The notes below the pieces were generated by a model that was given only the letters and a program-made list of their open reading frames with translations, did not search any database and was not told the origin of the DNA. Positions 1-64,000 of a stretch of DNA of 64,000 nucleotides are shown piece by piece (the first letter of the stretch is position 1; every line of letters begins with the position of its first letter). The DNA comes from Siderastrea radians (Eukaryota > Cnidaria > Anthozoa > Scleractinia > Rhizangiidae), in the NCBI GenBank assembly GCA_964017195.1, contig OZ024895.1:16410034-16474033 (forward strand), in the 5' to 3' direction. Position numbers and translations under genes: made by a program.

Positions 1-232
1 AAAGATACAGTCATCTTTAGGCAGTCAGTGAAGCCTATTGCAAACAAAAAATGCTGATCTTTCATGACTGGCACTTCTGTAAAATGGTTTTAGTGAGAAA
101 ATACTCATTTGAAAGAGAATGAAAACGGTAAAGAAAGATACAGATTTCATTTGTCAAAGCAATAATGTTTTCCGGGGTGGTACTTGACTCATGCTTGGGT
201 GTAGGGGTACCGCTGAAGATCTGATACCCTGA

Positions 233-515
233 CCCTGTTTAGGACAAAAAGCCGTAAAATACCAATCCCGTTTAGGACAACACCCTCCATTGTAGGTCCC
301 TGTTTAGAACAATTGAAAAAAAAATACACACTTTCTTCACGTTCGAGACAATTTTGCAGTATTTTAGAGTCTGGGCGGCAAACGTCAGGTTTCCGATCTA
401 TGACTGGCTATGTATAAGTGACAACGGTGACAATCGTGCAGCCATACCTTGTTTAGGACGCGTTCATACCCTGTTTGGGAGAAACTCGCATAAAATTATA
501 TATCCTGTACAGGAC
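233..515 (+). repeat. Degenerate GTTTAGGAC-motif repeat
   Basis: The motif CCTGTTTAGGACA recurs with variation near 233, 266, 298, 447, 467 and 505, and once more near 1072. Spacing is irregular, so it is a dispersed, decayed minisatellite-like family rather than a clean tandem array. No function is suggested. Confidence 0.5.
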
Positions 516-1179
516 AGAGAGGCCAAAAACCTTTGGAGTCCTAGCATCACCATATGCCTGAGCACTTTTGGGATATGCAACGTAATAAGCATTTTGAGAC
601 GAAAAGAGTTAGGAAAATGTTGTGAAATATGCAACATAATTACCAGATTGAGACAAAATGTTAAGCAAATGTTGTGCATCCTTGCTAATTCAAACATCGT
701 GGAGTTCTTAAATCATTGTATGTCTGGGCACTTCTGGGATATGTAATATTCAAAGTCCGTCTGGCATAGAAGACATTTTTCTTTGTTCTTCTGATGAATC
801 CACGTCCAAAATCCACTAGGGGTTGATTAGCACAAAGGACACGCGAGCGGGCGCGAAAATTGCGTGTGGCGTGAAAACATGACGCGCGCGTGATCATTAT
901 CCCATTAGAATCCCATAGTGCGTTTGATTGACCTCGTTCAAGACTGAATTATCCAATGTGAGAACGAAAACTACTAAGATTTGCAATTTGTTTGGAGGGA
1001 AATAATTCGCCATTTTAATTACGTTTTCAGCCATGATTTATATACTTGTGCACTTTCTTACAGAGGTCAAAAAGGATTGTTTAGGACAAATTTGCTGATT
1101 AACAGTACACGAAATATGACTCGAAAATCTTCGGGTTTCATAAAAAAAAAGAGTAGGTTGGCGAAAATGGAAATGGTTA

Positions 1180-1560
1180 TATTTGCTCCATATTTGCTTC
1201 TGGGGTAAATAAACCTAAATTTGCTGACTTGGTGTAAAGTTGGTGCAAATAAACAGAATTGCCATAATGATAGCAAATGTAAGGGTAAGATATCCAAATT
1301 TGTTTATTTGCTACTCAAGTAAATGTGACGGTACTTTGATTTACGCCACTTGTTTGCGTGTTCGCAGATGAGTAAGTTTGCTCCTTTAGTAAATATGGGG
1401 TAAATAAACCTAAATTTCCTGATTTGACCTTGGCGTAAAGTTGGTGCAAATAGGCACAATTGCTATGATAGTAAATGTGAGAGTAAGTAATGCAAATTTG
1501 TTTATTTGCCACTCAAGTAAAAGTGATGGTAATTTGATGCAAATAAGTTGATTTTCACCG
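1180..1560 (+). repeat. Two-copy imperfect tandem duplication (~195 bp)
   Basis: A block containing GGGGTAAATAAACCTAAATTT, then GTAAAGTTGGTGCAAATA, then CAAATTTGTTTATTTGC occurs from about 1202 and again from about 1397. The copies have diverged by substitutions and short indels. The DNA is rich in the word CAAAT and its complement on both strands. No coding potential is evident. Confidence 0.6.
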
Positions 1561-2371
1561 TGTTTGCTTAGATTTACGGACTCCGTAAAAGTACTAATTT
1601 TTAAGGGTAGCAAAACTACAGCAAATAAATGTAAAATTTGAAAATTTACCTTGGTGGCAAAACTGACACAAATCTGATGCAAACTTCGTGTTAACGTTAC
1701 ATTTGCGCCTAATTTCAGCAGGAGCAAGTGTGTGTCTTTGCTTCGACAATGCCGCCTGTGCAAATTTGTGACAAATTTAGAGCCCCAACTTTGCTACATA
1801 TTTACTTCAGTTGCAAAGCTCGGTAAATCCGTCTTTTCGTGCAGTGTCAGTAAGGATTGGCGTGCAAGGTATGAAACAATTTTAGACAAAGATTCAGTAT
1901 GTCGGAACAGCCTGTAGTCTCGCCAAATGTTATTTCAAATATTATTTCATTGGAAACAAACAAAAACAAACAAAAAAACAGAACAAAACAAATCAAAAAC
2001 CCAAAAACTTTAACGACTGTCTGAAAACTTATTGGCTTATTTATTATCGGTGAACTTCGTTTTGTTATAAAGCGAGTTAGTTATGTTAACTTTTATAATT
2101 AATTCTTGCTTATCGATATACTTGCGCTTAGAGAGATTTGTGGTTTGAATCCTTTATAAAGAATGGTTTTTTATCCAGACTAGATATAAACGTGTTATCG
2201 TCCAGCTACAGCTCCATTCGTTTATCAGGGAGAAATATTTTTTCCCATAAAAGTTTGCCAATTGGACAAGTGCAGGGCATTCTCTGTTTTGTATCAAAGG
2301 GCGGTAACTTTAATTTCACTAGGTTTTTCCTGTCTTTTATTCTTGTTATCTGTCCCTTATAAAAAATCCAG

Positions 2372-2620
2372 ATCCCAGCAAAGCATACCAAAGCCAACTA
2401 ATGAATGAAATCCTGACGCAGAGGACGTTCAAAGTACGAGTTGGTGAAAATGTCAAGATTCCCTGTCCCGCATTATCAAAGGTTATTAAAAGAGATGGTA
2501 CATTCGATGCTGTATATTGGGATTACTACTGCAATTCAAAGCCCTGCAATCCACTAGGTACCGAATGGACCTGGTTGGCCGGAATGAACAAAAAGGGAAA
2601 AATTAAAGCCACTGAAGAAG
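2372..2620 (+). CDS. IgSF receptor exon, first half of an Ig domain
   Basis: This exon encodes the N-terminal half of an immunoglobulin-like domain. A beta-strand pattern leads to a first Ig cysteine in KIPCP, followed by the core tryptophan in VYWDYY; two further cysteines lie close together (CNSKPC). The acceptor is TCCAG before 2372 and the donor GAAGAAG/GTATGA follows 2620. Both boundaries are phase 1, as is usual for Ig-domain exons, and the next exon continues in frame. An ATG at 2401 is in frame but is probably internal, since the reading frame is open back to the acceptor and no signal peptide is present. The likely role is an extracellular domain of a cell-surface receptor. The exon could also belong to a decayed gene copy. 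Confidence 0.7.
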
Positions 2621-3088
2621 GTATGATTTTTGGATCATAACTAGATATCACGATTTCCGCCTGCAGGTTCCTTGAAATTTTCTTCAGTCATTATATTACA
2701 TCAGAATATTCAATTAAGGGTAATGTACAAGGCGTTCATAAGAAAAATGATGTTCTGGATCGTGGCTGAAATGAAATTATTAATTCCTAAACTCAGTATT
2801 TGTTGTATTTGTGACTTTTCCACTTTCACTTTTCCACTTTCCATACTTAATCGAAATCATTCAGATAATAGCAAAATGAACTCACAATATCGAGTTTTGG
2901 CTCACAAGTAACAGCTCGTTTTCAAAAAAATATTTGTTATTATATAGATAGTCTGAAATACCTGCTTTTAGGCATAAAATAACCTATCGTTTCATTTTGT
3001 GAAAAACACAGTTAAGGACTTTCTACGCTGTAGCCCTTAAACCCCAATTAACCTTCACCTTTAATTTGTATCACTTTTGTGTCTCTAG

Positions 3089-3289
3089 TAACGTTAGAGC
3101 TCAACCGTGTTTTATGTTATATGCGTCTAGGTCCTTTCGCCAATAGAGCAAACCTCACTGATTTGAATGGTACCCTGGAAATTAACGATGTGAGAGCTAG
3201 CGACGCAACGACTTATAAATGCACTGGGAGGAGAATAAACTTCACATCTCCAGAAACGTACATCGTGACTTTGAAAGTTGATATAAGTG
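3089..3289 (+). CDS. IgSF receptor exon, second half of the Ig domain
   Basis: The exon completes the Ig fold begun upstream. It has the D-x-A-x-x-Y-x-C signature around the second cysteine (DATTYKC), preceded by a strand (GTLEINDV) typical of the E-F region. The acceptor is TGTCTCTAG before 3089; the donor GTATGT starts at 3290; phase 1 at both ends. The intron between the two Ig half-exons is 468 bp (2621-3088) and holds nothing recognisable. A single Ig domain split by an intron is common in V-type domains. Confidence 0.7.
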
Positions 3290-3545
3290 GTATGTACATT
3301 TTTCTGTTTAGTAGATTTATGGGTTCATATTCTTCATAAAAAGTCTGATTTTTTCAGGCCACGACAGAATAATTCCAAAAAAATCAGGCCTACTGTTTTC
3401 AAGTTGCAATCCATGCCCTGTTCATCCACGGCAAAAGACATTTACCTATAGCTTCAAAAAACAAGTCGGGGGGGGGGTGGGCAGTAATTTGAAAGGTGCA
3501 CTGTTATTTTTGGGTTGTCTTCGAGTGCAATATAACTATTTCAAC

Positions 3546-4186
3546 TTAAGGAGGGAGACCCTTAACTACAGATCTGGCGTTGTTGCTAAGGGATTTTCGT
3601 GGATGGTATTTTTTCATACGTTGTTTTGCAGAGTTTTGTGCCGCTAGATTGGTGAAATGCATGAGGATGCACATCTGAATGTTAAAAATCGACATTGTGC
3701 GTGTGTACCTAGTGCCAGTCCCCAACCGCGCATTAAAAAAGAAAACTCCCTAAAACTCGAAGGAAAGGAAGTAAAGTTCCGAATTTTTCGCGAATCGGAG
3801 ATGACTCAGCCTTCCTGATAATCTGACGCAAGCAATTACTGTTAGTACAAAGAAAAGAAAAACTACAGCACAAAATGTATAAATATTCGTACTTATGACG
3901 TCATAAATTCTATAACAATGCGAATTTCAAGAAATCGATACGTCACGTTTTGCATCTTGAATGTCGTTAAAAATTTCCACTGTTTTGAATAACCAAAACT
4001 GCATGCCGTTTGAGTTTTAGGCTTTTTTTCTGTTCAGGTTACGTGACCTGCCAAATGTGGTTGTGACCATATTTGACAATATGGGTGTGGCCAAGCAGCT
4101 TATTTGTGGAAGTTGGGGTGTCCAAGATGTGATGGTTAGGAACTTCCCATAGCAACAACATGGTAGTTAAAAGTCTCCCTCCTTAA
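3546..4186. mobile_element. Non-autonomous DNA transposon (MITE), TTAA-flanked
   Basis: The ends are near-perfect 24-bp inverted repeats: the left reads TTAAGGAGGGAGACCCTTAAC and the right is its complement with two mismatches. Each end abuts TTAA, the target duplicated by piggyBac-type transposases. The 641-bp interior has no coding capacity, so it would depend on a transposase elsewhere. The piggyBac assignment is inferred only from the TTAA target. Confidence 0.7.
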
Positions 4187-4845
4187 TGCTAAACTACGTG
4201 TCAAAGCCCCTCTGTTAGATTCTAATTGGAACGTTTTAGTTTTTTAAGGCGGAGGCATGGTGGTTGTCGTAACGGGGTCACTTCTGCTCGCTTCGCTCTT
4301 AGCCTACTGCAAACACACCAAACTCCAATATGGCCTCATTTTTGCGACTCCCATTCTCCTGTACGAACTATTACTAGAAATACGTGATTCGCATAACCTC
4401 GCGAAGCTCGGGAAAAGGTGCACCACAAAATTGAGCGATGGGGGTAGGGAGGGGATAGAATTTCGGTTTAACTGGAGGTGTGGATGGGTGGCCACAACGG
4501 TCCCGAATTGTGTCAACATTCTGGTTCCCAGTCGCTTCCATGTAACTTGCATCCAATCCTCTGTCATCTTAAAGTCTAATGCATAGGAACTTGGTACGAG
4601 TTTGCAGGTTAATTTGAGCTAACTGCTGTATGCGACTGGATACGACAATACGTTCAGCTGCCCCCCCCCCCCCCCCCAGCTGGGATAAAAAATTAATTCG
4701 TTTTTACCCAGAAATGGAAATGAGACATACAGAATAATGGCAAGCAAAGCACAGAGTTTCATATTGGTGTGGTAACATGTTTATTCATTCCCCCAACATG
4801 CTAAAAAAATTGGATTAGATAATAATAATAATATAATACATGTAC

Positions 4846-5050
4846 ATTAACCCTTGAAGCCCCAGTGACCAGCGCCTCCCTACAATAGCAATGCTTAATT
4901 AATTAGGTCATCAGAATTAAGGAATTGATCACCAAACATGAAAAGTGTTAATGTCAGTAGAAACAAGTTCTGACTGCACTGGTACTACAAGAACTGTATA
5001 AAAACCAGCATGGAGAATTTGTAGGTTTACATTGGGGCTTAAAGGGTCAA
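4846..5050. mobile_element. Short TTAA-flanked MITE with CCCTTTAAGCCCC-type ends
   Basis: The left end TTAACCCTTGAAGCCCCA and the right end TGGGGCTTAAAGGGTCAA are inverted repeats about 18 bp long with a few mismatches. The element is about 205 bp with no coding capacity. Ends of this type are, to my recollection, very abundant in stony-coral genomes, which supports the organism guess. The right flank TCAA suggests a decayed TTAA. Confidence 0.65.
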
Positions 5051-5410
5051 TTGGTACGGAAAGCAAGAGTATTTAATTAAGGGAACGGGGGAATGTAGAT
5101 TATAGCATGTGAAACCTTCAGAAGTAAGTAAACTTTCACATAGACAACTCATGTTGAAAGTGATCAGGATTTCAATTCCCATGATCTTGGTGCTTGCTTG
5201 TGCATTGCAAAGAGAGCTGTGATGCTGGTCACTATATATGTGGCTTGAAATTTATCAATAATTAATGTTAAGCAGTAATTTTTGTTTCACATCAAATACA
5301 TACATGAATGTACCTATTTCTACTAAACATTAAGTGGTAATTGCTAGGAGCAGAGCAATACTTGTAAGTGCATATTTTCTATCCAAATTGTGAACAGAAC
5401 TTGTCCTTTC

Positions 5411-7215
5411 TAATAATAATAATAATAATAATACAATTCTTTATACAGATGGCCTATATCACACAAGGGGGTTTTCAATAGGGCACTGTGAAAATATAAC
5501 AAGATAAAATTAACTAAAATACTAAAATGCTAATTTAAATATTAGAAAATTAAGAGGGATTAAACACCTAAGTTCTACTTAAAAGTAGAAGAAAATGGAA
5601 AGCTATTTTAAAATTTAAACCTATTATGTAACGATATTCTAAAAGCATTATAAGATAGGTTTCTCATCGCCATAGGCAGGGCATTCCAGTCAAGTAAGGC
5701 ACTATTTAGGGATCTAAGCAGTCCCCAGTTAGTATCTGATTTTATGATTCGAACAGTGTCCTTTGACCGAGCGTTGTGACTGTGATGGTCCGAACCTCGG
5801 ATGATCATGTTGTTTCTATTGTCCGAGTTTATTAAACTGTACATATAAAGGCAGCGTTTCATTTGTCTTCTGGTTGTAAGATTCACCCAATTCAGATCTA
5901 CAAGTGCTTCAGTTGAAGACGAATGTGGCGCCCTATCCAGGACCATCTTGGCTGCTCTATTTTGGAGAACTTGAATAGAATCCATTAAAACTTTGTTGTT
6001 TTTGTCGCCCCATACGATACTTGCATATTCAAGTATTGGGATGACCATTGTTGTGACATAGATCTTTCTTGCATAAACAGGGAGCAGATGCTTAATTCTC
6101 TTTAAAACGCCTAACCTCTTCGCAACTTTGCTTTGTATTTGGTCAATATGATCGTGCCAGGTTAGGTACTGATTTATGGTCACGCCAAGGTATTTGAATT
6201 CCGTAACGTTCTCCAGCCGATCGTTATTAGCGTCAAGAGCTATATCATTAAATTGACTCAGTTTCGCACGGCTACCGATGATCATAAACTTCGACTTTGC
6301 AACATTTGATGTCAACTTATTGTCGTGTAGCCAGGATGTAATCGCTGCCAGGTCTGCATTTAGCTTTAATTGCAAATCAGTTGGCGAATTCTCATGACAG
6401 TAAAATGCCATGTCATCAGCAAACATAGTCATCCTTGAGTGTTTTAGTACAGATTGAATGCCATTTATATACACTAAGAATAACAACGGACCGAGAATAC
6501 TACCCTGCGGTACCCCCACGGTGATTTTAGCTGGGGGAGACAGTTCATTTTCACACATCGTTTGCTGAGTTCGACTAGAGAGATATGAGCGGAACCATGC
6601 CAGACTTTTTCCTGCTACTCCTAGACCCTTAAGCTTGTTAATAAGGAGCAAGTGGTCAACAGTGTCAAAAGCCTTGCGTAAATCCAGGAACACTGCTCCC
6701 GTCACGTATCCTTTGTCCATACTCTCCAGGATTTGATCTGTGAAGGTGATTAAGGCGGTAGATGTTGAGCGCTTTTGGCGGAAACCAAACTGTGATTGTG
6801 ATAACAGCTTGTTCTCTTCTAAGTAGGAACATAACTGAACATGCGCTGATCTCTCAACAATCTTACTGATGGTTGGTAAGATTGATATCGGTCGATAATT
6901 ATCCTTCAGTGTCTTATCTCCGCCTTTGAATAATGCAGCGACTTTTGCTGACTTCCATACCTCAGGAAATACTCCATCGGCGAAGGATTTGTTAATCAAA
7001 CTAGCTAGGAGTGGAGCGATGACATCAGAGGCATCCTTTAACAAGCGGGCACTTAGTTTATCAAGTCCGACAGCTTTGTTCGCTTTCAAAGATCCGAGGG
7101 CATTGTGGACAAAGTTCACACTCACGTTATTTAGGTGAAATTCAAAAGGTAGGGTACTGGAAGAAAGAATAGTAGAAATATTTGGAAATGGTTTTGCCAA
7201 TCCATCTGAATATTA
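5411..7215 (-). mobile_element. 5'-truncated CR1/L2-like non-LTR retrotransposon
   Basis: The element runs on the minus strand. Its 3' end falls at a (TTA)n-type microsatellite tail (plus strand TAATAATAA at about 5411-5432), as in L2/CR1-type LINEs that end in short repeats rather than poly(A). It carries a long reverse-transcriptase frame. It stops at about 7215, where an in-frame stop and unrelated sequence appear, so the endonuclease region is missing. This is a typical dead-on-arrival insertion inside the IgSF intron. Confidence 0.75.
5608..7200 (-). pseudogene. Reverse transcriptase of a CR1/L2-like LINE, 5'-truncated
   Basis: The 530-codon frame spans the reverse-transcriptase domain and the C-terminal region. 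Visible RT blocks in order are AVGLDKLSARLLK, NYRPISILP, QFGFRQKRST, FLDLRKAFDTVDH, GVPQGSILGPLLF and the catalytic MFADD. This order and wording are those of CR1/L2/Jockey-group LINEs. No AP endonuclease is present upstream and the frame lacks a convincing ATG, so the copy is 5'-truncated. The reading frame itself has no internal stop, so the insertion is not very old. It cannot be autonomous as it stands. Confidence 0.85.
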
Positions 7216-8230
7216 TTTTTTTTTAACAGGGCCAATATCCCAAACGGAAAACATAAACTCTTATAAATTGTTACTGATCCAATATGAATTATTTCCTTGA
7301 AATGTTTTTTGGGGAACGTCCTAAACTTAAAATTTAAATTCTTTTTACTGCTCATACACAAATATGCACTGTTTGGGGAACTGAAAGCTATTTTAGGAAA
7401 TAATTTAATTTCTCTTGTGTAATCTGTGGTTTTGATCATACTAATGGAAAAATAATTATATCATGATAATTACTGGTACAATTAAAGAGTAAAGATAATG
7501 GTAGAGAGAGGAAATGATTTTGAGCCAATCTGTTTAGTTACCATCCGTTGGAAAGGTATTCTAGCCAAAGTATTTTGATGATCGTGTATTTTTGTCGCCT
7601 CTCGTTGCTTCTAACAAAATCATTTTGTCGAAGCACTTCTAGTCGGTGTCGCCGGTCCTGATCGGTTTCAACACACATTTTCTCGAAGAGTTTTTCATTC
7701 TCATTATTTAGTCGGTGTGACTGAATTATAATTTCGAAGACCTTGTATGGATTCTCGCGTTGTTGGGGGAATTTCGTTTTGTAGTAGCGCTGTGCTATTA
7801 AGCTAAATTTAAACTACGTTGTCTATGTCCTAAGATTTCTCGCCTGTGATATTCCAGTCTCCTGTTTGTGTCCTGCTGACGGTTTCAGTCTTCGCTAGGC
7901 TATCATTACCGGTAAACGATGTTCTCTACCGGTGCTTTCTTGTTGTCGACTCTTTCGCCTTCGTCGTCAAGTCAGCGTTCACGCTGAGTTTCAGTGGTAG
8001 ATCTCCCCCGGAATGGATTTCCAGCCACTTGCTAAATCAGGCGTTGCCGTCTTTGCTCGAGTCCTTCATTTGCATCAGAAATTAGTCCAATAAGTTGTGT
8101 ATGTATGTTCACAGACGATGAAGCAAGCACACAAATGTACGCAGCGAAGAAACATGAGGGTGCGCAACTGTCAGCGGTCGCGATTTGGTTTTGTTGCTAG
8201 GCAACTGTGCGGACACCTTCGAAATATATT

Positions 8231-8345
8231 TAACAATTATCCTGCGAAATCGCGCGGAATATCACCTGATACTTAGCCGACGAGGCCGTAGGCCGAGTTG
8301 GCTAAATCAGGGGATATTCCGCAAGATTGAGCAGGATAATTGTTT
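8231..8345. repeat. Hairpin (inverted repeat) with AACAATTATCCTGC ends
   Basis: AACAATTATCCTGC at the left is matched by GCAGGATAATTGTT at the right. Inner arms such as CGGAATATCACCTGAT and ATCAGGGGATATTCCG also pair, around a GACGAGGCCGTAGGCC apex. This is an approximately 115-bp stem-loop, probably a foldback transposon remnant. No coding role. Confidence 0.65.
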
Positions 8346-8964
8346 TATTATTCAACAAATTCTCATCGACTACCATTTTCAGAACGAGAAAAACTATGGT
8401 TCTATGATGAAAACGCTAAAAGCTAGCAACACATAATGAAAATCAAAACAGAACTTCAAGAAATCGAAGTTTACTACCGTTCACTTAAAAAGACTTATTT
8501 ACAAACTCATGTCTGGAAATAACAAGACAAAGTAAAAAAAAAAATATTGCTACCTTACCGAGAATAAGTCCTCTTCCTGTGAATTAAAATCTTTTCAACT
8601 TTACAACTTTCCGTGAGCAAGTCTGCTGCTTAGTTCGCAATAGCATTTTCTGGGTTGAGTTCTCACTATGAAAATTCCAAGTCAACCTCTGGATATCTTT
8701 GTGAGCTGAAGCAAATACTTGTTGGCTTTTTGAGAGCATTTAATCGTGGAAAGTTCCTTTCAGGGAGTTAAAATTTGCGGAGAACACTACTAAAACTGCC
8801 TCGCTTTTCAAAATGGCCACCAAACAAGTAATGAAAGAAAATCTGCAGTGCACTTCCAAATATGGTCATTTACGTATATCGCAGGATATCTGTCATGTAG
8901 GATGACAGATATTGAGGGCTTCCTTACCATATATGGGCATAGTGACAATTTGTTGAATAATAAA
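8344..8964. mobile_element. Candidate MITE with 18-bp inverted ends
   Basis: TTTATTATTCAACAAATT at 8344-8361 has its exact complement AATTTGTTGAATAATAAA at 8947-8964. The 620-bp unit has no coding capacity. It directly adjoins the hairpin at 8231-8345, so the two may be parts of one composite element. The right end runs into a TA microsatellite. Confidence 0.5.
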
Positions 8965-9750
8965 TATATATATATATATATAGGCAGATCGAGATTTGAC
9001 TGCCCTAAGCGATCCTCGCGCGATCCCCACGCGACAAATTTATAAGCCTCGCTTTGCGAGGAATAATCATTACATTGGCATTATGGCGTCTTTTGTGGGC
9101 TAAAATACGAAAATCAGCGGGCTAAAATATATTTTAGACCGCTCAGATCACCAATCAGAAGCGCAAAAATACCAACCAATCAGAAAACTGGACACCATTC
9201 AAATTTTCGCGCTGTTTTCTCTGTTAGTTCTGTTTACCTCGCTCGCTTCTTTGGAGCTTTTGTGTTAAAAGAAAATGGCCAATGAACAACCAATTTCTTA
9301 GTCTTCCCAGTTGGATAAAGATCATTTAAACAAGCTCGAAAAGGGTGTAAGTGAAAATAATGCCTGTAGTAGCTCCATGCAATGCGGAGAAGTTACCGTC
9401 TGTTTGTCGTCGACAAGCGAAACTCGCTCGTCCGTTCAGGCAATTATGCTAAACTGCCAATTCACAAATTGTACAATTAACATCAACACTGCCAATTAAC
9501 TTATTTTCTGCTGGTTCTACTGAGCTTTGTATAATTTTTCTTTCAAACATTTTGGTGCAGAATTGGGCGAAACTAGTTTTTAAAATATTTTCCGGGTTGT
9601 ATTCTGCCGTGTTTGTTTTGTAAACATTTGCAATAAAATTAAACGCCGTGTCGGTTAAGTCAACTCATCATTTACTATTCATATGCCGCTAACAGTTTCT
9701 TTCTCAATACCCTCTGAAATGATTATAATAGTAAAAGAGTTAATGTTATT

Positions 9751-9856
9751 GGGCGTAAATATGTTTTTGGCCCTTCTCAGAGCTCATTTTAACCCTCACC
9801 TGCCGCTCGGGCTAAAATGAGCCTAAGTTTATCGGGCCAAAAACATATTTACACCC
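9751..9856. repeat. Inverted repeat with GGGCGTAAATATGTTTTTGGCCC ends
   Basis: The left arm GGGCGTAAATATGTTTTTGG pairs with CCAAAAACATATTTACACCC at the right. Inner arms GCTCATTTTA and TAAAATGAGC also pair. It is a 106-bp imperfect palindrome, probably a MITE remnant. Confidence 0.6.
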
Positions 9857-10689
9857 GCGAACGTCAAGTCTATTGTTATATCAACCATTGGGGGGAAGAG
9901 GGATGGTGATGAATGGAGCCCCTTGTGTTTTTGTGGTGTTACAATATTACGAAAAGATTTTCCCCTCATTGAGCTACCAGTTGATGTAAGTATTATAGAT
10001 TGTGGTGCTGCTTGGGTTGGGCCTTCAGTGACATTTAAAATGTGGCCAAGATGTCTTGGATTTTTGCTCAGAACTAAAGCTTATCACAAAGCGATGGAAC
10101 TTGTGCTAGCATGTAGCATATCATCTAAGTGAACACTTGCATTTCACTTAAAAAAAAAAAAACTAAAAGGTGAAAATCACGTATTTTTAATTCAAAAATA
10201 TCGTATCCTCATGCTACTTATGACGCCTTATCTTGTAACCATAGCAAACGATACTCACCAAGAAAATACAGCTATTAAAACGGCAAACTCTGATAAATAT
10301 TCGATCTTGTTACAAAAAACTTAACAGAGAGGGGTGGTGTCCAAGTCACGGCCCCCCGTGTTCTTCCGAGTGTTAAGTTATGTCAAGAACAAGTGCAGGT
10401 GATTTTTCTTAACAATTGACTGCTGTAAATCGTATTGCTTAAAGCCTCAGGACAAAAAAAAAACGGATGACGATCATCCAAAGTTTGCGCTACAGTACTA
10501 TCGAAGGTTGAAAAACCTCTGCATTCTTCTTAAGAGCACAGCATCATCCGACGTATACACAAAATAACTCTTTTTTTATATGGACGGAGGGTACGAGGCC
10601 TCTTACCCTCCCTAATAAGGAGAGTAGGAACGGATGTTTTCATAACCAAAAAAGCTGGCTTCACTTTAATTTTTAATTCTTATTTGCAG

Positions 10690-10956
10690 TGCGACCTACT
10701 ATTACCTCACCAAAGAGAGATAAGTTCAGTGGACACGAAGGAAACGTGCTTTACTTGCCATGTAAGGCAGAAGGCTTCCCTACTCCCCTTATAATTTGGA
10801 GAAAAAACGAGCAAATCGTTCAGAAGCGAACAAATAATACGGATTTCTTACAAGAGAATGCCACCAGAGACGATGAGGGAAAATATGAATGCGAAGCTTC
10901 CAACTCTGCTGGATCCGACAGCTACGTGGTTGTTGTTGAGATATTACCAGTAAAAG
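10690..10956 (+). CDS. IgSF receptor exon encoding a complete I-set Ig domain
   Basis: One exon encodes a whole C2/I-set immunoglobulin domain. The first cysteine lies in LPCKAEG, followed by FPTPLIIWRKN with the core tryptophan, then DEGKYECEASNSAG with the canonical D-x-G-x-Y-x-C around the second cysteine. It ends in a G strand, SYVVVVEI. The acceptor TTATTTGCAG precedes 10690 and the donor GTAAAG starts at 10957. Both boundaries are phase 1, matching the other exons. This would be the membrane-proximal Ig domain, because the transmembrane exon follows. Confidence 0.85.
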
Positions 10957-11431
10957 GTAAAGGTTTGCAATTTTGAAGGAAACTTAAAAATAAAAGCTAT
11001 TTCTGTAATTTTGAATAAAACTACTGCTGTATCTCATGTTCATTCCCATACCGGTCTCCATTTGCAAGATGAACCACTACGCCATATGCGGTTTTATAAA
11101 TATCGTTCAATAGCAAAATAGCCTACTCTGTGTTCTCCCTCGTTTGTTTGCATTGGCTGCGTCATCACCCGTAGACCAGCACACTCACATCGTTTGCAAG
11201 TTTTGCCGGTTTCAAATACTGACTGGTTTGTTACGTAACTTGCGCCTGTTTTGATTGGCTACCATGCACTTATTGACTTTATGATAGCGCAGGAGAGAAA
11301 AATGTTTAGCTTTAGATCATGGCGTACTCGAGGTCCGTGCGCCTAACTGAATGCCAAAAATGTTCCCGTCTGGCCCAACCTAACTCAGCCAATAAGTATT
11401 TAATCATACCACCATTATTAAATATGTATGT

Positions 11432-11555
11432 GTAATCAAATGGTGACGAGTGAAATTAGGGAATAATTTCACGCGCGTTTTGTCAAAATTATTAAAATTG
11501 TGACAAAACACAAGTGAAATTATTTCCTAATTTCACGAGTATACCATTTGATTAC
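11432..11555. repeat. 124-bp inverted repeat (foldback)
   Basis: GTAATCAAATGGT at the left pairs with ACCATTTGATTAC at the right, and GTGAAATTAGGGAATAATTTC pairs with the complementary inner arm at the right. It lies four bases before a TTAA-flanked element, so the two may have inserted one beside the other. Confidence 0.65.
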
Positions 11556-11558
11556 CTA

Positions 11559-12360
11559 TTAATATCATGGGTGACAAATTACACTCACAATCGTGGGGCT
11601 TTGACTTGTTTGTCGCATCGAGAACTCCTTGAGCATTGACACGGTTTAACGGCTAGAGTTCACATTTTTCTGATTGAAATAATGAAAAAATCTTGTGACA
11701 AGTTTTTACCACGCTTGACGATTTCGTGTTTTTTGTAACCGACAGCAAAATACACCAGAGTCGGAATTTTTACTTGAAAAGTACCAAAGCAATTCGCTTG
11801 GCAAAGGTTATCCGCGTTTACTTTTATCCGGCAAATTCACTGAATCGTGCACTACGTTGCTCCATCGAGCAACGCTCAGAAGGCTTCACAAATACATTCA
11901 AAATACGCACAGCAAACTTGTTTTAACGAAAGTAAACTTCGGAAGCAAATTTGTATTTAAAAACTGACCTTTATTCCATTCGAAGAAGTGCCCAAATCCA
12001 CTGAATTACTTCTCTGAGTTCGCTGTCAATCACTCGATCGCTGCAACTGGCTCGCCGTTCAAAAATTTTCGCTGTCACACTATCAAAAATAATCTCTTCT
12101 TTTTAACTCGCAGGTGATTTCTGAGAAGTTCAGTCAATTAAAAGTCAAAATTTACAGATTACCAATTGTGTCCTCAATGAATATTTCCAGAATTGCTGTA
12201 GTTCTGCACAAAACATCTTCATCATTAACCTCAACGCCATCTTGGCGCTGAGCTATAGACCCGTTGCCATGGTAATTTTGTAATTTCACATGTGAAATTA
12301 TAAATTAACGCTGAAATTTCGCGCCAAAATTAAGGAGTAATTTGTCACCCATGATATTAT
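11559..12360. mobile_element. ~800-bp MITE with TATCATGGGTGACAAATTAC ends
   Basis: Twenty-base terminal repeats, TATCATGGGTGACAAATTAC at the left and its complement ending at 12356, are perfect. The left flank is TTAA and the right flank TTAT, consistent with a slightly decayed TTAA target duplication. A 66-codon open frame inside (11726-11926) resembles nothing I know. The element is non-autonomous and sits in the intron between the Ig and transmembrane exons. Confidence 0.65.
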
Positions 12361-12663
12361 GCTAGAAATTTAAAAAAAGACAGATGCTTGTAAATACTCA
12401 ATGAAATTTTAATTATCTCCGCGCGCTAAAAAACAGATGACGTGTGCAGTGCCGGAGGGCTTTATTCCGGACCGGCGCGCGTCAGCCCGTCCGGCCCTAC
12501 ACGCGTCAACTCGCCAATGAGTGTTTTATAGAACTGCATCAGCGGGGCCGTACGATGGTATAACAAATGTGATTACTTTTGTTTTGGTTAAAAGGTGGCT
12601 ACCTAGAAAACTGATTTATTGGTTTGAGAATTAGTTATGATCAGCTTCTTGTTATTGTTATAG
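12361..12663 (+). other. Intron remainder before the transmembrane exon
   Basis: This stretch has a CpG-containing, GC-rich patch (about 12420-12500: GCGCGC, CCGGACCGGCGCGCG) unlike the AT-rich surroundings. I see no gene and no clear repeat. The polypyrimidine tract and TTATAG acceptor of the next exon are at its right end. Confidence 0.4.
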
Positions 12664-12840
12664 ATTCTAAAGATGGCCTTGGAGTTGGCGACATTGCAAG
12701 CATTAGTCTTGGCGTCCTTATTCTCGTATACATCGCCATACATTGCTTTTGCTGCTTTCGAAAAGAGCGTGGTTTGATATTTTCCTGTTACCAGACTCTC
12801 TGCCGCAACAGAGAAGGGAATGGAGTTACGAGGGCCAATT
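12664..12840 (+). CDS. IgSF receptor exon encoding the transmembrane segment
   Basis: The exon encodes a short juxtamembrane linker (DSKDGLGVGD), then a hydrophobic span (about IASISLGVLILVYIAIHCF). A cysteine-rich and basic stop-transfer stretch (CCFRKER) follows, then the start of a cytoplasmic tail. This gives a type I topology with the Ig domains outside. The acceptor is GTTATAG before 12664 and the donor is a consensus GTAAGT at 12841. Phase 1 at both ends continues the series of phase-1 exons. Confidence 0.75.
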
Positions 12841-13609
12841 GTAAGTGTACCGCCGTTCCTTTTCTCAGTGCACGAAGCCTCGGAGTAAACTACGTGTTAG
12901 CGATGCAACACGATGTCAAAAATTAGCACTTTTTCTGTCAACCCTCGGGCGTACAAGGGGGTGATGAATGCCACCTCCCCCTGATAACGTTTTCCTGGAA
13001 TTTTTCTAAGATGAGTTATTATCTAGACCTACCGTTTTCAGTAGCTGTGCGCATATCCATAAGACACATTTTGACACAAGTTTGGTGAGAATCGGTTGCC
13101 ATGGTTACGAGATATGACGTCATAAGTAGCAGGTGGTCAAGCCATTTTGAATGAAACATGTGGATGTGAATGGAAACAGATGTGGCAATAGTTTCTTGGC
13201 TTTCATTTAACACAACCCCCGACGGGATTGTTATGGACAAATTATATAAGCTATACTAATAAAATGAGGCAAAATTGTGTACGATCATAGATTGGTAACA
13301 TTGTCAAAAGTATCTGAGTTATTCTACAGTCTTACAACTAGGCTGGTAACGAAACTTTCTTGGTACGACGTTTTTTACATTTTATTTTATTTTATTTTTG
13401 AAATCACTTTTTCAATCATTGAACGGCAAAATCTAAAATAGTCAAAATAAACACCTCAGTGTAGTAAGTGTCAGCCTAGGGATGGATGGCCACTTAACAC
13501 CATTTTATTCTTTAGTACAGCTAGACTCTTTGTCATGTTTCATTTAAACGCTGCTGCCTCATTTAAAACCAACCCAAAACTCTGTGCGTGGTTTATTTTT
13601 CTTTTCCAG
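12841..13609 (+). other. Intron between transmembrane and microexon
   Basis: The intron has a strong donor (GTAAGT) and a strong acceptor (TTTTCTTTTCCAG). Between them I see only ordinary AT-rich DNA with TTTTA runs near 13380-13400. Confidence 0.5.
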
Positions 13610-13637
13610 GTGCGAATGGCAAGACCCCAGAAGAGAC
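13610..13637 (+). CDS. 28-bp cytoplasmic-tail microexon of the IgSF receptor
   Basis: A polypyrimidine tract and CCAG precede 13610, and a consensus GTAAGT donor starts at 13638. Joined to the previous exon in phase, it adds the residues CANGKTPEE and two bases of the next codon, so the following exon must be entered in phase 2. Both splice sites are strong and the frame is kept, which is why I report so small an exon. No continuing exon is recognised downstream in the window. Confidence 0.55.
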
Positions 13638-15348
13638 GTAAGTATTATCCTATCATTTAAGACTAATTTACTCGTATGATGATGCAAGTTTAAGTTACGC
13701 CAGCATAAGCGCAAAGTTATGTTGTATAAGCGTACGAGAAACTAAGCCCATGATGACATCCCCCAATAAATAATCAGTTAACCACCGAATATAATCAGTT
13801 ACAATGAGATTGTGCAAAGGTAAAAAATGTCGGAATGTTTCCTAGATCGCTCATAAGGTTCATTATTTTTAAAAGCTGGGGCCCCCTCCCGCCCCCTCAC
13901 CAAACAAACTTTGTAAATTGTCTGATTTTTAGAGGCTGTTTGTTAAGTTTCAGCATTTGTCATAATTGCATGGCGAGACTTCAACATAACTGAGGCTGTT
14001 TGCTTGTCCTTGTGCTTATATTGCGATATCCCAGTCAATACACTCGTTACCAACAACAACAACAACAACAACAACAATTAGCTTTATTTGCATGACTATA
14101 AATTCTTACAGTGTTGAAAAAAGCATACAACTCAAAAGAAACGTTGCCATGAAACGTTGCAAGCGTAAGTGCAAGCAACCACAAGGAGATGAAATACAGT
14201 GGTATCTTTTCTTGTGTTCACTTTAATGCTCACAGTTTTATCATGCCCGTGCTTGCGTTGCACCATCACTCTAAATTAGCTTAAGATCTAGGCTTGCATC
14301 GTGCTTTCACACCAGATTTTGATCCTATTAATTGTTGAGACCTGGCTCCTTTTGGTCTTCAACGACCGCCTTTCTGATTTTGCCTCTGATGGTTAAATAC
14401 CTGAGTATTAGAGGGTATGTTGGACGTCCGAATGTGTTTTCCTTGAGGACCACTAAATATGCCTGTCATTGCTGTGGTTACCTTGGGAACATAAACTTTT
14501 TTTAGTCGGGTAAATTGTGGTTGGGTGATTAAAAAGTTTGGTGGCGTGGGCGTGCAGTTAATATTAGTAACTGTGAGTATTAACATTTACATGGTCTCCT
14601 CCACGGACTGAGTGGGGTTAATTGATCTCCAACATTTTGTAAACTTAGTCTGTGCAATATGTTTGGTATCTCTTCCTAAATTACTAAACCCTTTAATCTT
14701 TCTTCTAGGGTTAACCTGAATGGAAATGATCCAACAGTATAACGGCAAGCCTACATTCTTTTTCGTTTCCGGAGGACTTCGATACTCAGAGTCACATGCT
14801 TTTTTTGAATGGTAAGCCGTCGGAAACCAGGTGGTGAATGGGGCTAACACTCAACGAACTGATAAACATGAATGAATGCCAATGTGTCGCTGCCGATCTA
14901 AGCTGTGCGCTCAAAGTTACCAGCCGAGTGCTCTGCCTGTCTTCAGAAGAGCTTGTTGATGCCATGAAGCTGACGTCGACCCTTCAGGAAGCGAGAGTAC
15001 CCTTTTTTATATCGTATTTTTGAACAGGAGATTTTTCAGAATCTGATGAAAATATCCTAGAATAGAAAAAACTAAATTGTATGGCGATCAAACTTAATTT
15101 GCGTTATAAGATATTTTCCAGAGCCCTTTTTCCCTTTGAAATTTTATACAATGTCACTTAAAACTTTTACACAATTGTCGAAAAGAGCAGAGACTCGCAT
15201 CAATTCTGAGCTATCGATGAAGATGGGGTAACGAGAATTAAGCAAATTACAGTTTTTCAACTTACCTGAAATTTAGCGATTTAATTTGTGTTCTTTTCAT
15301 TTGAATCAGAAGTTAGAACAGGGTATTTGGAAGGTCCTTACCAAGGTT
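13638..15348. other. Non-coding; (CAA)n microsatellite, no gene recognised
   Basis: A (CAA)n tract occupies about 14050-14077. Further exons of the IgSF gene should lie on the plus strand if it continues, but none has both a recognisable domain and usable splice sites. The open frame at 14838-15023 lacks domain similarity. Confidence 0.4.
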
Positions 15349-15728
15349 CAGTGTGATTTGTACGTACTGTTTAAAGAATTCTGGAGGAAAAGTCGCCTAC
15401 GTTTGCTTCTCAAATTCGCGTCGCTTTGCAAACCCACCATGGTCTATTAAATTGTCCAATGTTGTCGGGGCTAAGGGTGCATACTTTAAATTTGTCATCT
15501 TCTCCCGCCTTTGATTCGCACCTTCAGAATTCTCGTACCGTATTGTTGAACTAAAACCATTCCCAAGAGGCAGAAAATCGTGAGAAATTTTCAGTATCAC
15601 CTGTAGCCAGTCCGTATCGAATAATTTAACGGACCATGATGGGTTTGCAAAGCGACGGGAATTTGGAAAGCAAAAAGTCGTGCCTTTCCGTCCAAAAGTT
15701 TTCACGTCGTACGTACAAAACACGCTGA
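15349..15728. repeat. Foldback element with ~115-bp arms
   Basis: The left arm (about 15349-15460) and right arm (about 15617-15728) are imperfect complements. For example, GTCGCTTTGCAAACCCACCA pairs with TGATGGGTTTGCAAAGCGAC, and TTGTACGTAC with GTACGTACAA. The spacer is about 155 bp. Long arms with a short centre are typical of foldback transposons. No transposase frame is visible. Confidence 0.7.
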
Positions 15729-17682
15729 AACTTGAAACTGGAAATTTAAATTCATTTGACAAATTTTGATCCGGTAAAAACTAGAACTTGTTTTATTTTA
15801 CCAATCAATAGTCATTCGGCACAAAAAACATCCGTCTTCATTGATTGCTAAAATTTGTTTTCCACTTGAACGCAAAAGTGACGTCAATCTTTAACAGGGT
15901 GGGTACCGTTCAGTGTAGGTGTCACATTTATGTAGCAGTTGAGACAGACACAAATAGAAGGGCAGATACATATCATTCTAGGAGATTTCTGTCATACAAG
16001 GGAATTGCTTAACTTTTGGCTACCATCGGCCCCATAAATACCTGAGGCCCATCATAAGCGTTCTTCAAAATAGAGCCATTTTTGGTTCGACTGTTAAAAA
16101 GGTTTCAATCTGTGAGTGTTTAGATCTTGTAGCCTGCGTTGCAGACGAAATTTAACCCCTGTACCGACGTTATACTACGTCTGCGACGCCGGCTAAGATT
16201 TTGTTGCATCATTAGTTGAGAGTTTGCCCTTTAAAAATGACCCTGATATGAGAAAAAATGATTTCTAAATGATTGATTTCTAAACATTAGTGCGACAACA
16301 AATCGAACATGCATACCTTTTCGCAAAACTAGTCAAAGCTGCATGCGTTCGTGCCCATTCGCTTAACCAATCAAACTGCTGCCTTTCCAGTCCACGCTGT
16401 TTACGAGTTATCACCGCTACGTCAAACCAAAATCGTTCTATGCACAAAGATAAGATTTAAGTGAAGAGGGAGGTATGGGCGGGGGGGGGGGGAGGGGGTG
16501 TCCAGGTCTAAAAAAAAAAGAATCATTACACGTACTTTCCAGTTCATCATCTTTTTACGAAATTTGCGCGATGGCTGCAAAATCCCAATTCGCGACAATA
16601 AAAACTCACGGTTCTCGCCTGACGGGTAATATTGATGGCAAATCACATTTAACAAGAAAGAAAACGGCCATTTTCAGTGAAAATTCAGGAACTGGATCAG
16701 ACGATTTTGTATCCCCCCCCCCCCAAGATTGTTTTGCGAATGAAACAGCCGTGATCACTCTGATTCCACTTTGACATTTCCAAATTATACACATGTCAAT
16801 TATTTGGTTACGAATCACATTTGAACTGTTGCCGTGATACGGAGACCCAGTTTGGTACTGTTTTTGCAAAATCAATTAAAGGACAAGAAAAATCAATCGC
16901 CTAAAGTTTTTCCATTACATGTTTATTTTTGTATTACGTTTATTATTTATTACCTAATACAACGGAAAATATTACGTGTAAAGAATATTTCAAACAAGGA
17001 ACAAACCCCCTGACGCTGCATGTGTGCTGATGGGAAAAAACTTGCAGGCAAACTTGCAGTATTTTAGAATCAGGCTTGAGGGAGGTTCACGTAAAGAGAA
17101 ATAACAAAAGCAAAACAAATTTGCATCCCTTTATTTTTGGTTCCTCAAGGTGAGGTTGACTCTCAAGAGGAGCAAATGCCTCCTGACAGTCAATGCAGAG
17201 TTGGATTTGATTTATGAGACTGCAGAGAGACTTCCTCATCAACCGTCCACACAAGTTCACAGCTTTTTCTTTAGCAAGTTCCCTTTCTTTAAGTCGGTAA
17301 CATGAATATTTGACGTCTCATTACGGAGAAGTTAAGCTTCTTCATTACGGAGAAGCTTAACCCCAGCTTAGAAAGGTAACAAGCTAAAGAACATGCAATA
17401 GGCCTTCATAGTTCTCATTGTTTGGCTCCGCTTACAAATAAATGAGCTACCTCATTCCGCCCCTGCCAACCCCCCCCCCCTCCCCACCTTAAACTTCTCA
17501 TGAAGTCATAATTGTGTCCCTACAATGTTACAGAATGACTCAATGTGACATGATCTTTATCTCAAATTAGAGTAATTTTTTTAAACGCATAGATACTACA
17601 ATATTACGCACTATTAAACACTATTTCCATTGTTTTCTTTTGTTCGCTTTTGACTATGAGACCCTAATTGTTAGCTATTGTT
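15729..17682. other. Non-coding; homopolymer runs, no gene recognised
   Basis: Poly-G (about 16480-16493), poly-A (about 16511-16519), poly-C (about 16712-16722 and 17470-17480) and a small duplicated word CATTACGGAGAAG (about 17320 and 17344) are present. Overlapping open frames on both strands near 16420-16870 look incidental. Confidence 0.4.
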
Positions 17683-17893
17683 TCACGGGTTAAGTAAAAC
17701 CACCCTATTATTTAATTGTTCTGGGTGCAGAAAATCAATGGCAGTCATGATTGAAAAAAGTTTCTTGTACACGTCAAATGAATTTTCCACCTGGTTAGCT
17801 CGCGTTTCCAATCCTCTGATTTTATTACACAGTGCATCGAATGACGGTCTGTTTTCAGATTCTGTTTCCCAATATTCCAACATAGTATCGTAC
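17683..17893 (-). CDS. Terminal exon of a receptor-type tyrosine kinase
   Basis: The minus-strand exon opens after a CTCATTTAG acceptor (AG at 17895-17894). It reads YDTMLEYWETESENRPSFDAL, the last kinase subdomain (XI), with the invariant arginine of the W-x(6-9)-RP-[ST]-F motif. About 50 residues of C-terminal tail follow, then a stop at 17683. Wording and position of the RPSF motif are those of tyrosine kinases rather than Ser/Thr kinases. Upstream exons with the ATP-binding and HRD/DFG motifs must lie to the right on the plus-strand map, but there the tandem array begins only 250 bp away. The exon may therefore be an orphan fragment, or the array may sit inside the kinase gene's last intron. 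The fold is clear; whether the gene is alive is not. Confidence 0.7.
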
Positions 17894-18147
17894 CTAAATG
17901 AGAAGAGAAATAATTACCTCCAACCTGTATTCAGATCCTATTATAAATCCTTTTTACCTTAGTTAATTCTTCGATAAAATCGCCGCTTTTTTCCCCGTTC
18001 CCAACTACCAAAATTGCAAAAAATAAATCATTGAAATAGAATGTTTCGATTAACATAAGGTGGTTTTATTGAAGAAAACAAGGACGAACAGGTAACTTAA
18101 TTTTTTATTTTTTGATCATCATCATCATCATCATCATCAACGTCATC
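17894..18147. other. Host flank of the array, ending in (ATC)n
   Basis: AT-rich DNA, presumably the 3' end of the last intron of the kinase gene. It ends in an ATC microsatellite (about 18118-18147) that runs directly into the first array copy. No gene. Confidence 0.5.
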
Positions 18148-18167
18148 ATCATCTACATTCCCCAAAA
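18148..18167. promoter_or_regulatory. Left host/element junction with half attachment site
   Basis: Identity to the other units starts at ATCATC (18148-18153), followed by TACATTCCCCAAAA, the right half of the site found whole at every internal junction. To its left is host ATC microsatellite instead of the left arm. The shared ATCATC is what a recombinase crossover would leave. Confidence 0.6.
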
Positions 18168-18321
18168 GTAATGATAGCTACATTTGAGGTTAAAACACCG
18201 ACGTTTTGCAATTGCTTTTTTGTTCTTAGTATCGCTGGGCCATTTTTTACGTGAGGAAACTTTCAAATTTGAATTTTAATTGACGCGGCACGAGCAAACA
18301 TCTCTTTTTCAAAAACTTAGT

Positions 18322-18870
18322 GTTCCGTGCGTTTTTGTTTTTTGTTCCTTTAATTGCATTAGGAACAAACTAGGAACACACAATAAAGGAACTTTATTTG
18401 CTCAATAGGAACAAAAGTGAGCAAATTCGGAACAAACTGGTCCGTTAGCAGCAAACTGGAACACAAAGTTCCTTTTTATTTTAGTCAAAAGGAACAACTG
18501 GTTCCTCTTTTATCCTTTTAGGAACAAAAGGTCCTCTTTAAAATAGTCCGGATTTCCCTTCCTGTTCCTTTTGAAGTGATTGGGGAACAAATGTTCCCAA
18601 TCTTATTTCTCGCTTAACACAGTTAGGAACAAATTGTTCCTATTTACTGGTATATCCACTGCTGTTGGGAACGCCTTGTTCCTTTTCGGTTTAAATTGTT
18701 CCTATTCATGCCCCACAGGAACAGAATTGTTCCTAATCAAGGTGTTCTTATTTTCTCAAGACGAGTCTTATGTTCCGCACATAAATGGGAACAGGTTCCG
18801 AATTTGTTGATAAAGGAACAAGCGTTCCATTTTGCGCAAAGTGTAAACAGGAAAAGGGAACAAAAGTTCC
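18322..18870. promoter_or_regulatory. GGAAC/GTTCC iteron cluster, copy 1
   Basis: Same content and spacing as the copy 3 cluster, which is described at 40005-40553. It is complete here even though the leftmost 400 bp before the unit boundary are absent. Confidence 0.6.
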
Positions 18871-19217
18871 TATTTAACGGTGGTTATCTGAAACTACTGT
18901 CTATCTCTTCCTCGAGACAAATTTCTCAAAACATATCCTTCAAAGAACAGGTTAAGTACGAGACTTGCCCGCTACAAGCTTAATCTCGTTAGGGCTGGCC
19001 CGCGCAAGTTCAGGCTTGTGTCTTTGTTCCTTTTGATTGATTGTGTACCAAATACGGACAAGGGAACAATGGGGCAAGGGGCAAGAATGATCAAGTGTGG
19101 GCAGAGAATAGTTAACAAATATCTCATTGGCGAATAGGATGATCTCTTGAGGACCCTTTTGCTAGTATAAGTGCGTGCATTCTTTAGAAAAATATCTATT
19201 TCAAGCTAACGCTTAAG

Positions 19218-20983
19218 ATGAACAAACGAGGCAAGGATGTCAACTGGTCAAAGTTAGCAAATGCATCGCCTAAACCAAAGAGACTTCACTTAGAAGAGGA
19301 TGACTGTGATGGTCTTTTTCACTGTCCAGTACAAATTTGTGACCACGATGGATTCACTACGCAAAGAGGCTGTAGAAAACACGTAAAGAACAAACACAGT
19401 TGGTACTATTACTTCGACGAGAAGCCAGACAGTGCTCAAATCGATTCGCTTCATGTCGATCAAAACAACAAATGCGAAGCCATTGAGCAGAAGATTGCAC
19501 CGCGTAAAAGCAGGGCAATTGCCTCTTTTGATCCTACAAACAACATTGCCAAAAACTTTTTTCGTGGTTAACTGGCAGTGGTGGGGGCTGTAAAAGTGAT
19601 CGACAAGCACAACAGATCGTAAGCAAGTGCTTAAAGTTTCTCAAATTTTGTTGCGAAGACGAAGAGGAGCTGACGTTTGACATAGTGGACTTTAGTTTAT
19701 GTTCACCGAATCTCCTTTTCAAGTTTGTTGATACGATGCAGGATGATTGGAACCTGGGACACGCGGGACGCATAGGCTACTTGGATGCCATTGCAGAATT
19801 AGTGGATTATCGAAAAGTGAACGGAGCATCGGAATCAGTATTGAGAGGACTGGCTTCAACAGAAATTTACTTGAAAAAGGTGCGCAAAACCGTTTCCAAA
19901 ATGATGCGGTTGCAGTGGACCAGTGAACTCGACATCGATGCCTTAGAAGCCAAGGGACACTGGGCCACTCTGGAAGAACTGTTGGAAGTCGTGGGGCGCT
20001 ACTTGCCGCGCTACGAGAGCGTGCTGAAATCGTGCAAGGAGAAACCGGGTGCCGTTTTGCCCATAGATTTATCTTTTGCTACCAAATTTTTGGCCGTCTA
20101 TTTATTTATCAAGGTCAAGGGCTCGCGTCCCATGACATATCAGTACTTAACCGTGGAAATGGTGAACAAAGCCAAGACTAACGGTGGATTCATAGACCAG
20201 AAAATGTTCAAAACGGCTGGCAAATATGGCTTCGACTCTCTTTACCTGACTGAGACGAGCATGCAAGTGCTGGATGGCTACATCAGCCACATTCGCCCCC
20301 TACTCAGACCGACCTGCGACTTTGTATTAGTGACAAGAAATGGAGGGCAGCACAACAAGCTTGGAGAGCTAATGAGTAAACTGGTCTTCGATGCAACGGG
20401 CAAATACGTTCACCCGACTCGCTATCGACAGATTGTGGAGACCGCGAGTTCTAGGCAGCTGAGCAGCGTGGCGCAGAGCACAATCTCCGAGGACCAGAAA
20501 CATAGCTCTGTTGTTGCAAGGGTTCACTATCAGAAGCAGCGATCGCGTGAGGTGGCGAGCAAAGCACACGAATATTTGGAACGACTGCACGGGGAAAAGG
20601 GATCAGAGATAGAACTAGACGTGCGCTCGAGGCTTTCAGGAAATTCTGCATCTTCTGAAGATCAAAATGCTAGCAAAACGGATACTTCCTCTAACGACGA
20701 GGGAGAAACGATCGCAGAAACACCACCCGAGCGTCTTTCAGCTGTCCCGAGACTAAAGCGGGAAAATGCATTTATAGTGACAGATTGCCCGGCGAGAAAA
20801 AAGAGTCTGATGTTTACCCCTGCAGAAGACGGTTACCTAAAAGCAGGCATCGAGCGACACGGCTATGGTCAATGGAAAGCGATTCTCAGGGATCCCGAAT
20901 TTCGTTTTCAAGAGGGAAGGACGGCCAACTCACTGCTGAGCCGTGCAGCGCGAAGATTCGCATCACTTTCTAAGTTATCCTAG
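19218..20983 (+). pseudogene. Tyrosine recombinase gene, copy 1, frameshifted
   Basis: The zinc-finger-bearing first 115 or so codons (19218-19571) read normally. A T6 instead of T7 tract then shifts the frame and a stop follows within three codons. The rest, including the catalytic domain and Myb domain, is open in the next frame up to 20983. A valine replaces the alanine found in copies 3-5 five residues before the catalytic tyrosine. An internal ATG at 19685 could in principle start a finger-less protein, but there is no evidence that it does. Copy 2 has the same one-base loss. Confidence 0.85.
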
Positions 20984-21151
20984 AACTTTACATTTACCCC
21001 AGAATGAAAAGACACCCTTGAAATAGAAATAACGACATAGGCAAGCAGCAATACGATTCAGTACATGACAAGCAACATTTTATTGTTGTTTTAAGAAGAA
21101 ATAAATTACTGAAATTATGAATATATGAAATTCATATATTTGGAATGAAAA

Positions 21152-21391
21152 AAGAAATGTAAAGAAGATCCTCGCGGTTATTAACGCAACTAATATGCAG
21201 TTGCGAAAAGAAAAAGCCTGAGAAAATCAGGCTTGCCGGGATTCGAACCCTGACCTCTGCGATACCGGTGCAGCGCTCGAACCAATTGAGCTAAAGAGCC
21301 AACTGGGAGCTGGTCATCAAATTGGTTTGCTGCGAACCAATTTAATGACCAGCTCCCAGTTGGCTCTTTAGCTCAATTGGTTCGAGCGCTG
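21152..21391. repeat. tRNA-Thr-like palindrome, copy 1, truncated
   Basis: The left arm is complete, but the right arm stops at GCGCTG where the 967-bp deletion begins. The apex differs from other copies by one base (TTTGCTGCG against TTTGGTGCG). Confidence 0.75.
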
Positions 21392-22919
21392 AATCGCCGT
21401 CGCTCTCGTCCTCTGGACTCCCCTCGTCTGACGTGTCGACCGCTGGCATCTCTTTGGCTAAAAGCACCGGTAGTGACGCTGATCGAATCTCTGCCTTCTC
21501 TTCTTCCCGCAGCACACCTTCGGCAAAGGTCGATTCCTCCTCCTGCGTATCCTCTTCGCTATCGCCTTCCGATTCGTCCTCGTTCTCAGCCTCTTTCGCC
21601 TTTTGCGCTGCCCACAGGACGCAATCCATGGGATGCGTTCTCATCCAGTTGGACGCCTTCTTTTTTGGCCGGGGCAGGCTTCTGAAGGTGTAGGTTCTTA
21701 GCCTCCGCTCCATCGCAGGCTGATCGGCGGGACCGAACTCAAGCTTTCTTTGTGAGGTGATCAGCATGGGGCAGCGGTTGATGAATGCCCGGGCACTTTG
21801 ATATTTCACGTCATGGGCGGCGTACCCACCCTGAGTAAGGATCTTCCAATCGTCGATGTCAAGAGTGTGCTCGGTGGCTTCGTCAATGAATATTACTTCG
21901 GTGAAGGGCGTTATCATTGATTTATTGAACGCTTTCTGCTTTGTCACCGTGGCCACGTTGCCGTGGTGGATGAGGCCTAGAATGGGCATGAACAAACTCG
22001 TCTTTCCACTGTTGGCATCGCCTACCAAACACGGCACCTTGTCTTTGTGCTGTTTCTTGTTGTAGAGAAGCAGTTTTAAGAAATCGTCGCAGAACTTCGC
22101 CACCTCCTGCGGGCTTAGGCTGTTCTCTAAGACTTCTCGAAAGTACTTTGGGCAAGGATCTCTTGCGGAGTCGAAGGAACAAAATGCTCGCGGCGAGATC
22201 TTTCCCACCTGTTGCTCCTCAATGGCACCGTCAACAAAGTCCCGCCGGCTGATGGACCAACAGCGGCAGTCTTTTACCTCAATGAGGTCGTAGTTGATTA
22301 TCAACGGCGAAAAAAGTTCACAGAATGGATCAGATAGCAGATCGATCACTCTCTTCATCTCGCGAAGAAGTCTTGCCTTGAAGAACTCGTTGGTGGCAAG
22401 GGTGTTGACGAAAGCTCTTGCCTCGCATTTATACGAATACGTGTACCTGGCTTGGTCATTCTTCTTGTAGACTTTGCCGCGATAGCTTGCATAGCCCAGT
22501 TTTCCCATGGCGATCGCTATGTCGTTAACGAGGATCGCAAGTTTATCTGCCGACAGCATCTTATCCTCATCGCACGCCATGGCTAGCTGACTGGTGGAAG
22601 CTTGAGACGTCGTCGTGCTGGACTCAAAGCCAAATTTGTCTAATTGTAGCTTAGCTGCGGTCAGAAGTTCGACTGCACTCAGTAAGGACGTGTGAAATTT
22701 CGGGTTAACCAGGGTCACTCTCACCACATTTTCAGTTCCACAATTGTCCAACTCTTGGGTGCATAAGCCATCATGGCCCACCACCTTCCTCGCTTCGTCT
22801 TGGTAACAGTGTTTGAAGGACGAGCTAACGAGGTCTTGCATGAAAGGATTTTTGTGATCTTTCAACACTTTGTAGAGTTCTGCTGTGGCTGGGGATTCTT
22901 TTCCCTCTTGAAACTGTAC
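21342..22919 (-). pseudogene. SF3 helicase main exon, copy 1, C-terminally truncated
   Basis: The helicase core is intact (Walker A GDANSGKT, Walker B EVIFIDEA, motif C MLITSQ). After the acidic stretch the frame runs across the deletion into tRNA-like sequence and ends after 15 unrelated residues. About 277 C-terminal residues are lost, including the charged linker, the nuclear-localisation-like basic clusters and the PCNA-motif-like tail. Whether the truncated product works is unknown. Confidence 0.8.
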
Positions 22920-23503
22920 CTGAAGGATATCAAATTGAAGCATTTTACCAAACACGGTTCTACGTTTCCTTTTTCTTTACTGACTGACCGCTTGTATCGT
23001 TTATTATTATCATCATTACTATTATTAACAGCAATCAGGGTGCACCAAAACCCATGTCCGATTGTCCACGACAGGTAGAAATTCCGTTTGGACATGCAAA
23101 CCTTTGACATGACTTTTCCGTGGGACAAGCACATTTTCAATCAGGAAATAACAGAAACAATTGAAAACTGAGTTCATCATTCCCAGTCACAAAATTCAAG
23201 TTGATAATAGCAGTGTCACAAGAAAAAAGTACAGTCTTCGTTGTTAGGTTTTCTTTCAAAGCAACTGAGAAGAGAAAACGTCTTAAATGCTAGCAAAAAA
23301 TTAGATGAATCAAGAGAGGGTCGTTAATTGCCTGTTTGTTTTTGATTGTCGAGTTTCGAGCAAACCGTTTTGGACAAAACCTCTTTGGCTTTGGCTTTTC
23401 CTTACTCCGATTCTTCATTTTTTTCAGTTCTCAATTTTGACTAACATGTTCACGGCTAAGGGAATGCTTGGGTTATCGAAAAGTAAGAAAATAATTTAAT
23501 TAC

Positions 23504-24110
23504 CTGTGTTGCTGTGACTTCCAGTCCTGAATTCAACAGGGCTTTGTGTACAGAAATTGGACTGGCGGGCGCACCGTTTACTGTAGTCAACGCCACCCAG
23601 TATGCGATGGCAGGGCAGAGTGATTTGTTTACGTTCGTTAAGTTTCCTTCAAGCCATTGTTGGGAAATAGAGCTCGGAATTTCATCGCCAGAACTGCTCT
23701 CCTCTTCTGTGTTCTCGTTGATACTTCCACTTTTTTTCTCTTGGCTTGCTATGGCGCTAAAGAAAAATGCTACGTTGTGGATACCTGGAGTATTAGAAAA
23801 ATAAAATGCGTCGAATTTTTGCACTCAAATGTTCTTTGAAATCTCATCTGAAATCGGCGTATTGCAACAAATACTAACCTGATATTGCACGGTCGCACAA
23901 ATCTCGTTTTCCGCAAACAGTTGCCCAAGCCTTTGGCAAGGCCTTATCTTTGACTTTGCAAACACATTTAGCGCTGATAATGCTACACCTTCCGCTTATT
24001 ACTGGGGTAAGGTAGCACAAGGCCGTACTCTTTATACCCTCACTGTTGAGCTGTCGACATGGTTGTCTTGTTCGCTGCATTCTTCTTTCGTAGCGCAAAT
24101 GTTGTGGCAT
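23504..24110 (-). CDS. SF3 helicase gene exons 1 and 2, copy 1
   Basis: Exon 1 spans 24110-23879 and exon 2 23784-23504, with the same splice signals as in copy 3. The upstream TATA element is at 24120-24129. The exons are unaffected by the downstream deletion, so the locus could still be transcribed. Confidence 0.5.
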
Positions 24111-24864
24111 GGGTGCGGTGTTTATATAGTGGATCAGTGCTGTGAAATTTTGACGAATAAATTTGAAAGTTTAGGCTTTTGTTGGCTATGTTTTCGACGT
24201 GCTGATGAATAACTGTGAAAGATAATTCATTAGTTTGTTTGTCATGTTTTGAAGTCAGATTTGTTGACGAGGACGTGTCGGAAATGATGTAACTATGAAA
24301 TGAGCGTTATAAAGGGCGTTCCTTTTTTGCACGTTTCTTTAAAGTATGAGTCGCTGTTGTTAGCGCAGGACAATAAGGACGCTCTGATGTAATTTAGAGG
24401 GCAAGTTCAACGCCAAAAATGCAATCGCTTCATTATGATAGTGCTCCCCAGGAAAAATCGAAGCAAAAAACCTACCCTTTTTGGTGAAATACAATAACGA
24501 TAGGATCATTAGACTTGTTCTCTGACTTGTTTTCTCGGACGCTCAAACAATGCAATCAAAACTGTCATTCAATCCAGGTAGCAGCCGGCGCCTTTTCTCA
24601 AACGATGGTTCAAAGGAACGACCGAAAAGGTGTGATGCATTTAGTGTCACCATTTAGGACCAAACTTGGTAATGAAATGCAAGAAATGATTGTCTTTCTT
24701 GTGCCTTTTCATAACGGACCTTTTTTAAAAGAAGTTTCTGTAACGCTCAAGGTGGAACTTAAACTCAACTGAAGCTTCATGTCTCTGGGAAATCTGTAAA
24801 AAACAATTGTCTAAAACGAAAACAAAAAATGTATGAAAATGTATGAACTCGAAGCTCCATGGCT

Positions 24865-25289
24865 CCACAAAATCCGTAAAATCCATCTCTTCCGTGTGTG
24901 GTGAAAAGTTCTTTGAAATGGAAAAGAAATGCATTAAGCATTGACTGCTGGTGAAATTCATAGACAGTAAAACTCTTAAAAAGAGTAGCGGAAAAGACGG
25001 ATTTCACTGATTACCCGGAGACATGAATGTATAAGAAGATAACTTGCAGTCCTGACTGACTGCTAACTGAAAAAGACTCTTAAAAGAGTAGCGGAAAATA
25101 CGGAGTTCACAGATTTCACGGAGACATGAATGTTCAATAAGGTAACTTGCAGTCCTGACTGACTGCTAACTGAAAAAGACTCTTAAAAGAGTAGCGGAAA
25201 ATACGGATTTCACGGATTTCACGGAAATATGAATATTTTTTATTACTTTGATATAATACTTCTCTTTTTTACTGTAAGTATCTTAATAC

Positions 25290-25325
<36 letters not shown>

Positions 25326-25750
25326 GTATTAAGATACTTACAGTAAAGAAGAGAAGTATTATATCAAAGTAATAAATTTCCGTGAAATCCGTGAAATCCG
25401 TATTTTCCGCTACTCTTTTAAGAGTCTTTTTCAGTTAGCAGTCAGTCAGGACTGCAAGTTACCTTATTGAACATTCATGTCTCCGTGAAATCCGTGAACT
25501 CCGTATTTTCCGCTACTCTTTTAAGAGTCCTTTTCAGTTAGCAGTCAGTCAGGACTGCAAGTTATCTTCTTATACATTCATGTCTCCGGGTAATCAGTGA
25601 AATCCGTCTTTTCCGCTACTCTTTTTAAGAGTTTTACCGTGTATGAATTTCACTAGCAGTCAATGCTTAATGCATTTCTTTTCCATTTCGATCAAAGATC
25701 TTTTCCCCACACACGGAAAAGATGGATTCTACGGATTTAACGGTGAACCA
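24865..25750. repeat. AT-centred long palindrome, copy 1
   Basis: Same arms as in copy 3, but the central (AT)n is 2 bp shorter. Subrepeats carrying GACTCTTAAAAGAGTAGCGG and CGGATTTCA words are present in both arms. Confidence 0.85.
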
Positions 25751-25950
25751 CCAAAGATCGTGATCAACCTTTGCTTTAATACAATTTTTGCAATCCAACA
25801 CTGATTGTATAAACTCAACGGATATAACGGATATAACGGATATGCCGGAGACAAACTCACGTAGATATCATGAAACAAAATCGCTCTGGGTAAACCCTTG
25901 TTTGCTGTTATAAATTTAAGGCTACAGTATAGGAACAAGCGTGCCTTTCC

Positions 25951-26256
25951 ATGGCCGTTCCCCTTACGAGGAACGCTTTTGCGGAAAATCGTCCAGATTT
26001 ATTTGTAGTTCTTAGCAAAAGATCTGAGAATGTGCTCTTTAGCTTTTTCCTGCATAAGACTACCAACAGATATAATTTTAGAAAGATTTTTGCAGTACTT
26101 AGTGTTATTTTAAGGCTTCAAAAAAGGGGAACTGAATTTTTGGGAAACGATCATCTACATTCCCCAAAAGTAATGATAGCTACATTTGAGGTTAAAACAC
26201 CGACGTTTTGCAATTGCTTTTTTGTTCTTAGTATCGCTGGGCCATTTTTTACGTGA
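25951..26256 (+). CDS. Possible 101-aa protein spanning the copy 1/2 junction
   Basis: The ATG lies in a favourable context (CCATGG) downstream of a TTATAAAT box. The frame crosses the unit boundary, so it exists only when units are joined. I recognise no domain. See the copy 3/4 instance at 48604-48909. Confidence 0.2.
   Translation: MAVPLTRNAFAENRPDLFVVLSKRSENVLFSFFLHKTTNRYNFRKIFAVLSVILRLQKRGTEFLGNDHLHSPKVMIATFEVKTPTFCNCFFVLSIAGPFFT
26137..26169. promoter_or_regulatory. Attachment-like site at copy 1/2 junction
   Basis: Left arm TTTTTGGGAA (26137-26146) and right arm TTCCCCAAAA (26160-26169) are inverted repeats with one mismatch. They flank a 13-bp centre ACGATCATCTACA. The copy boundary defined by the host junction falls at ATCATC (26150-26155), inside this centre. 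Short inverted arms around a small spacer are the usual form of a tyrosine-recombinase crossover site. Confidence 0.55.
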
Positions 26257-26323
26257 GGAAACTTTCAAATTTGAATTTTAATTGACGCGGCACGAGCAAA
26301 CATCTCTTTTTCAAAAACTTAGT

Positions 26324-26872
26324 GTTCCGTGCGTTTTTGTTTTTTGTTCCTTTAATTGCATTAGGAACAAACTAGGAACACACAATAAAGGAACTTTATT
26401 TGCTCAATAGGAACAAAAGTGAGCAAATTCGGAACAAACTGGTCCGTTAGCAGCAAACTGGAACACAAAGTTCCTTTTTATTTTAGTCAAAAGGAACAAC
26501 TGGTTCCTCTTTTATCCTTTTAGGAACAAAAGGTCCTCTTTAAAATAGTCCGGATTTCCCTTCCTGTTCCTTTTGAAGTGATTGGGGAACAAATGTTCCC
26601 AATCTTATTTCTCGCTTAACACAGTTAGGAACAAATTGTTCCTATTTACTGGTATATCCACTGCTGTTGGGAACGCCTTGTTCCTTTTCGGTTTAAATTG
26701 TTCCTATTCATGCCCCACAGGAACAGAATTGTTCCTAATCAAGGTGTTCTTATTTTCTCAAGACGAGTCTTATGTTCCGCACATAAATGGGAACAGGTTC
26801 CGAATTTGTTGATAAAGGAACAAGCGTTCCATTTTGCGCAAAGTGTAAACAGGAAAAGGGAACAAAAGTTCC
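26324..26872. promoter_or_regulatory. GGAAC/GTTCC iteron cluster, copy 2
   Basis: I saw no difference from the copy 1 cluster. The palindromic pairs are retained upstream of a dead recombinase gene. Confidence 0.6.
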
Positions 26873-27674
26873 TATTTAACGGTGGTTATCTGAAACTACT
26901 GTCTATCTCTTCCTCGAGACAAATTTCTCAAAACATATCCTTCAAAGAACAGGTTAAGTACGAGACTTGCCCGCTACAAGCTTAATCTCGTTAGGGCTGG
27001 CCCGCGCAAGTTCAGGCTTGTGTCTTTGTTCCTTTTGATTGATTGTGTACCAAATACGGACAAGGGAACAATGGGGCAAGGGGCAAGAATGATCAAGTGT
27101 GGGCAGAGAATAGTTAACAAATATCTCATTGGCGAATAGGATGATCTCTTGAGGACCCTTTTGCTAGTATAAGTGCGTGCATTCTTTAGAAAAATATCTA
27201 TTTCAAGCTAACGCTTAAGATGAACAAACGAGGCAAGGATGTCAACTGGTCAAAGTTAGCAAATGCATCGCCTAAACCAAAGAGACTTCACTTAGAAGAG
27301 GATGACTGTGATGGTCTTTTTCACTGTCCAGTACAAATTTGTGACCACGATGGATTCACTACGCAAAGAGGCTGTAGAAAACACGTAAAGAACAAACACA
27401 GTTGGTACTATTACTTCGACGAGAAGCCAGACAGTGCTCAAATCGATTCGCTTCATGTCGATCAAAACAACAAATGCGAAGCCATTGAGCAGAAGATTGC
27501 ACCGCGTAAAAGCAGGGCAATTGCCTCTTTTGATCCTACAAACAACATTGCCAAAAACTTTTTTCGTGGTTAACTGGCAGTGGTGGGGGCTGTTAAAGTG
27601 ATCGACAAGCACAACAGATCGTAAGCAAGTGCTTAAAGTTTCTCAAATTTTGTTGCGAAGACGAAGAGGAGCTG

Positions 27675-27685
27675 ACGTTTGACAT
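27675..27685. repeat. Target-site duplication of the LINE (left)
   Basis: ACGTTTGACAT occurs at 27675-27685 and again at 32385-32395, flanking the LINE, and only once in every uninterrupted copy. It abuts the poly(T) run, which is the LINE's poly(A) tail on the other strand. Confidence 0.85.
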
Positions 27686-27840
27686 TTTTTTTTTTTTTTT
27701 TTTTTTTTATTAATTTTTTTCTTTATTTTTACTTTTCAACACAATACACTTAACAATACGCGAAAAGAAAAATACAAAGGATAAATGAATAAAAAATACA
27801 GAGGTAACACTGCGATACACGTTTTACATAACTATTGTAA

Positions 27841-30800
27841 CTAAATTATTGTCAGTAAAGGCTTCCATAAATTCAAAAAATTTTCTTTTTGTCCTTTCGC
27901 ATGTGCGATTGTTCTTTGAATTAACATTTTTCCTTTTACTAACTCAAGAAAGAGAAGGAGATTAGGTAATTTGTGCTCATATTTTTGTAGAAAGACATGT
28001 CTTTTGCTAAGTAGTATATAATAATTAAAGATATAAGAGCCAGAACTTCCGGGATTATAGCCGTACATTATTCCTAATTCATCAAAATTGTAATTGTCGT
28101 CATTTTGACTATTCCACCGAAATAAGACTGAATTCCAAAAGTCGCGTATACGGGAGCAGTTAACTAGCATGTGCGACAGTGTTTCTAATTCGTTACAAAA
28201 TTCGCAAAGGGGAGATTCTGATATGTTCATTTTATATAGGAGGTTTCTGCACGGTAAAATATTATGAATTATCTTAAACTGAAATATACTTAGTTTCGTT
28301 TCCCGTGTTATTCTAAATGGTAGTTTATAAATTGCGCTAATCTTCATCTCTTCTACACCTAACCTTTGTAGCCTAGAACTAGCTAAAGGTTCTTTAAATT
28401 TCTTTTGAATAAGAATATTCCGGGCACTTTTACTGGTGAGTATTTGACCAGGAAGAAAAGTCGATTTTCTTTCTTGTCGATTCTCACCATTCGTAGATTG
28501 TAATTCACGCTTCCACCCTAATGGTATTGCTGCTATTAAACCCCAGAGGTTGGTAAATGGCGTAGCAAGGCCAAATTTTCTAAGAAAATTGTCATATGAG
28601 AGGAATTTGCCGTCTTCTTCTAATAAATCTTTGATTCTAAGAATTCCAGCAACGTGCCAGTTTTCCCAGTATACAGATTTGCCTGCTATGGTTATGTTTT
28701 TATTATTCCAAATAATGGCTTCCCTAATGTCATGTTTATCTAGAGGGGCGGATTTAACATCATGAACTTCTGCCCAAGTTTTTAAGATGTCAATGTAGAA
28801 AGCTGGTATATTTTTTAGTTCTAAAAGACTTAGATCATAGCTACAGTCGAAAATGAGAGGGCCTCCAACATTTTTCAGATACCAGGATGGAATTATCATC
28901 CAATCCTCATTTGCACCATCTTGCATTCTCTTTACCCAGGCACATAGTAATGATTTTGTGATTATTTCATATTCTGGCAAATCTAAACCTCCTTTTTCTT
29001 TTGCTCCGATAAGCGTGTCTCTTTTTATTTTCGGTTTCTTACCGTTCCAAACGAAGTCTGCTATCAATTTGTTAACGGCGTCAATAACATAAGGTGGGGT
29101 GTGAAGACAAGCGCTAGAAGAAATGAGTTTGGATAAACCTAACGTTTTAGCTATTGTTATTTTTCCATACAGGGATAAATCCCTTTGTGACCATAAATTA
29201 AATAACTTCTTAACTTTGATTAGCTTGTCTACAAAATTTACTTGGTCGCACAAATTAAACTTATACGAGAAAGCGGTTCCTAAAGCTACTATTGGCCTTT
29301 GTGGCCACATAAACTCAAATGGCGTATCCTTGTTTTGCACGTTTTTCCCCAACCATAAAGCTTCTGTTTTAGAAGAATTGAGTTTAAGTCCACTGCATTC
29401 CTCAAACAAGTTAAGCACCTCGAGCAGCTTCTCAAGGGAAGCCTCGTCTTTACAGAAGGCGGTTGTGTCATCAGCATACTGTGATAATTTGATTTCTTTG
29501 TTAGCAACTAGGATCCCTCTTATATCAGAGCGAGACCTTATCGCGCAAGATAATACTTCAGCAGCCAGTATGAAAAGAAGACCGGATAACGGACAGCCTT
29601 GCCTAACTCCTCTCTTGAGTGTGAAGGGTTTGGAAGCGTAACCATTGTTTATCGTACAGCTGGAGATATTGTTGTAAAGTGTTCTAATCCACACCTTGAA
29701 ATCGAGTCCGAAATTAAAGGCATCTAAGGCTTTGTCTAGATACTCCCACTCTAAGCTGTCGAAAGCCTTTTCGAAATCTATGAACAGAGCGATACCTTCT
29801 AAATTTTGATCTGCCGTGTAATGGAGAATGTCCGATATGAGCCGAATATTTTCCCCAATGAATCTGCCTGGTAAATATCCAGTTTGTGCATTATTAATAA
29901 TATTTGGCAGGACCTTTTTTAAACGCATTGCTAAGGCTTTTGTGGCGATCTTGTAATCAGTATTTAGAAGCGATATGGGTCTCCAGTTTTTTAGGTACGA
30001 TAGATTTTTATCTTTCTTGGAAATTAGGCGTATAATTCCTTGTCTCTGTGATATGGATAACTCGCCTTTTCGAAATGCGTAATTAAAGCTATCTACCATA
30101 ATTTTACCCAACGAGTTCCAAAAAAAAGTGTAAAATTCTGCAGTCAGACCGTCTGTACCAGGTGTTTTGTCTTTGTGGAAACTTTTTAAAGCATTCTTAC
30201 ATTCGTTTTCTGTTAATAAACCCTCACACAATTCTTTTTGGTGTTCGTCTAGCTTTTTAATACTCTCGTTCTCGAAAAATAAGTTGAACTTAGGGTCCTC
30301 AACTTGTGGATTTAGTGACGAGTACAAATTTTCATAATAACGTCTTTGCTCCTCGAGGATTTCTTCCGGGTCGGTTATAGTGGAATTGTCATCTTTGGTC
30401 AGACTGGTAATACATTTATTTTCATAGTTTCTCTTCTCAAGATTGAGAAAATATTTGGAACTTCGTTCTCCAAACTCGTGCCAACGCGCTTTTGAGCGAA
30501 TACATGCTCCTCGAGTGCGGTCGAAAGATAGTTTATCTAGTTTATTCTTGATGATATCGTACTCCTTGATTGCTTCCGGCGTTGTGCGATTCTCGCTTGT
30601 TTTTTGTAAACGTTGGGCTTCTTGCAAAAGATTTTTCTCGTAATTTTTCTGTTTTTTGGCTTTTTGTTTTGAATAGTATGTTGTGAACATCCTAATTTCC
30701 ATTTTTATCATTTCCCATAAAAGGCCTTTGTCTTCGACGTGTATATATTTTTTAATAAACAATGGGATGTTTTCGGATAATTTATCTGTATATTCATTGT

Positions 30801-31587
30801 CTTCCAAAAGTGAATTGTTAAGTTTCCAGAAACCCGGTCCCCTTGGGTGTTGTAGTCGAGTTTGAATATCCATTGTAACTAAAGAGTGGTCGCAGTGCGG
30901 TGCGTATTTTATCTCGCAACTCTGCACGAGGGATTTTTGCATAAAATCTTTTGTAATCAACCATAAGTCTAGTCTGCATTTTATTTTCAAATCTCGAGTT
31001 CGCCAAGTGAATTCTTTTTCTTTTGGATGCAATGATCTCCACACGTCCTCTAAATTTAGAAGACTAATCAAATTCTTGATCTCTTCAATTACATTTTTTT
31101 TGAAAGATGTGTCACGGCCTCCCTCTTTGTCATTCTCGGATAGAGGGCAATTGAAATCACCTCCCATAATAATGTTGTTTTCGCTGTGCAACCGCTCCAA
31201 ATGCTCTTTTAATTTGCTGAAAAATTTAATCTGTGCCTGGGTATCATTCGGTGCGTAAACATTTGTGCATAAAAACGTGAGATCTTCAATAACGACTTTG
31301 AGAATTAGTATTCTGCCGTCTTTACTCTGTAATATAGTTTCAGCTGAAACGTGTAATTTGGGATTGAAAAGAATAGCGACACCTTTGCTATGTTTACTTC
31401 CATGACTGAAATAAATTTTGGAACCCCATTCATTACTCCAGATTTTTTCTTGATCGGGGGAGCTATAAGTCTCCTGCAGAAAAATGACGGAGGCTCTCCT
31501 ATTATGTAATTGTCTAAAAATAGCTCTTCTCTTTCTAGAAGCGTTTAGACCTCTTACATTAAGTGAAACAAAACTTAATTTGTGCAT
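27841..31587 (-). CDS. LINE ORF2: AP endonuclease plus reverse transcriptase
   Basis: The 1248-residue frame opens with an apurinic-type endonuclease (SLNVRGLN, FLQETY, GGDFNCPL; roughly residues 1-230). The reverse transcriptase follows at about residues 470-760: GTDGLTAEFY, NWRPISLLNTDYKI, FIDFEKAFDSLEW, GVRQGCPLSGLLF, and catalytic YADD. A Cys-His knuckle of C-x2-C-x7-H-x4-C type (CEFCNELETLSHMLVNC) lies near the C-terminus. This order and the RT wording are those of the L1 group, Tx1-like. The protein nicks target DNA and primes reverse transcription in the nucleus. The frame has no break, so it could encode an active enzyme, although the 5' truncation removes the promoter. Confidence 0.9.
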   Translation of the reverse strand: MHKLSFVSLNVRGLNASRKRRAIFRQLHNRRASVIFLQETYSSPDQEKIWSNEWGSKIYFSHGSKHSKGVAILFNPKLHVSAETILQSKDGRILILKVVIEDLTFLCTNVYAPNDTQAQIKFFSKLKEHLERLHSENNIIMGGDFNCPLSENDKEGGRDTSFKKNVIEEIKNLISLLNLEDVWRSLHPKEKEFTWRTRDLKIKCRLDLWLITKDFMQKSLVQSCEIKYAPHCDHSLVTMDIQTRLQHPRGPGFWKLNNSLLEDNEYTDKLSENIPLFIKKYIHVEDKGLLWEMIKMEIRMFTTYYSKQKAKKQKNYEKNLLQEAQRLQKTSENRTTPEAIKEYDIIKNKLDKLSFDRTRGACIRSKARWHEFGERSSKYFLNLEKRNYENKCITSLTKDDNSTITDPEEILEEQRRYYENLYSSLNPQVEDPKFNLFFENESIKKLDEHQKELCEGLLTENECKNALKSFHKDKTPGTDGLTAEFYTFFWNSLGKIMVDSFNYAFRKGELSISQRQGIIRLISKKDKNLSYLKNWRPISLLNTDYKIATKALAMRLKKVLPNIINNAQTGYLPGRFIGENIRLISDILHYTADQNLEGIALFIDFEKAFDSLEWEYLDKALDAFNFGLDFKVWIRTLYNNISSCTINNGYASKPFTLKRGVRQGCPLSGLLFILAAEVLSCAIRSRSDIRGILVANKEIKLSQYADDTTAFCKDEASLEKLLEVLNLFEECSGLKLNSSKTEALWLGKNVQNKDTPFEFMWPQRPIVALGTAFSYKFNLCDQVNFVDKLIKVKKLFNLWSQRDLSLYGKITIAKTLGLSKLISSSACLHTPPYVIDAVNKLIADFVWNGKKPKIKRDTLIGAKEKGGLDLPEYEIITKSLLCAWVKRMQDGANEDWMIIPSWYLKNVGGPLIFDCSYDLSLLELKNIPAFYIDILKTWAEVHDVKSAPLDKHDIREAIIWNNKNITIAGKSVYWENWHVAGILRIKDLLEEDGKFLSYDNFLRKFGLATPFTNLWGLIAAIPLGWKRELQSTNGENRQERKSTFLPGQILTSKSARNILIQKKFKEPLASSRLQRLGVEEMKISAIYKLPFRITRETKLSIFQFKIIHNILPCRNLLYKMNISESPLCEFCNELETLSHMLVNCSRIRDFWNSVLFRWNSQNDDNYNFDELGIMYGYNPGSSGSYIFNYYILLSKRHVFLQKYEHKLPNLLLFLELVKGKMLIQRTIAHAKGQKENFLNLWKPLLTII

Positions 31588-31888
31588 TTTACAAACGATA
31601 AATTGGTCATCCTATATTGGAAAGCCTAGATCGCAAAATTTGCTTGCCATGTGTATCGCTAACAAAACATACAAACATAAACTACAGAAACTACTAACAG
31701 TTTACCTCCAACGAGGTGTGAACTACTCGTAGACGTTGCCGTTCGGAGTTCCAACAACTTCGGGATGAATATTGAGCTTCTGTTGAGCTTCGACAAAACA
31801 ATAGACTTCTGTTCTTTATCTTTTTGCATTTCGTCAGCTTCTAGTCCTTCAAGTTTATCGCAGACTTTGGTTTGCAGGTATCACGTTC

Positions 31889-32384
31889 CTACTTGTGTGT
31901 GGATTCTTTATCTTTCTCCATTTCTTCTTTCAATCTTTTTTGCTCTTTCTCAGAGATGACTTTCGCTCTTCCGTTGCTGTCAACGCATTTCAAGATAGCT
32001 GGATACGCGATGAAGACTTTGGAGCCCGCACCTAGCTTCTTCTGTAAATATTTCCTTACTGGGGCGATCGCTTTTCGTTCATCTTGGGTTTTCTTTCCGA
32101 AATCTTCGCTTATGCCGATTAGCTTCTCGCCGAATGGGTTGTCTTTTAGTCTTGCAGCAGCATTCGAGAACACTTTCATTTTATCCGAGTAGCGCAAGAA
32201 GGCCACATGTATCGGTCTCGGTCTTTGTTTACCGTCAATATCGCTCCGTGGCTTCGTTGGCGTTCGGTGAGCACGCTCGATTTCTAGCTCCCCGCAGAGC
32301 GTTTCCAAACCCATGTGCGTTGATATAAAATTCTGAATAAAGCTTATGCAGTCCTCTCCTTCGGCCTTCTCTGGTATATTGTAA
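31889..32384 (-). pseudogene. LINE ORF1 fragment (L1-like RNA-binding protein)
   Basis: About 165 residues survive. A stretch RPRPIHVAFLRYSDKMKVF followed by a basic C-terminal domain resembles the RRM and C-terminal domains of L1-type ORF1 nucleic-acid chaperones. The N-terminal coiled-coil part is absent because of 5' truncation at 32384. An open frame continues upstream into recombinase DNA, but that part is chance. About 300 bp of spacer separates it from ORF2. Confidence 0.7.
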
Positions 32385-32395
32385 ACGTTTGACAT
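32385..32395. repeat. Target-site duplication of the LINE (right)
   Basis: The second copy of ACGTTTGACAT; host unit sequence (the recombinase frame) resumes immediately after it. Confidence 0.85.
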
Positions 32396-33863
32396 AGTGG
32401 ACTTTAGTTTATGTTCACCGAATCTCCTTTTCAAGTTTGTTGATACGATGCAGGATGATTGGAACCTGGGACACGCGGGACGCATAGGCTACTTGGATGC
32501 CATTGCAGAATTAGTGGATTATCGAAAAGTGAACGGAGCATCGGAATCAGTATTGAGAGGACTGGCTTCAACAGAAATTTACTTGAAAAAGGTGCGCAAA
32601 ACCGTTTCCAAAATGATGCGGTTGCAGTGGACCAGTGAACTCGACATCGATGCCTTAGAAGCCAAGGGACACTGGGCCACTCTGGAAGAACTGTTGGAAG
32701 TCGTGGGGCGCTACTTGCCGCGCTACGAGAGCGTGCTGAAATCGTGCAAGGAGAAACCGGGTGCCGTTTTGCCCATAGATTTATCTTTTGCTACCAAATT
32801 TTTGGCCGTCTATTTATTTATCAAGGTCAAGGGCTCGCGTCCCATGACATATCAGTACTTAACCGTGGAAATGGTGAACAAAGCCAAGACTAACGGTGGA
32901 TTCATAGACCAGAAAATGTTCAAAACGGCTGGCAAATATGGCTTCGACTCTCTTTACCTGACTGAGACGAGCATGCAAGTGCTGGATGGCTACATCAGCC
33001 ACATTCGCCCCCTACTCAGACCGACCTGCGACTTTGTATTAGTGACAAGAAATGGAGGGCAGCACAACAAGCTTGGAGAGCTAATGAGTAAACTGGTCTT
33101 CGATGCAACGGGCAAATACGTTCACCCGACTCGCTATCGACAGATTGTGGAGACCGCGAGTTCTAGGCAGCTGAGCAGCGTGGCGCAGAGCACAATCTCC
33201 GAGGACCAGAAACATAGCTCTGTTGTTGCAAGGGTTCACTATCAGAAGCAGCGATCGCGTGAGGTGGCGAGCAAAGCACACGAATATTTGGAACGACTGC
33301 ACGGGGAAAAGGGATCAGAGATAGAACTAGACGTGCGCTCGAGGCTTTCAGGAAATTCTGCATCTTCTGAAGATCAAAATGCTAGCAAAACGGATACTTC
33401 CTCTAACGACGAGGGAGAAACGATCGCAGAAACACCACCCGAGCGTCTTTCAGCTGTCCCGAGACTAAAGCGGGAAAATGCATTTATAGTGACAGATTGC
33501 CCGGCGAGAAAAAAGAGTCTGATGTTTACCCCTGCAGAAGACGGTTACCTAAAAGCAGGCATCGAGCGACACGGCTATGGTCAATGGAAAGCGATTCTCA
33601 GGGATCCCGAATTTCGTTTTCAAGAGGGAAGGACGGCCAACTCACTGCTGAGCCGTGCAGCGCGAAGATTCGCATCACTTTCTAAGTTATCCTAGAACTT
33701 TACATTTACCCCAGAATGAAAAGACACCCTTGAAATAGAAATAACGACATAGGCAAGCAGCAATACGATTCAGTACATGACAAGCAACATTTTATTGTTG
33801 TTTTAAGAAGAAATAAATTACTGAAATTATGAATATATGAAATTCATATATTTGGAATGAAAA

Positions 33864-34218
33864 AAGAAATGTAAAGAAGATCCTCGCGGTTATTAACGCA
33901 ACTAATATGCAGTTGCGAAAAGAAAAAGCCTGAGAAAATCAGGCTTGCCGGGATTCGAACCCTGACCTCTGCGATACCGGTGCAGCGCTCGAACCAATTG
34001 AGCTAAAGAGCCAACTGGGAGCTGGTCATCAAATTGGTTTGGTGCGAACCAATTTAATGACCAGCTCCCAGTTGGCTCTTTAGCTCAATTGGTTCGAGCG
34101 CTGCACCGGTATCGCAGAGGTCAGGGTTCGAATCCCGGCAAGCCTGATTTTCTCAGGCTTTCTTTCCGCAACTGCATAAGTTGCGTTAATAACTGCGAGG
34201 ATCTTCTTTACGTTTCTT
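33864..34218. repeat. tRNA-Thr-like palindrome, copy 2
   Basis: Complete, matching copy 3 at the apex and in both arms. Confidence 0.8.
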
Positions 34219-34225
34219 AAATAAA

Positions 34226-36598
34226 TTACTGTTGACTCGAGAAATACTTGTTGATTTTGTTGCTTTGACAATGTTTTTTCGTACCTCGCTGGCTCGAGGA
34301 GGCACGCTTGCGCTTACTGGCTTCGGTGGTTGTGGTGCGGCCTGAACGTGCACTCGGATGCGACTGTCTAGCGCTTGAGCTTGGAACAGGCGTTACAAAA
34401 GTACTCTGCTCTTCTTCTTCTCCTCCTTCTTCTTCTTCGGCATCATCACCGTCACCGTTCCGATTGGCAAGTGGCAGTCTCTCCGCAACGCTCGTGACTA
34501 GGTGCTGTTGGTGCTGGTCCAGAAGGCCGAGAAGCGTGCACACCCTCTTCCGTTCCGCCACGGCCTCGGCAGTTCCAAAAGTCCCCAGAGACATGTGATG
34601 GTCCCCGAGTTTGCCTGTCAAGTGCTTAATGTAGGCCTTCAACGTGGAACGCTCCGACGAGTCGTCACTAGCCTGGTACCGTTCACAGCATCGCTGTAAA
34701 TCCTTCTCGGTGGATCTCAACCAAGTACCCTGAAACGCTTCTCTGGCAGCCTCTCGACGAGCCTGTTCTTGGGCTGCTACTCGTGCTTGGTCATACCGCT
34801 CGAGATCCCTCGCAATTGGACTGGGGGTGGGATCGTTGAGGTCGTCCGGTAACAGGCTCAAGTTCACGTTCGACACGCCCCTGGAGCGAAGGAAGTCCTC
34901 CCTCTGTCTGCGTCGTTTCGCTCGTGACCTTTCTTCTTCCCTCTTTTTGTGCTCTTCCGTCCTCAGCATCTGTGCGAGGTGTCTGTGGCGCAGGCAACCC
35001 GGCTGTGTCTTCTCAAGGAGATCTCGTAAATGCGCCACACGATCTGCCTGTGGGGATGTGGACGGACCTGAATCGCCGTCGCTCTCGTCCTCTGGACTCC
35101 CCTCGTCTGACGTGTCGACCGCTGGCATCTCTTTGGCTAAAAGCACCGGTAGTGACGCTGATCGAATCTCTGCCTTCTCTTCTTCCCGCAGCACACCTTC
35201 GGCAAAGGTCGATTCCTCCTCCTGCGTATCCTCTTCGCTATCGCCTTCCGATTCGTCCTCGTTCTCAGCCTCTTTCGCCTTTTGCGCTGCCCACAGGACG
35301 CAATCCATGGGATGCGTTCTCATCCAGTTGGACGCCTTCTTTTTTGGCCGGGGCAGGCTTCTGAAGGTGTAGGTTCTTAGCCTCCGCTCCATCGCAGGCT
35401 GATCGGCGGGACCGAACTCAAGCTTTCTTTGTGAGGTGATCAGCATGGGGCAGCGGTTGATGAATGCCCGGGCACTTTGATATTTCACGTCATGGGCGGC
35501 GTACCCACCCTGAGTAAGGATCTTCCAATCGTCGATGTCAAGAGTGTGCTCGGTGGCTTCGTCAATGAATATTACTTCGGTGAAGGGCGTTATCATTGAT
35601 TTATTGAACGCTTTCTGCTTTGTCACCGTGGCCACGTTGCCGTGGTGGATGAGGCCTAGAATGGGCATGAACAAACTCGTCTTTCCACTGTTGGCATCGC
35701 CTACCAAACACGGCACCTTGTCTTTGTGCTGTTTCTTGTTGTAGAGAAGCAGTTTTAAGAAATCGTCGCAGAACTTCGCCACCTCCTGCGGGCTTAGGCT
35801 GTTCTCTAAGACTTCTCGAAAGTACTTTGGGCAAGGATCTCTTGCGGAGTCGAAGGAACAAAATGCTCGCGGCGAGATCTTTCCCACCTGTTGCTCCTCA
35901 ATGGCACCGTCAACAAAGTCCCGCCGGCTGATGGACCAACAGCGGCAGTCTTTTACCTCAATGAGGTCGTAGTTGATTATCAACGGCGAAAAAAGTTCAC
36001 AGAATGGATCAGATAGCAGATCGATCACTCTCTTCATCTCGCGAAGAAGTCTTGCCTTGAAGAACTCGTTGGTGGCAAGGGTGTTGACGAAAGCTCTTGC
36101 CTCGCATTTATACGAATACGTGTACCTGGCTTGGTCATTCTTCTTGTAGACTTTGCCGCGATAGCTTGCATAGCCCAGTTTTCCCATGGCGATCGCTATG
36201 TCGTTAACGAGGATCGCAAGTTTATCTGCCGACAGCATCTTATCCTCATCGCACGCCATGGCTAGCTGACTGGTGGAAGCTTGAGACGTCGTCGTGCTGG
36301 ACTCAAAGCCAAATTTGTCTAATTGTAGCTTAGCTGCGGTCAGAAGTTCGACTGCACTCAGTAAGGACGTGTGAAATTTCGGGTTAACCAGGGTCACTCT
36401 CACCACATTTTCAGTTCCACAATTGTCCAACTCTTGGGTGCATAAGCCATCATGGCCCACCACCTTCCTCGCTTCGTCTTGGTAACAGTGTTTGAAGGAC
36501 GAGCTAACGAGGTCTTGCATGAAAGGATTTTTGTGATCTTTCAACACTTTGTAGAGTTCTGCTGTGGCTGGGGATTCTTTTCCCTCTTGAAACTGTAC
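34226..36598 (-). CDS. SF3 helicase main exon, copy 2
   Basis: The exon is intact from the inferred acceptor (36598) to the stop (34226), with the same residues as copies 3-5 in every motif I compared. It is notable that the helicase stays open in a unit whose recombinase is doubly dead. The simplest reading is recent divergence rather than selection. Domain details are given for copy 3. Confidence 0.85.
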   Translation of the reverse strand, partial: VQFQEGKESPATAELYKVLKDHKNPFMQDLVSSSFKHCYQDEARKVVGHDGLCTQELDNCGTENVVRVTLVNPKFHTSLLSAVELLTAAKLQLDKFGFESSTTTSQASTSQLAMACDEDKMLSADKLAILVNDIAIAMGKLGYASYRGKVYKKNDQARYTYSYKCEARAFVNTLATNEFFKARLLREMKRVIDLLSDPFCELFSPLIINYDLIEVKDCRCWSISRRDFVDGAIEEQQVGKISPRAFCSFDSARDPCPKYFREVLENSLSPQEVAKFCDDFLKLLLYNKKQHKDKVPCLVGDANSGKTSLFMPILGLIHHGNVATVTKQKAFNKSMITPFTEVIFIDEATEHTLDIDDWKILTQGGYAAHDVKYQSARAFINRCPMLITSQRKLEFGPADQPAMERRLRTYTFRSLPRPKKKASNWMRTHPMDCVLWAAQKAKEAENEDESEGDSEEDTQEEESTFAEGVLREEEKAEIRSASLPVLLAKEMPAVDTSDEGSPEDESDGDSGPSTSPQADRVAHLRDLLEKTQPGCLRHRHLAQMLRTEEHKKREEERSRAKRRRQREDFLRSRGVSNVNLSLLPDDLNDPTPSPIARDLERYDQARVAAQEQARREAAREAFQGTWLRSTEKDLQRCCERYQASDDSSERSTLKAYIKHLTGKLGDHHMSLGTFGTAEAVAERKRVCTLLGLLDQHQQHLVTSVAERLPLANRNGDGDDAEEEEGGEEEEQSTFVTPVPSSSARQSHPSARSGRTTTTEASKRKRASSSQRGTKKHCQSNKINKYFSSQQ

Positions 36599-37182
36599 CT
36601 GAAGGATATCAAATTGAAGCATTTTACCAAACACGGTTCTACGTTTCCTTTTTCTTTACTGACTGACCGCTTGTATCGTTTATTATTATCATCATTACTA
36701 TTATTAACAGCAATCAGGGTGCACCAAAACCCATGTCCGATTGTCCACGACAGGTAGAAATTCCGTTTGGACATGCAAACCTTTGACATGACTTTTCCGT
36801 GGGACAAGCACATTTTCAATCAGGAAATAACAGAAACAATTGAAAACTGAGTTCATCATTCCCAGTCACAAAATTCAAGTTGATAATAGCAGTGTCACAA
36901 GAAAAAAGTACAGTCTTCGTTGTTAGGTTTTCTTTCAAAGCAACTGAGAAGAGAAAACGTCTTAAATGCTAGCAAAAAATTAGATGAATCAAGAGAGGGT
37001 CGTTAATTGCCTGTTTGTTTTTGATTGTCGAGTTTCGAGCAAACCGTTTTGGACAAAACCTCTTTGGCTTTGGCTTTTCCTTACTCCGATTCTTCATTTT
37101 TTTCAGTTCTCAATTTTGACTAACATGTTCACGGCTAAGGGAATGCTTGGGTTATCGAAAAGTAAGAAAATAATTTAATTAC

Positions 37183-37789
37183 CTGTGTTGCTGTGACTTC
37201 CAGTCCTGAATTCAACAGGGCTTTGTGTACAGAAATTGGACTGGCGGGCGCACCGTTTACTGTAGTCAACGCCACCCAGTATGCGATGGCAGGGCAGAGT
37301 GATTTGTTTACGTTCGTTAAGTTTCCTTCAAGCCATTGTTGGGAAATAGAGCTCGGAATTTCATCGCCAGAACTGCTCTCCTCTTCTGTGTTCTCGTTGA
37401 TACTTCCACTTTTTTTCTCTTGGCTTGCTATGGCGCTAAAGAAAAATGCTACGTTGTGGATACCTGGAGTATTAGAAAAATAAAATGCGTCGAATTTTTG
37501 CACTCAAATGTTCTTTGAAATCTCATCTGAAATCGGCGTATTGCAACAAATACTAACCTGATATTGCACGGTCGCACAAATCTCGTTTTCCGCAAACAGT
37601 TGCCCAAGCCTTTGGCAAGGCCTTATCTTTGACTTTGCAAACACATTTAGCGCTGATAATGCTACACCTTCCGCTTATTACTGGGGTAAGGTAGCACAAG
37701 GCCGTACTCTTTATACCCTCACTGTTGAGCTGTCGACATGGTTGTCTTGTTCGCTGCATTCTTCTTTCGTAGCGCAAATGTTGTGGCAT
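37183..37789 (-). CDS. SF3 helicase gene exons 1 and 2, copy 2
   Basis: Exon 1 is 37789-37558 and exon 2 37463-37183, with the splice sites of copy 3. The TATA element is at 37799-37808. Exon 2 here encodes SINENTEEE, as in copies 1 and 4, whereas copy 3 has K for N. Confidence 0.5.
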
Positions 37790-38543
37790 GGGTGCGGTGT
37801 TTATATAGTGGATCAGTGCTGTGAAATTTTGACGAATAAATTTGAAAGTTTAGGCTTTTGTTGGCTATGTTTTCGACGTGCTGATGAATAACTGTGAAAG
37901 ATAATTCATTAGTTTGTTTGTCATGTTTTGAAGTCAGATTTGTTGACGAGGACGTGTCGGAAATGATGTAACTATGAAATGAGCGTTATAAAGGGCGTTC
38001 CTTTTTTGCACGTTTCTTTAAAGTATGAGTCGCTGTTGTTAGCGCAGGACAATAAGGACGCTCTGATGTAATTTAGAGGGCAAGTTCAACGCCAAAAATG
38101 CAATCGCTTCATTATGATAGTGCTCCCCAGGAAAAATCGAAGCAAAAAACCTACCCTTTTTGGTGAAATACAATAACGATAGGATCATTAGACTTGTTCT
38201 CTGACTTGTTTTCTCGGACGCTCAAACAATGCAATCAAAACTGTCATTCAATCCAGGTAGCAGCCGGCGCCTTTTCTCAAACGATGGTTCAAAGGAACGA
38301 CCGAAAAGGTGTGATGCATTTAGTGTCACCATTTAGGACCAAACTTGGTAATGAAATGCAAGAAATGATTGTCTTTCTTGTGCCTTTTCATAACGGACCT
38401 TTTTTAAAAGAAGTTTCTGTAACGCTCAAGGTGGAACTTAAACTCAACTGAAGCTTCATGTCTCTGGGAAATCTGTAAAAAACAATTGTCTAAAACGAAA
38501 ACAAAAAATGTATGAAAATGTATGAACTCGAAGCTCCATGGCT

Positions 38544-38968
38544 CCACAAAATCCGTAAAATCCATCTCTTCCGTGTGTGGTGAAAAGTTCTTTGAAATGG
38601 AAAAGAAATGCATTAAGCATTGACTGCTGGTGAAATTCATAGACAGTAAAACTCTTAAAAAGAGTAGCGGAAAAGACGGATTTCACTGATTACCCGGAGA
38701 CATGAATGTATAAGAAGATAACTTGCAGTCCTGACTGACTGCTAACTGAAAAAGACTCTTAAAAGAGTAGCGGAAAATACGGAGTTCACAGATTTCACGG
38801 AGACATGAATGTTCAATAAGGTAACTTGCAGTCCTGACTGACTGCTAACTGAAAAAGACTCTTAAAAGAGTAGCGGAAAATACGGATTTCACGGATTTCA
38901 CGGAAATATGAATATTTTTTATTACTTTGATATAATACTTCTCTTTTTTACTGTAAGTATCTTAATAC

Positions 38969-39006
<38 letters not shown>

Positions 39007-39430
39007 GTATTAAGATACTTACAGTAAAGAAGAGAAGTATTATATCAAAGTAATAAATTTCCGTGAAATCCGTGAAATCCGTATTTTCCGCTACTCTTTT
39101 AAGAGTCTTTTTCAGTTAGCAGTCAGTCAGGACTGCAAGTTACCTTATTGAACATTCATGTCTCCGTGAAATCCGTGAACTCCGTATTTTCCGCTACTCT
39201 TTTAAGAGTCCTTTTCAGTTAGCAGTCAGTCAGGACTGCAAGTTATCTTCTTATACATTCATGTCTCCGGGTAATCAGTGAAATCCGTCTTTTCCGCTAC
39301 TCTTTTTAAGAGTTTTACCGTGTATGAATTTCACTAGCAGTCAATGCTTAATGCATTTCTTTTCCATTTCGATCAAAGATCTTTTCCCCACACACGGAAA
39401 AGATGGATTCTACGGATTTAACGGTGAACC
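38544..39430. repeat. AT-centred long palindrome, copy 2
   Basis: Complete arms and centre, same length as copy 3. Confidence 0.85.
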
Positions 39431-39631
39431 ACCAAAGATCGTGATCAACCTTTGCTTTAATACAATTTTTGCAATCCAACACTGATTGTATAAACTCAAC
39501 GGATATAACGGATATAACGGATATGCCGGAGACAAACTCACGTAGATATCATGAAACAAAATCGCTCTGGGTAAACCCTTGTTTGCTGTTATAAATTTAA
39601 GGCTACAGTATAGGAACAAGCGTGCCTTTCC

Positions 39632-39937
39632 ATGGCCGTTCCCCTTACGAGGAACGCTTTTGCGGAAAATCGTCCAGATTTATTTGTAGTTCTTAGCAAA
39701 AGATCTGAGAATGTGCTCTTTAGCTTTTTCCTGCATAAGACTACCAACAGATATAATTTTAGAAAGATTTTTGCAGTACTTAGTGTTATTTTAAGGCTTC
39801 AAAAAAGGGGAACTGAATTTTTGGGAAACGATCATCTACATTCCCCAAAAGTAATGATAGCTACATTTGAGGTTAAAACACCGACGTTTTGCAATTGCTT
39901 TTTTGTTCTTAGTATCGCTGGGCCATTTTTTACGTGA
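39632..39937 (+). CDS. Possible 101-aa protein spanning the copy 2/3 junction
   Basis: Identical to the instance at 48604-48909; begins in copy 2 and ends in copy 3. Confidence 0.2.
   Translation: MAVPLTRNAFAENRPDLFVVLSKRSENVLFSFFLHKTTNRYNFRKIFAVLSVILRLQKRGTEFLGNDHLHSPKVMIATFEVKTPTFCNCFFVLSIAGPFFT
39818..39850. promoter_or_regulatory. Attachment-like site at copy 2/3 junction
   Basis: Arms at 39818-39827 and 39841-39850, with ATCATC at 39831-39836. Unchanged from the copy 1/2 site. Confidence 0.55.
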
Positions 39938-40004
39938 GGAAACTTTCAAATTTGAATTTTAATTGACGCGGCACGAGCAAACATCTCTTTTTCAAAAACT
40001 TAGT

Positions 40005-40553
40005 GTTCCGTGCGTTTTTGTTTTTTGTTCCTTTAATTGCATTAGGAACAAACTAGGAACACACAATAAAGGAACTTTATTTGCTCAATAGGAACAAAAG
40101 TGAGCAAATTCGGAACAAACTGGTCCGTTAGCAGCAAACTGGAACACAAAGTTCCTTTTTATTTTAGTCAAAAGGAACAACTGGTTCCTCTTTTATCCTT
40201 TTAGGAACAAAAGGTCCTCTTTAAAATAGTCCGGATTTCCCTTCCTGTTCCTTTTGAAGTGATTGGGGAACAAATGTTCCCAATCTTATTTCTCGCTTAA
40301 CACAGTTAGGAACAAATTGTTCCTATTTACTGGTATATCCACTGCTGTTGGGAACGCCTTGTTCCTTTTCGGTTTAAATTGTTCCTATTCATGCCCCACA
40401 GGAACAGAATTGTTCCTAATCAAGGTGTTCTTATTTTCTCAAGACGAGTCTTATGTTCCGCACATAAATGGGAACAGGTTCCGAATTTGTTGATAAAGGA
40501 ACAAGCGTTCCATTTTGCGCAAAGTGTAAACAGGAAAAGGGAACAAAAGTTCC
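40005..40553. promoter_or_regulatory. GGAAC/GTTCC iteron cluster, copy 3
   Basis: By eye there are about 29 occurrences of GGAAC or its complement GTTCC in 549 bp, against about one expected by chance. Nine of them form facing pairs GGAAC-N(2-6)-GTTCC, mostly N4 or N5, for example GGAACAAATTGTTCC. Most single sites extend to GGAACAAA. Repeated palindromic sites of one kind suggest cooperative binding of a dimeric protein: a replication origin, an enhancer for the recombinase gene 350 bp downstream, or accessory recombination sites. Candidate ligands are the element's own zinc-finger/Myb recombinase, the N-terminal part of the helicase protein, or a host factor. Confidence 0.65.
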
Positions 40554-40808
40554 TATTTAACGGTGGTTATCTGAAACTACTGTCTATCTCTTCCTAGAGA
40601 CAAATTTCTCAAAACATATCCTTCAAAGAACAGGTTAAGTACGAGACTTGCCCGCTACAAGCTTAATCTCGTTAGGGCTGGCCCGCGCAAGTTCAGGCTT
40701 GTGTCTTTGTTCCTTTTGATTGATTGTGTACCAAATACGGACAAGGGAACAATGGGGCAAGGGGCAAGAATGATCAAGTGTGGGCAGAGAATAGTTAACA
40801 AATATCTC

Positions 40809-40854
40809 ATTGGCGAATAGGATGATCTCTTGAGGACCCTTTTGCTAGTATAAG
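40809..40854 (+). promoter_or_regulatory. Promoter of the recombinase gene (inverted CCAAT, TATAAG)
   Basis: TATAAG lies at 40849-40854, 47 bp before the ATG, with an inverted CCAAT word (ATTGG, 40809-40813) about 40 bp further upstream. A start about 25-30 bp downstream of the box would leave a leader of roughly 20 bases and make the ATG at 40901 the first. Equivalent boxes are at 19166, 27168, 49821 and 58793. Confidence 0.45.
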
Positions 40855-40900
40855 TGCGTGCATTCTTTAGAAAAATATCTATTTCAAGCTAACGCTTAAG

Positions 40901-42667
40901 ATGAACAAACGAGGCAAGGATGTCAACTGGTCAAAGTTAGCAAATGCATCGCCTAAACCAAAGAGACTTCACTTAGAAGAGGATGACTGTGATGGTCTTT
41001 TTCACTGTCCAGTACAAATTTGTGACCACGATGGATTCACTACGCAAAGAGGCTGTAGAAAACACGTAAAGAACAAACACAGTTGGTACTATTACTTCGA
41101 CGAGAAGCCAGACAGTGCTCAAATCGATTCGCTTCATGTCGATCAAAACAACAAATGCGAAGCCATTGAGCAGAAGATTGCACCGCGTAAAAGCAGGGCA
41201 ATTGCCTCTTTTGATCCTACAAACAACATTGCCAAAAACTTTTTTTCGTGGTTAACTGGCAGTGGTGGGGGCTGTAAAAGTGATCGACAAGCACAACAGA
41301 TCGTAAGCAAGTGCTTAAAGTTTCTCAAATTTTGTTGCGAAGACGAAGAGGAGCTGACGTTTGACATAGTGGACTTTAGTTTATGTTCACCGAATCTCCT
41401 TTTCAAGTTTGTTGATACGATGCAGGATGATTGGAACCTGGGACACGCGGGACGCATAGGCTACTTGGATGCCATTGCAGAATTAGTGGATTATCGAAAA
41501 GTGAACGGAGCATCGGAATCAGTATTGAGAGGACTGGCTTCAACAGAAATTTACTTGAAAAAGGTGCGCAAAACCGTTTCCAAAATGATGCGGTTGCAGT
41601 GGACCAGTGAACTCGACATCGATGCCTTAGAAGCCAAGGGACACTGGGCCACTCTGGAAGAACTGTTGGAAGTCGTGGGGCGCTACTTGCCGCGCTACGA
41701 GAGCGTGCTGAAATCGTGCAAGGAGAAACCGGGTGCCGTTTTGCCCATAGATTTATCTTTTGCTACCAAATTTTTGGCCGTCTATTTATTTATCAAGGTC
41801 AAGGGCTCGCGTCCCATGACATATCAGTACTTAACCGTGGAAATGGTGAACAAAGCCAAGACTAACGGTGGATTCATAGACCAGAAAATGTTCAAAACGG
41901 CTGGCAAATATGGCTTCGACTCTCTTTACCTGACTGAGACGAGCATGCAAGTGCTGGATGGCTACATCAGCCACATTCGCCCCCTACTCAGACCGACCTG
42001 CGACTTTGTATTAGTGACAAGAAATGGAGGGCAGCACAACAAGCTTGGAGAGCTAATGAGTAAACTGGTCTTCGATGCAACGGGCAAATACGTTCACCCG
42101 ACTCGCTATCGACAGATTGTGGAGACCGCGAGTTCTAGGCAGCTGAGCAGCGTGGCGCAGAGCACAATCTCCGAGGACCAGAAACATAGCTCTGTTGCTG
42201 CAAGGGTTCACTATCAGAAGCAGCGATCGCGTGAGGTGGCGAGCAAAGCACACGAATATTTGGAACGACTGCACGGGGAAAAGGGATCAGAGATAGAACT
42301 AGACGTGCGCTCGAGGCTTTCAGGAAATTCTGCATCTTCTGAAGATCAAAATGCTAGCAAAACGGATACTTCCTCTAACGACGAGGGAGAAACGATCGCA
42401 GAAACACCACCCGAGCGTCTTTCAGCTGTCCCGAGACTAAAGCGGGAAAATGCATTTATAGTGACAGATTGCCCGGCGAGAAAAAAGAGTCTGATGTTTA
42501 CCCCTGCAGAAGACGGTTACCTAAAAGCAGGCATCGAGCGACACGGCTATGGTCAATGGAAAGCGATTCTCAGGGATCCCGAATTTCGTTTTCAAGAGGG
42601 AAGGACGGCCAACTCACTGCTGAGCCGTGCAGCGCGAAGATTCGCATCACTTTCTAAGTTATCCTAG
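40901..42667 (+). CDS. C2H2 finger - tyrosine recombinase - Myb protein, copy 3
   Basis: The 588-residue protein is the likely integrase/transposase of the element, cutting and joining DNA through a 3'-phosphotyrosine link. A C2H2-type finger sits at residues 36-60 (C36-x4-C41-x13-H55-x4-H60). A helical core-binding region follows (about 105-240). The catalytic domain is about 285-445 and has all the expected residues: R304 in KGSRPM, a candidate lysine K381, H399-x2-R402 (HPTR), H429 and Y438. The H429-Y438 spacing of nine is the family norm. A serine/acid-rich linker leads to a Myb/SANT-like domain at about 534-580 (EDGYLKAGIERHGYGQWKAI). The family resembles Crypton-type tyrosine recombinases; terminal finger and Myb domains probably direct DNA binding. 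The ATG is the first after a TATA-like box. The gene has no visible intron. The exact family needs a profile search. Confidence 0.85.
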   Translation: MNKRGKDVNWSKLANASPKPKRLHLEEDDCDGLFHCPVQICDHDGFTTQRGCRKHVKNKHSWYYYFDEKPDSAQIDSLHVDQNNKCEAIEQKIAPRKSRAIASFDPTNNIAKNFFSWLTGSGGGCKSDRQAQQIVSKCLKFLKFCCEDEEELTFDIVDFSLCSPNLLFKFVDTMQDDWNLGHAGRIGYLDAIAELVDYRKVNGASESVLRGLASTEIYLKKVRKTVSKMMRLQWTSELDIDALEAKGHWATLEELLEVVGRYLPRYESVLKSCKEKPGAVLPIDLSFATKFLAVYLFIKVKGSRPMTYQYLTVEMVNKAKTNGGFIDQKMFKTAGKYGFDSLYLTETSMQVLDGYISHIRPLLRPTCDFVLVTRNGGQHNKLGELMSKLVFDATGKYVHPTRYRQIVETASSRQLSSVAQSTISEDQKHSSVAARVHYQKQRSREVASKAHEYLERLHGEKGSEIELDVRSRLSGNSASSEDQNASKTDTSSNDEGETIAETPPERLSAVPRLKRENAFIVTDCPARKKSLMFTPAEDGYLKAGIERHGYGQWKAILRDPEFRFQEGRTANSLLSRAARRFASLSKLS

Positions 42668-42782
42668 AACTTTACATTTACCCCAGAATGAAAAGACACC
42701 CTTGAAATAGAAATAACGACATAGGCAAGCAGCAATACGATTCAGTACATGACAAGCAACATTTTATTGTTGTTTTAAGAAG

Positions 42783-42795
42783 AAATAAATTACTG
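42783..42795. repeat. 13-bp direct repeat left of the palindrome
   Basis: AAATAAATTACTG here recurs at 43191-43203, where the palindrome ends flush against it. This is the pattern of a target-site duplication. The right copy overlaps the helicase stop codon (43198-43200). Confidence 0.5.
42784..42789 (+). terminator. AATAAA polyadenylation signal for the recombinase gene
   Basis: AATAAA lies 117 bp after the recombinase stop and within the left 13-bp direct repeat, just before the tRNA-like palindrome. On the other strand AATAAA (plus TTTATT, 42763-42768) could serve the helicase gene, whose transcript would then read through the palindrome. Confidence 0.35.
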
Positions 42796-42835
42796 AAATT
42801 ATGAATATATGAAATTCATATATTTGGAATGAAAA

Positions 42836-43190
42836 AAGAAATGTAAAGAAGATCCTCGCGGTTATTAACGCAACTAATATGCAGTTGCGAAAAGAAAAAG
42901 CCTGAGAAAATCAGGCTTGCCGGGATTCGAACCCTGACCTCTGCGATACCGGTGCAGCGCTCGAACCAATTGAGCTAAAGAGCCAACTGGGAGCTGGTCA
43001 TCAAATTGGTTTGGTGCGAACCAATTTAATGACCAGCTCCCAGTTGGCTCTTTAGCTCAATTGGTTCGAGCGCTGCACCGGTATCGCAGAGGTCAGGGTT
43101 CGAATCCCGGCAAGCCTGATTTTCTCAGGCTTTCTTTCCGCAACTGCATAAGTTGCGTTAATAACTGCGAGGATCTTCTTTACGTTTCTT
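42836..43190. repeat. 355-bp palindrome of two inverted tRNA-Thr-like sequences, copy 3
   Basis: Two arms of about 170 bp are near-perfect complements around an apex TGGTGCG. Each arm contains a tRNA-derived core: A-box-like TAGCTCAATTGGTTCGAGC with a paired GCTC/GAGC D stem, an anticodon arm whose loop gives GGT (threonine), and a B-box GGGTTCGAATCC. The acceptor stem pairs only in part (GGCT with AGCC), so these are tRNA-derived SINE heads rather than working tRNA genes. The unit would fold into a long hairpin between the 3' ends of the two convergent genes. Confidence 0.8.
43046..43116 (+). ncRNA. tRNA-Thr(GGT)-derived sequence, right arm
   Basis: This is the plus-strand core of the right arm. 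D-stem, anticodon and T-stem pairing are recognisable, with an intact T-loop TTCGAAT. The T stem has one A-G mismatch and the acceptor stem mispairs in the middle. There is no 3' CCA-compatible tRNA end; a TGATTTTCTCAGGCT tail follows instead. It probably retains internal pol III promoter boxes. The mirror copy is on the minus strand at about 42915-42985. Confidence 0.5.
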
Positions 43191-43197
43191 AAATAAA

Positions 43198-45570
43198 TTA
43201 CTGTTGACTCGAGAAATACTTGTTGATTTTGTTGCTTTGACAATGTTTTTTCGTACCTCGCTGGCTCGAGGAGGCACGCTTGCGCTTACTGGCTTCGGTG
43301 GTTGTGGTGCGGCCTGAACGTGCACTCGGATGCGACTGTCTAGCGCTTGAGCTTGGAACAGGCGTTACAAAAGTACTCTGCTCTTCTTCTTCTCCTCCTT
43401 CTTCTTCTTCGGCATCATCACCGTCACCGTTCCGATTGGCAAGTGGCAGTCTCTCCGCAACGCTCGTGACTAGGTGCTGTTGGTGCTGGTCCAGAAGGCC
43501 GAGAAGCGTGCACACCCTCTTCCGTTCCGCCACGGCCTCGGCAGTTCCAAAAGTCCCCAGAGACATGTGATGGTCCCCGAGTTTGCCTGTCAAGTGCTTA
43601 ATGTAGGCCTTCAACGTGGAACGCTCCGACGAGTCGTCACTAGCCTGGTACCGTTCACAGCATCGCTGTAAATCCTTCTCGGTGGATCTCAACCAAGTAC
43701 CCTGAAACGCTTCTCTGGCAGCCTCTCGACGAGCCTGTTCTTGGGCTGCTACTCGTGCTTGGTCATACCGCTCGAGATCCCTCGCAATTGGACTGGGGGT
43801 GGGATCGTTGAGGTCGTCCGGTAACAGGCTCAAGTTCACGTTCGACACGCCCCTGGAGCGAAGGAAGTCCTCCCTCTGTCTGCGTCGTTTCGCTCGTGAC
43901 CTTTCTTCTTCCCTCTTTTTGTGCTCTTCCGTCCTCAGCATCTGTGCGAGGTGTCTGTGGCGCAGGCAACCCGGCTGTGTCTTCTCAAGGAGATCTCGTA
44001 AATGCGCCACACGATCTGCCTGTGGGGATGTGGACGGACCTGAATCGCCGTCGCTCTCGTCCTCTGGACTCCCCTCGTCTGACGTGTCGACCGCTGGCAT
44101 CTCTTTGGCTAAAAGCACCGGTAGTGACGCTGATCGAATCTCTGCCTTCTCTTCTTCCCGCAGCACACCTTCGGCAAAGGTCGATTCCTCCTCCTGCGTA
44201 TCCTCTTCGCTATCGCCTTCCGATTCGTCCTCGTTCTCAGCCTCTTTCGCCTTTTGCGCTGCCCACAGGACGCAATCCATGGGATGCGTTCTCATCCAGT
44301 TGGACGCCTTCTTTTTTGGCCGGGGCAGGCTTCTGAAGGTGTAGGTTCTTAGCCTCCGCTCCATCGCAGGCTGATCGGCGGGACCGAACTCAAGCTTTCT
44401 TTGTGAGGTGATCAGCATGGGGCAGCGGTTGATGAATGCCCGGGCACTTTGATATTTCACGTCATGGGCGGCGTACCCACCCTGAGTAAGGATCTTCCAA
44501 TCGTCGATGTCAAGAGTGTGCTCGGTGGCTTCGTCAATGAATATTACTTCGGTGAAGGGCGTTATCATTGATTTATTGAACGCTTTCTGCTTTGTCACCG
44601 TGGCCACGTTGCCGTGGTGGATGAGGCCTAGAATGGGCATGAACAAACTCGTCTTTCCACTGTTGGCATCGCCTACCAAACACGGCACCTTGTCTTTGTG
44701 CTGTTTCTTGTTGTAGAGAAGCAGTTTTAAGAAATCGTCGCAGAACTTCGCCACCTCCTGCGGGCTTAGGCTGTTCTCTAAGACTTCTCGAAAGTACTTT
44801 GGGCAAGGATCTCTTGCGGAGTCGAAGGAACAAAATGCTCGCGGCGAGATCTTTCCCACCTGTTGCTCCTCAATGGCACCGTCAACAAAGTCCCGCCGGC
44901 TGATGGACCAACAGCGGCAGTCTTTTACCTCAATGAGGTCGTAGTTGATTATCAACGGCGAAAAAAGTTCACAGAATGGATCAGATAGCAGATCGATCAC
45001 TCTCTTCATCTCGCGAAGAAGTCTTGCCTTGAAGAACTCGTTGGTGGCAAGGGTGTTGACGAAAGCTCTTGCCTCGCATTTATACGAATACGTGTACCTG
45101 GCTTGGTCATTCTTCTTGTAGACTTTGCCGCGATAGCTTGCATAGCCCAGTTTTCCCATGGCGATCGCTATGTCGTTAACGAGGATCGCAAGTTTATCTG
45201 CCGACAGCATCTTATCCTCATCGCACGCCATGGCTAGCTGACTGGTGGAAGCTTGAGACGTCGTCGTGCTGGACTCAAAGCCAAATTTGTCTAATTGTAG
45301 CTTAGCTGCGGTCAGAAGTTCGACTGCACTCAGTAAGGACGTGTGAAATTTCGGGTTAACCAGGGTCACTCTCACCACATTTTCAGTTCCACAATTGTCC
45401 AACTCTTGGGTGCATAAGCCATCATGGCCCACCACCTTCCTCGCTTCGTCTTGGTAACAGTGTTTGAAGGACGAGCTAACGAGGTCTTGCATGAAAGGAT
45501 TTTTGTGATCTTTCAACACTTTGTAGAGTTCTGCTGTGGCTGGGGATTCTTTTCCCTCTTGAAACTGTAC
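43198..45570 (-). CDS. SF3 helicase protein, main exon, copy 3
   Basis: The exon encodes about 790 residues of a superfamily 3 helicase, the replicative class of papilloma-, parvo- and related small DNA viruses and virus-like elements. Counted from the in-frame ATG at 45606, Walker A GDANSGKT is at 312-319, Walker B EVIFIDEA at 353-360, motif C/sensor MLITSQ at 397-402 and an arginine-finger-like ERRLR at 416-420. The stretch before motif C (GGYAAHDVK) most recalls the papillomavirus-type helicase. An acidic segment (about 455-475), a long charged helical region and basic clusters (KRKR, GTKKH) follow, ending in KINKYFSSQQ. I see no HUH nickase motif. The frame is open upstream to 45606, but a CTTCAG acceptor at 45571 joins it in phase to two upstream exons, so I prefer 45570 as the exon start. 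An unspliced 802-residue form is the alternative. Confidence 0.85.
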   Translation of the reverse strand, partial: VQFQEGKESPATAELYKVLKDHKNPFMQDLVSSSFKHCYQDEARKVVGHDGLCTQELDNCGTENVVRVTLVNPKFHTSLLSAVELLTAAKLQLDKFGFESSTTTSQASTSQLAMACDEDKMLSADKLAILVNDIAIAMGKLGYASYRGKVYKKNDQARYTYSYKCEARAFVNTLATNEFFKARLLREMKRVIDLLSDPFCELFSPLIINYDLIEVKDCRCWSISRRDFVDGAIEEQQVGKISPRAFCSFDSARDPCPKYFREVLENSLSPQEVAKFCDDFLKLLLYNKKQHKDKVPCLVGDANSGKTSLFMPILGLIHHGNVATVTKQKAFNKSMITPFTEVIFIDEATEHTLDIDDWKILTQGGYAAHDVKYQSARAFINRCPMLITSQRKLEFGPADQPAMERRLRTYTFRSLPRPKKKASNWMRTHPMDCVLWAAQKAKEAENEDESEGDSEEDTQEEESTFAEGVLREEEKAEIRSASLPVLLAKEMPAVDTSDEGSPEDESDGDSGPSTSPQADRVAHLRDLLEKTQPGCLRHRHLAQMLRTEEHKKREEERSRAKRRRQREDFLRSRGVSNVNLSLLPDDLNDPTPSPIARDLERYDQARVAAQEQARREAAREAFQGTWLRSTEKDLQRCCERYQASDDSSERSTLKAYIKHLTGKLGDHHMSLGTFGTAEAVAERKRVCTLLGLLDQHQQHLVTSVAERLPLANRNGDGDDAEEEEGGEEEEQSTFVTPVPSSSARQSHPSARSGRTTTTEASKRKRASSSQRGTKKHCQSNKINKYFSSQQ

Positions 45571-46154
45571 CTGAAGGATATCAAATTGAAGCATTTTACC
45601 AAACACGGTTCTACGTTTCCTTTTTCTTTACTGACTGACCGCTTGTATCGTTTATTATTATCATCATTACTATTATTAACAGCAATCAGGGTGCACCAAA
45701 ACCCATGTCCGATTGTCCACGACAGGTAGAAATTCCGTTTGGACATGCAAACCTTTGACATGACTTTTCCGTGGGACAAGCACATTTTCAATCAGGAAAT
45801 AACAGAAACAATTGAAAACTGAGTTCATCATTCCCAGTCACAAAATTCAAGTTGATAATAGCAGTGTCACAAGAAAAAAGTACAGTCTTCGTTGTTAGGT
45901 TTTCTTTCAAAGCAACTGAGAAGAGAAAACGTCTTAAATGCTAGCAAAAAATTAGATGAATCAAGAGAGGGTCGTTAATTGCCTGTTTGTTTTTGATTGT
46001 CGAGTTTCGAGCAAACCGTTTTGGACAAAACCTCTTTGGCTTTGGCTTTTCCTTACTCCGATTCTTCATTTTTTTCAGTTCTCAATTTTGACTAACATGT
46101 TCACGGCTAAGGGAATGCTTGGGTTATCGAAAAGTAAGAAAATAATTTAATTAC

Positions 46155-46761
46155 CTGTGTTGCTGTGACTTCCAGTCCTGAATTCAACAGGGCTTTGTGT
46201 ACAGAAATTGGACTGGCGGGCGCACCGTTTACTGTAGTCAACGCCACCCAGTATGCGATGGCAGGGCAGAGTGATTTGTTTACGTTCGTTAAGTTTCCTT
46301 CAAGCCATTGTTGGGAAATAGAGCTCGGAATTTCATCGCCAGAACTGCTCTCCTCTTCTGTGTTCTCTTTGATACTTCCACTTTTTTTCTCTTGGCTTGC
46401 TATGGCGCTAAAGAAAAATGCTACGTTGTGGATACCTGGAGTATTAGAAAAATAAAATGCGTCGAATTTTTGCACTCAAATGTTCTTTGAAATCTCATCT
46501 GAAATCGGCGTATTGCAACAAATACTAACCTGATATTGCACGGTCGCACAAATCTCGTTTTCCGCAAACAGTTGCCCAAGCCTTTGGCAAGGCCTTATCT
46601 TTGACTTTGCAAACACATTTAGCGCTGATAATGCTACACCTTCCGCTTATTACTGGGGTAAGGTAGCACAAGGCCGTACTCTTTATACCCTCACTGTTGA
46701 GCTGTCGACATGGTTGTCTTGTTCGCTGCATTCTTCTTTCGTAGCGCAAATGTTGTGGCAT
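46155..46761 (-). CDS. SF3 helicase gene exons 1 and 2, copy 3
   Basis: Exon 1 (46761-46530) ends at CAG/GTTAGT. Exon 2 (46435-46155) begins after a TTTTTCTAATACTCCAG acceptor and ends at ACAG/GTAATT. The phase-1 join and the phase-0 join to the main exon (45570) both preserve the frame. With exon 1 starting at its first ATG the protein would be about 961 residues. A TATA box lies only 10 bp before that ATG, so translation may begin at Met11 instead. Exon 2 has an acidic/serine segment (ENTEEESSSGDEIPSS) and no recognised domain. Introns would be 94 and 584 bp. Three matching joins by chance are unlikely, but there is no transcript evidence. Confidence 0.55.
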
Positions 46762-46770
46762 GGGTGCGGT

Positions 46771-46780
46771 GTTTATATAG
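46771..46780 (-). promoter_or_regulatory. TATA box of the helicase gene
   Basis: CTATATAAAC on the minus strand, about 10 bp upstream of the first ATG of exon 1 and about 40 bp upstream of Met11. Equivalents are at 24120, 37799 and 55743. Confidence 0.5.
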
Positions 46781-47515
46781 TGGATCAGTGCTGTGAAAGT
46801 TTGACGAATAAATTTGAAAGTTTAGGCTTTTGTTGGCTATGTTTTCGACGTGCTGATGAATAACTGTGAAAGATAATTCATTAGTTTGTTTGTCATGTTT
46901 TGAAGTCAGATTTGTTGACGAGGACGTGTCGGAAATGATGTAACTATGAAATGAGCGTTATAAAGGGCGTTCCTTTTTTGCACGTTTCTTTAAAGTATGA
47001 GTCGCTGTTGTTAGCGCAGGACAACAAGGACGCTCTGATGTAATTTAGAGGGCAAGTTCAACGCCAAAAATGCAATCGCTTCATTATGATAGTGCTCCCC
47101 AGGAAAAATCGAAGCAAAAAACCTACCCTTTTTGGTGAAATACAATAACGATAGGATCATTAGACTTGTTCTCTGACTTGTTTTCTCGGACGCTCAAACA
47201 ATGCAATCAAAACTGTCATTCAATCCAGGTAGCAGCCGGCGCCTTTTCTCAAACGATGGTTCAAAGGAACGACCGAAAAGGTGTGATGCATTTAGTGTCA
47301 CCATTTAGGACCAAACTTGGTAATGAAATGCAAGAAATGATTGTCTTTCTTGTGCCTTTTCATAACGGACCTTTTTTAAAAGAAGTTTCTGTAACGCTCA
47401 AGGTGGAACTTAAACTCAACTGAAGCTTCATGTCTCTGGGAAATCTGTAAAAAACAATTGTCTAAAACGAAAACAAAAAATGTATGAAAATGTATGAACT
47501 CGAAGCTCCATGGCT
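46781..47515. other. Intergenic region with a plus-strand TATAAAG box
   Basis: A plus-strand TATAAAG (46959-46965) diverges from the helicase promoter about 180 bp away. Downstream are only short ATG frames: 22 codons from 47070 and 36 codons starting near 47201 (MQSKLSFNPGSSRR). A small spliced or short-peptide gene is possible but not shown. An 85-codon frame here has no ATG start and is not reported as a gene. The same region recurs from 24130, 37809 and 55753. Confidence 0.35.
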
Positions 47516-47940
47516 CCACAAAATCCGTAAAATCCATCTCTTCCGTGTGTGGTGAAAAGTTCTTTGAAATGGAAAAGAAATGCATTAAGCATTGACTGCT
47601 GGTGAAATTCATAGACAGTAAAACTCTTAAAAAGAGTAGCGGAAAAGACGGATTTCACTGATTACCCGGAGACATGAATGTATAAGAAGATAACTTGCAG
47701 TCCTGACTGACTGCTAACTGAAAAAGACTCTTAAAAGAGTAGCGGAAAATACGGAGTTCACAGATTTCACGGAGACATGAATGTTCAATAAGGTAACTTG
47801 CAGTCCTGACTGACTGCTAACTGAAAAAGACTCTTAAAAGAGTAGCGGAAAATACGGATTTCACGGATTTCACGGAAATACGAATATTTTTTATTACTTT
47901 GATATAATACTTCTCTTTTTTACTGTAAGTATCTTAATAC

Positions 47941-47978
<38 letters not shown>

Positions 47979-48402
47979 GTATTAAGATACTTACAGTAAA
48001 GAAGAGAAGTATTATATCAAAGTAATAAATTTCCGTGAAATCCGTGAAATCCGTATTTTCCGCTACTCTTTTAAGAGTCTTTTTCAGTTAGCAGTCAGTC
48101 AGGACTGCAAGTTACCTTATTGAACATTCATGTCTCCGTGAAATCCGTGAACTCCGTATTTTCCGCTACTCTTTTAAGAGTCCTTTTCAGTTAGCAGTCA
48201 GTCAGGACTGCAAGTTATCTTCTTATACATTCATGTCTCCGGGTAATCAGTGAAATCCGTCTTTTCCGCTACTCTTTTTAAGAGTTTTACCGTGTATGAA
48301 TTTCACTAGCAGTCAATGCTTAATGCATTTCTTTTCCATTTCGATCAAAGATCTTTTCCCCACACACGGAAAAGATGGATTCTACGGATTTAACGGTGAA
48401 CC
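47516..48402. repeat. AT-centred 887-bp palindrome, copy 3
   Basis: Arms of about 440 bp are near-perfect complements around (AT)n at about 47945-47974. Each arm contains two to three ~110-bp subrepeats with the words CTCTTAAAAGAGTAGCGGAAAA, GGATTTCACGG, GGAGACATGAATGT and TTGCAGTCCTGACTGACTGC. One arm has an extra 12 or so bases beside the centre (TATGAATATTTTT). No gene fits. Possible meanings are an unwinding origin, a fused pair of terminal inverted repeats, or a matrix/centre for replication restart. Confidence 0.85.
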
Positions 48403-48789
48403 ACCAAAGATCGTGATCAACCTTTGCTTTAATACAATTTTTGCAATCCAACACTGATTGTATAAACTCAACGGATATAACGGATATAACGGATATGCCG
48501 GAGACAAACTCACGTAGATATCATGAAACAAAATCGCTCTGGGTAAACCCTTGTTTGCTGTTATAAATTTAAGGCTACAGTATAGGAACAAGCGTGCCTT
48601 TCCATGGCCGTTCCCCTTACGAGGAACGCTTTTGCGGAAAATCGTCCAGATTTATTTGTAGTTCTTAGCAAAAGATCTGAGAATGTGCTCTTTAGCTTTT
48701 TCCTGCATAAGACTACCAACAGATATAATTTTAGAAAGATTTTTGCAGTACTTAGTGTTATTTTAAGGCTTCAAAAAAGGGGAACTGAA
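48403..48789. other. Right end of unit: ACGGATATA triplet and pentamer sites
   Basis: Three successive ACGGATATA words (48471-48497), a plus-strand TATAAAT box (48562-48568), and three further GGAAC/GTTCC sites near 48585-48625 precede the attachment-like site. Confidence 0.5.
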
Positions 48790-48909
48790 TTTTTGGGAAA
48801 CGATCATCTACATTCCCCAAAAGTAATGATAGCTACATTTGAGGTTAAAACACCGACGTTTTGCAATTGCTTTTTTGTTCTTAGTATCGCTGGGCCATTT
48901 TTTACGTGA
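48604..48909 (+). CDS. Possible 101-aa protein spanning the copy 3/4 junction
   Basis: An ATG in a CCATGG context lies 36 bp after a TATAAAT box (48562-48568). The frame crosses the attachment-like site and stops 106 bp into the next unit, so it is complete only in a circle or an array. The product is basic and hydrophobic with no motif I recognise. No copy differences are available to test for coding constraint. It may be chance. Confidence 0.25.
   Translation: MAVPLTRNAFAENRPDLFVVLSKRSENVLFSFFLHKTTNRYNFRKIFAVLSVILRLQKRGTEFLGNDHLHSPKVMIATFEVKTPTFCNCFFVLSIAGPFFT
48790..48822. promoter_or_regulatory. Attachment-like site at copy 3/4 junction
   Basis: Arms at 48790-48799 and 48813-48822, ATCATC at 48803-48808; identical to the other internal junctions. 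Confidence 0.55.
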
Positions 48910-48976
48910 GGAAACTTTCAAATTTGAATTTTAATTGACGCGGCACGAGCAAACATCTCTTTTTCAAAAACTTAGT

Positions 48977-49525
48977 GTTCCGTGCGTTTTTGTTTTTTGT
49001 TCCTTTAATTGCATTAGGAACAAACTAGGAACACACAATAAAGGAACTTTATTTGCTCAATAGGAACAAAAGTGAGCAAATTCGGAACAAACTGGTCCGT
49101 TAGCAGCAAACTGGAACACAAAGTTCCTTTTTATTTTAGTCAAAAGGAACAACTGGTTCCTCTTTTATCCTTTTAGGAACAAAAGGTCCTCTTTAAAATA
49201 GTCCGGATTTCCCTTCCTGTTCCTTTTGAAGTGATTGGGGAACAAATGTTCCCAATCTTATTTCTCGCTTAACACAGTTAGGAACAAATTGTTCCTATTT
49301 ACTGGTATATCCACTGCTGTTGGGAACGCCTTGTTCCTTTTCGGTTTAAATTGTTCCTATTCATGCCCCACAGGAACAGAATTGTTCCTAATCAAGGTGT
49401 TCTTATTTTCTCAAGACGAGTCTTATGTTCCGCACATAAATGGGAACAGGTTCCGAATTTGTTGATAAAGGAACAAGCGTTCCATTTTGCGCAAAGTGTA
49501 AACAGGAAAAGGGAACAAAAGTTCC
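48977..49525. promoter_or_regulatory. GGAAC/GTTCC iteron cluster, copy 4
   Basis: Unchanged relative to copy 3 in number and spacing of sites. Confidence 0.6.
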
Positions 49526-49872
49526 TATTTAACGGTGGTTATCTGAAACTACTGTCTATCTCTTCCTAGAGACAAATTTCTCAAAACATATCCTTCAAAG
49601 AACAGGTTAAGTACGAGACTTGCCCGCTACAAGCTTAATCTCGTTAGGGCTGGCCCGCGCAAGTTCAGGCTTGTGTCTTTGTTCCTTTTGATTGATTGTG
49701 TACCAAATACGGACAAGGGAACAATGGGGCAAGGGGCAAGAATGATCAAGTGTGGGCAGAGAATAGTTAACAAATATCTCATTGGCGAATAGGATGATCT
49801 CTTGAGGACCCTTTTGCTAGTATAAGTGCGTGCATTCTTTAGAAAAATATCTATTTCAAGCTAACGCTTAAG

Positions 49873-51639
49873 ATGAACAAACGAGGCAAGGATGTCAACT
49901 GGTCAAAGTTAGCAAATGCATCGCCTAAACCAAAGAGACTTCACTTAGAAGAGGATGACTGTGATGGTCTTTTTCACTGTCCAGTACAAATTTGTGACCA
50001 CGATGGATTCACTACGCAAAGAGGCTGTAGAAAACACGTAAAGAACAAACACAGTTGGTACTATTACTTCGACGAGAAGCCAGACAGTGCTCAAATCGAT
50101 TCGCTTCATGTCGATCAAAACAACAAATGCGAAGCCATTGAGCAGAAGATTGCACCGCGTAAAAGCAGGGCAATTGCCTCTTTTGATCCTACAAACAACA
50201 TTGCCAAAAACTTTTTTTCGTGGTTAACTGGCAGTGGTGGGGGCTGTAAAAGTGATCGACAAGCACAACAGATCGTAAGCAAGTGCTTAAAGTTTCTCAA
50301 ATTTTGTTGCGAAGACGAAGAGGAGCTGACGTTTGACATAGTGGACTTTAGTTTATGTTCACCGAATCTCCTTTTCAAGTTTGTTGATACGATGCAGGAT
50401 GATTGGAACCTGGGACACGCGGGACGCATAGGCTACTTGGATGCCATTGCAGAATTAGTGGATTATCGAAAAGTGAACGGAGCATCGGAATCAGTATTGA
50501 GAGGACTGGCTTCAACAGAAATTTACTTGAAAAAGGTGCGCAAAACCGTTTCCAAAATGATGCGGTTGCAGTGGACCAGTGAACTCGACATCGATGCCTT
50601 AGAAGCCAAGGGACACTGGGCCACTCTGGAAGAACTGTTGGAAGTCGTGGGGCGCTACTTGCCGCGCTACGAGAGCGTGCTGAAATCGTGCAAGGAGAAA
50701 CCGGGTGCCGTTTTGCCCATAGATTTATCTTTTGCTACCAAATTTTTGGCCGTCTATTTATTTATCAAGGTCAAGGGCTCGCGTCCCATGACATATCAGT
50801 ACTTAACCGTGGAAATGGTGAACAAAGCCAAGACTAACGGTGGATTCATAGACCAGAAAATGTTCAAAACGGCTGGCAAATATGGCTTCGACTCTCTTTA
50901 CCTGACTGAGACGAGCATGCAAGTGCTGGATGGCTACATCAGCCACATTCGCCCCCTACTCAGACCGACCTGCGACTTTGTATTAGTGACAAGAAATGGA
51001 GGGCAGCACAACAAGCTTGGAGAGCTAATGAGTAAACTGGTCTTCGATGCAACGGGCAAATACGTTCACCCGACTCGCTATCGACAGATTGTGGAGACCG
51101 CGAGTTCTAGGCAGCTGAGCAGCGTGGCGCAGAGCACAATCTCCGAGGACCAGAAACATAGCTCTGTTGCTGCAAGGGTTCACTATCAGAAGCAGCGATC
51201 GCGTGAGGTGGCGAGCAAAGCACACGAATATTTGGAACGACTGCACGGGGAAAAGGGATCAGAGATAGAACTAGACGTGCGCTCGAGGCTTTCAGGAAAT
51301 TCTGCATCTTCTGAAGATCAAAATGCTAGCAAAACGGATACTTCCTCTAACGACGAGGGAGAAACGATCGCAGAAACACCACCCGAGCGTCTTTCAGCTG
51401 TCCCGAGACTAAAGCGGGAAAATGCATTTATAGTGACAGATTGCCCGGCGAGAAAAAAGAGTCTGATGTTTACCCCTGCAGAAGACGGTTACCTAAAAGC
51501 AGGCATCGAGCGACACGGCTATGGTCAATGGAAAGCGATTCTCAGGGATCCCGAATTTCGTTTTCAAGAGGGAAGGACGGCCAACTCACTGCTGAGCCGT
51601 GCAGCGCGAAGATTCGCATCACTTTCTAAGTTATCCTAG
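49873..51639 (+). CDS. C2H2 finger - tyrosine recombinase - Myb protein, copy 4
   Basis: The 588-residue protein is identical to copy 3 by inspection, including finger, catalytic set (R304, H399, R402, H429, Y438) and Myb domain. The T7 tract that is shortened in copies 1 and 2 is intact. The TATAAG box is at 49821-49826. Confidence 0.85.
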   Translation: MNKRGKDVNWSKLANASPKPKRLHLEEDDCDGLFHCPVQICDHDGFTTQRGCRKHVKNKHSWYYYFDEKPDSAQIDSLHVDQNNKCEAIEQKIAPRKSRAIASFDPTNNIAKNFFSWLTGSGGGCKSDRQAQQIVSKCLKFLKFCCEDEEELTFDIVDFSLCSPNLLFKFVDTMQDDWNLGHAGRIGYLDAIAELVDYRKVNGASESVLRGLASTEIYLKKVRKTVSKMMRLQWTSELDIDALEAKGHWATLEELLEVVGRYLPRYESVLKSCKEKPGAVLPIDLSFATKFLAVYLFIKVKGSRPMTYQYLTVEMVNKAKTNGGFIDQKMFKTAGKYGFDSLYLTETSMQVLDGYISHIRPLLRPTCDFVLVTRNGGQHNKLGELMSKLVFDATGKYVHPTRYRQIVETASSRQLSSVAQSTISEDQKHSSVAARVHYQKQRSREVASKAHEYLERLHGEKGSEIELDVRSRLSGNSASSEDQNASKTDTSSNDEGETIAETPPERLSAVPRLKRENAFIVTDCPARKKSLMFTPAEDGYLKAGIERHGYGQWKAILRDPEFRFQEGRTANSLLSRAARRFASLSKLS

Positions 51640-51807
51640 AACTTTACATTTACCCCAGAATGAAAAGACACCCTTGAAATAGAAATAACGACATAGGCAA
51701 GCAGCAATACGATTCAGTACATGACAAGCAACATTTTATTGTTGTTTTAAGAAGAAATAAATTACTGAAATTATGAATATATGAAATTCATATATTTGGA
51801 ATGAAAA

Positions 51808-52162
51808 AAGAAATGTAAAGAAGATCCTCGCGGTTATTAACGCAACTAATATGCAGTTGCGAAAAGAAAAAGCCTGAGAAAATCAGGCTTGCCGGGATTC
51901 GAACCCTGACCTCTGCGATACCGGTGCAGCGCTCGAACCAATTGAGCTAAAGAGCCAACTGGGAGCTGGTCATCAAATTGGTTTGGTGCGAACCAATTTA
52001 ATGACCAGCTCCCAGTTGGCTCTTTAGCTCAATTGGTTCGAGCGCTGCACCGGTATCGCAGAGGTCAGGGTTCGAATCCCGGCAAGCCTGATTTTCTCAG
52101 GCTTTCTTTCCGCAACTGCATAAGTTGCGTTAATAACTGCGAGGATCTTCTTTACGTTTCTT
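51808..52162. repeat. tRNA-Thr-like palindrome, copy 4
   Basis: Complete; flanking AAATAAATTACTG direct repeats are at 51755-51767 and 52163-52175. Confidence 0.8.
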
Positions 52163-52169
52163 AAATAAA

Positions 52170-54542
52170 TTACTGTTGACTCGAGAAATACTTGTTGATT
52201 TTGTTGCTTTGACAATGTTTTTTCGTACCTCGCTGGCTCGAGGAGGCACGCTTGCGCTTACTGGCTTCGGTGGTTGTGGTGCGGCCTGAACGTGCACTCG
52301 GATGCGACTGTCTAGCGCTTGAGCTTGGAACAGGCGTTACAAAAGTACTCTGCTCTTCTTCTTCTCCTCCTTCTTCTTCTTCGGCATCATCACCGTCACC
52401 GTTCCGATTGGCAAGTGGCAGTCTCTCCGCAACGCTCGTGACTAGGTGCTGTTGGTGCTGGTCCAGAAGGCCGAGAAGCGTGCACACCCTCTTCCGTTCC
52501 GCCACGGCCTCGGCAGTTCCAAAAGTCCCCAGAGACATGTGATGGTCCCCGAGTTTGCCTGTCAAGTGCTTAATGTAGGCCTTCAACGTGGAACGCTCCG
52601 ACGAGTCGTCACTAGCCTGGTACCGTTCACAGCATCGCTGTAAATCCTTCTCGGTGGATCTCAACCAAGTACCCTGAAACGCTTCTCTGGCAGCCTCTCG
52701 ACGAGCCTGTTCTTGGGCTGCTACTCGTGCTTGGTCATACCGCTCGAGATCCCTCGCAATTGGACTGGGGGTGGGATCGTTGAGGTCGTCCGGTAACAGG
52801 CTCAAGTTCACGTTCGACACGCCCCTGGAGCGAAGGAAGTCCTCCCTCTGTCTGCGTCGTTTCGCTCGTGACCTTTCTTCTTCCCTCTTTTTGTGCTCTT
52901 CCGTCCTCAGCATCTGTGCGAGGTGTCTGTGGCGCAGGCAACCCGGCTGTGTCTTCTCAAGGAGATCTCGTAAATGCGCCACACGATCTGCCTGTGGGGA
53001 TGTGGACGGACCTGAATCGCCGTCGCTCTCGTCCTCTGGACTCCCCTCGTCTGACGTGTCGACCGCTGGCATCTCTTTGGCTAAAAGCACCGGTAGTGAC
53101 GCTGATCGAATCTCTGCCTTCTCTTCTTCCCGCAGCACACCTTCGGCAAAGGTCGATTCCTCCTCCTGCGTATCCTCTTCGCTATCGCCTTCCGATTCGT
53201 CCTCGTTCTCAGCCTCTTTCGCCTTTTGCGCTGCCCACAGGACGCAATCCATGGGATGCGTTCTCATCCAGTTGGACGCCTTCTTTTTTGGCCGGGGCAG
53301 GCTTCTGAAGGTGTAGGTTCTTAGCCTCCGCTCCATCGCAGGCTGATCGGCGGGACCGAACTCAAGCTTTCTTTGTGAGGTGATCAGCATGGGGCAGCGG
53401 TTGATGAATGCCCGGGCACTTTGATATTTCACGTCATGGGCGGCGTACCCACCCTGAGTAAGGATCTTCCAATCGTCGATGTCAAGAGTGTGCTCGGTGG
53501 CTTCGTCAATGAATATTACTTCGGTGAAGGGCGTTATCATTGATTTATTGAACGCTTTCTGCTTTGTCACCGTGGCCACGTTGCCGTGGTGGATGAGGCC
53601 TAGAATGGGCATGAACAAACTCGTCTTTCCACTGTTGGCATCGCCTACCAAACACGGCACCTTGTCTTTGTGCTGTTTCTTGTTGTAGAGAAGCAGTTTT
53701 AAGAAATCGTCGCAGAACTTCGCCACCTCCTGCGGGCTTAGGCTGTTCTCTAAGACTTCTCGAAAGTACTTTGGGCAAGGATCTCTTGCGGAGTCGAAGG
53801 AACAAAATGCTCGCGGCGAGATCTTTCCCACCTGTTGCTCCTCAATGGCACCGTCAACAAAGTCCCGCCGGCTGATGGACCAACAGCGGCAGTCTTTTAC
53901 CTCAATGAGGTCGTAGTTGATTATCAACGGCGAAAAAAGTTCACAGAATGGATCAGATAGCAGATCGATCACTCTCTTCATCTCGCGAAGAAGTCTTGCC
54001 TTGAAGAACTCGTTGGTGGCAAGGGTGTTGACGAAAGCTCTTGCCTCGCATTTATACGAATACGTGTACCTGGCTTGGTCATTCTTCTTGTAGACTTTGC
54101 CGCGATAGCTTGCATAGCCCAGTTTTCCCATGGCGATCGCTATGTCGTTAACGAGGATCGCAAGTTTATCTGCCGACAGCATCTTATCCTCATCGCACGC
54201 CATGGCTAGCTGACTGGTGGAAGCTTGAGACGTCGTCGTGCTGGACTCAAAGCCAAATTTGTCTAATTGTAGCTTAGCTGCGGTCAGAAGTTCGACTGCA
54301 CTCAGTAAGGACGTGTGAAATTTCGGGTTAACCAGGGTCACTCTCACCACATTTTCAGTTCCACAATTGTCCAACTCTTGGGTGCATAAGCCATCATGGC
54401 CCACCACCTTCCTCGCTTCGTCTTGGTAACAGTGTTTGAAGGACGAGCTAACGAGGTCTTGCATGAAAGGATTTTTGTGATCTTTCAACACTTTGTAGAG
54501 TTCTGCTGTGGCTGGGGATTCTTTTCCCTCTTGAAACTGTAC
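52170..54542 (-). CDS. SF3 helicase main exon, copy 4
   Basis: Open from acceptor to stop, and the protein matches copy 3 throughout. The stop overlaps the right direct repeat of the palindrome as in the other copies. Confidence 0.85.
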   Translation of the reverse strand, partial: VQFQEGKESPATAELYKVLKDHKNPFMQDLVSSSFKHCYQDEARKVVGHDGLCTQELDNCGTENVVRVTLVNPKFHTSLLSAVELLTAAKLQLDKFGFESSTTTSQASTSQLAMACDEDKMLSADKLAILVNDIAIAMGKLGYASYRGKVYKKNDQARYTYSYKCEARAFVNTLATNEFFKARLLREMKRVIDLLSDPFCELFSPLIINYDLIEVKDCRCWSISRRDFVDGAIEEQQVGKISPRAFCSFDSARDPCPKYFREVLENSLSPQEVAKFCDDFLKLLLYNKKQHKDKVPCLVGDANSGKTSLFMPILGLIHHGNVATVTKQKAFNKSMITPFTEVIFIDEATEHTLDIDDWKILTQGGYAAHDVKYQSARAFINRCPMLITSQRKLEFGPADQPAMERRLRTYTFRSLPRPKKKASNWMRTHPMDCVLWAAQKAKEAENEDESEGDSEEDTQEEESTFAEGVLREEEKAEIRSASLPVLLAKEMPAVDTSDEGSPEDESDGDSGPSTSPQADRVAHLRDLLEKTQPGCLRHRHLAQMLRTEEHKKREEERSRAKRRRQREDFLRSRGVSNVNLSLLPDDLNDPTPSPIARDLERYDQARVAAQEQARREAAREAFQGTWLRSTEKDLQRCCERYQASDDSSERSTLKAYIKHLTGKLGDHHMSLGTFGTAEAVAERKRVCTLLGLLDQHQQHLVTSVAERLPLANRNGDGDDAEEEEGGEEEEQSTFVTPVPSSSARQSHPSARSGRTTTTEASKRKRASSSQRGTKKHCQSNKINKYFSSQQ

Positions 54543-55126
54543 CTGAAGGATATCAAATTGAAGCATTTTACCAAACACGGTTCTACGTTTCCTTTTTCTT
54601 TACTGACTGACCGCTTGTATCGTTTATTATTATCATCATTACTATTATTAACAGCAATCAGGGTGCACCAAAACCCATGTCCGATTGTCCACGACAGGTA
54701 GAAATTCCGTTTGGACATGCAAACCTTTGACATGACTTTTCCGTGGGACAAGCACATTTTCAATCAGGAAATAACAGAAACAATTGAAAACTGAGTTCAT
54801 CATTCCCAGTCACAAAATTCAAGTTGATAATAGCAGTGTCACAAGAAAAAAGTACAGTCTTCGTTGTTAGGTTTTCTTTCAAAGCAACTGAGAAGAGAAA
54901 ACGTCTTAAATGCTAGCAAAAAATTAGATGAATCAAGAGAGGGTCGTTAATTGCCTGTTTGTTTTTGATTGTCGAGTTTCGAGCAAACCGTTTTGGACAA
55001 AACCTCTTTGGCTTTGGCTTTTCCTTACTCCGATTCTTCATTTTTTTCAGTTCTCAATTTTGACTAACATGTTCACGGCTAAGGGAATGCTTGGGTTATC
55101 GAAAAGTAAGAAAATAATTTAATTAC

Positions 55127-55733
55127 CTGTGTTGCTGTGACTTCCAGTCCTGAATTCAACAGGGCTTTGTGTACAGAAATTGGACTGGCGGGCGCACCGT
55201 TTACTGTAGTCAACGCCACCCAGTATGCGATGGCAGGGCAGAGTGATTTGTTTACGTTCGTTAAGTTTCCTTCAAGCCATTGTTGGGAAATAGAGCTCGG
55301 AATTTCATCGCCAGAACTGCTCTCCTCTTCTGTGTTCTCGTTGATACTTCCACTTTTTTTCTCTTGGCTTGCTATGGCGCTAAAGAAAAATGCTACGTTG
55401 TGGATACCTGGAGTATTAGAAAAATAAAATGCGTCGAATTTTTGCACTCAAATGTTCTTTGAAATCTCATCTGAAATCGGCGTATTGCAACAAATACTAA
55501 CCTGATATTGCACGGTCGCACAAATCTCGTTTTCCGCAAACAGTTGCCCAAGCCTTTGGCAAGGCCTTATCTTTGACTTTGCAAACACATTTAGCGCTGA
55601 TAATGCTACACCTTCCGCTTATTACTGGGGTAAGGTAGCACAAGGCCGTACTCTTTATACCCTCACTGTTGAGCTGTCGACATGGTTGTCTTGTTCGCTG
55701 CATTCTTCTTTCGTAGCGCAAATGTTGTGGCAT
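55127..55733 (-). CDS. SF3 helicase gene exons 1 and 2, copy 4
   Basis: Exon 1 is 55733-55502 and exon 2 55407-55127. Splice signals are as in copy 3, and the TATA element is at 55743-55752. Exon 2 has the majority residue N where copy 3 has K. Confidence 0.5.
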
Positions 55734-56487
55734 GGGTGCGGTGTTTATATAGTGGATCAGTGCTGTGAAATTTTGACGAATAAATTTGAAAGTTTAGGCT
55801 TTTGTTGGCTATGTTTTCGACGTGCTGATGAATAACTGTGAAAGATAATTCATTAGTTTGTTTGTCATGTTTTGAAGTCAGATTTGTTGACGAGGACGTG
55901 TCGGAAATGATGTAACTATGAAATGAGCGTTATAAAGGGCGTTCCTTTTTTGCACGTTTCTTTAAAGTATGAGTCGCTGTTGTTAGCGCAGGACAATAAG
56001 GACGCTCTGATGTAATTTAGAGGGCAAGTTCAACGCCAAAAATGCAATCGCTTCATTATGATAGTGCTCCCCAGGAAAAATCGAAGCAAAAAACCTACCC
56101 TTTTTGGTGAAATACAATAACGATAGGATCATTAGACTTGTTCTCTGACTTGTTTTCTCGGACGCTCAAACAATGCAATCAAAACTGTCATTCAATCCAG
56201 GTAGCAGCCGGCGCCTTTTCTCAAACGATGGTTCAAAGGAACGACCGAAAAGGTGTGATGCATTTAGTGTCACCATTTAGGACCAAACTTGGTAATGAAA
56301 TGCAAGAAATGATTGTCTTTCTTGTGCCTTTTCATAACGGACCTTTTTTAAAAGAAGTTTCTGTAACGCTCAAGGTGGAACTTAAACTCAACTGAAGCTT
56401 CATGTCTCTGGGAAATCTGTAAAAAACAATTGTCTAAAACGAAAACAAAAAATGTATGAAAATGTATGAACTCGAAGCTCCATGGCT

Positions 56488-56912
56488 CCACAAAATCCGT
56501 AAAATCCATCTCTTCCGTGTGTGGTGAAAAGTTCTTTGAAATGGAAAAGAAATGCATTAAGCATTGACTGCTGGTGAAATTCATAGACAGTAAAACTCTT
56601 AAAAAGAGTAGCGGAAAAGACGGATTTCACTGATTACCCGGAGACATGAATGTATAAGAAGATAACTTGCAGTCCTGACTGACTGCTAACTGAAAAAGAC
56701 TCTTAAAAGAGTAGCGGAAAATACGGAGTTCACAGATTTCACGGAGACATGAATGTTCAATAAGGTAACTTGCAGTCCTGACTGACTGCTAACTGAAAAA
56801 GACTCTTAAAAGAGTAGCGGAAAATACGGATTTCACGGATTTCACGGAAATATGAATATTTTTTATTACTTTGATATAATACTTCTCTTTTTTACTGTAA
56901 GTATCTTAATAC

Positions 56913-56950
<38 letters not shown>

Positions 56951-57374
56951 GTATTAAGATACTTACAGTAAAGAAGAGAAGTATTATATCAAAGTAATAA
57001 ATTTCCGTGAAATCCGTGAAATCCGTATTTTCCGCTACTCTTTTAAGAGTCTTTTTCAGTTAGCAGTCAGTCAGGACTGCAAGTTACCTTATTGAACATT
57101 CATGTCTCCGTGAAATCCGTGAACTCCGTATTTTCCGCTACTCTTTTAAGAGTCCTTTTCAGTTAGCAGTCAGTCAGGACTGCAAGTTATCTTCTTATAC
57201 ATTCATGTCTCCGGGTAATCAGTGAAATCCGTCTTTTCCGCTACTCTTTTTAAGAGTTTTACCGTGTATGAATTTCACTAGCAGTCAATGCTTAATGCAT
57301 TTCTTTTCCATTTCGATCAAAGATCTTTTCCCCACACACGGAAAAGATGGATTCTACGGATTTAACGGTGAACC
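56488..57374. repeat. AT-centred long palindrome, copy 4
   Basis: Complete. It differs from copy 3 by one base beside the centre (ATGAATATT against ACGAATATT). Confidence 0.85.
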
Positions 57375-57575
57375 ACCAAAGATCGTGATCAACCTTTGCT
57401 TTAATACAATTTTTGCAATCCAACACTGATTGTATAAACTCAACGGATATAACGGATATAACGGATATGCCGGAGACAAACTCACGTAGATATCATGAAA
57501 CAAAATCGCTCTGGGTAAACCCTTGTTTGCTGTTATAAATTTAAGGCTACAGTATAGGAACAAGCGTGCCTTTCC

Positions 57576-57881
57576 ATGGCCGTTCCCCTTACGAGGAACG
57601 CTTTTGCGGAAAATCGTCCAGATTTATTTGTAGTTCTTAGCAAAAGATCTGAGAATGTGCTCTTTAGCTTTTTCCTGCATAAGACTACCAACAGATATAA
57701 TTTTAGAAAGATTTTTGCAGTACTTAGTGTTATTTTAAGGCTTCAAAAAAGGGGAACTGAATTTTTGGGAAACGATCATCTACATTCCCCAAAAGTAATG
57801 ATAGCTACATTTGAGGTTAAAACACCGACGTTTTGCAATTGCTTTTTTGTTCTTAGTATCGCTGGGCCATTTTTTACGTGA
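57576..57881 (+). CDS. Possible 101-aa protein spanning the copy 4/5 junction
   Basis: Same as the instance at 48604-48909. Confidence 0.2.
   Translation: MAVPLTRNAFAENRPDLFVVLSKRSENVLFSFFLHKTTNRYNFRKIFAVLSVILRLQKRGTEFLGNDHLHSPKVMIATFEVKTPTFCNCFFVLSIAGPFFT
57762..57794. promoter_or_regulatory. Attachment-like site at copy 4/5 junction
   Basis: Arms at 57762-57771 and 57785-57794, ATCATC at 57775-57780; identical to the other internal junctions. Confidence 0.55.
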
Positions 57882-57948
57882 GGAAACTTTCAAATTTGAA
57901 TTTTAATTGACGCGGCACGAGCAAACATCTCTTTTTCAAAAACTTAGT

Positions 57949-58497
57949 GTTCCGTGCGTTTTTGTTTTTTGTTCCTTTAATTGCATTAGGAACAAACTAG
58001 GAACACACAATAAAGGAACTTTATTTGCTCAATAGGAACAAAAGTGAGCAAATTCGGAACAAACTGGTCCGTTAGCAGCAAACTGGAACACAAAGTTCCT
58101 TTTTATTTTAGTCAAAAGGAACAACTGGTTCCTCTTTTATCCTTTTAGGAACAAAAGGTCCTCTTTAAAATAGTCCGGATTTCCCTTCCTGTTCCTTTTG
58201 AAGTGATTGGGGAACAAATGTTCCCAATCTTATTTCTCGCTTAACACAGTTAGGAACAAATTGTTCCTATTTACTGGTATATCCACTGCTGTTGGGAACG
58301 CCTTGTTCCTTTTCGGTTTAAATTGTTCCTATTCATGCCCCACAGGAACAGAATTGTTCCTAATCAAGGTGTTCTTATTTTCTCAAGACGAGTCTTATGT
58401 TCCGCACATAAATGGGAACAGGTTCCGAATTTGTTGATAAAGGAACAAGCGTTCCATTTTGCGCAAAGTGTAAACAGGAAAAGGGAACAAAAGTTCC
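57949..58497. promoter_or_regulatory. GGAAC/GTTCC iteron cluster, copy 5
   Basis: Unchanged relative to copies 3 and 4. Confidence 0.6.
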
Positions 58498-58844
58498 TAT
58501 TTAACGGTGGTTATCTGAAACTACTGTCTATCTCTTCCTAGAGACAAATTTCTCAAAACATATCCTTCAAAGAACAGGTTAAGTACGAGACTTGCCCGCT
58601 ACAAGCTTAATCTCGTTAGGGCTGGCCCGCGCAAGTTCAGGCTTGTGTCTTTGTTCCTTTTGATTGATTGTGTACCAAATACGGACAAGGGAACAATGGG
58701 GCAAGGGGCAAGAATGATCAAGTGTGGGCAGAGAATAGTTAACAAATATCTCATTGGCGAATAGGATGATCTCTTGAGGACCCTTTTGCTAGTATAAGTG
58801 CGTGCATTCTTTAGAAAAATATCTATTTCAAGCTAACGCTTAAG

Positions 58845-60611
58845 ATGAACAAACGAGGCAAGGATGTCAACTGGTCAAAGTTAGCAAATGCATCGCCTAA
58901 ACCAAAGAGACTTCACTTAGAAGAGGATGACTGTGATGGTCTTTTTCACTGTCCAGTACAAATTTGTGACCACGATGGATTCACTACGCAAAGAGGCTGT
59001 AGAAAACACGTAAAGAACAAACACAGTTGGTACTATTACTTCGACGAGAAGCCAGACAGTGCTCAAATCGATTCGCTTCATGTCGATCAAAACAACAAAT
59101 GCGAAGCCATTGAGCAGAAGATTGCACCGCGTAAAAGCAGGGCAATTGCCTCTTTTGATCCTACAAACAACATTGCCAAAAACTTTTTTTCGTGGTTAAC
59201 TGGCAGTGGTGGGGGCTGTAAAAGTGATCGACAAGCACAACAGATCGTAAGCAAGTGCTTAAAGTTTCTCAAATTTTGTTGCGAAGACGAAGAGGAGCTG
59301 ACGTTTGACATAGTGGACTTTAGTTTATGTTCACCGAATCTCCTTTTCAAGTTTGTTGATACGATGCAGGATGATTGGAACCTGGGACACGCGGGACGCA
59401 TAGGCTACTTGGATGCCATTGCAGAATTAGTGGATTATCGAAAAGTGAACGGAGCATCGGAATCAGTATTGAGAGGACTGGCTTCAACAGAAATTTACTT
59501 GAAAAAGGTGCGCAAAACCGTTTCCAAAATGATGCGGTTGCAGTGGACCAGTGAACTCGACATCGATGCCTTAGAAGCCAAGGGACACTGGGCCACTCTG
59601 GAAGAACTGTTGGAAGTCGTGGGGCGCTACTTGCCGCGCTACGAGAGCGTGCTGAAATCGTGCAAGGAGAAACCGGGTGCCGTTTTGCCCATAGATTTAT
59701 CTTTTGCTACCAAATTTTTGGCCGTCTATTTATTTATCAAGGTCAAGGGCTCGCGTCCCATGACATATCAGTACTTAACCGTGGAAATGGTGAACAAAGC
59801 CAAGACTAACGGTGGATTCATAGACCAGAAAATGTTCAAAACGGCTGGCAAATATGGCTTCGACTCTCTTTACCTGACTGAGACGAGCATGCAAGTGCTG
59901 GATGGCTACATCAGCCACATTCGCCCCCTACTCAGACCGACCTGCGACTTTGTATTAGTGACAAGAAATGGAGGGCAGCACAACAAGCTTGGAGAGCTAA
60001 TGAGTAAACTGGTCTTCGATGCAACGGGCAAATACGTTCACCCGACTCGCTATCGACAGATTGTGGAGACCGCGAGTTCTAGGCAGCTGAGCAGCGTGGC
60101 GCAGAGCACAATCTCCGAGGACCAGAAACATAGCTCTGTTGCTGCAAGGGTTCACTATCAGAAGCAGCGATCGCGTGAGGTGGCGAGCAAAGCACACGAA
60201 TATTTGGAACGACTGCACGGGGAAAAGGGATCAGAGATAGAACTAGACGTGCGCTCGAGGCTTTCAGGAAATTCTGCATCTTCTGAAGATCAAAATGCTA
60301 GCAAAACGGATACTTCCTCTAACGACGAGGGAGAAACGATCGCAGAAACACCACCCGAGCGTCTTTCAGCTGTCCCGAGACTAAAGCGGGAAAATGCATT
60401 TATAGTGACAGATTGCCCGGCGAGAAAAAAGAGTCTGATGTTTACCCCTGCAGAAGACGGTTACCTAAAAGCAGGCATCGAGCGACACGGCTATGGTCAA
60501 TGGAAAGCGATTCTCAGGGATCCCGAATTTCGTTTTCAAGAGGGAAGGACGGCCAACTCACTGCTGAGCCGTGCAGCGCGAAGATTCGCATCACTTTCTA
60601 AGTTATCCTAG
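58845..60611 (+). CDS. C2H2 finger - tyrosine recombinase - Myb protein, copy 5
   Basis: Third intact 588-residue gene, matching copies 3 and 4 by inspection, with alanine near the active tyrosine. The TATAAG box is at 58793-58798. Confidence 0.85.
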   Translation: MNKRGKDVNWSKLANASPKPKRLHLEEDDCDGLFHCPVQICDHDGFTTQRGCRKHVKNKHSWYYYFDEKPDSAQIDSLHVDQNNKCEAIEQKIAPRKSRAIASFDPTNNIAKNFFSWLTGSGGGCKSDRQAQQIVSKCLKFLKFCCEDEEELTFDIVDFSLCSPNLLFKFVDTMQDDWNLGHAGRIGYLDAIAELVDYRKVNGASESVLRGLASTEIYLKKVRKTVSKMMRLQWTSELDIDALEAKGHWATLEELLEVVGRYLPRYESVLKSCKEKPGAVLPIDLSFATKFLAVYLFIKVKGSRPMTYQYLTVEMVNKAKTNGGFIDQKMFKTAGKYGFDSLYLTETSMQVLDGYISHIRPLLRPTCDFVLVTRNGGQHNKLGELMSKLVFDATGKYVHPTRYRQIVETASSRQLSSVAQSTISEDQKHSSVAARVHYQKQRSREVASKAHEYLERLHGEKGSEIELDVRSRLSGNSASSEDQNASKTDTSSNDEGETIAETPPERLSAVPRLKRENAFIVTDCPARKKSLMFTPAEDGYLKAGIERHGYGQWKAILRDPEFRFQEGRTANSLLSRAARRFASLSKLS

Positions 60612-60779
60612 AACTTTACATTTACCCCAGAATGAAAAGACACCCTTGAAATAGAAATAACGACATAGGCAAGCAGCAATACGATTCAGTACATGACAAG
60701 CAACATTTTATTGTTGTTTTAAGAAGAAATAAATTACTGAAATTATGAATATATGAAATTCATATATTTGGAATGAAAA

Positions 60780-61134
60780 AAGAAATGTAAAGAAGATCCT
60801 CGCGGTTATTAACGCAACTAATATGCAGTTGCGAAAAGAAAAAGCCTGAGAAAATCAGGCTTGCCGGGATTCGAACCCTGACCTCTGCGATACCGGTGCA
60901 GCGCTCGAACCAATTGAGCTAAAGAGCCAACTGGGAGCTGGTCATCAAATTGGTTTGGTGCGAACCAATTTAATGACCAGCTCCCAGTTGGCTCTTTAGC
61001 TCAATTGGTTCGAGCGCTGCACCGGTATCGCAGAGGTCAGGGTTCGAATCCCGGCAAGCCTGATTTTCTCAGGCTTTCTTTCCGCAACTGCATAAGTTGC
61101 GTTAATAACTGCGAGGATCTTCTTTACGTTTCTT
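60780..61134. repeat. tRNA-Thr-like palindrome, copy 5
   Basis: Complete; same apex and arms as copies 2-4. Confidence 0.8.
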
Positions 61135-61141
61135 AAATAAA

Positions 61142-63514
61142 TTACTGTTGACTCGAGAAATACTTGTTGATTTTGTTGCTTTGACAATGTTTTTTCGTAC
61201 CTCGCTGGCTCGAGGAGGCACGCTTGCGCTTACTGGCTTCGGTGGTTGTGGTGCGGCCTGAACGTGCACTCGGATGCGACTGTCTAGCGCTTGAGCTTGG
61301 AACAGGCGTTACAAAAGTACTCTGCTCTTCTTCTTCTCCTCCTTCTTCTTCTTCGGCATCATCACCGTCACCGTTCCGATTGGCAAGTGGCAGTCTCTCC
61401 GCAACGCTCGTGACTAGGTGCTGTTGGTGCTGGTCCAGAAGGCCGAGAAGCGTGCACACCCTCTTCCGTTCCGCCACGGCCTCGGCAGTTCCAAAAGTCC
61501 CCAGAGACATGTGATGGTCCCCGAGTTTGCCTGTCAAGTGCTTAATGTAGGCCTTCAACGTGGAACGCTCCGACGAGTCGTCACTAGCCTGGTACCGTTC
61601 ACAGCATCGCTGTAAATCCTTCTCGGTGGATCTCAACCAAGTACCCTGAAACGCTTCTCTGGCAGCCTCTCGACGAGCCTGTTCTTGGGCTGCTACTCGT
61701 GCTTGGTCATACCGCTCGAGATCCCTCGCAATTGGACTGGGGGTGGGATCGTTGAGGTCGTCCGGTAACAGGCTCAAGTTCACGTTCGACACGCCCCTGG
61801 AGCGAAGGAAGTCCTCCCTCTGTCTGCGTCGTTTCGCTCGTGACCTTTCTTCTTCCCTCTTTTTGTGCTCTTCCGTCCTCAGCATCTGTGCGAGGTGTCT
61901 GTGGCGCAGGCAACCCGGCTGTGTCTTCTCAAGGAGATCTCGTAAATGCGCCACACGATCTGCCTGTGGGGATGTGGACGGACCTGAATCGCCGTCGCTC
62001 TCGTCCTCTGGACTCCCCTCGTCTGACGTGTCGACCGCTGGCATCTCTTTGGCTAAAAGCACCGGTAGTGACGCTGATCGAATCTCTGCCTTCTCTTCTT
62101 CCCGCAGCACACCTTCGGCAAAGGTCGATTCCTCCTCCTGCGTATCCTCTTCGCTATCGCCTTCCGATTCGTCCTCGTTCTCAGCCTCTTTCGCCTTTTG
62201 CGCTGCCCACAGGACGCAATCCATGGGATGCGTTCTCATCCAGTTGGACGCCTTCTTTTTTGGCCGGGGCAGGCTTCTGAAGGTGTAGGTTCTTAGCCTC
62301 CGCTCCATCGCAGGCTGATCGGCGGGACCGAACTCAAGCTTTCTTTGTGAGGTGATCAGCATGGGGCAGCGGTTGATGAATGCCCGGGCACTTTGATATT
62401 TCACGTCATGGGCGGCGTACCCACCCTGAGTAAGGATCTTCCAATCGTCGATGTCAAGAGTGTGCTCGGTGGCTTCGTCAATGAATATTACTTCGGTGAA
62501 GGGCGTTATCATTGATTTATTGAACGCTTTCTGCTTTGTCACCGTGGCCACGTTGCCGTGGTGGATGAGGCCTAGAATGGGCATGAACAAACTCGTCTTT
62601 CCACTGTTGGCATCGCCTACCAAACACGGCACCTTGTCTTTGTGCTGTTTCTTGTTGTAGAGAAGCAGTTTTAAGAAATCGTCGCAGAACTTCGCCACCT
62701 CCTGCGGGCTTAGGCTGTTCTCTAAGACTTCTCGAAAGTACTTTGGGCAAGGATCTCTTGCGGAGTCGAAGGAACAAAATGCTCGCGGCGAGATCTTTCC
62801 CACCTGTTGCTCCTCAATGGCACCGTCAACAAAGTCCCGCCGGCTGATGGACCAACAGCGGCAGTCTTTTACCTCAATGAGGTCGTAGTTGATTATCAAC
62901 GGCGAAAAAAGTTCACAGAATGGATCAGATAGCAGATCGATCACTCTCTTCATCTCGCGAAGAAGTCTTGCCTTGAAGAACTCGTTGGTGGCAAGGGTGT
63001 TGACGAAAGCTCTTGCCTCGCATTTATACGAATACGTGTACCTGGCTTGGTCATTCTTCTTGTAGACTTTGCCGCGATAGCTTGCATAGCCCAGTTTTCC
63101 CATGGCGATCGCTATGTCGTTAACGAGGATCGCAAGTTTATCTGCCGACAGCATCTTATCCTCATCGCACGCCATGGCTAGCTGACTGGTGGAAGCTTGA
63201 GACGTCGTCGTGCTGGACTCAAAGCCAAATTTGTCTAATTGTAGCTTAGCTGCGGTCAGAAGTTCGACTGCACTCAGTAAGGACGTGTGAAATTTCGGGT
63301 TAACCAGGGTCACTCTCACCACATTTTCAGTTCCACAATTGTCCAACTCTTGGGTGCATAAGCCATCATGGCCCACCACCTTCCTCGCTTCGTCTTGGTA
63401 ACAGTGTTTGAAGGACGAGCTAACGAGGTCTTGCATGAAAGGATTTTTGTGATCTTTCAACACTTTGTAGAGTTCTGCTGTGGCTGGGGATTCTTTTCCC
63501 TCTTGAAACTGTAC
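61142..63514 (-). CDS. SF3 helicase main exon, copy 5
   Basis: Complete main exon, same protein as copies 2-4. Its two upstream exons are predicted to begin beyond 64000, so the gene is partial in this window. Confidence 0.8.
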   Translation of the reverse strand, partial: VQFQEGKESPATAELYKVLKDHKNPFMQDLVSSSFKHCYQDEARKVVGHDGLCTQELDNCGTENVVRVTLVNPKFHTSLLSAVELLTAAKLQLDKFGFESSTTTSQASTSQLAMACDEDKMLSADKLAILVNDIAIAMGKLGYASYRGKVYKKNDQARYTYSYKCEARAFVNTLATNEFFKARLLREMKRVIDLLSDPFCELFSPLIINYDLIEVKDCRCWSISRRDFVDGAIEEQQVGKISPRAFCSFDSARDPCPKYFREVLENSLSPQEVAKFCDDFLKLLLYNKKQHKDKVPCLVGDANSGKTSLFMPILGLIHHGNVATVTKQKAFNKSMITPFTEVIFIDEATEHTLDIDDWKILTQGGYAAHDVKYQSARAFINRCPMLITSQRKLEFGPADQPAMERRLRTYTFRSLPRPKKKASNWMRTHPMDCVLWAAQKAKEAENEDESEGDSEEDTQEEESTFAEGVLREEEKAEIRSASLPVLLAKEMPAVDTSDEGSPEDESDGDSGPSTSPQADRVAHLRDLLEKTQPGCLRHRHLAQMLRTEEHKKREEERSRAKRRRQREDFLRSRGVSNVNLSLLPDDLNDPTPSPIARDLERYDQARVAAQEQARREAAREAFQGTWLRSTEKDLQRCCERYQASDDSSERSTLKAYIKHLTGKLGDHHMSLGTFGTAEAVAERKRVCTLLGLLDQHQQHLVTSVAERLPLANRNGDGDDAEEEEGGEEEEQSTFVTPVPSSSARQSHPSARSGRTTTTEASKRKRASSSQRGTKKHCQSNKINKYFSSQQ

Positions 63515-64000
63515 CTGAAGGATATCAAATTGAAGCATTTTACCAAACACGGTTCTACGTTTCCTTTTTCTTTACTGACTGACCGCTTGTATCGTTTATT
63601 ATTATCATCATTACTATTATTAACAGCAATCAGGGTGCACCAAAACCCATGTCCGATTGTCCACGACAGGTAGAAATTCCGTTTGGACATGCAAACCTTT
63701 GACATGACTTTTCCGTGGGACAAGCACATTTTCAATCAGGAAATAACAGAAACAATTGAAAACTGAGTTCATCATTCCCAGTCACAAAATTCAAGTTGAT
63801 AATAGCAGTGTCACAAGAAAAAAGTACAGTCTTCGTTGTTAGGTTTTCTTTCAAAGCAACTGAGAAGAGAAAACGTCTTAAATGCTAGCAAAAAATTAGA
63901 TGAATCAAGAGAGGGTCGTTAATTGCCTGTTTGTTTTTGATTGTCGAGTTTCGAGCAAACCGTTTTGGACAAAACCTCTTTGGCTTTGGCTTTTCCTTAC

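What the first reader, a model, noticed from the sequence alone, without database searches (positions are those of the whole stretch)
18148..64000. Tandem array of an unfamiliar 9-kb element pairing a tyrosine recombinase with an SF3 helicase
The unit repeats head to tail at least five times with almost no divergence. It encodes both an integrase-type tyrosine recombinase and a replicative SF3 helicase, but no visible capsid, polymerase, HUH nickase or DDE transposase. Classical Cryptons carry essentially the recombinase; SF3 helicases belong to replicating virus-like genomes. The pair suggests a self-replicating, integrating circular element (capsidless virus-like or a new Crypton-related class). 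I do not know of a described family with this exact content.
Basis: partly seen in the sequence, partly recalled or inferred. Interest (0 to 1): 0.95.

Follow-up and report, generated by a model that had tools for sequence, protein, structure and literature searches.

The report
Integrating circle element in coral genome
A stony-coral genome carries many copies of a small DNA element that pairs a site-specific recombinase with a virus-type replication helicase and appears to insert as a circle, often in head-to-tail arrays, into simple DNA repeats that match a short sequence of its own.

Summary
In a stony-coral genome, probably Porites, the array has seven head-to-tail copies of an 8,972-bp unit, two damaged. 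Each unit carries a single-exon tyrosine recombinase (YR) and a convergent SF3 helicase, really a three-exon gene of about 961 aa. The pair is a family: 37 of 56 typed helicase places in the genome have a YR within 6 kb, all 37 convergent, over several diverged subfamilies (capped lists). Eight scattered copies and the array end within a few bases of the same two points, defining a YR-type site: inverted arms around an 8-bp spacer. All nine subfamily-1 sites examined have an (ATC)n tract within 60 bp, matching that spacer (ATCATC). The few host junctions seen for two other spacers lie in TTCC or CATCC repeats. Tandem junctions are exact copies of the joined site. Best reading: a capsid-less integrating circular element; the YR integrates circles by spacer homology and the helicase probably amplifies them from a palindromic or iteron-rich origin. 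Integration is well supported; replication is inferred. It is not a CryptonA by profile, and no capsid gene was seen. Ten literature searches found no match; Repbase could not be searched.

The parts
18148..64000 (+). Head-to-tail array of the element, copies 1-5 of 7 (copy 5 cut by the window end; array ends at G000:C9:16494733)
18148..26149 (+). Copy 1, damaged: about 965 bp deleted at 21391 (helicase truncated), YR frame broken near its start
26150..39830 (+). Copy 2, YR gene interrupted by a non-LTR retrotransposon
27686..32384 (-). Non-LTR retrotransposon inserted in copy 2 (endonuclease + RT + zf-RVT; 11-bp target duplication); not part of the element
39831..48802 (+). Copy 3, both genes open
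48803..57774 (+). Copy 4, both genes open; used as the reference unit
57775..64000 (+). Copy 5, cut by the window end; both genes open when read on into the flanking locus
48790..48823 (+). att-like recombination site at the copy 3/4 junction: left arm 48790-48802, spacer ATCATCTA 48803-48810, right arm 48811-48823; same joined site at 26150, 39831 and 57775
48977..49722 (+). Iteron zone upstream of the YR gene: 31 GGAAC/GTTCC words in 761 bp (simulated Markov-1 mean 1.8, maximum 8 in 1,000)
49873..51639 (+). Tyrosine recombinase gene, single exon, 588 aa: C2H2-like N-terminus (read by eye), YR fold, C-terminal Myb/TRF-like domain
51808..52162 (.). Palindrome between the 3' ends of the two genes holding two divergent tRNA-like sequences; not found in four elements of other subfamilies
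52170..54542 (-). SF3 helicase gene, exon 3 (Walker A/B, D5/Rep/E1-type fold)
55127..55407 (-). SF3 helicase gene, exon 2
55502..55733 (-). SF3 helicase gene, exon 1
56493..57363 (.). Long inverted repeat with AT-rich core and TCCGTGAAAT-type repeats; candidate replication origin (inference)
   Evidence: inverted repeat in the C11 subfamily, sharing a 31-bp stretch

Best explanation
The unit is a two-gene, capsid-less, integrating circular DNA element of corals. Step 1 (inferred): its tyrosine recombinase joins the two ends of an integrated copy and releases a circle carrying one site of two inverted arms around an 8-bp spacer. Step 2 (inferred): the SF3 helicase, acting at the AT-rich palindrome with its short repeats or at the GGAAC iterons, opens the circle for the host replication machinery, raising copy number or making multimers. 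Step 3 (supported by junction structure): the recombinase inserts the circle into a chromosomal simple repeat that shares the spacer sequence, leaving the short core at both ends. Step 4 (junction structure shown, route inferred): further circles or a multimer insert at the same site, giving head-to-tail arrays whose internal junctions are joined att sites.
For: Eight scattered copies and the array begin within a few bases of unit position 847 and end within a few bases of 852 of the circular map (alignment starts 840-848, ends 851-858; the left side of C12a instead runs on into another copy), so integrated ends are one circular permutation sharing a 6-bp core; the core is exact except at C9b's left end and the right ends of C4 and C14, which match 5 of 6. 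Arms pair 10, 12 and 13 of 13 in three subfamilies. 9 of 9 subfamily-1 sites have an ATC tract of 12 bp or more within 60 bp, 9 of 9 with the ATC strand in element orientation, against 38 of 12,621 control positions. Spacer ATCTTATA sits in (TTCC)n on both sides of the C11 array; spacer ATCCTATA: of 4 fetched ends, 2 are host junctions in CATCC/TTCC repeats and 2 are joined sites. 41 perfect joined sites of the ATNNTATA type genome-wide, reversed-pattern control 0, plus 7 for subfamily 1. Joined flanks of the C7 copy match three places continuously at 92, 88 and 84% (the third over 67-599 of 600). Linkage 37 of 56, all convergent. Folds. R314, H409, R412, H439 and Y448 are invariant or at least 90% conserved in 40 sequences. 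Only these two genes are recognisably conserved between subfamilies 1 and 3.
Confidence: 0.75

Rival explanations
1. A degenerate or satellite virus: the integrated form of a virus-like genome that lost its capsid genes or is packaged in trans by a helper, in the way virophages, Polinton-like viruses or phage satellites do.
For: SF3 helicase fold shared with D5, AAV Rep, papilloma E1 and the SaPI5 primase-helicase; Polinton-like viruses can hold both YR and S3H (passages of PMC4642659).
Against: No capsid, packaging or polymerase gene was seen: Pfam was run on the long ORFs only, and only the two genes are conserved between subfamilies 1 and 3. Four scans of IMG/VR confirmed no relative.
Confidence: 0.12
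2. A Crypton-type DNA transposon that has picked up a helicase gene as cargo; the helicase is not a replicase and movement is cut-and-paste.
For: YR, no terminal inverted repeats at the integrated ends, short terminal direct repeats and a proposed circular intermediate, as described for Cryptons (passages of PMC3212892).
Against: Animal Cryptons are described there with no terminal repeats found and no C-terminal domain. DUF3504 scored 150 places in this genome (of 966 candidates) and none overlaps the 73 listed YR places, compared by eye; the YR profile does not match the ORFs of the eight sampled loci (best E 0.22). Helicase motifs stay invariant across 70 sequences, arguing against idle cargo.
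Confidence: 0.12
3. The array is a host tandem duplication made by unequal crossing-over; the elements themselves move rarely.
For: Near-identity of copies fits recent local amplification.
Against: The array ends and its six internal junctions fall at the 6-bp core that also ends the scattered copies; 41 further joined sites of related type occur in the genome.
Confidence: 0.08
4. The array is an assembly artefact of a single circular or repeated sequence.
For: Very high identity between copies.
Against: Copies carry private marks (a deletion, a retrotransposon insertion, single-base differences) and the array has two host flanks.
Confidence: 0.03

Closest known systems
Crypton DNA transposons (CryptonA/I/F/S)
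   Same: Tyrosine recombinase element; short terminal direct repeats in the fungal, oomycete and diatom groups; circular intermediate proposed (PMC3212892, passages)
   Different: Has an SF3 helicase gene, a C-terminal Myb domain, inverted-arm att sites, simple-repeat targets and tandem arrays; YR not matched by DUF3504 or Phage_integrase models. The word helicase occurs 0 times in that paper's main text
Polinton-like viruses and virophages with YR and S3H
   Same: Both enzyme types are found in this group of eukaryotic elements (PMC4642659, PMC12220804, passages)
   Different: [quoted passage not shown] this unit is about 9 kb with two recognised genes and no capsid gene seen
Prokaryotic integrative elements (thaumarchaeal iMGE; SaPI-type islands)
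   Same: YR integrase with an S3H replication protein in some thaumarchaeal elements; arrays by re-use of one site (PMC6563490 passages); best VIA-align row is the SaPI5 primase-helicase. That SaPIs pair integrase and att site is recalled
   Different: Animal host, Myb-bearing YR, no detected primase domain, simple-repeat target
Yeast 2-micron plasmid (recalled, not tested)
   Same: Eukaryotic circle with its own tyrosine recombinase
   Different: Flp inverts the plasmid and does not integrate it; no SF3 helicase

Membership tests
Tyrosine recombinase element | YR fold with R-H-R-Y type residues | tested here: met
   [not shown]
Tyrosine recombinase element | Recombination site of 11-13-bp inverted arms around a 6-8-bp segment | tested here: met
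   Three spacer types; definition from PMC3212892 passages. In subfamily 1 the arms are imperfect, 10 of 13
SF3 helicase | Walker A/B and SF3 AAA+ fold | tested here: met
   [not shown]
CryptonA/CryptonI | YR of the DUF3504-related type | tested here: not met
   No DUF3504 match listed at E up to 10 (HMMER filters apply) or in 40 members at 0.01; none of the 150 scored DUF3504 places overlaps the 73 listed YR places, by eye
CryptonA/CryptonI | No C-terminal domain and no terminal repeats (as described in PMC3212892) | tested here: not met
   C-terminal Myb domain in 40 of 40 members; terminal direct core
Crypton in the wide sense | YR grouping with Crypton YRs in a phylogeny | not tested
   No Repbase or curated Crypton YR set at hand
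Polinton-like virus / virophage | Major capsid, minor capsid and packaging ATPase genes | tested here: not met
   No further gene conserved between subfamilies 1 and 3; Pfam run on the long ORFs only
HUH/Rep element or parvovirus | HUH endonuclease domain | tested here: inconclusive
   Parvo_NS1 matched weakly (below its cut-off) over the helicase part only; about the first 140 residues of the model are poor, and exons 1-2 were not modelled
Integrative plasmid-like element | Autonomous replication of the circle | not testable with these tools
   Needs circle detection and a replication assay

The most novel reading that the evidence does not exclude
A new class of animal mobile DNA: a self-replicating, integrating plasmid that uses genomic microsatellites as its attachment sites, each lineage having a spacer matched to a particular simple repeat, and that accumulates as tandem arrays by repeated site-specific insertion.
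Probability: 0.4. Interest if true: 0.9.

Novelty: new variant of a known kind. Interest (0 to 1): 0.8.

Why it matters
Eukaryotic tyrosine-recombinase DNA elements are few and mechanistically obscure, and no terminal repeats had been found for animal Cryptons when they were surveyed (PMC3212892, passage). This family gives clean termini, att sites, targets and tandem junctions in many copies, several nearly identical and so apparently recent, so excision, circle formation and target choice become directly testable. The pairing with a virus-type replicative helicase suggests a plasmid-like lifestyle in an animal genome. Matching the spacer to a microsatellite would be a simple way to find plentiful landing sites.

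Tried and rejected
Considered that the long palindrome was a pair of fused terminal repeats of a linear element; rejected because scattered copies end elsewhere, near unit position 847/852. Considered that the tRNA-like palindrome was the attachment site; rejected for the same reason, and Rfam finds no tRNA-like match in the eight fetched stretches of four elements of other subfamilies; ARAGORN, run with the bacterial code, calls no tRNA in the window. Looked for virus relatives with four IMG/VR scans, two with single proteins and two with alignments: pattern matches in three of the four, no relative confirmed in any. PHROGs and NCBIfam gave no meaningful match. Sequence searches of the PDB gave nothing for the helicase alone, only chance-level matches for its profile, and for the YR profile only Myb/SANT-type chains. 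The second empty-site test was negative. Literature: ten searches (three of them returned no paper) listed no described cnidarian YR plus SF3 element; I saw listings, and passages only of PMC3212892, PMC4642659, PMC11071296, PMC12220804, PMC4981718 and PMC6563490. Most subscription papers and preprints are not in that library and Repbase was not available, so a family record elsewhere cannot be excluded. One protein search (of 3) and several other capped calls were left unused.

In one search the HMM search covered all ORFs of 100 aa or more of the eight loci, but the hhalign part used only the longest ORF of each locus, which is not always the recombinase. Absence of a family from the structural lists is not evidence that folds differ.
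Full report
WHAT IS THERE. The window is G000:C9:16410034-16474033 of an 805-Mb assembly with 439 contigs. The closest named proteins include Porites lobata and P. evermanni entries, so the host is a stony coral, probably Porites. From 18148 on, an 8,972-bp unit repeats head to tail. Joined sites occur at 26150, 39831, 48803 and 57775 in the window and at two more places beyond it, and the array ends at C9:16494733, giving seven copies. Copy 1 has a deletion of about 965 bp at 21391 and a broken YR frame near its start; copy 2 has its YR gene interrupted by a non-LTR retrotransposon with an 11-bp target duplication. In copies 3-7 the YR gene and the three helicase exons are open. Copies 3 and 4 differ at 4 of 8,972 positions, one of them in exon 2.

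NON-CODING PARTS. Upstream of the YR lies a zone with 31 GGAAC/GTTCC words in 761 bp, against 16 in the other 7,902 bp examined and a mean of 1.8, maximum 8, in 1,000 simulated Markov-1 sequences; a 43-bp stretch of it is shared with the C11 subfamily. Beyond the helicase lies a long inverted repeat with an AT-rich centre and TCCGTGAAAT-type repeats; the C11 subfamily has an inverted repeat that shares a 31-bp stretch with it. I take one or both as the origin or control region; this is inference. Between the genes subfamily 1 has a palindrome with two tRNA-like sequences (Rfam 31.7 bits), not found in eight fetched stretches from four elements of other subfamilies.

TERMINI. Eight scattered copies and the array were mapped to the circular unit. 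Alignments begin at unit position 840-848 and end at 851-858 (C12a's left side runs on into another copy), that is, at one point of the circle, with a 6-bp core ATCATC at each end (one left end and two right ends match 5 of 6). In the joined form the core is flanked by inverted arms (10 of 13 pairs). A second subfamily (array on C11, period about 9.65 kb) has arms pairing 12 of 13 around ATCTTATA, and a third type (joined sites seen on C6 and C5) 13 of 13 around ATCCTATA. This matches the general description of YR sites as 11-13-bp inverted repeats around 6-8 bp (PMC3212892, passage).

TARGETS. For subfamily 1, 9 of 9 sites have an ATC tract of at least 12 bp within 60 bp on the right, 4 of 8 on the left, and in 9 of 9 the ATC strand is in element orientation; 38 of 12,621 control positions pass the tract test. 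The controls are the window left of the array, the array's right flank and loci L001-L008, so not a random genome sample. For the C11 array both flanks are (TTCC)n. For the ATCCTATA type, of four fetched ends two are joined sites and two are host junctions, one in CATCC-type and one in TTCC-type repeats; I expected a TCC-bearing repeat from the spacer, but that expectation is not recorded in a call. In the C9/C1 subfamily both fetched copies lie in ATG/TGG repeats. The joined flanks of the C7 copy match three other places continuously (92, 88, 84%, the third over 67-599 of 600), as expected of paralogous empty sites; the same test for C9a found none.

FAMILY. In the whole genome, 56 helicase and 73 YR candidates were scored of 663 and 748 first-look candidates, giving 64 and 75 rows. 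Of the 56 helicase rows used, 37 have a YR within 6 kb and all 37 are convergent (7 of the 37 are the array); 19 helicase and 36 YR rows have no listed partner. At least part of that is the cap: the C11 array, unpaired in the lists, does have a helicase at 31-37% identity. Paired identities move together (YR 89-100 with helicase 85-100; YR 65-66 with 51-52; YR 68-69 with 48-54). Patterns find 41 exact joined sites of the ATNNTATA type, reversed-pattern control 0, and 7 of the subfamily-1 type; only a few of the 41 were inspected in sequence. In public proteins, 162 helicase and 847 YR relatives pass E 0.001; among the 120 listed of each, names include Porites, Oculina, Acropora, Montipora, Desmophyllum and Nematostella. 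Four contig lengths (2,264,954; 831,635; 81,048; 21,646) appear in both lists, which suggests linkage in other assemblies; I compared these by eye and did not fetch the contigs.

MECHANISM. The simplest account: the YR makes and integrates circles at a short site, choosing targets by homology with its spacer; the SF3 helicase amplifies the circle; repeated insertion at the same site, or insertion of multimers, builds arrays. Prokaryotic YR elements are reported to form arrays by re-using one site (PMC6563490, passage). Shown: termini, site structure, target association, junction structure, linkage. Inferred: excision, replication, origin, protein activity.

COMPARISON. Cryptons share the YR and the circular-intermediate idea, but animal Cryptons are described as having no C-terminal domain, with no terminal repeats found. 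DUF3504, the Crypton-derived YR domain, scored 150 places in this genome (of 966 candidates) and none overlaps the 73 listed YR places (overlap read by eye); the YR profile does not recognise ORFs of L001-L008 (best E 0.22). Polinton-like viruses may carry both enzymes but are defined by capsid genes. By mechanism the element works most like a prokaryotic integrative element, or a phage satellite without packaging genes; it is not claimed as a member of either.

VERDICT. A real, multi-copy family of integrating circular elements; several copies are 99.7-99.96% identical to the unit over long stretches, so activity looks recent. I rate it a new variant of a known kind (YR-integrated element), with a fair chance that it deserves a class of its own once its recombinase is placed in a tree.

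Noticed in passing
G000:C1:25224258-25241548; G000:C3:5029942-5039651; G000:C8:5483854-5500852: Regular joined att sites spaced only 4.8-5.8 kb apart, shorter than the 9-kb unit: possibly non-autonomous or reduced elements that still form arrays.
   Followed up: no
G000:C10:19515010-19519978: Helicase fragments repeated at about 1.3-kb spacing, perhaps a local rearranged derivative of the element.
   Followed up: no
G000:C4:20121368-20144114: Gene pairs of two different subfamilies lie about 10 kb apart.
   Followed up: partly
G000:C12:21453450-21462636: A copy preceded directly by the end of another, slightly diverged copy (97% over the joined site): a second, smaller tandem arrangement of subfamily 1.
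   Followed up: partly
window 51808-52162: Palindrome with two divergent tRNA-like sequences between the gene ends; found in subfamily 1 only so far; origin (inverted tRNA-derived SINE?) and role unknown.
   Followed up: partly
window 5608-7212: Reverse transcriptase ORF of another retroelement left of the array.
   Followed up: no
   Followed up: partly
YR residues about 540-598 (window 51460-51636): The C-terminal Myb domain of the recombinase is closest in the PDB to telomere-repeat-binding TRF proteins; it might help recognise simple repeats, untested.
   Followed up: no
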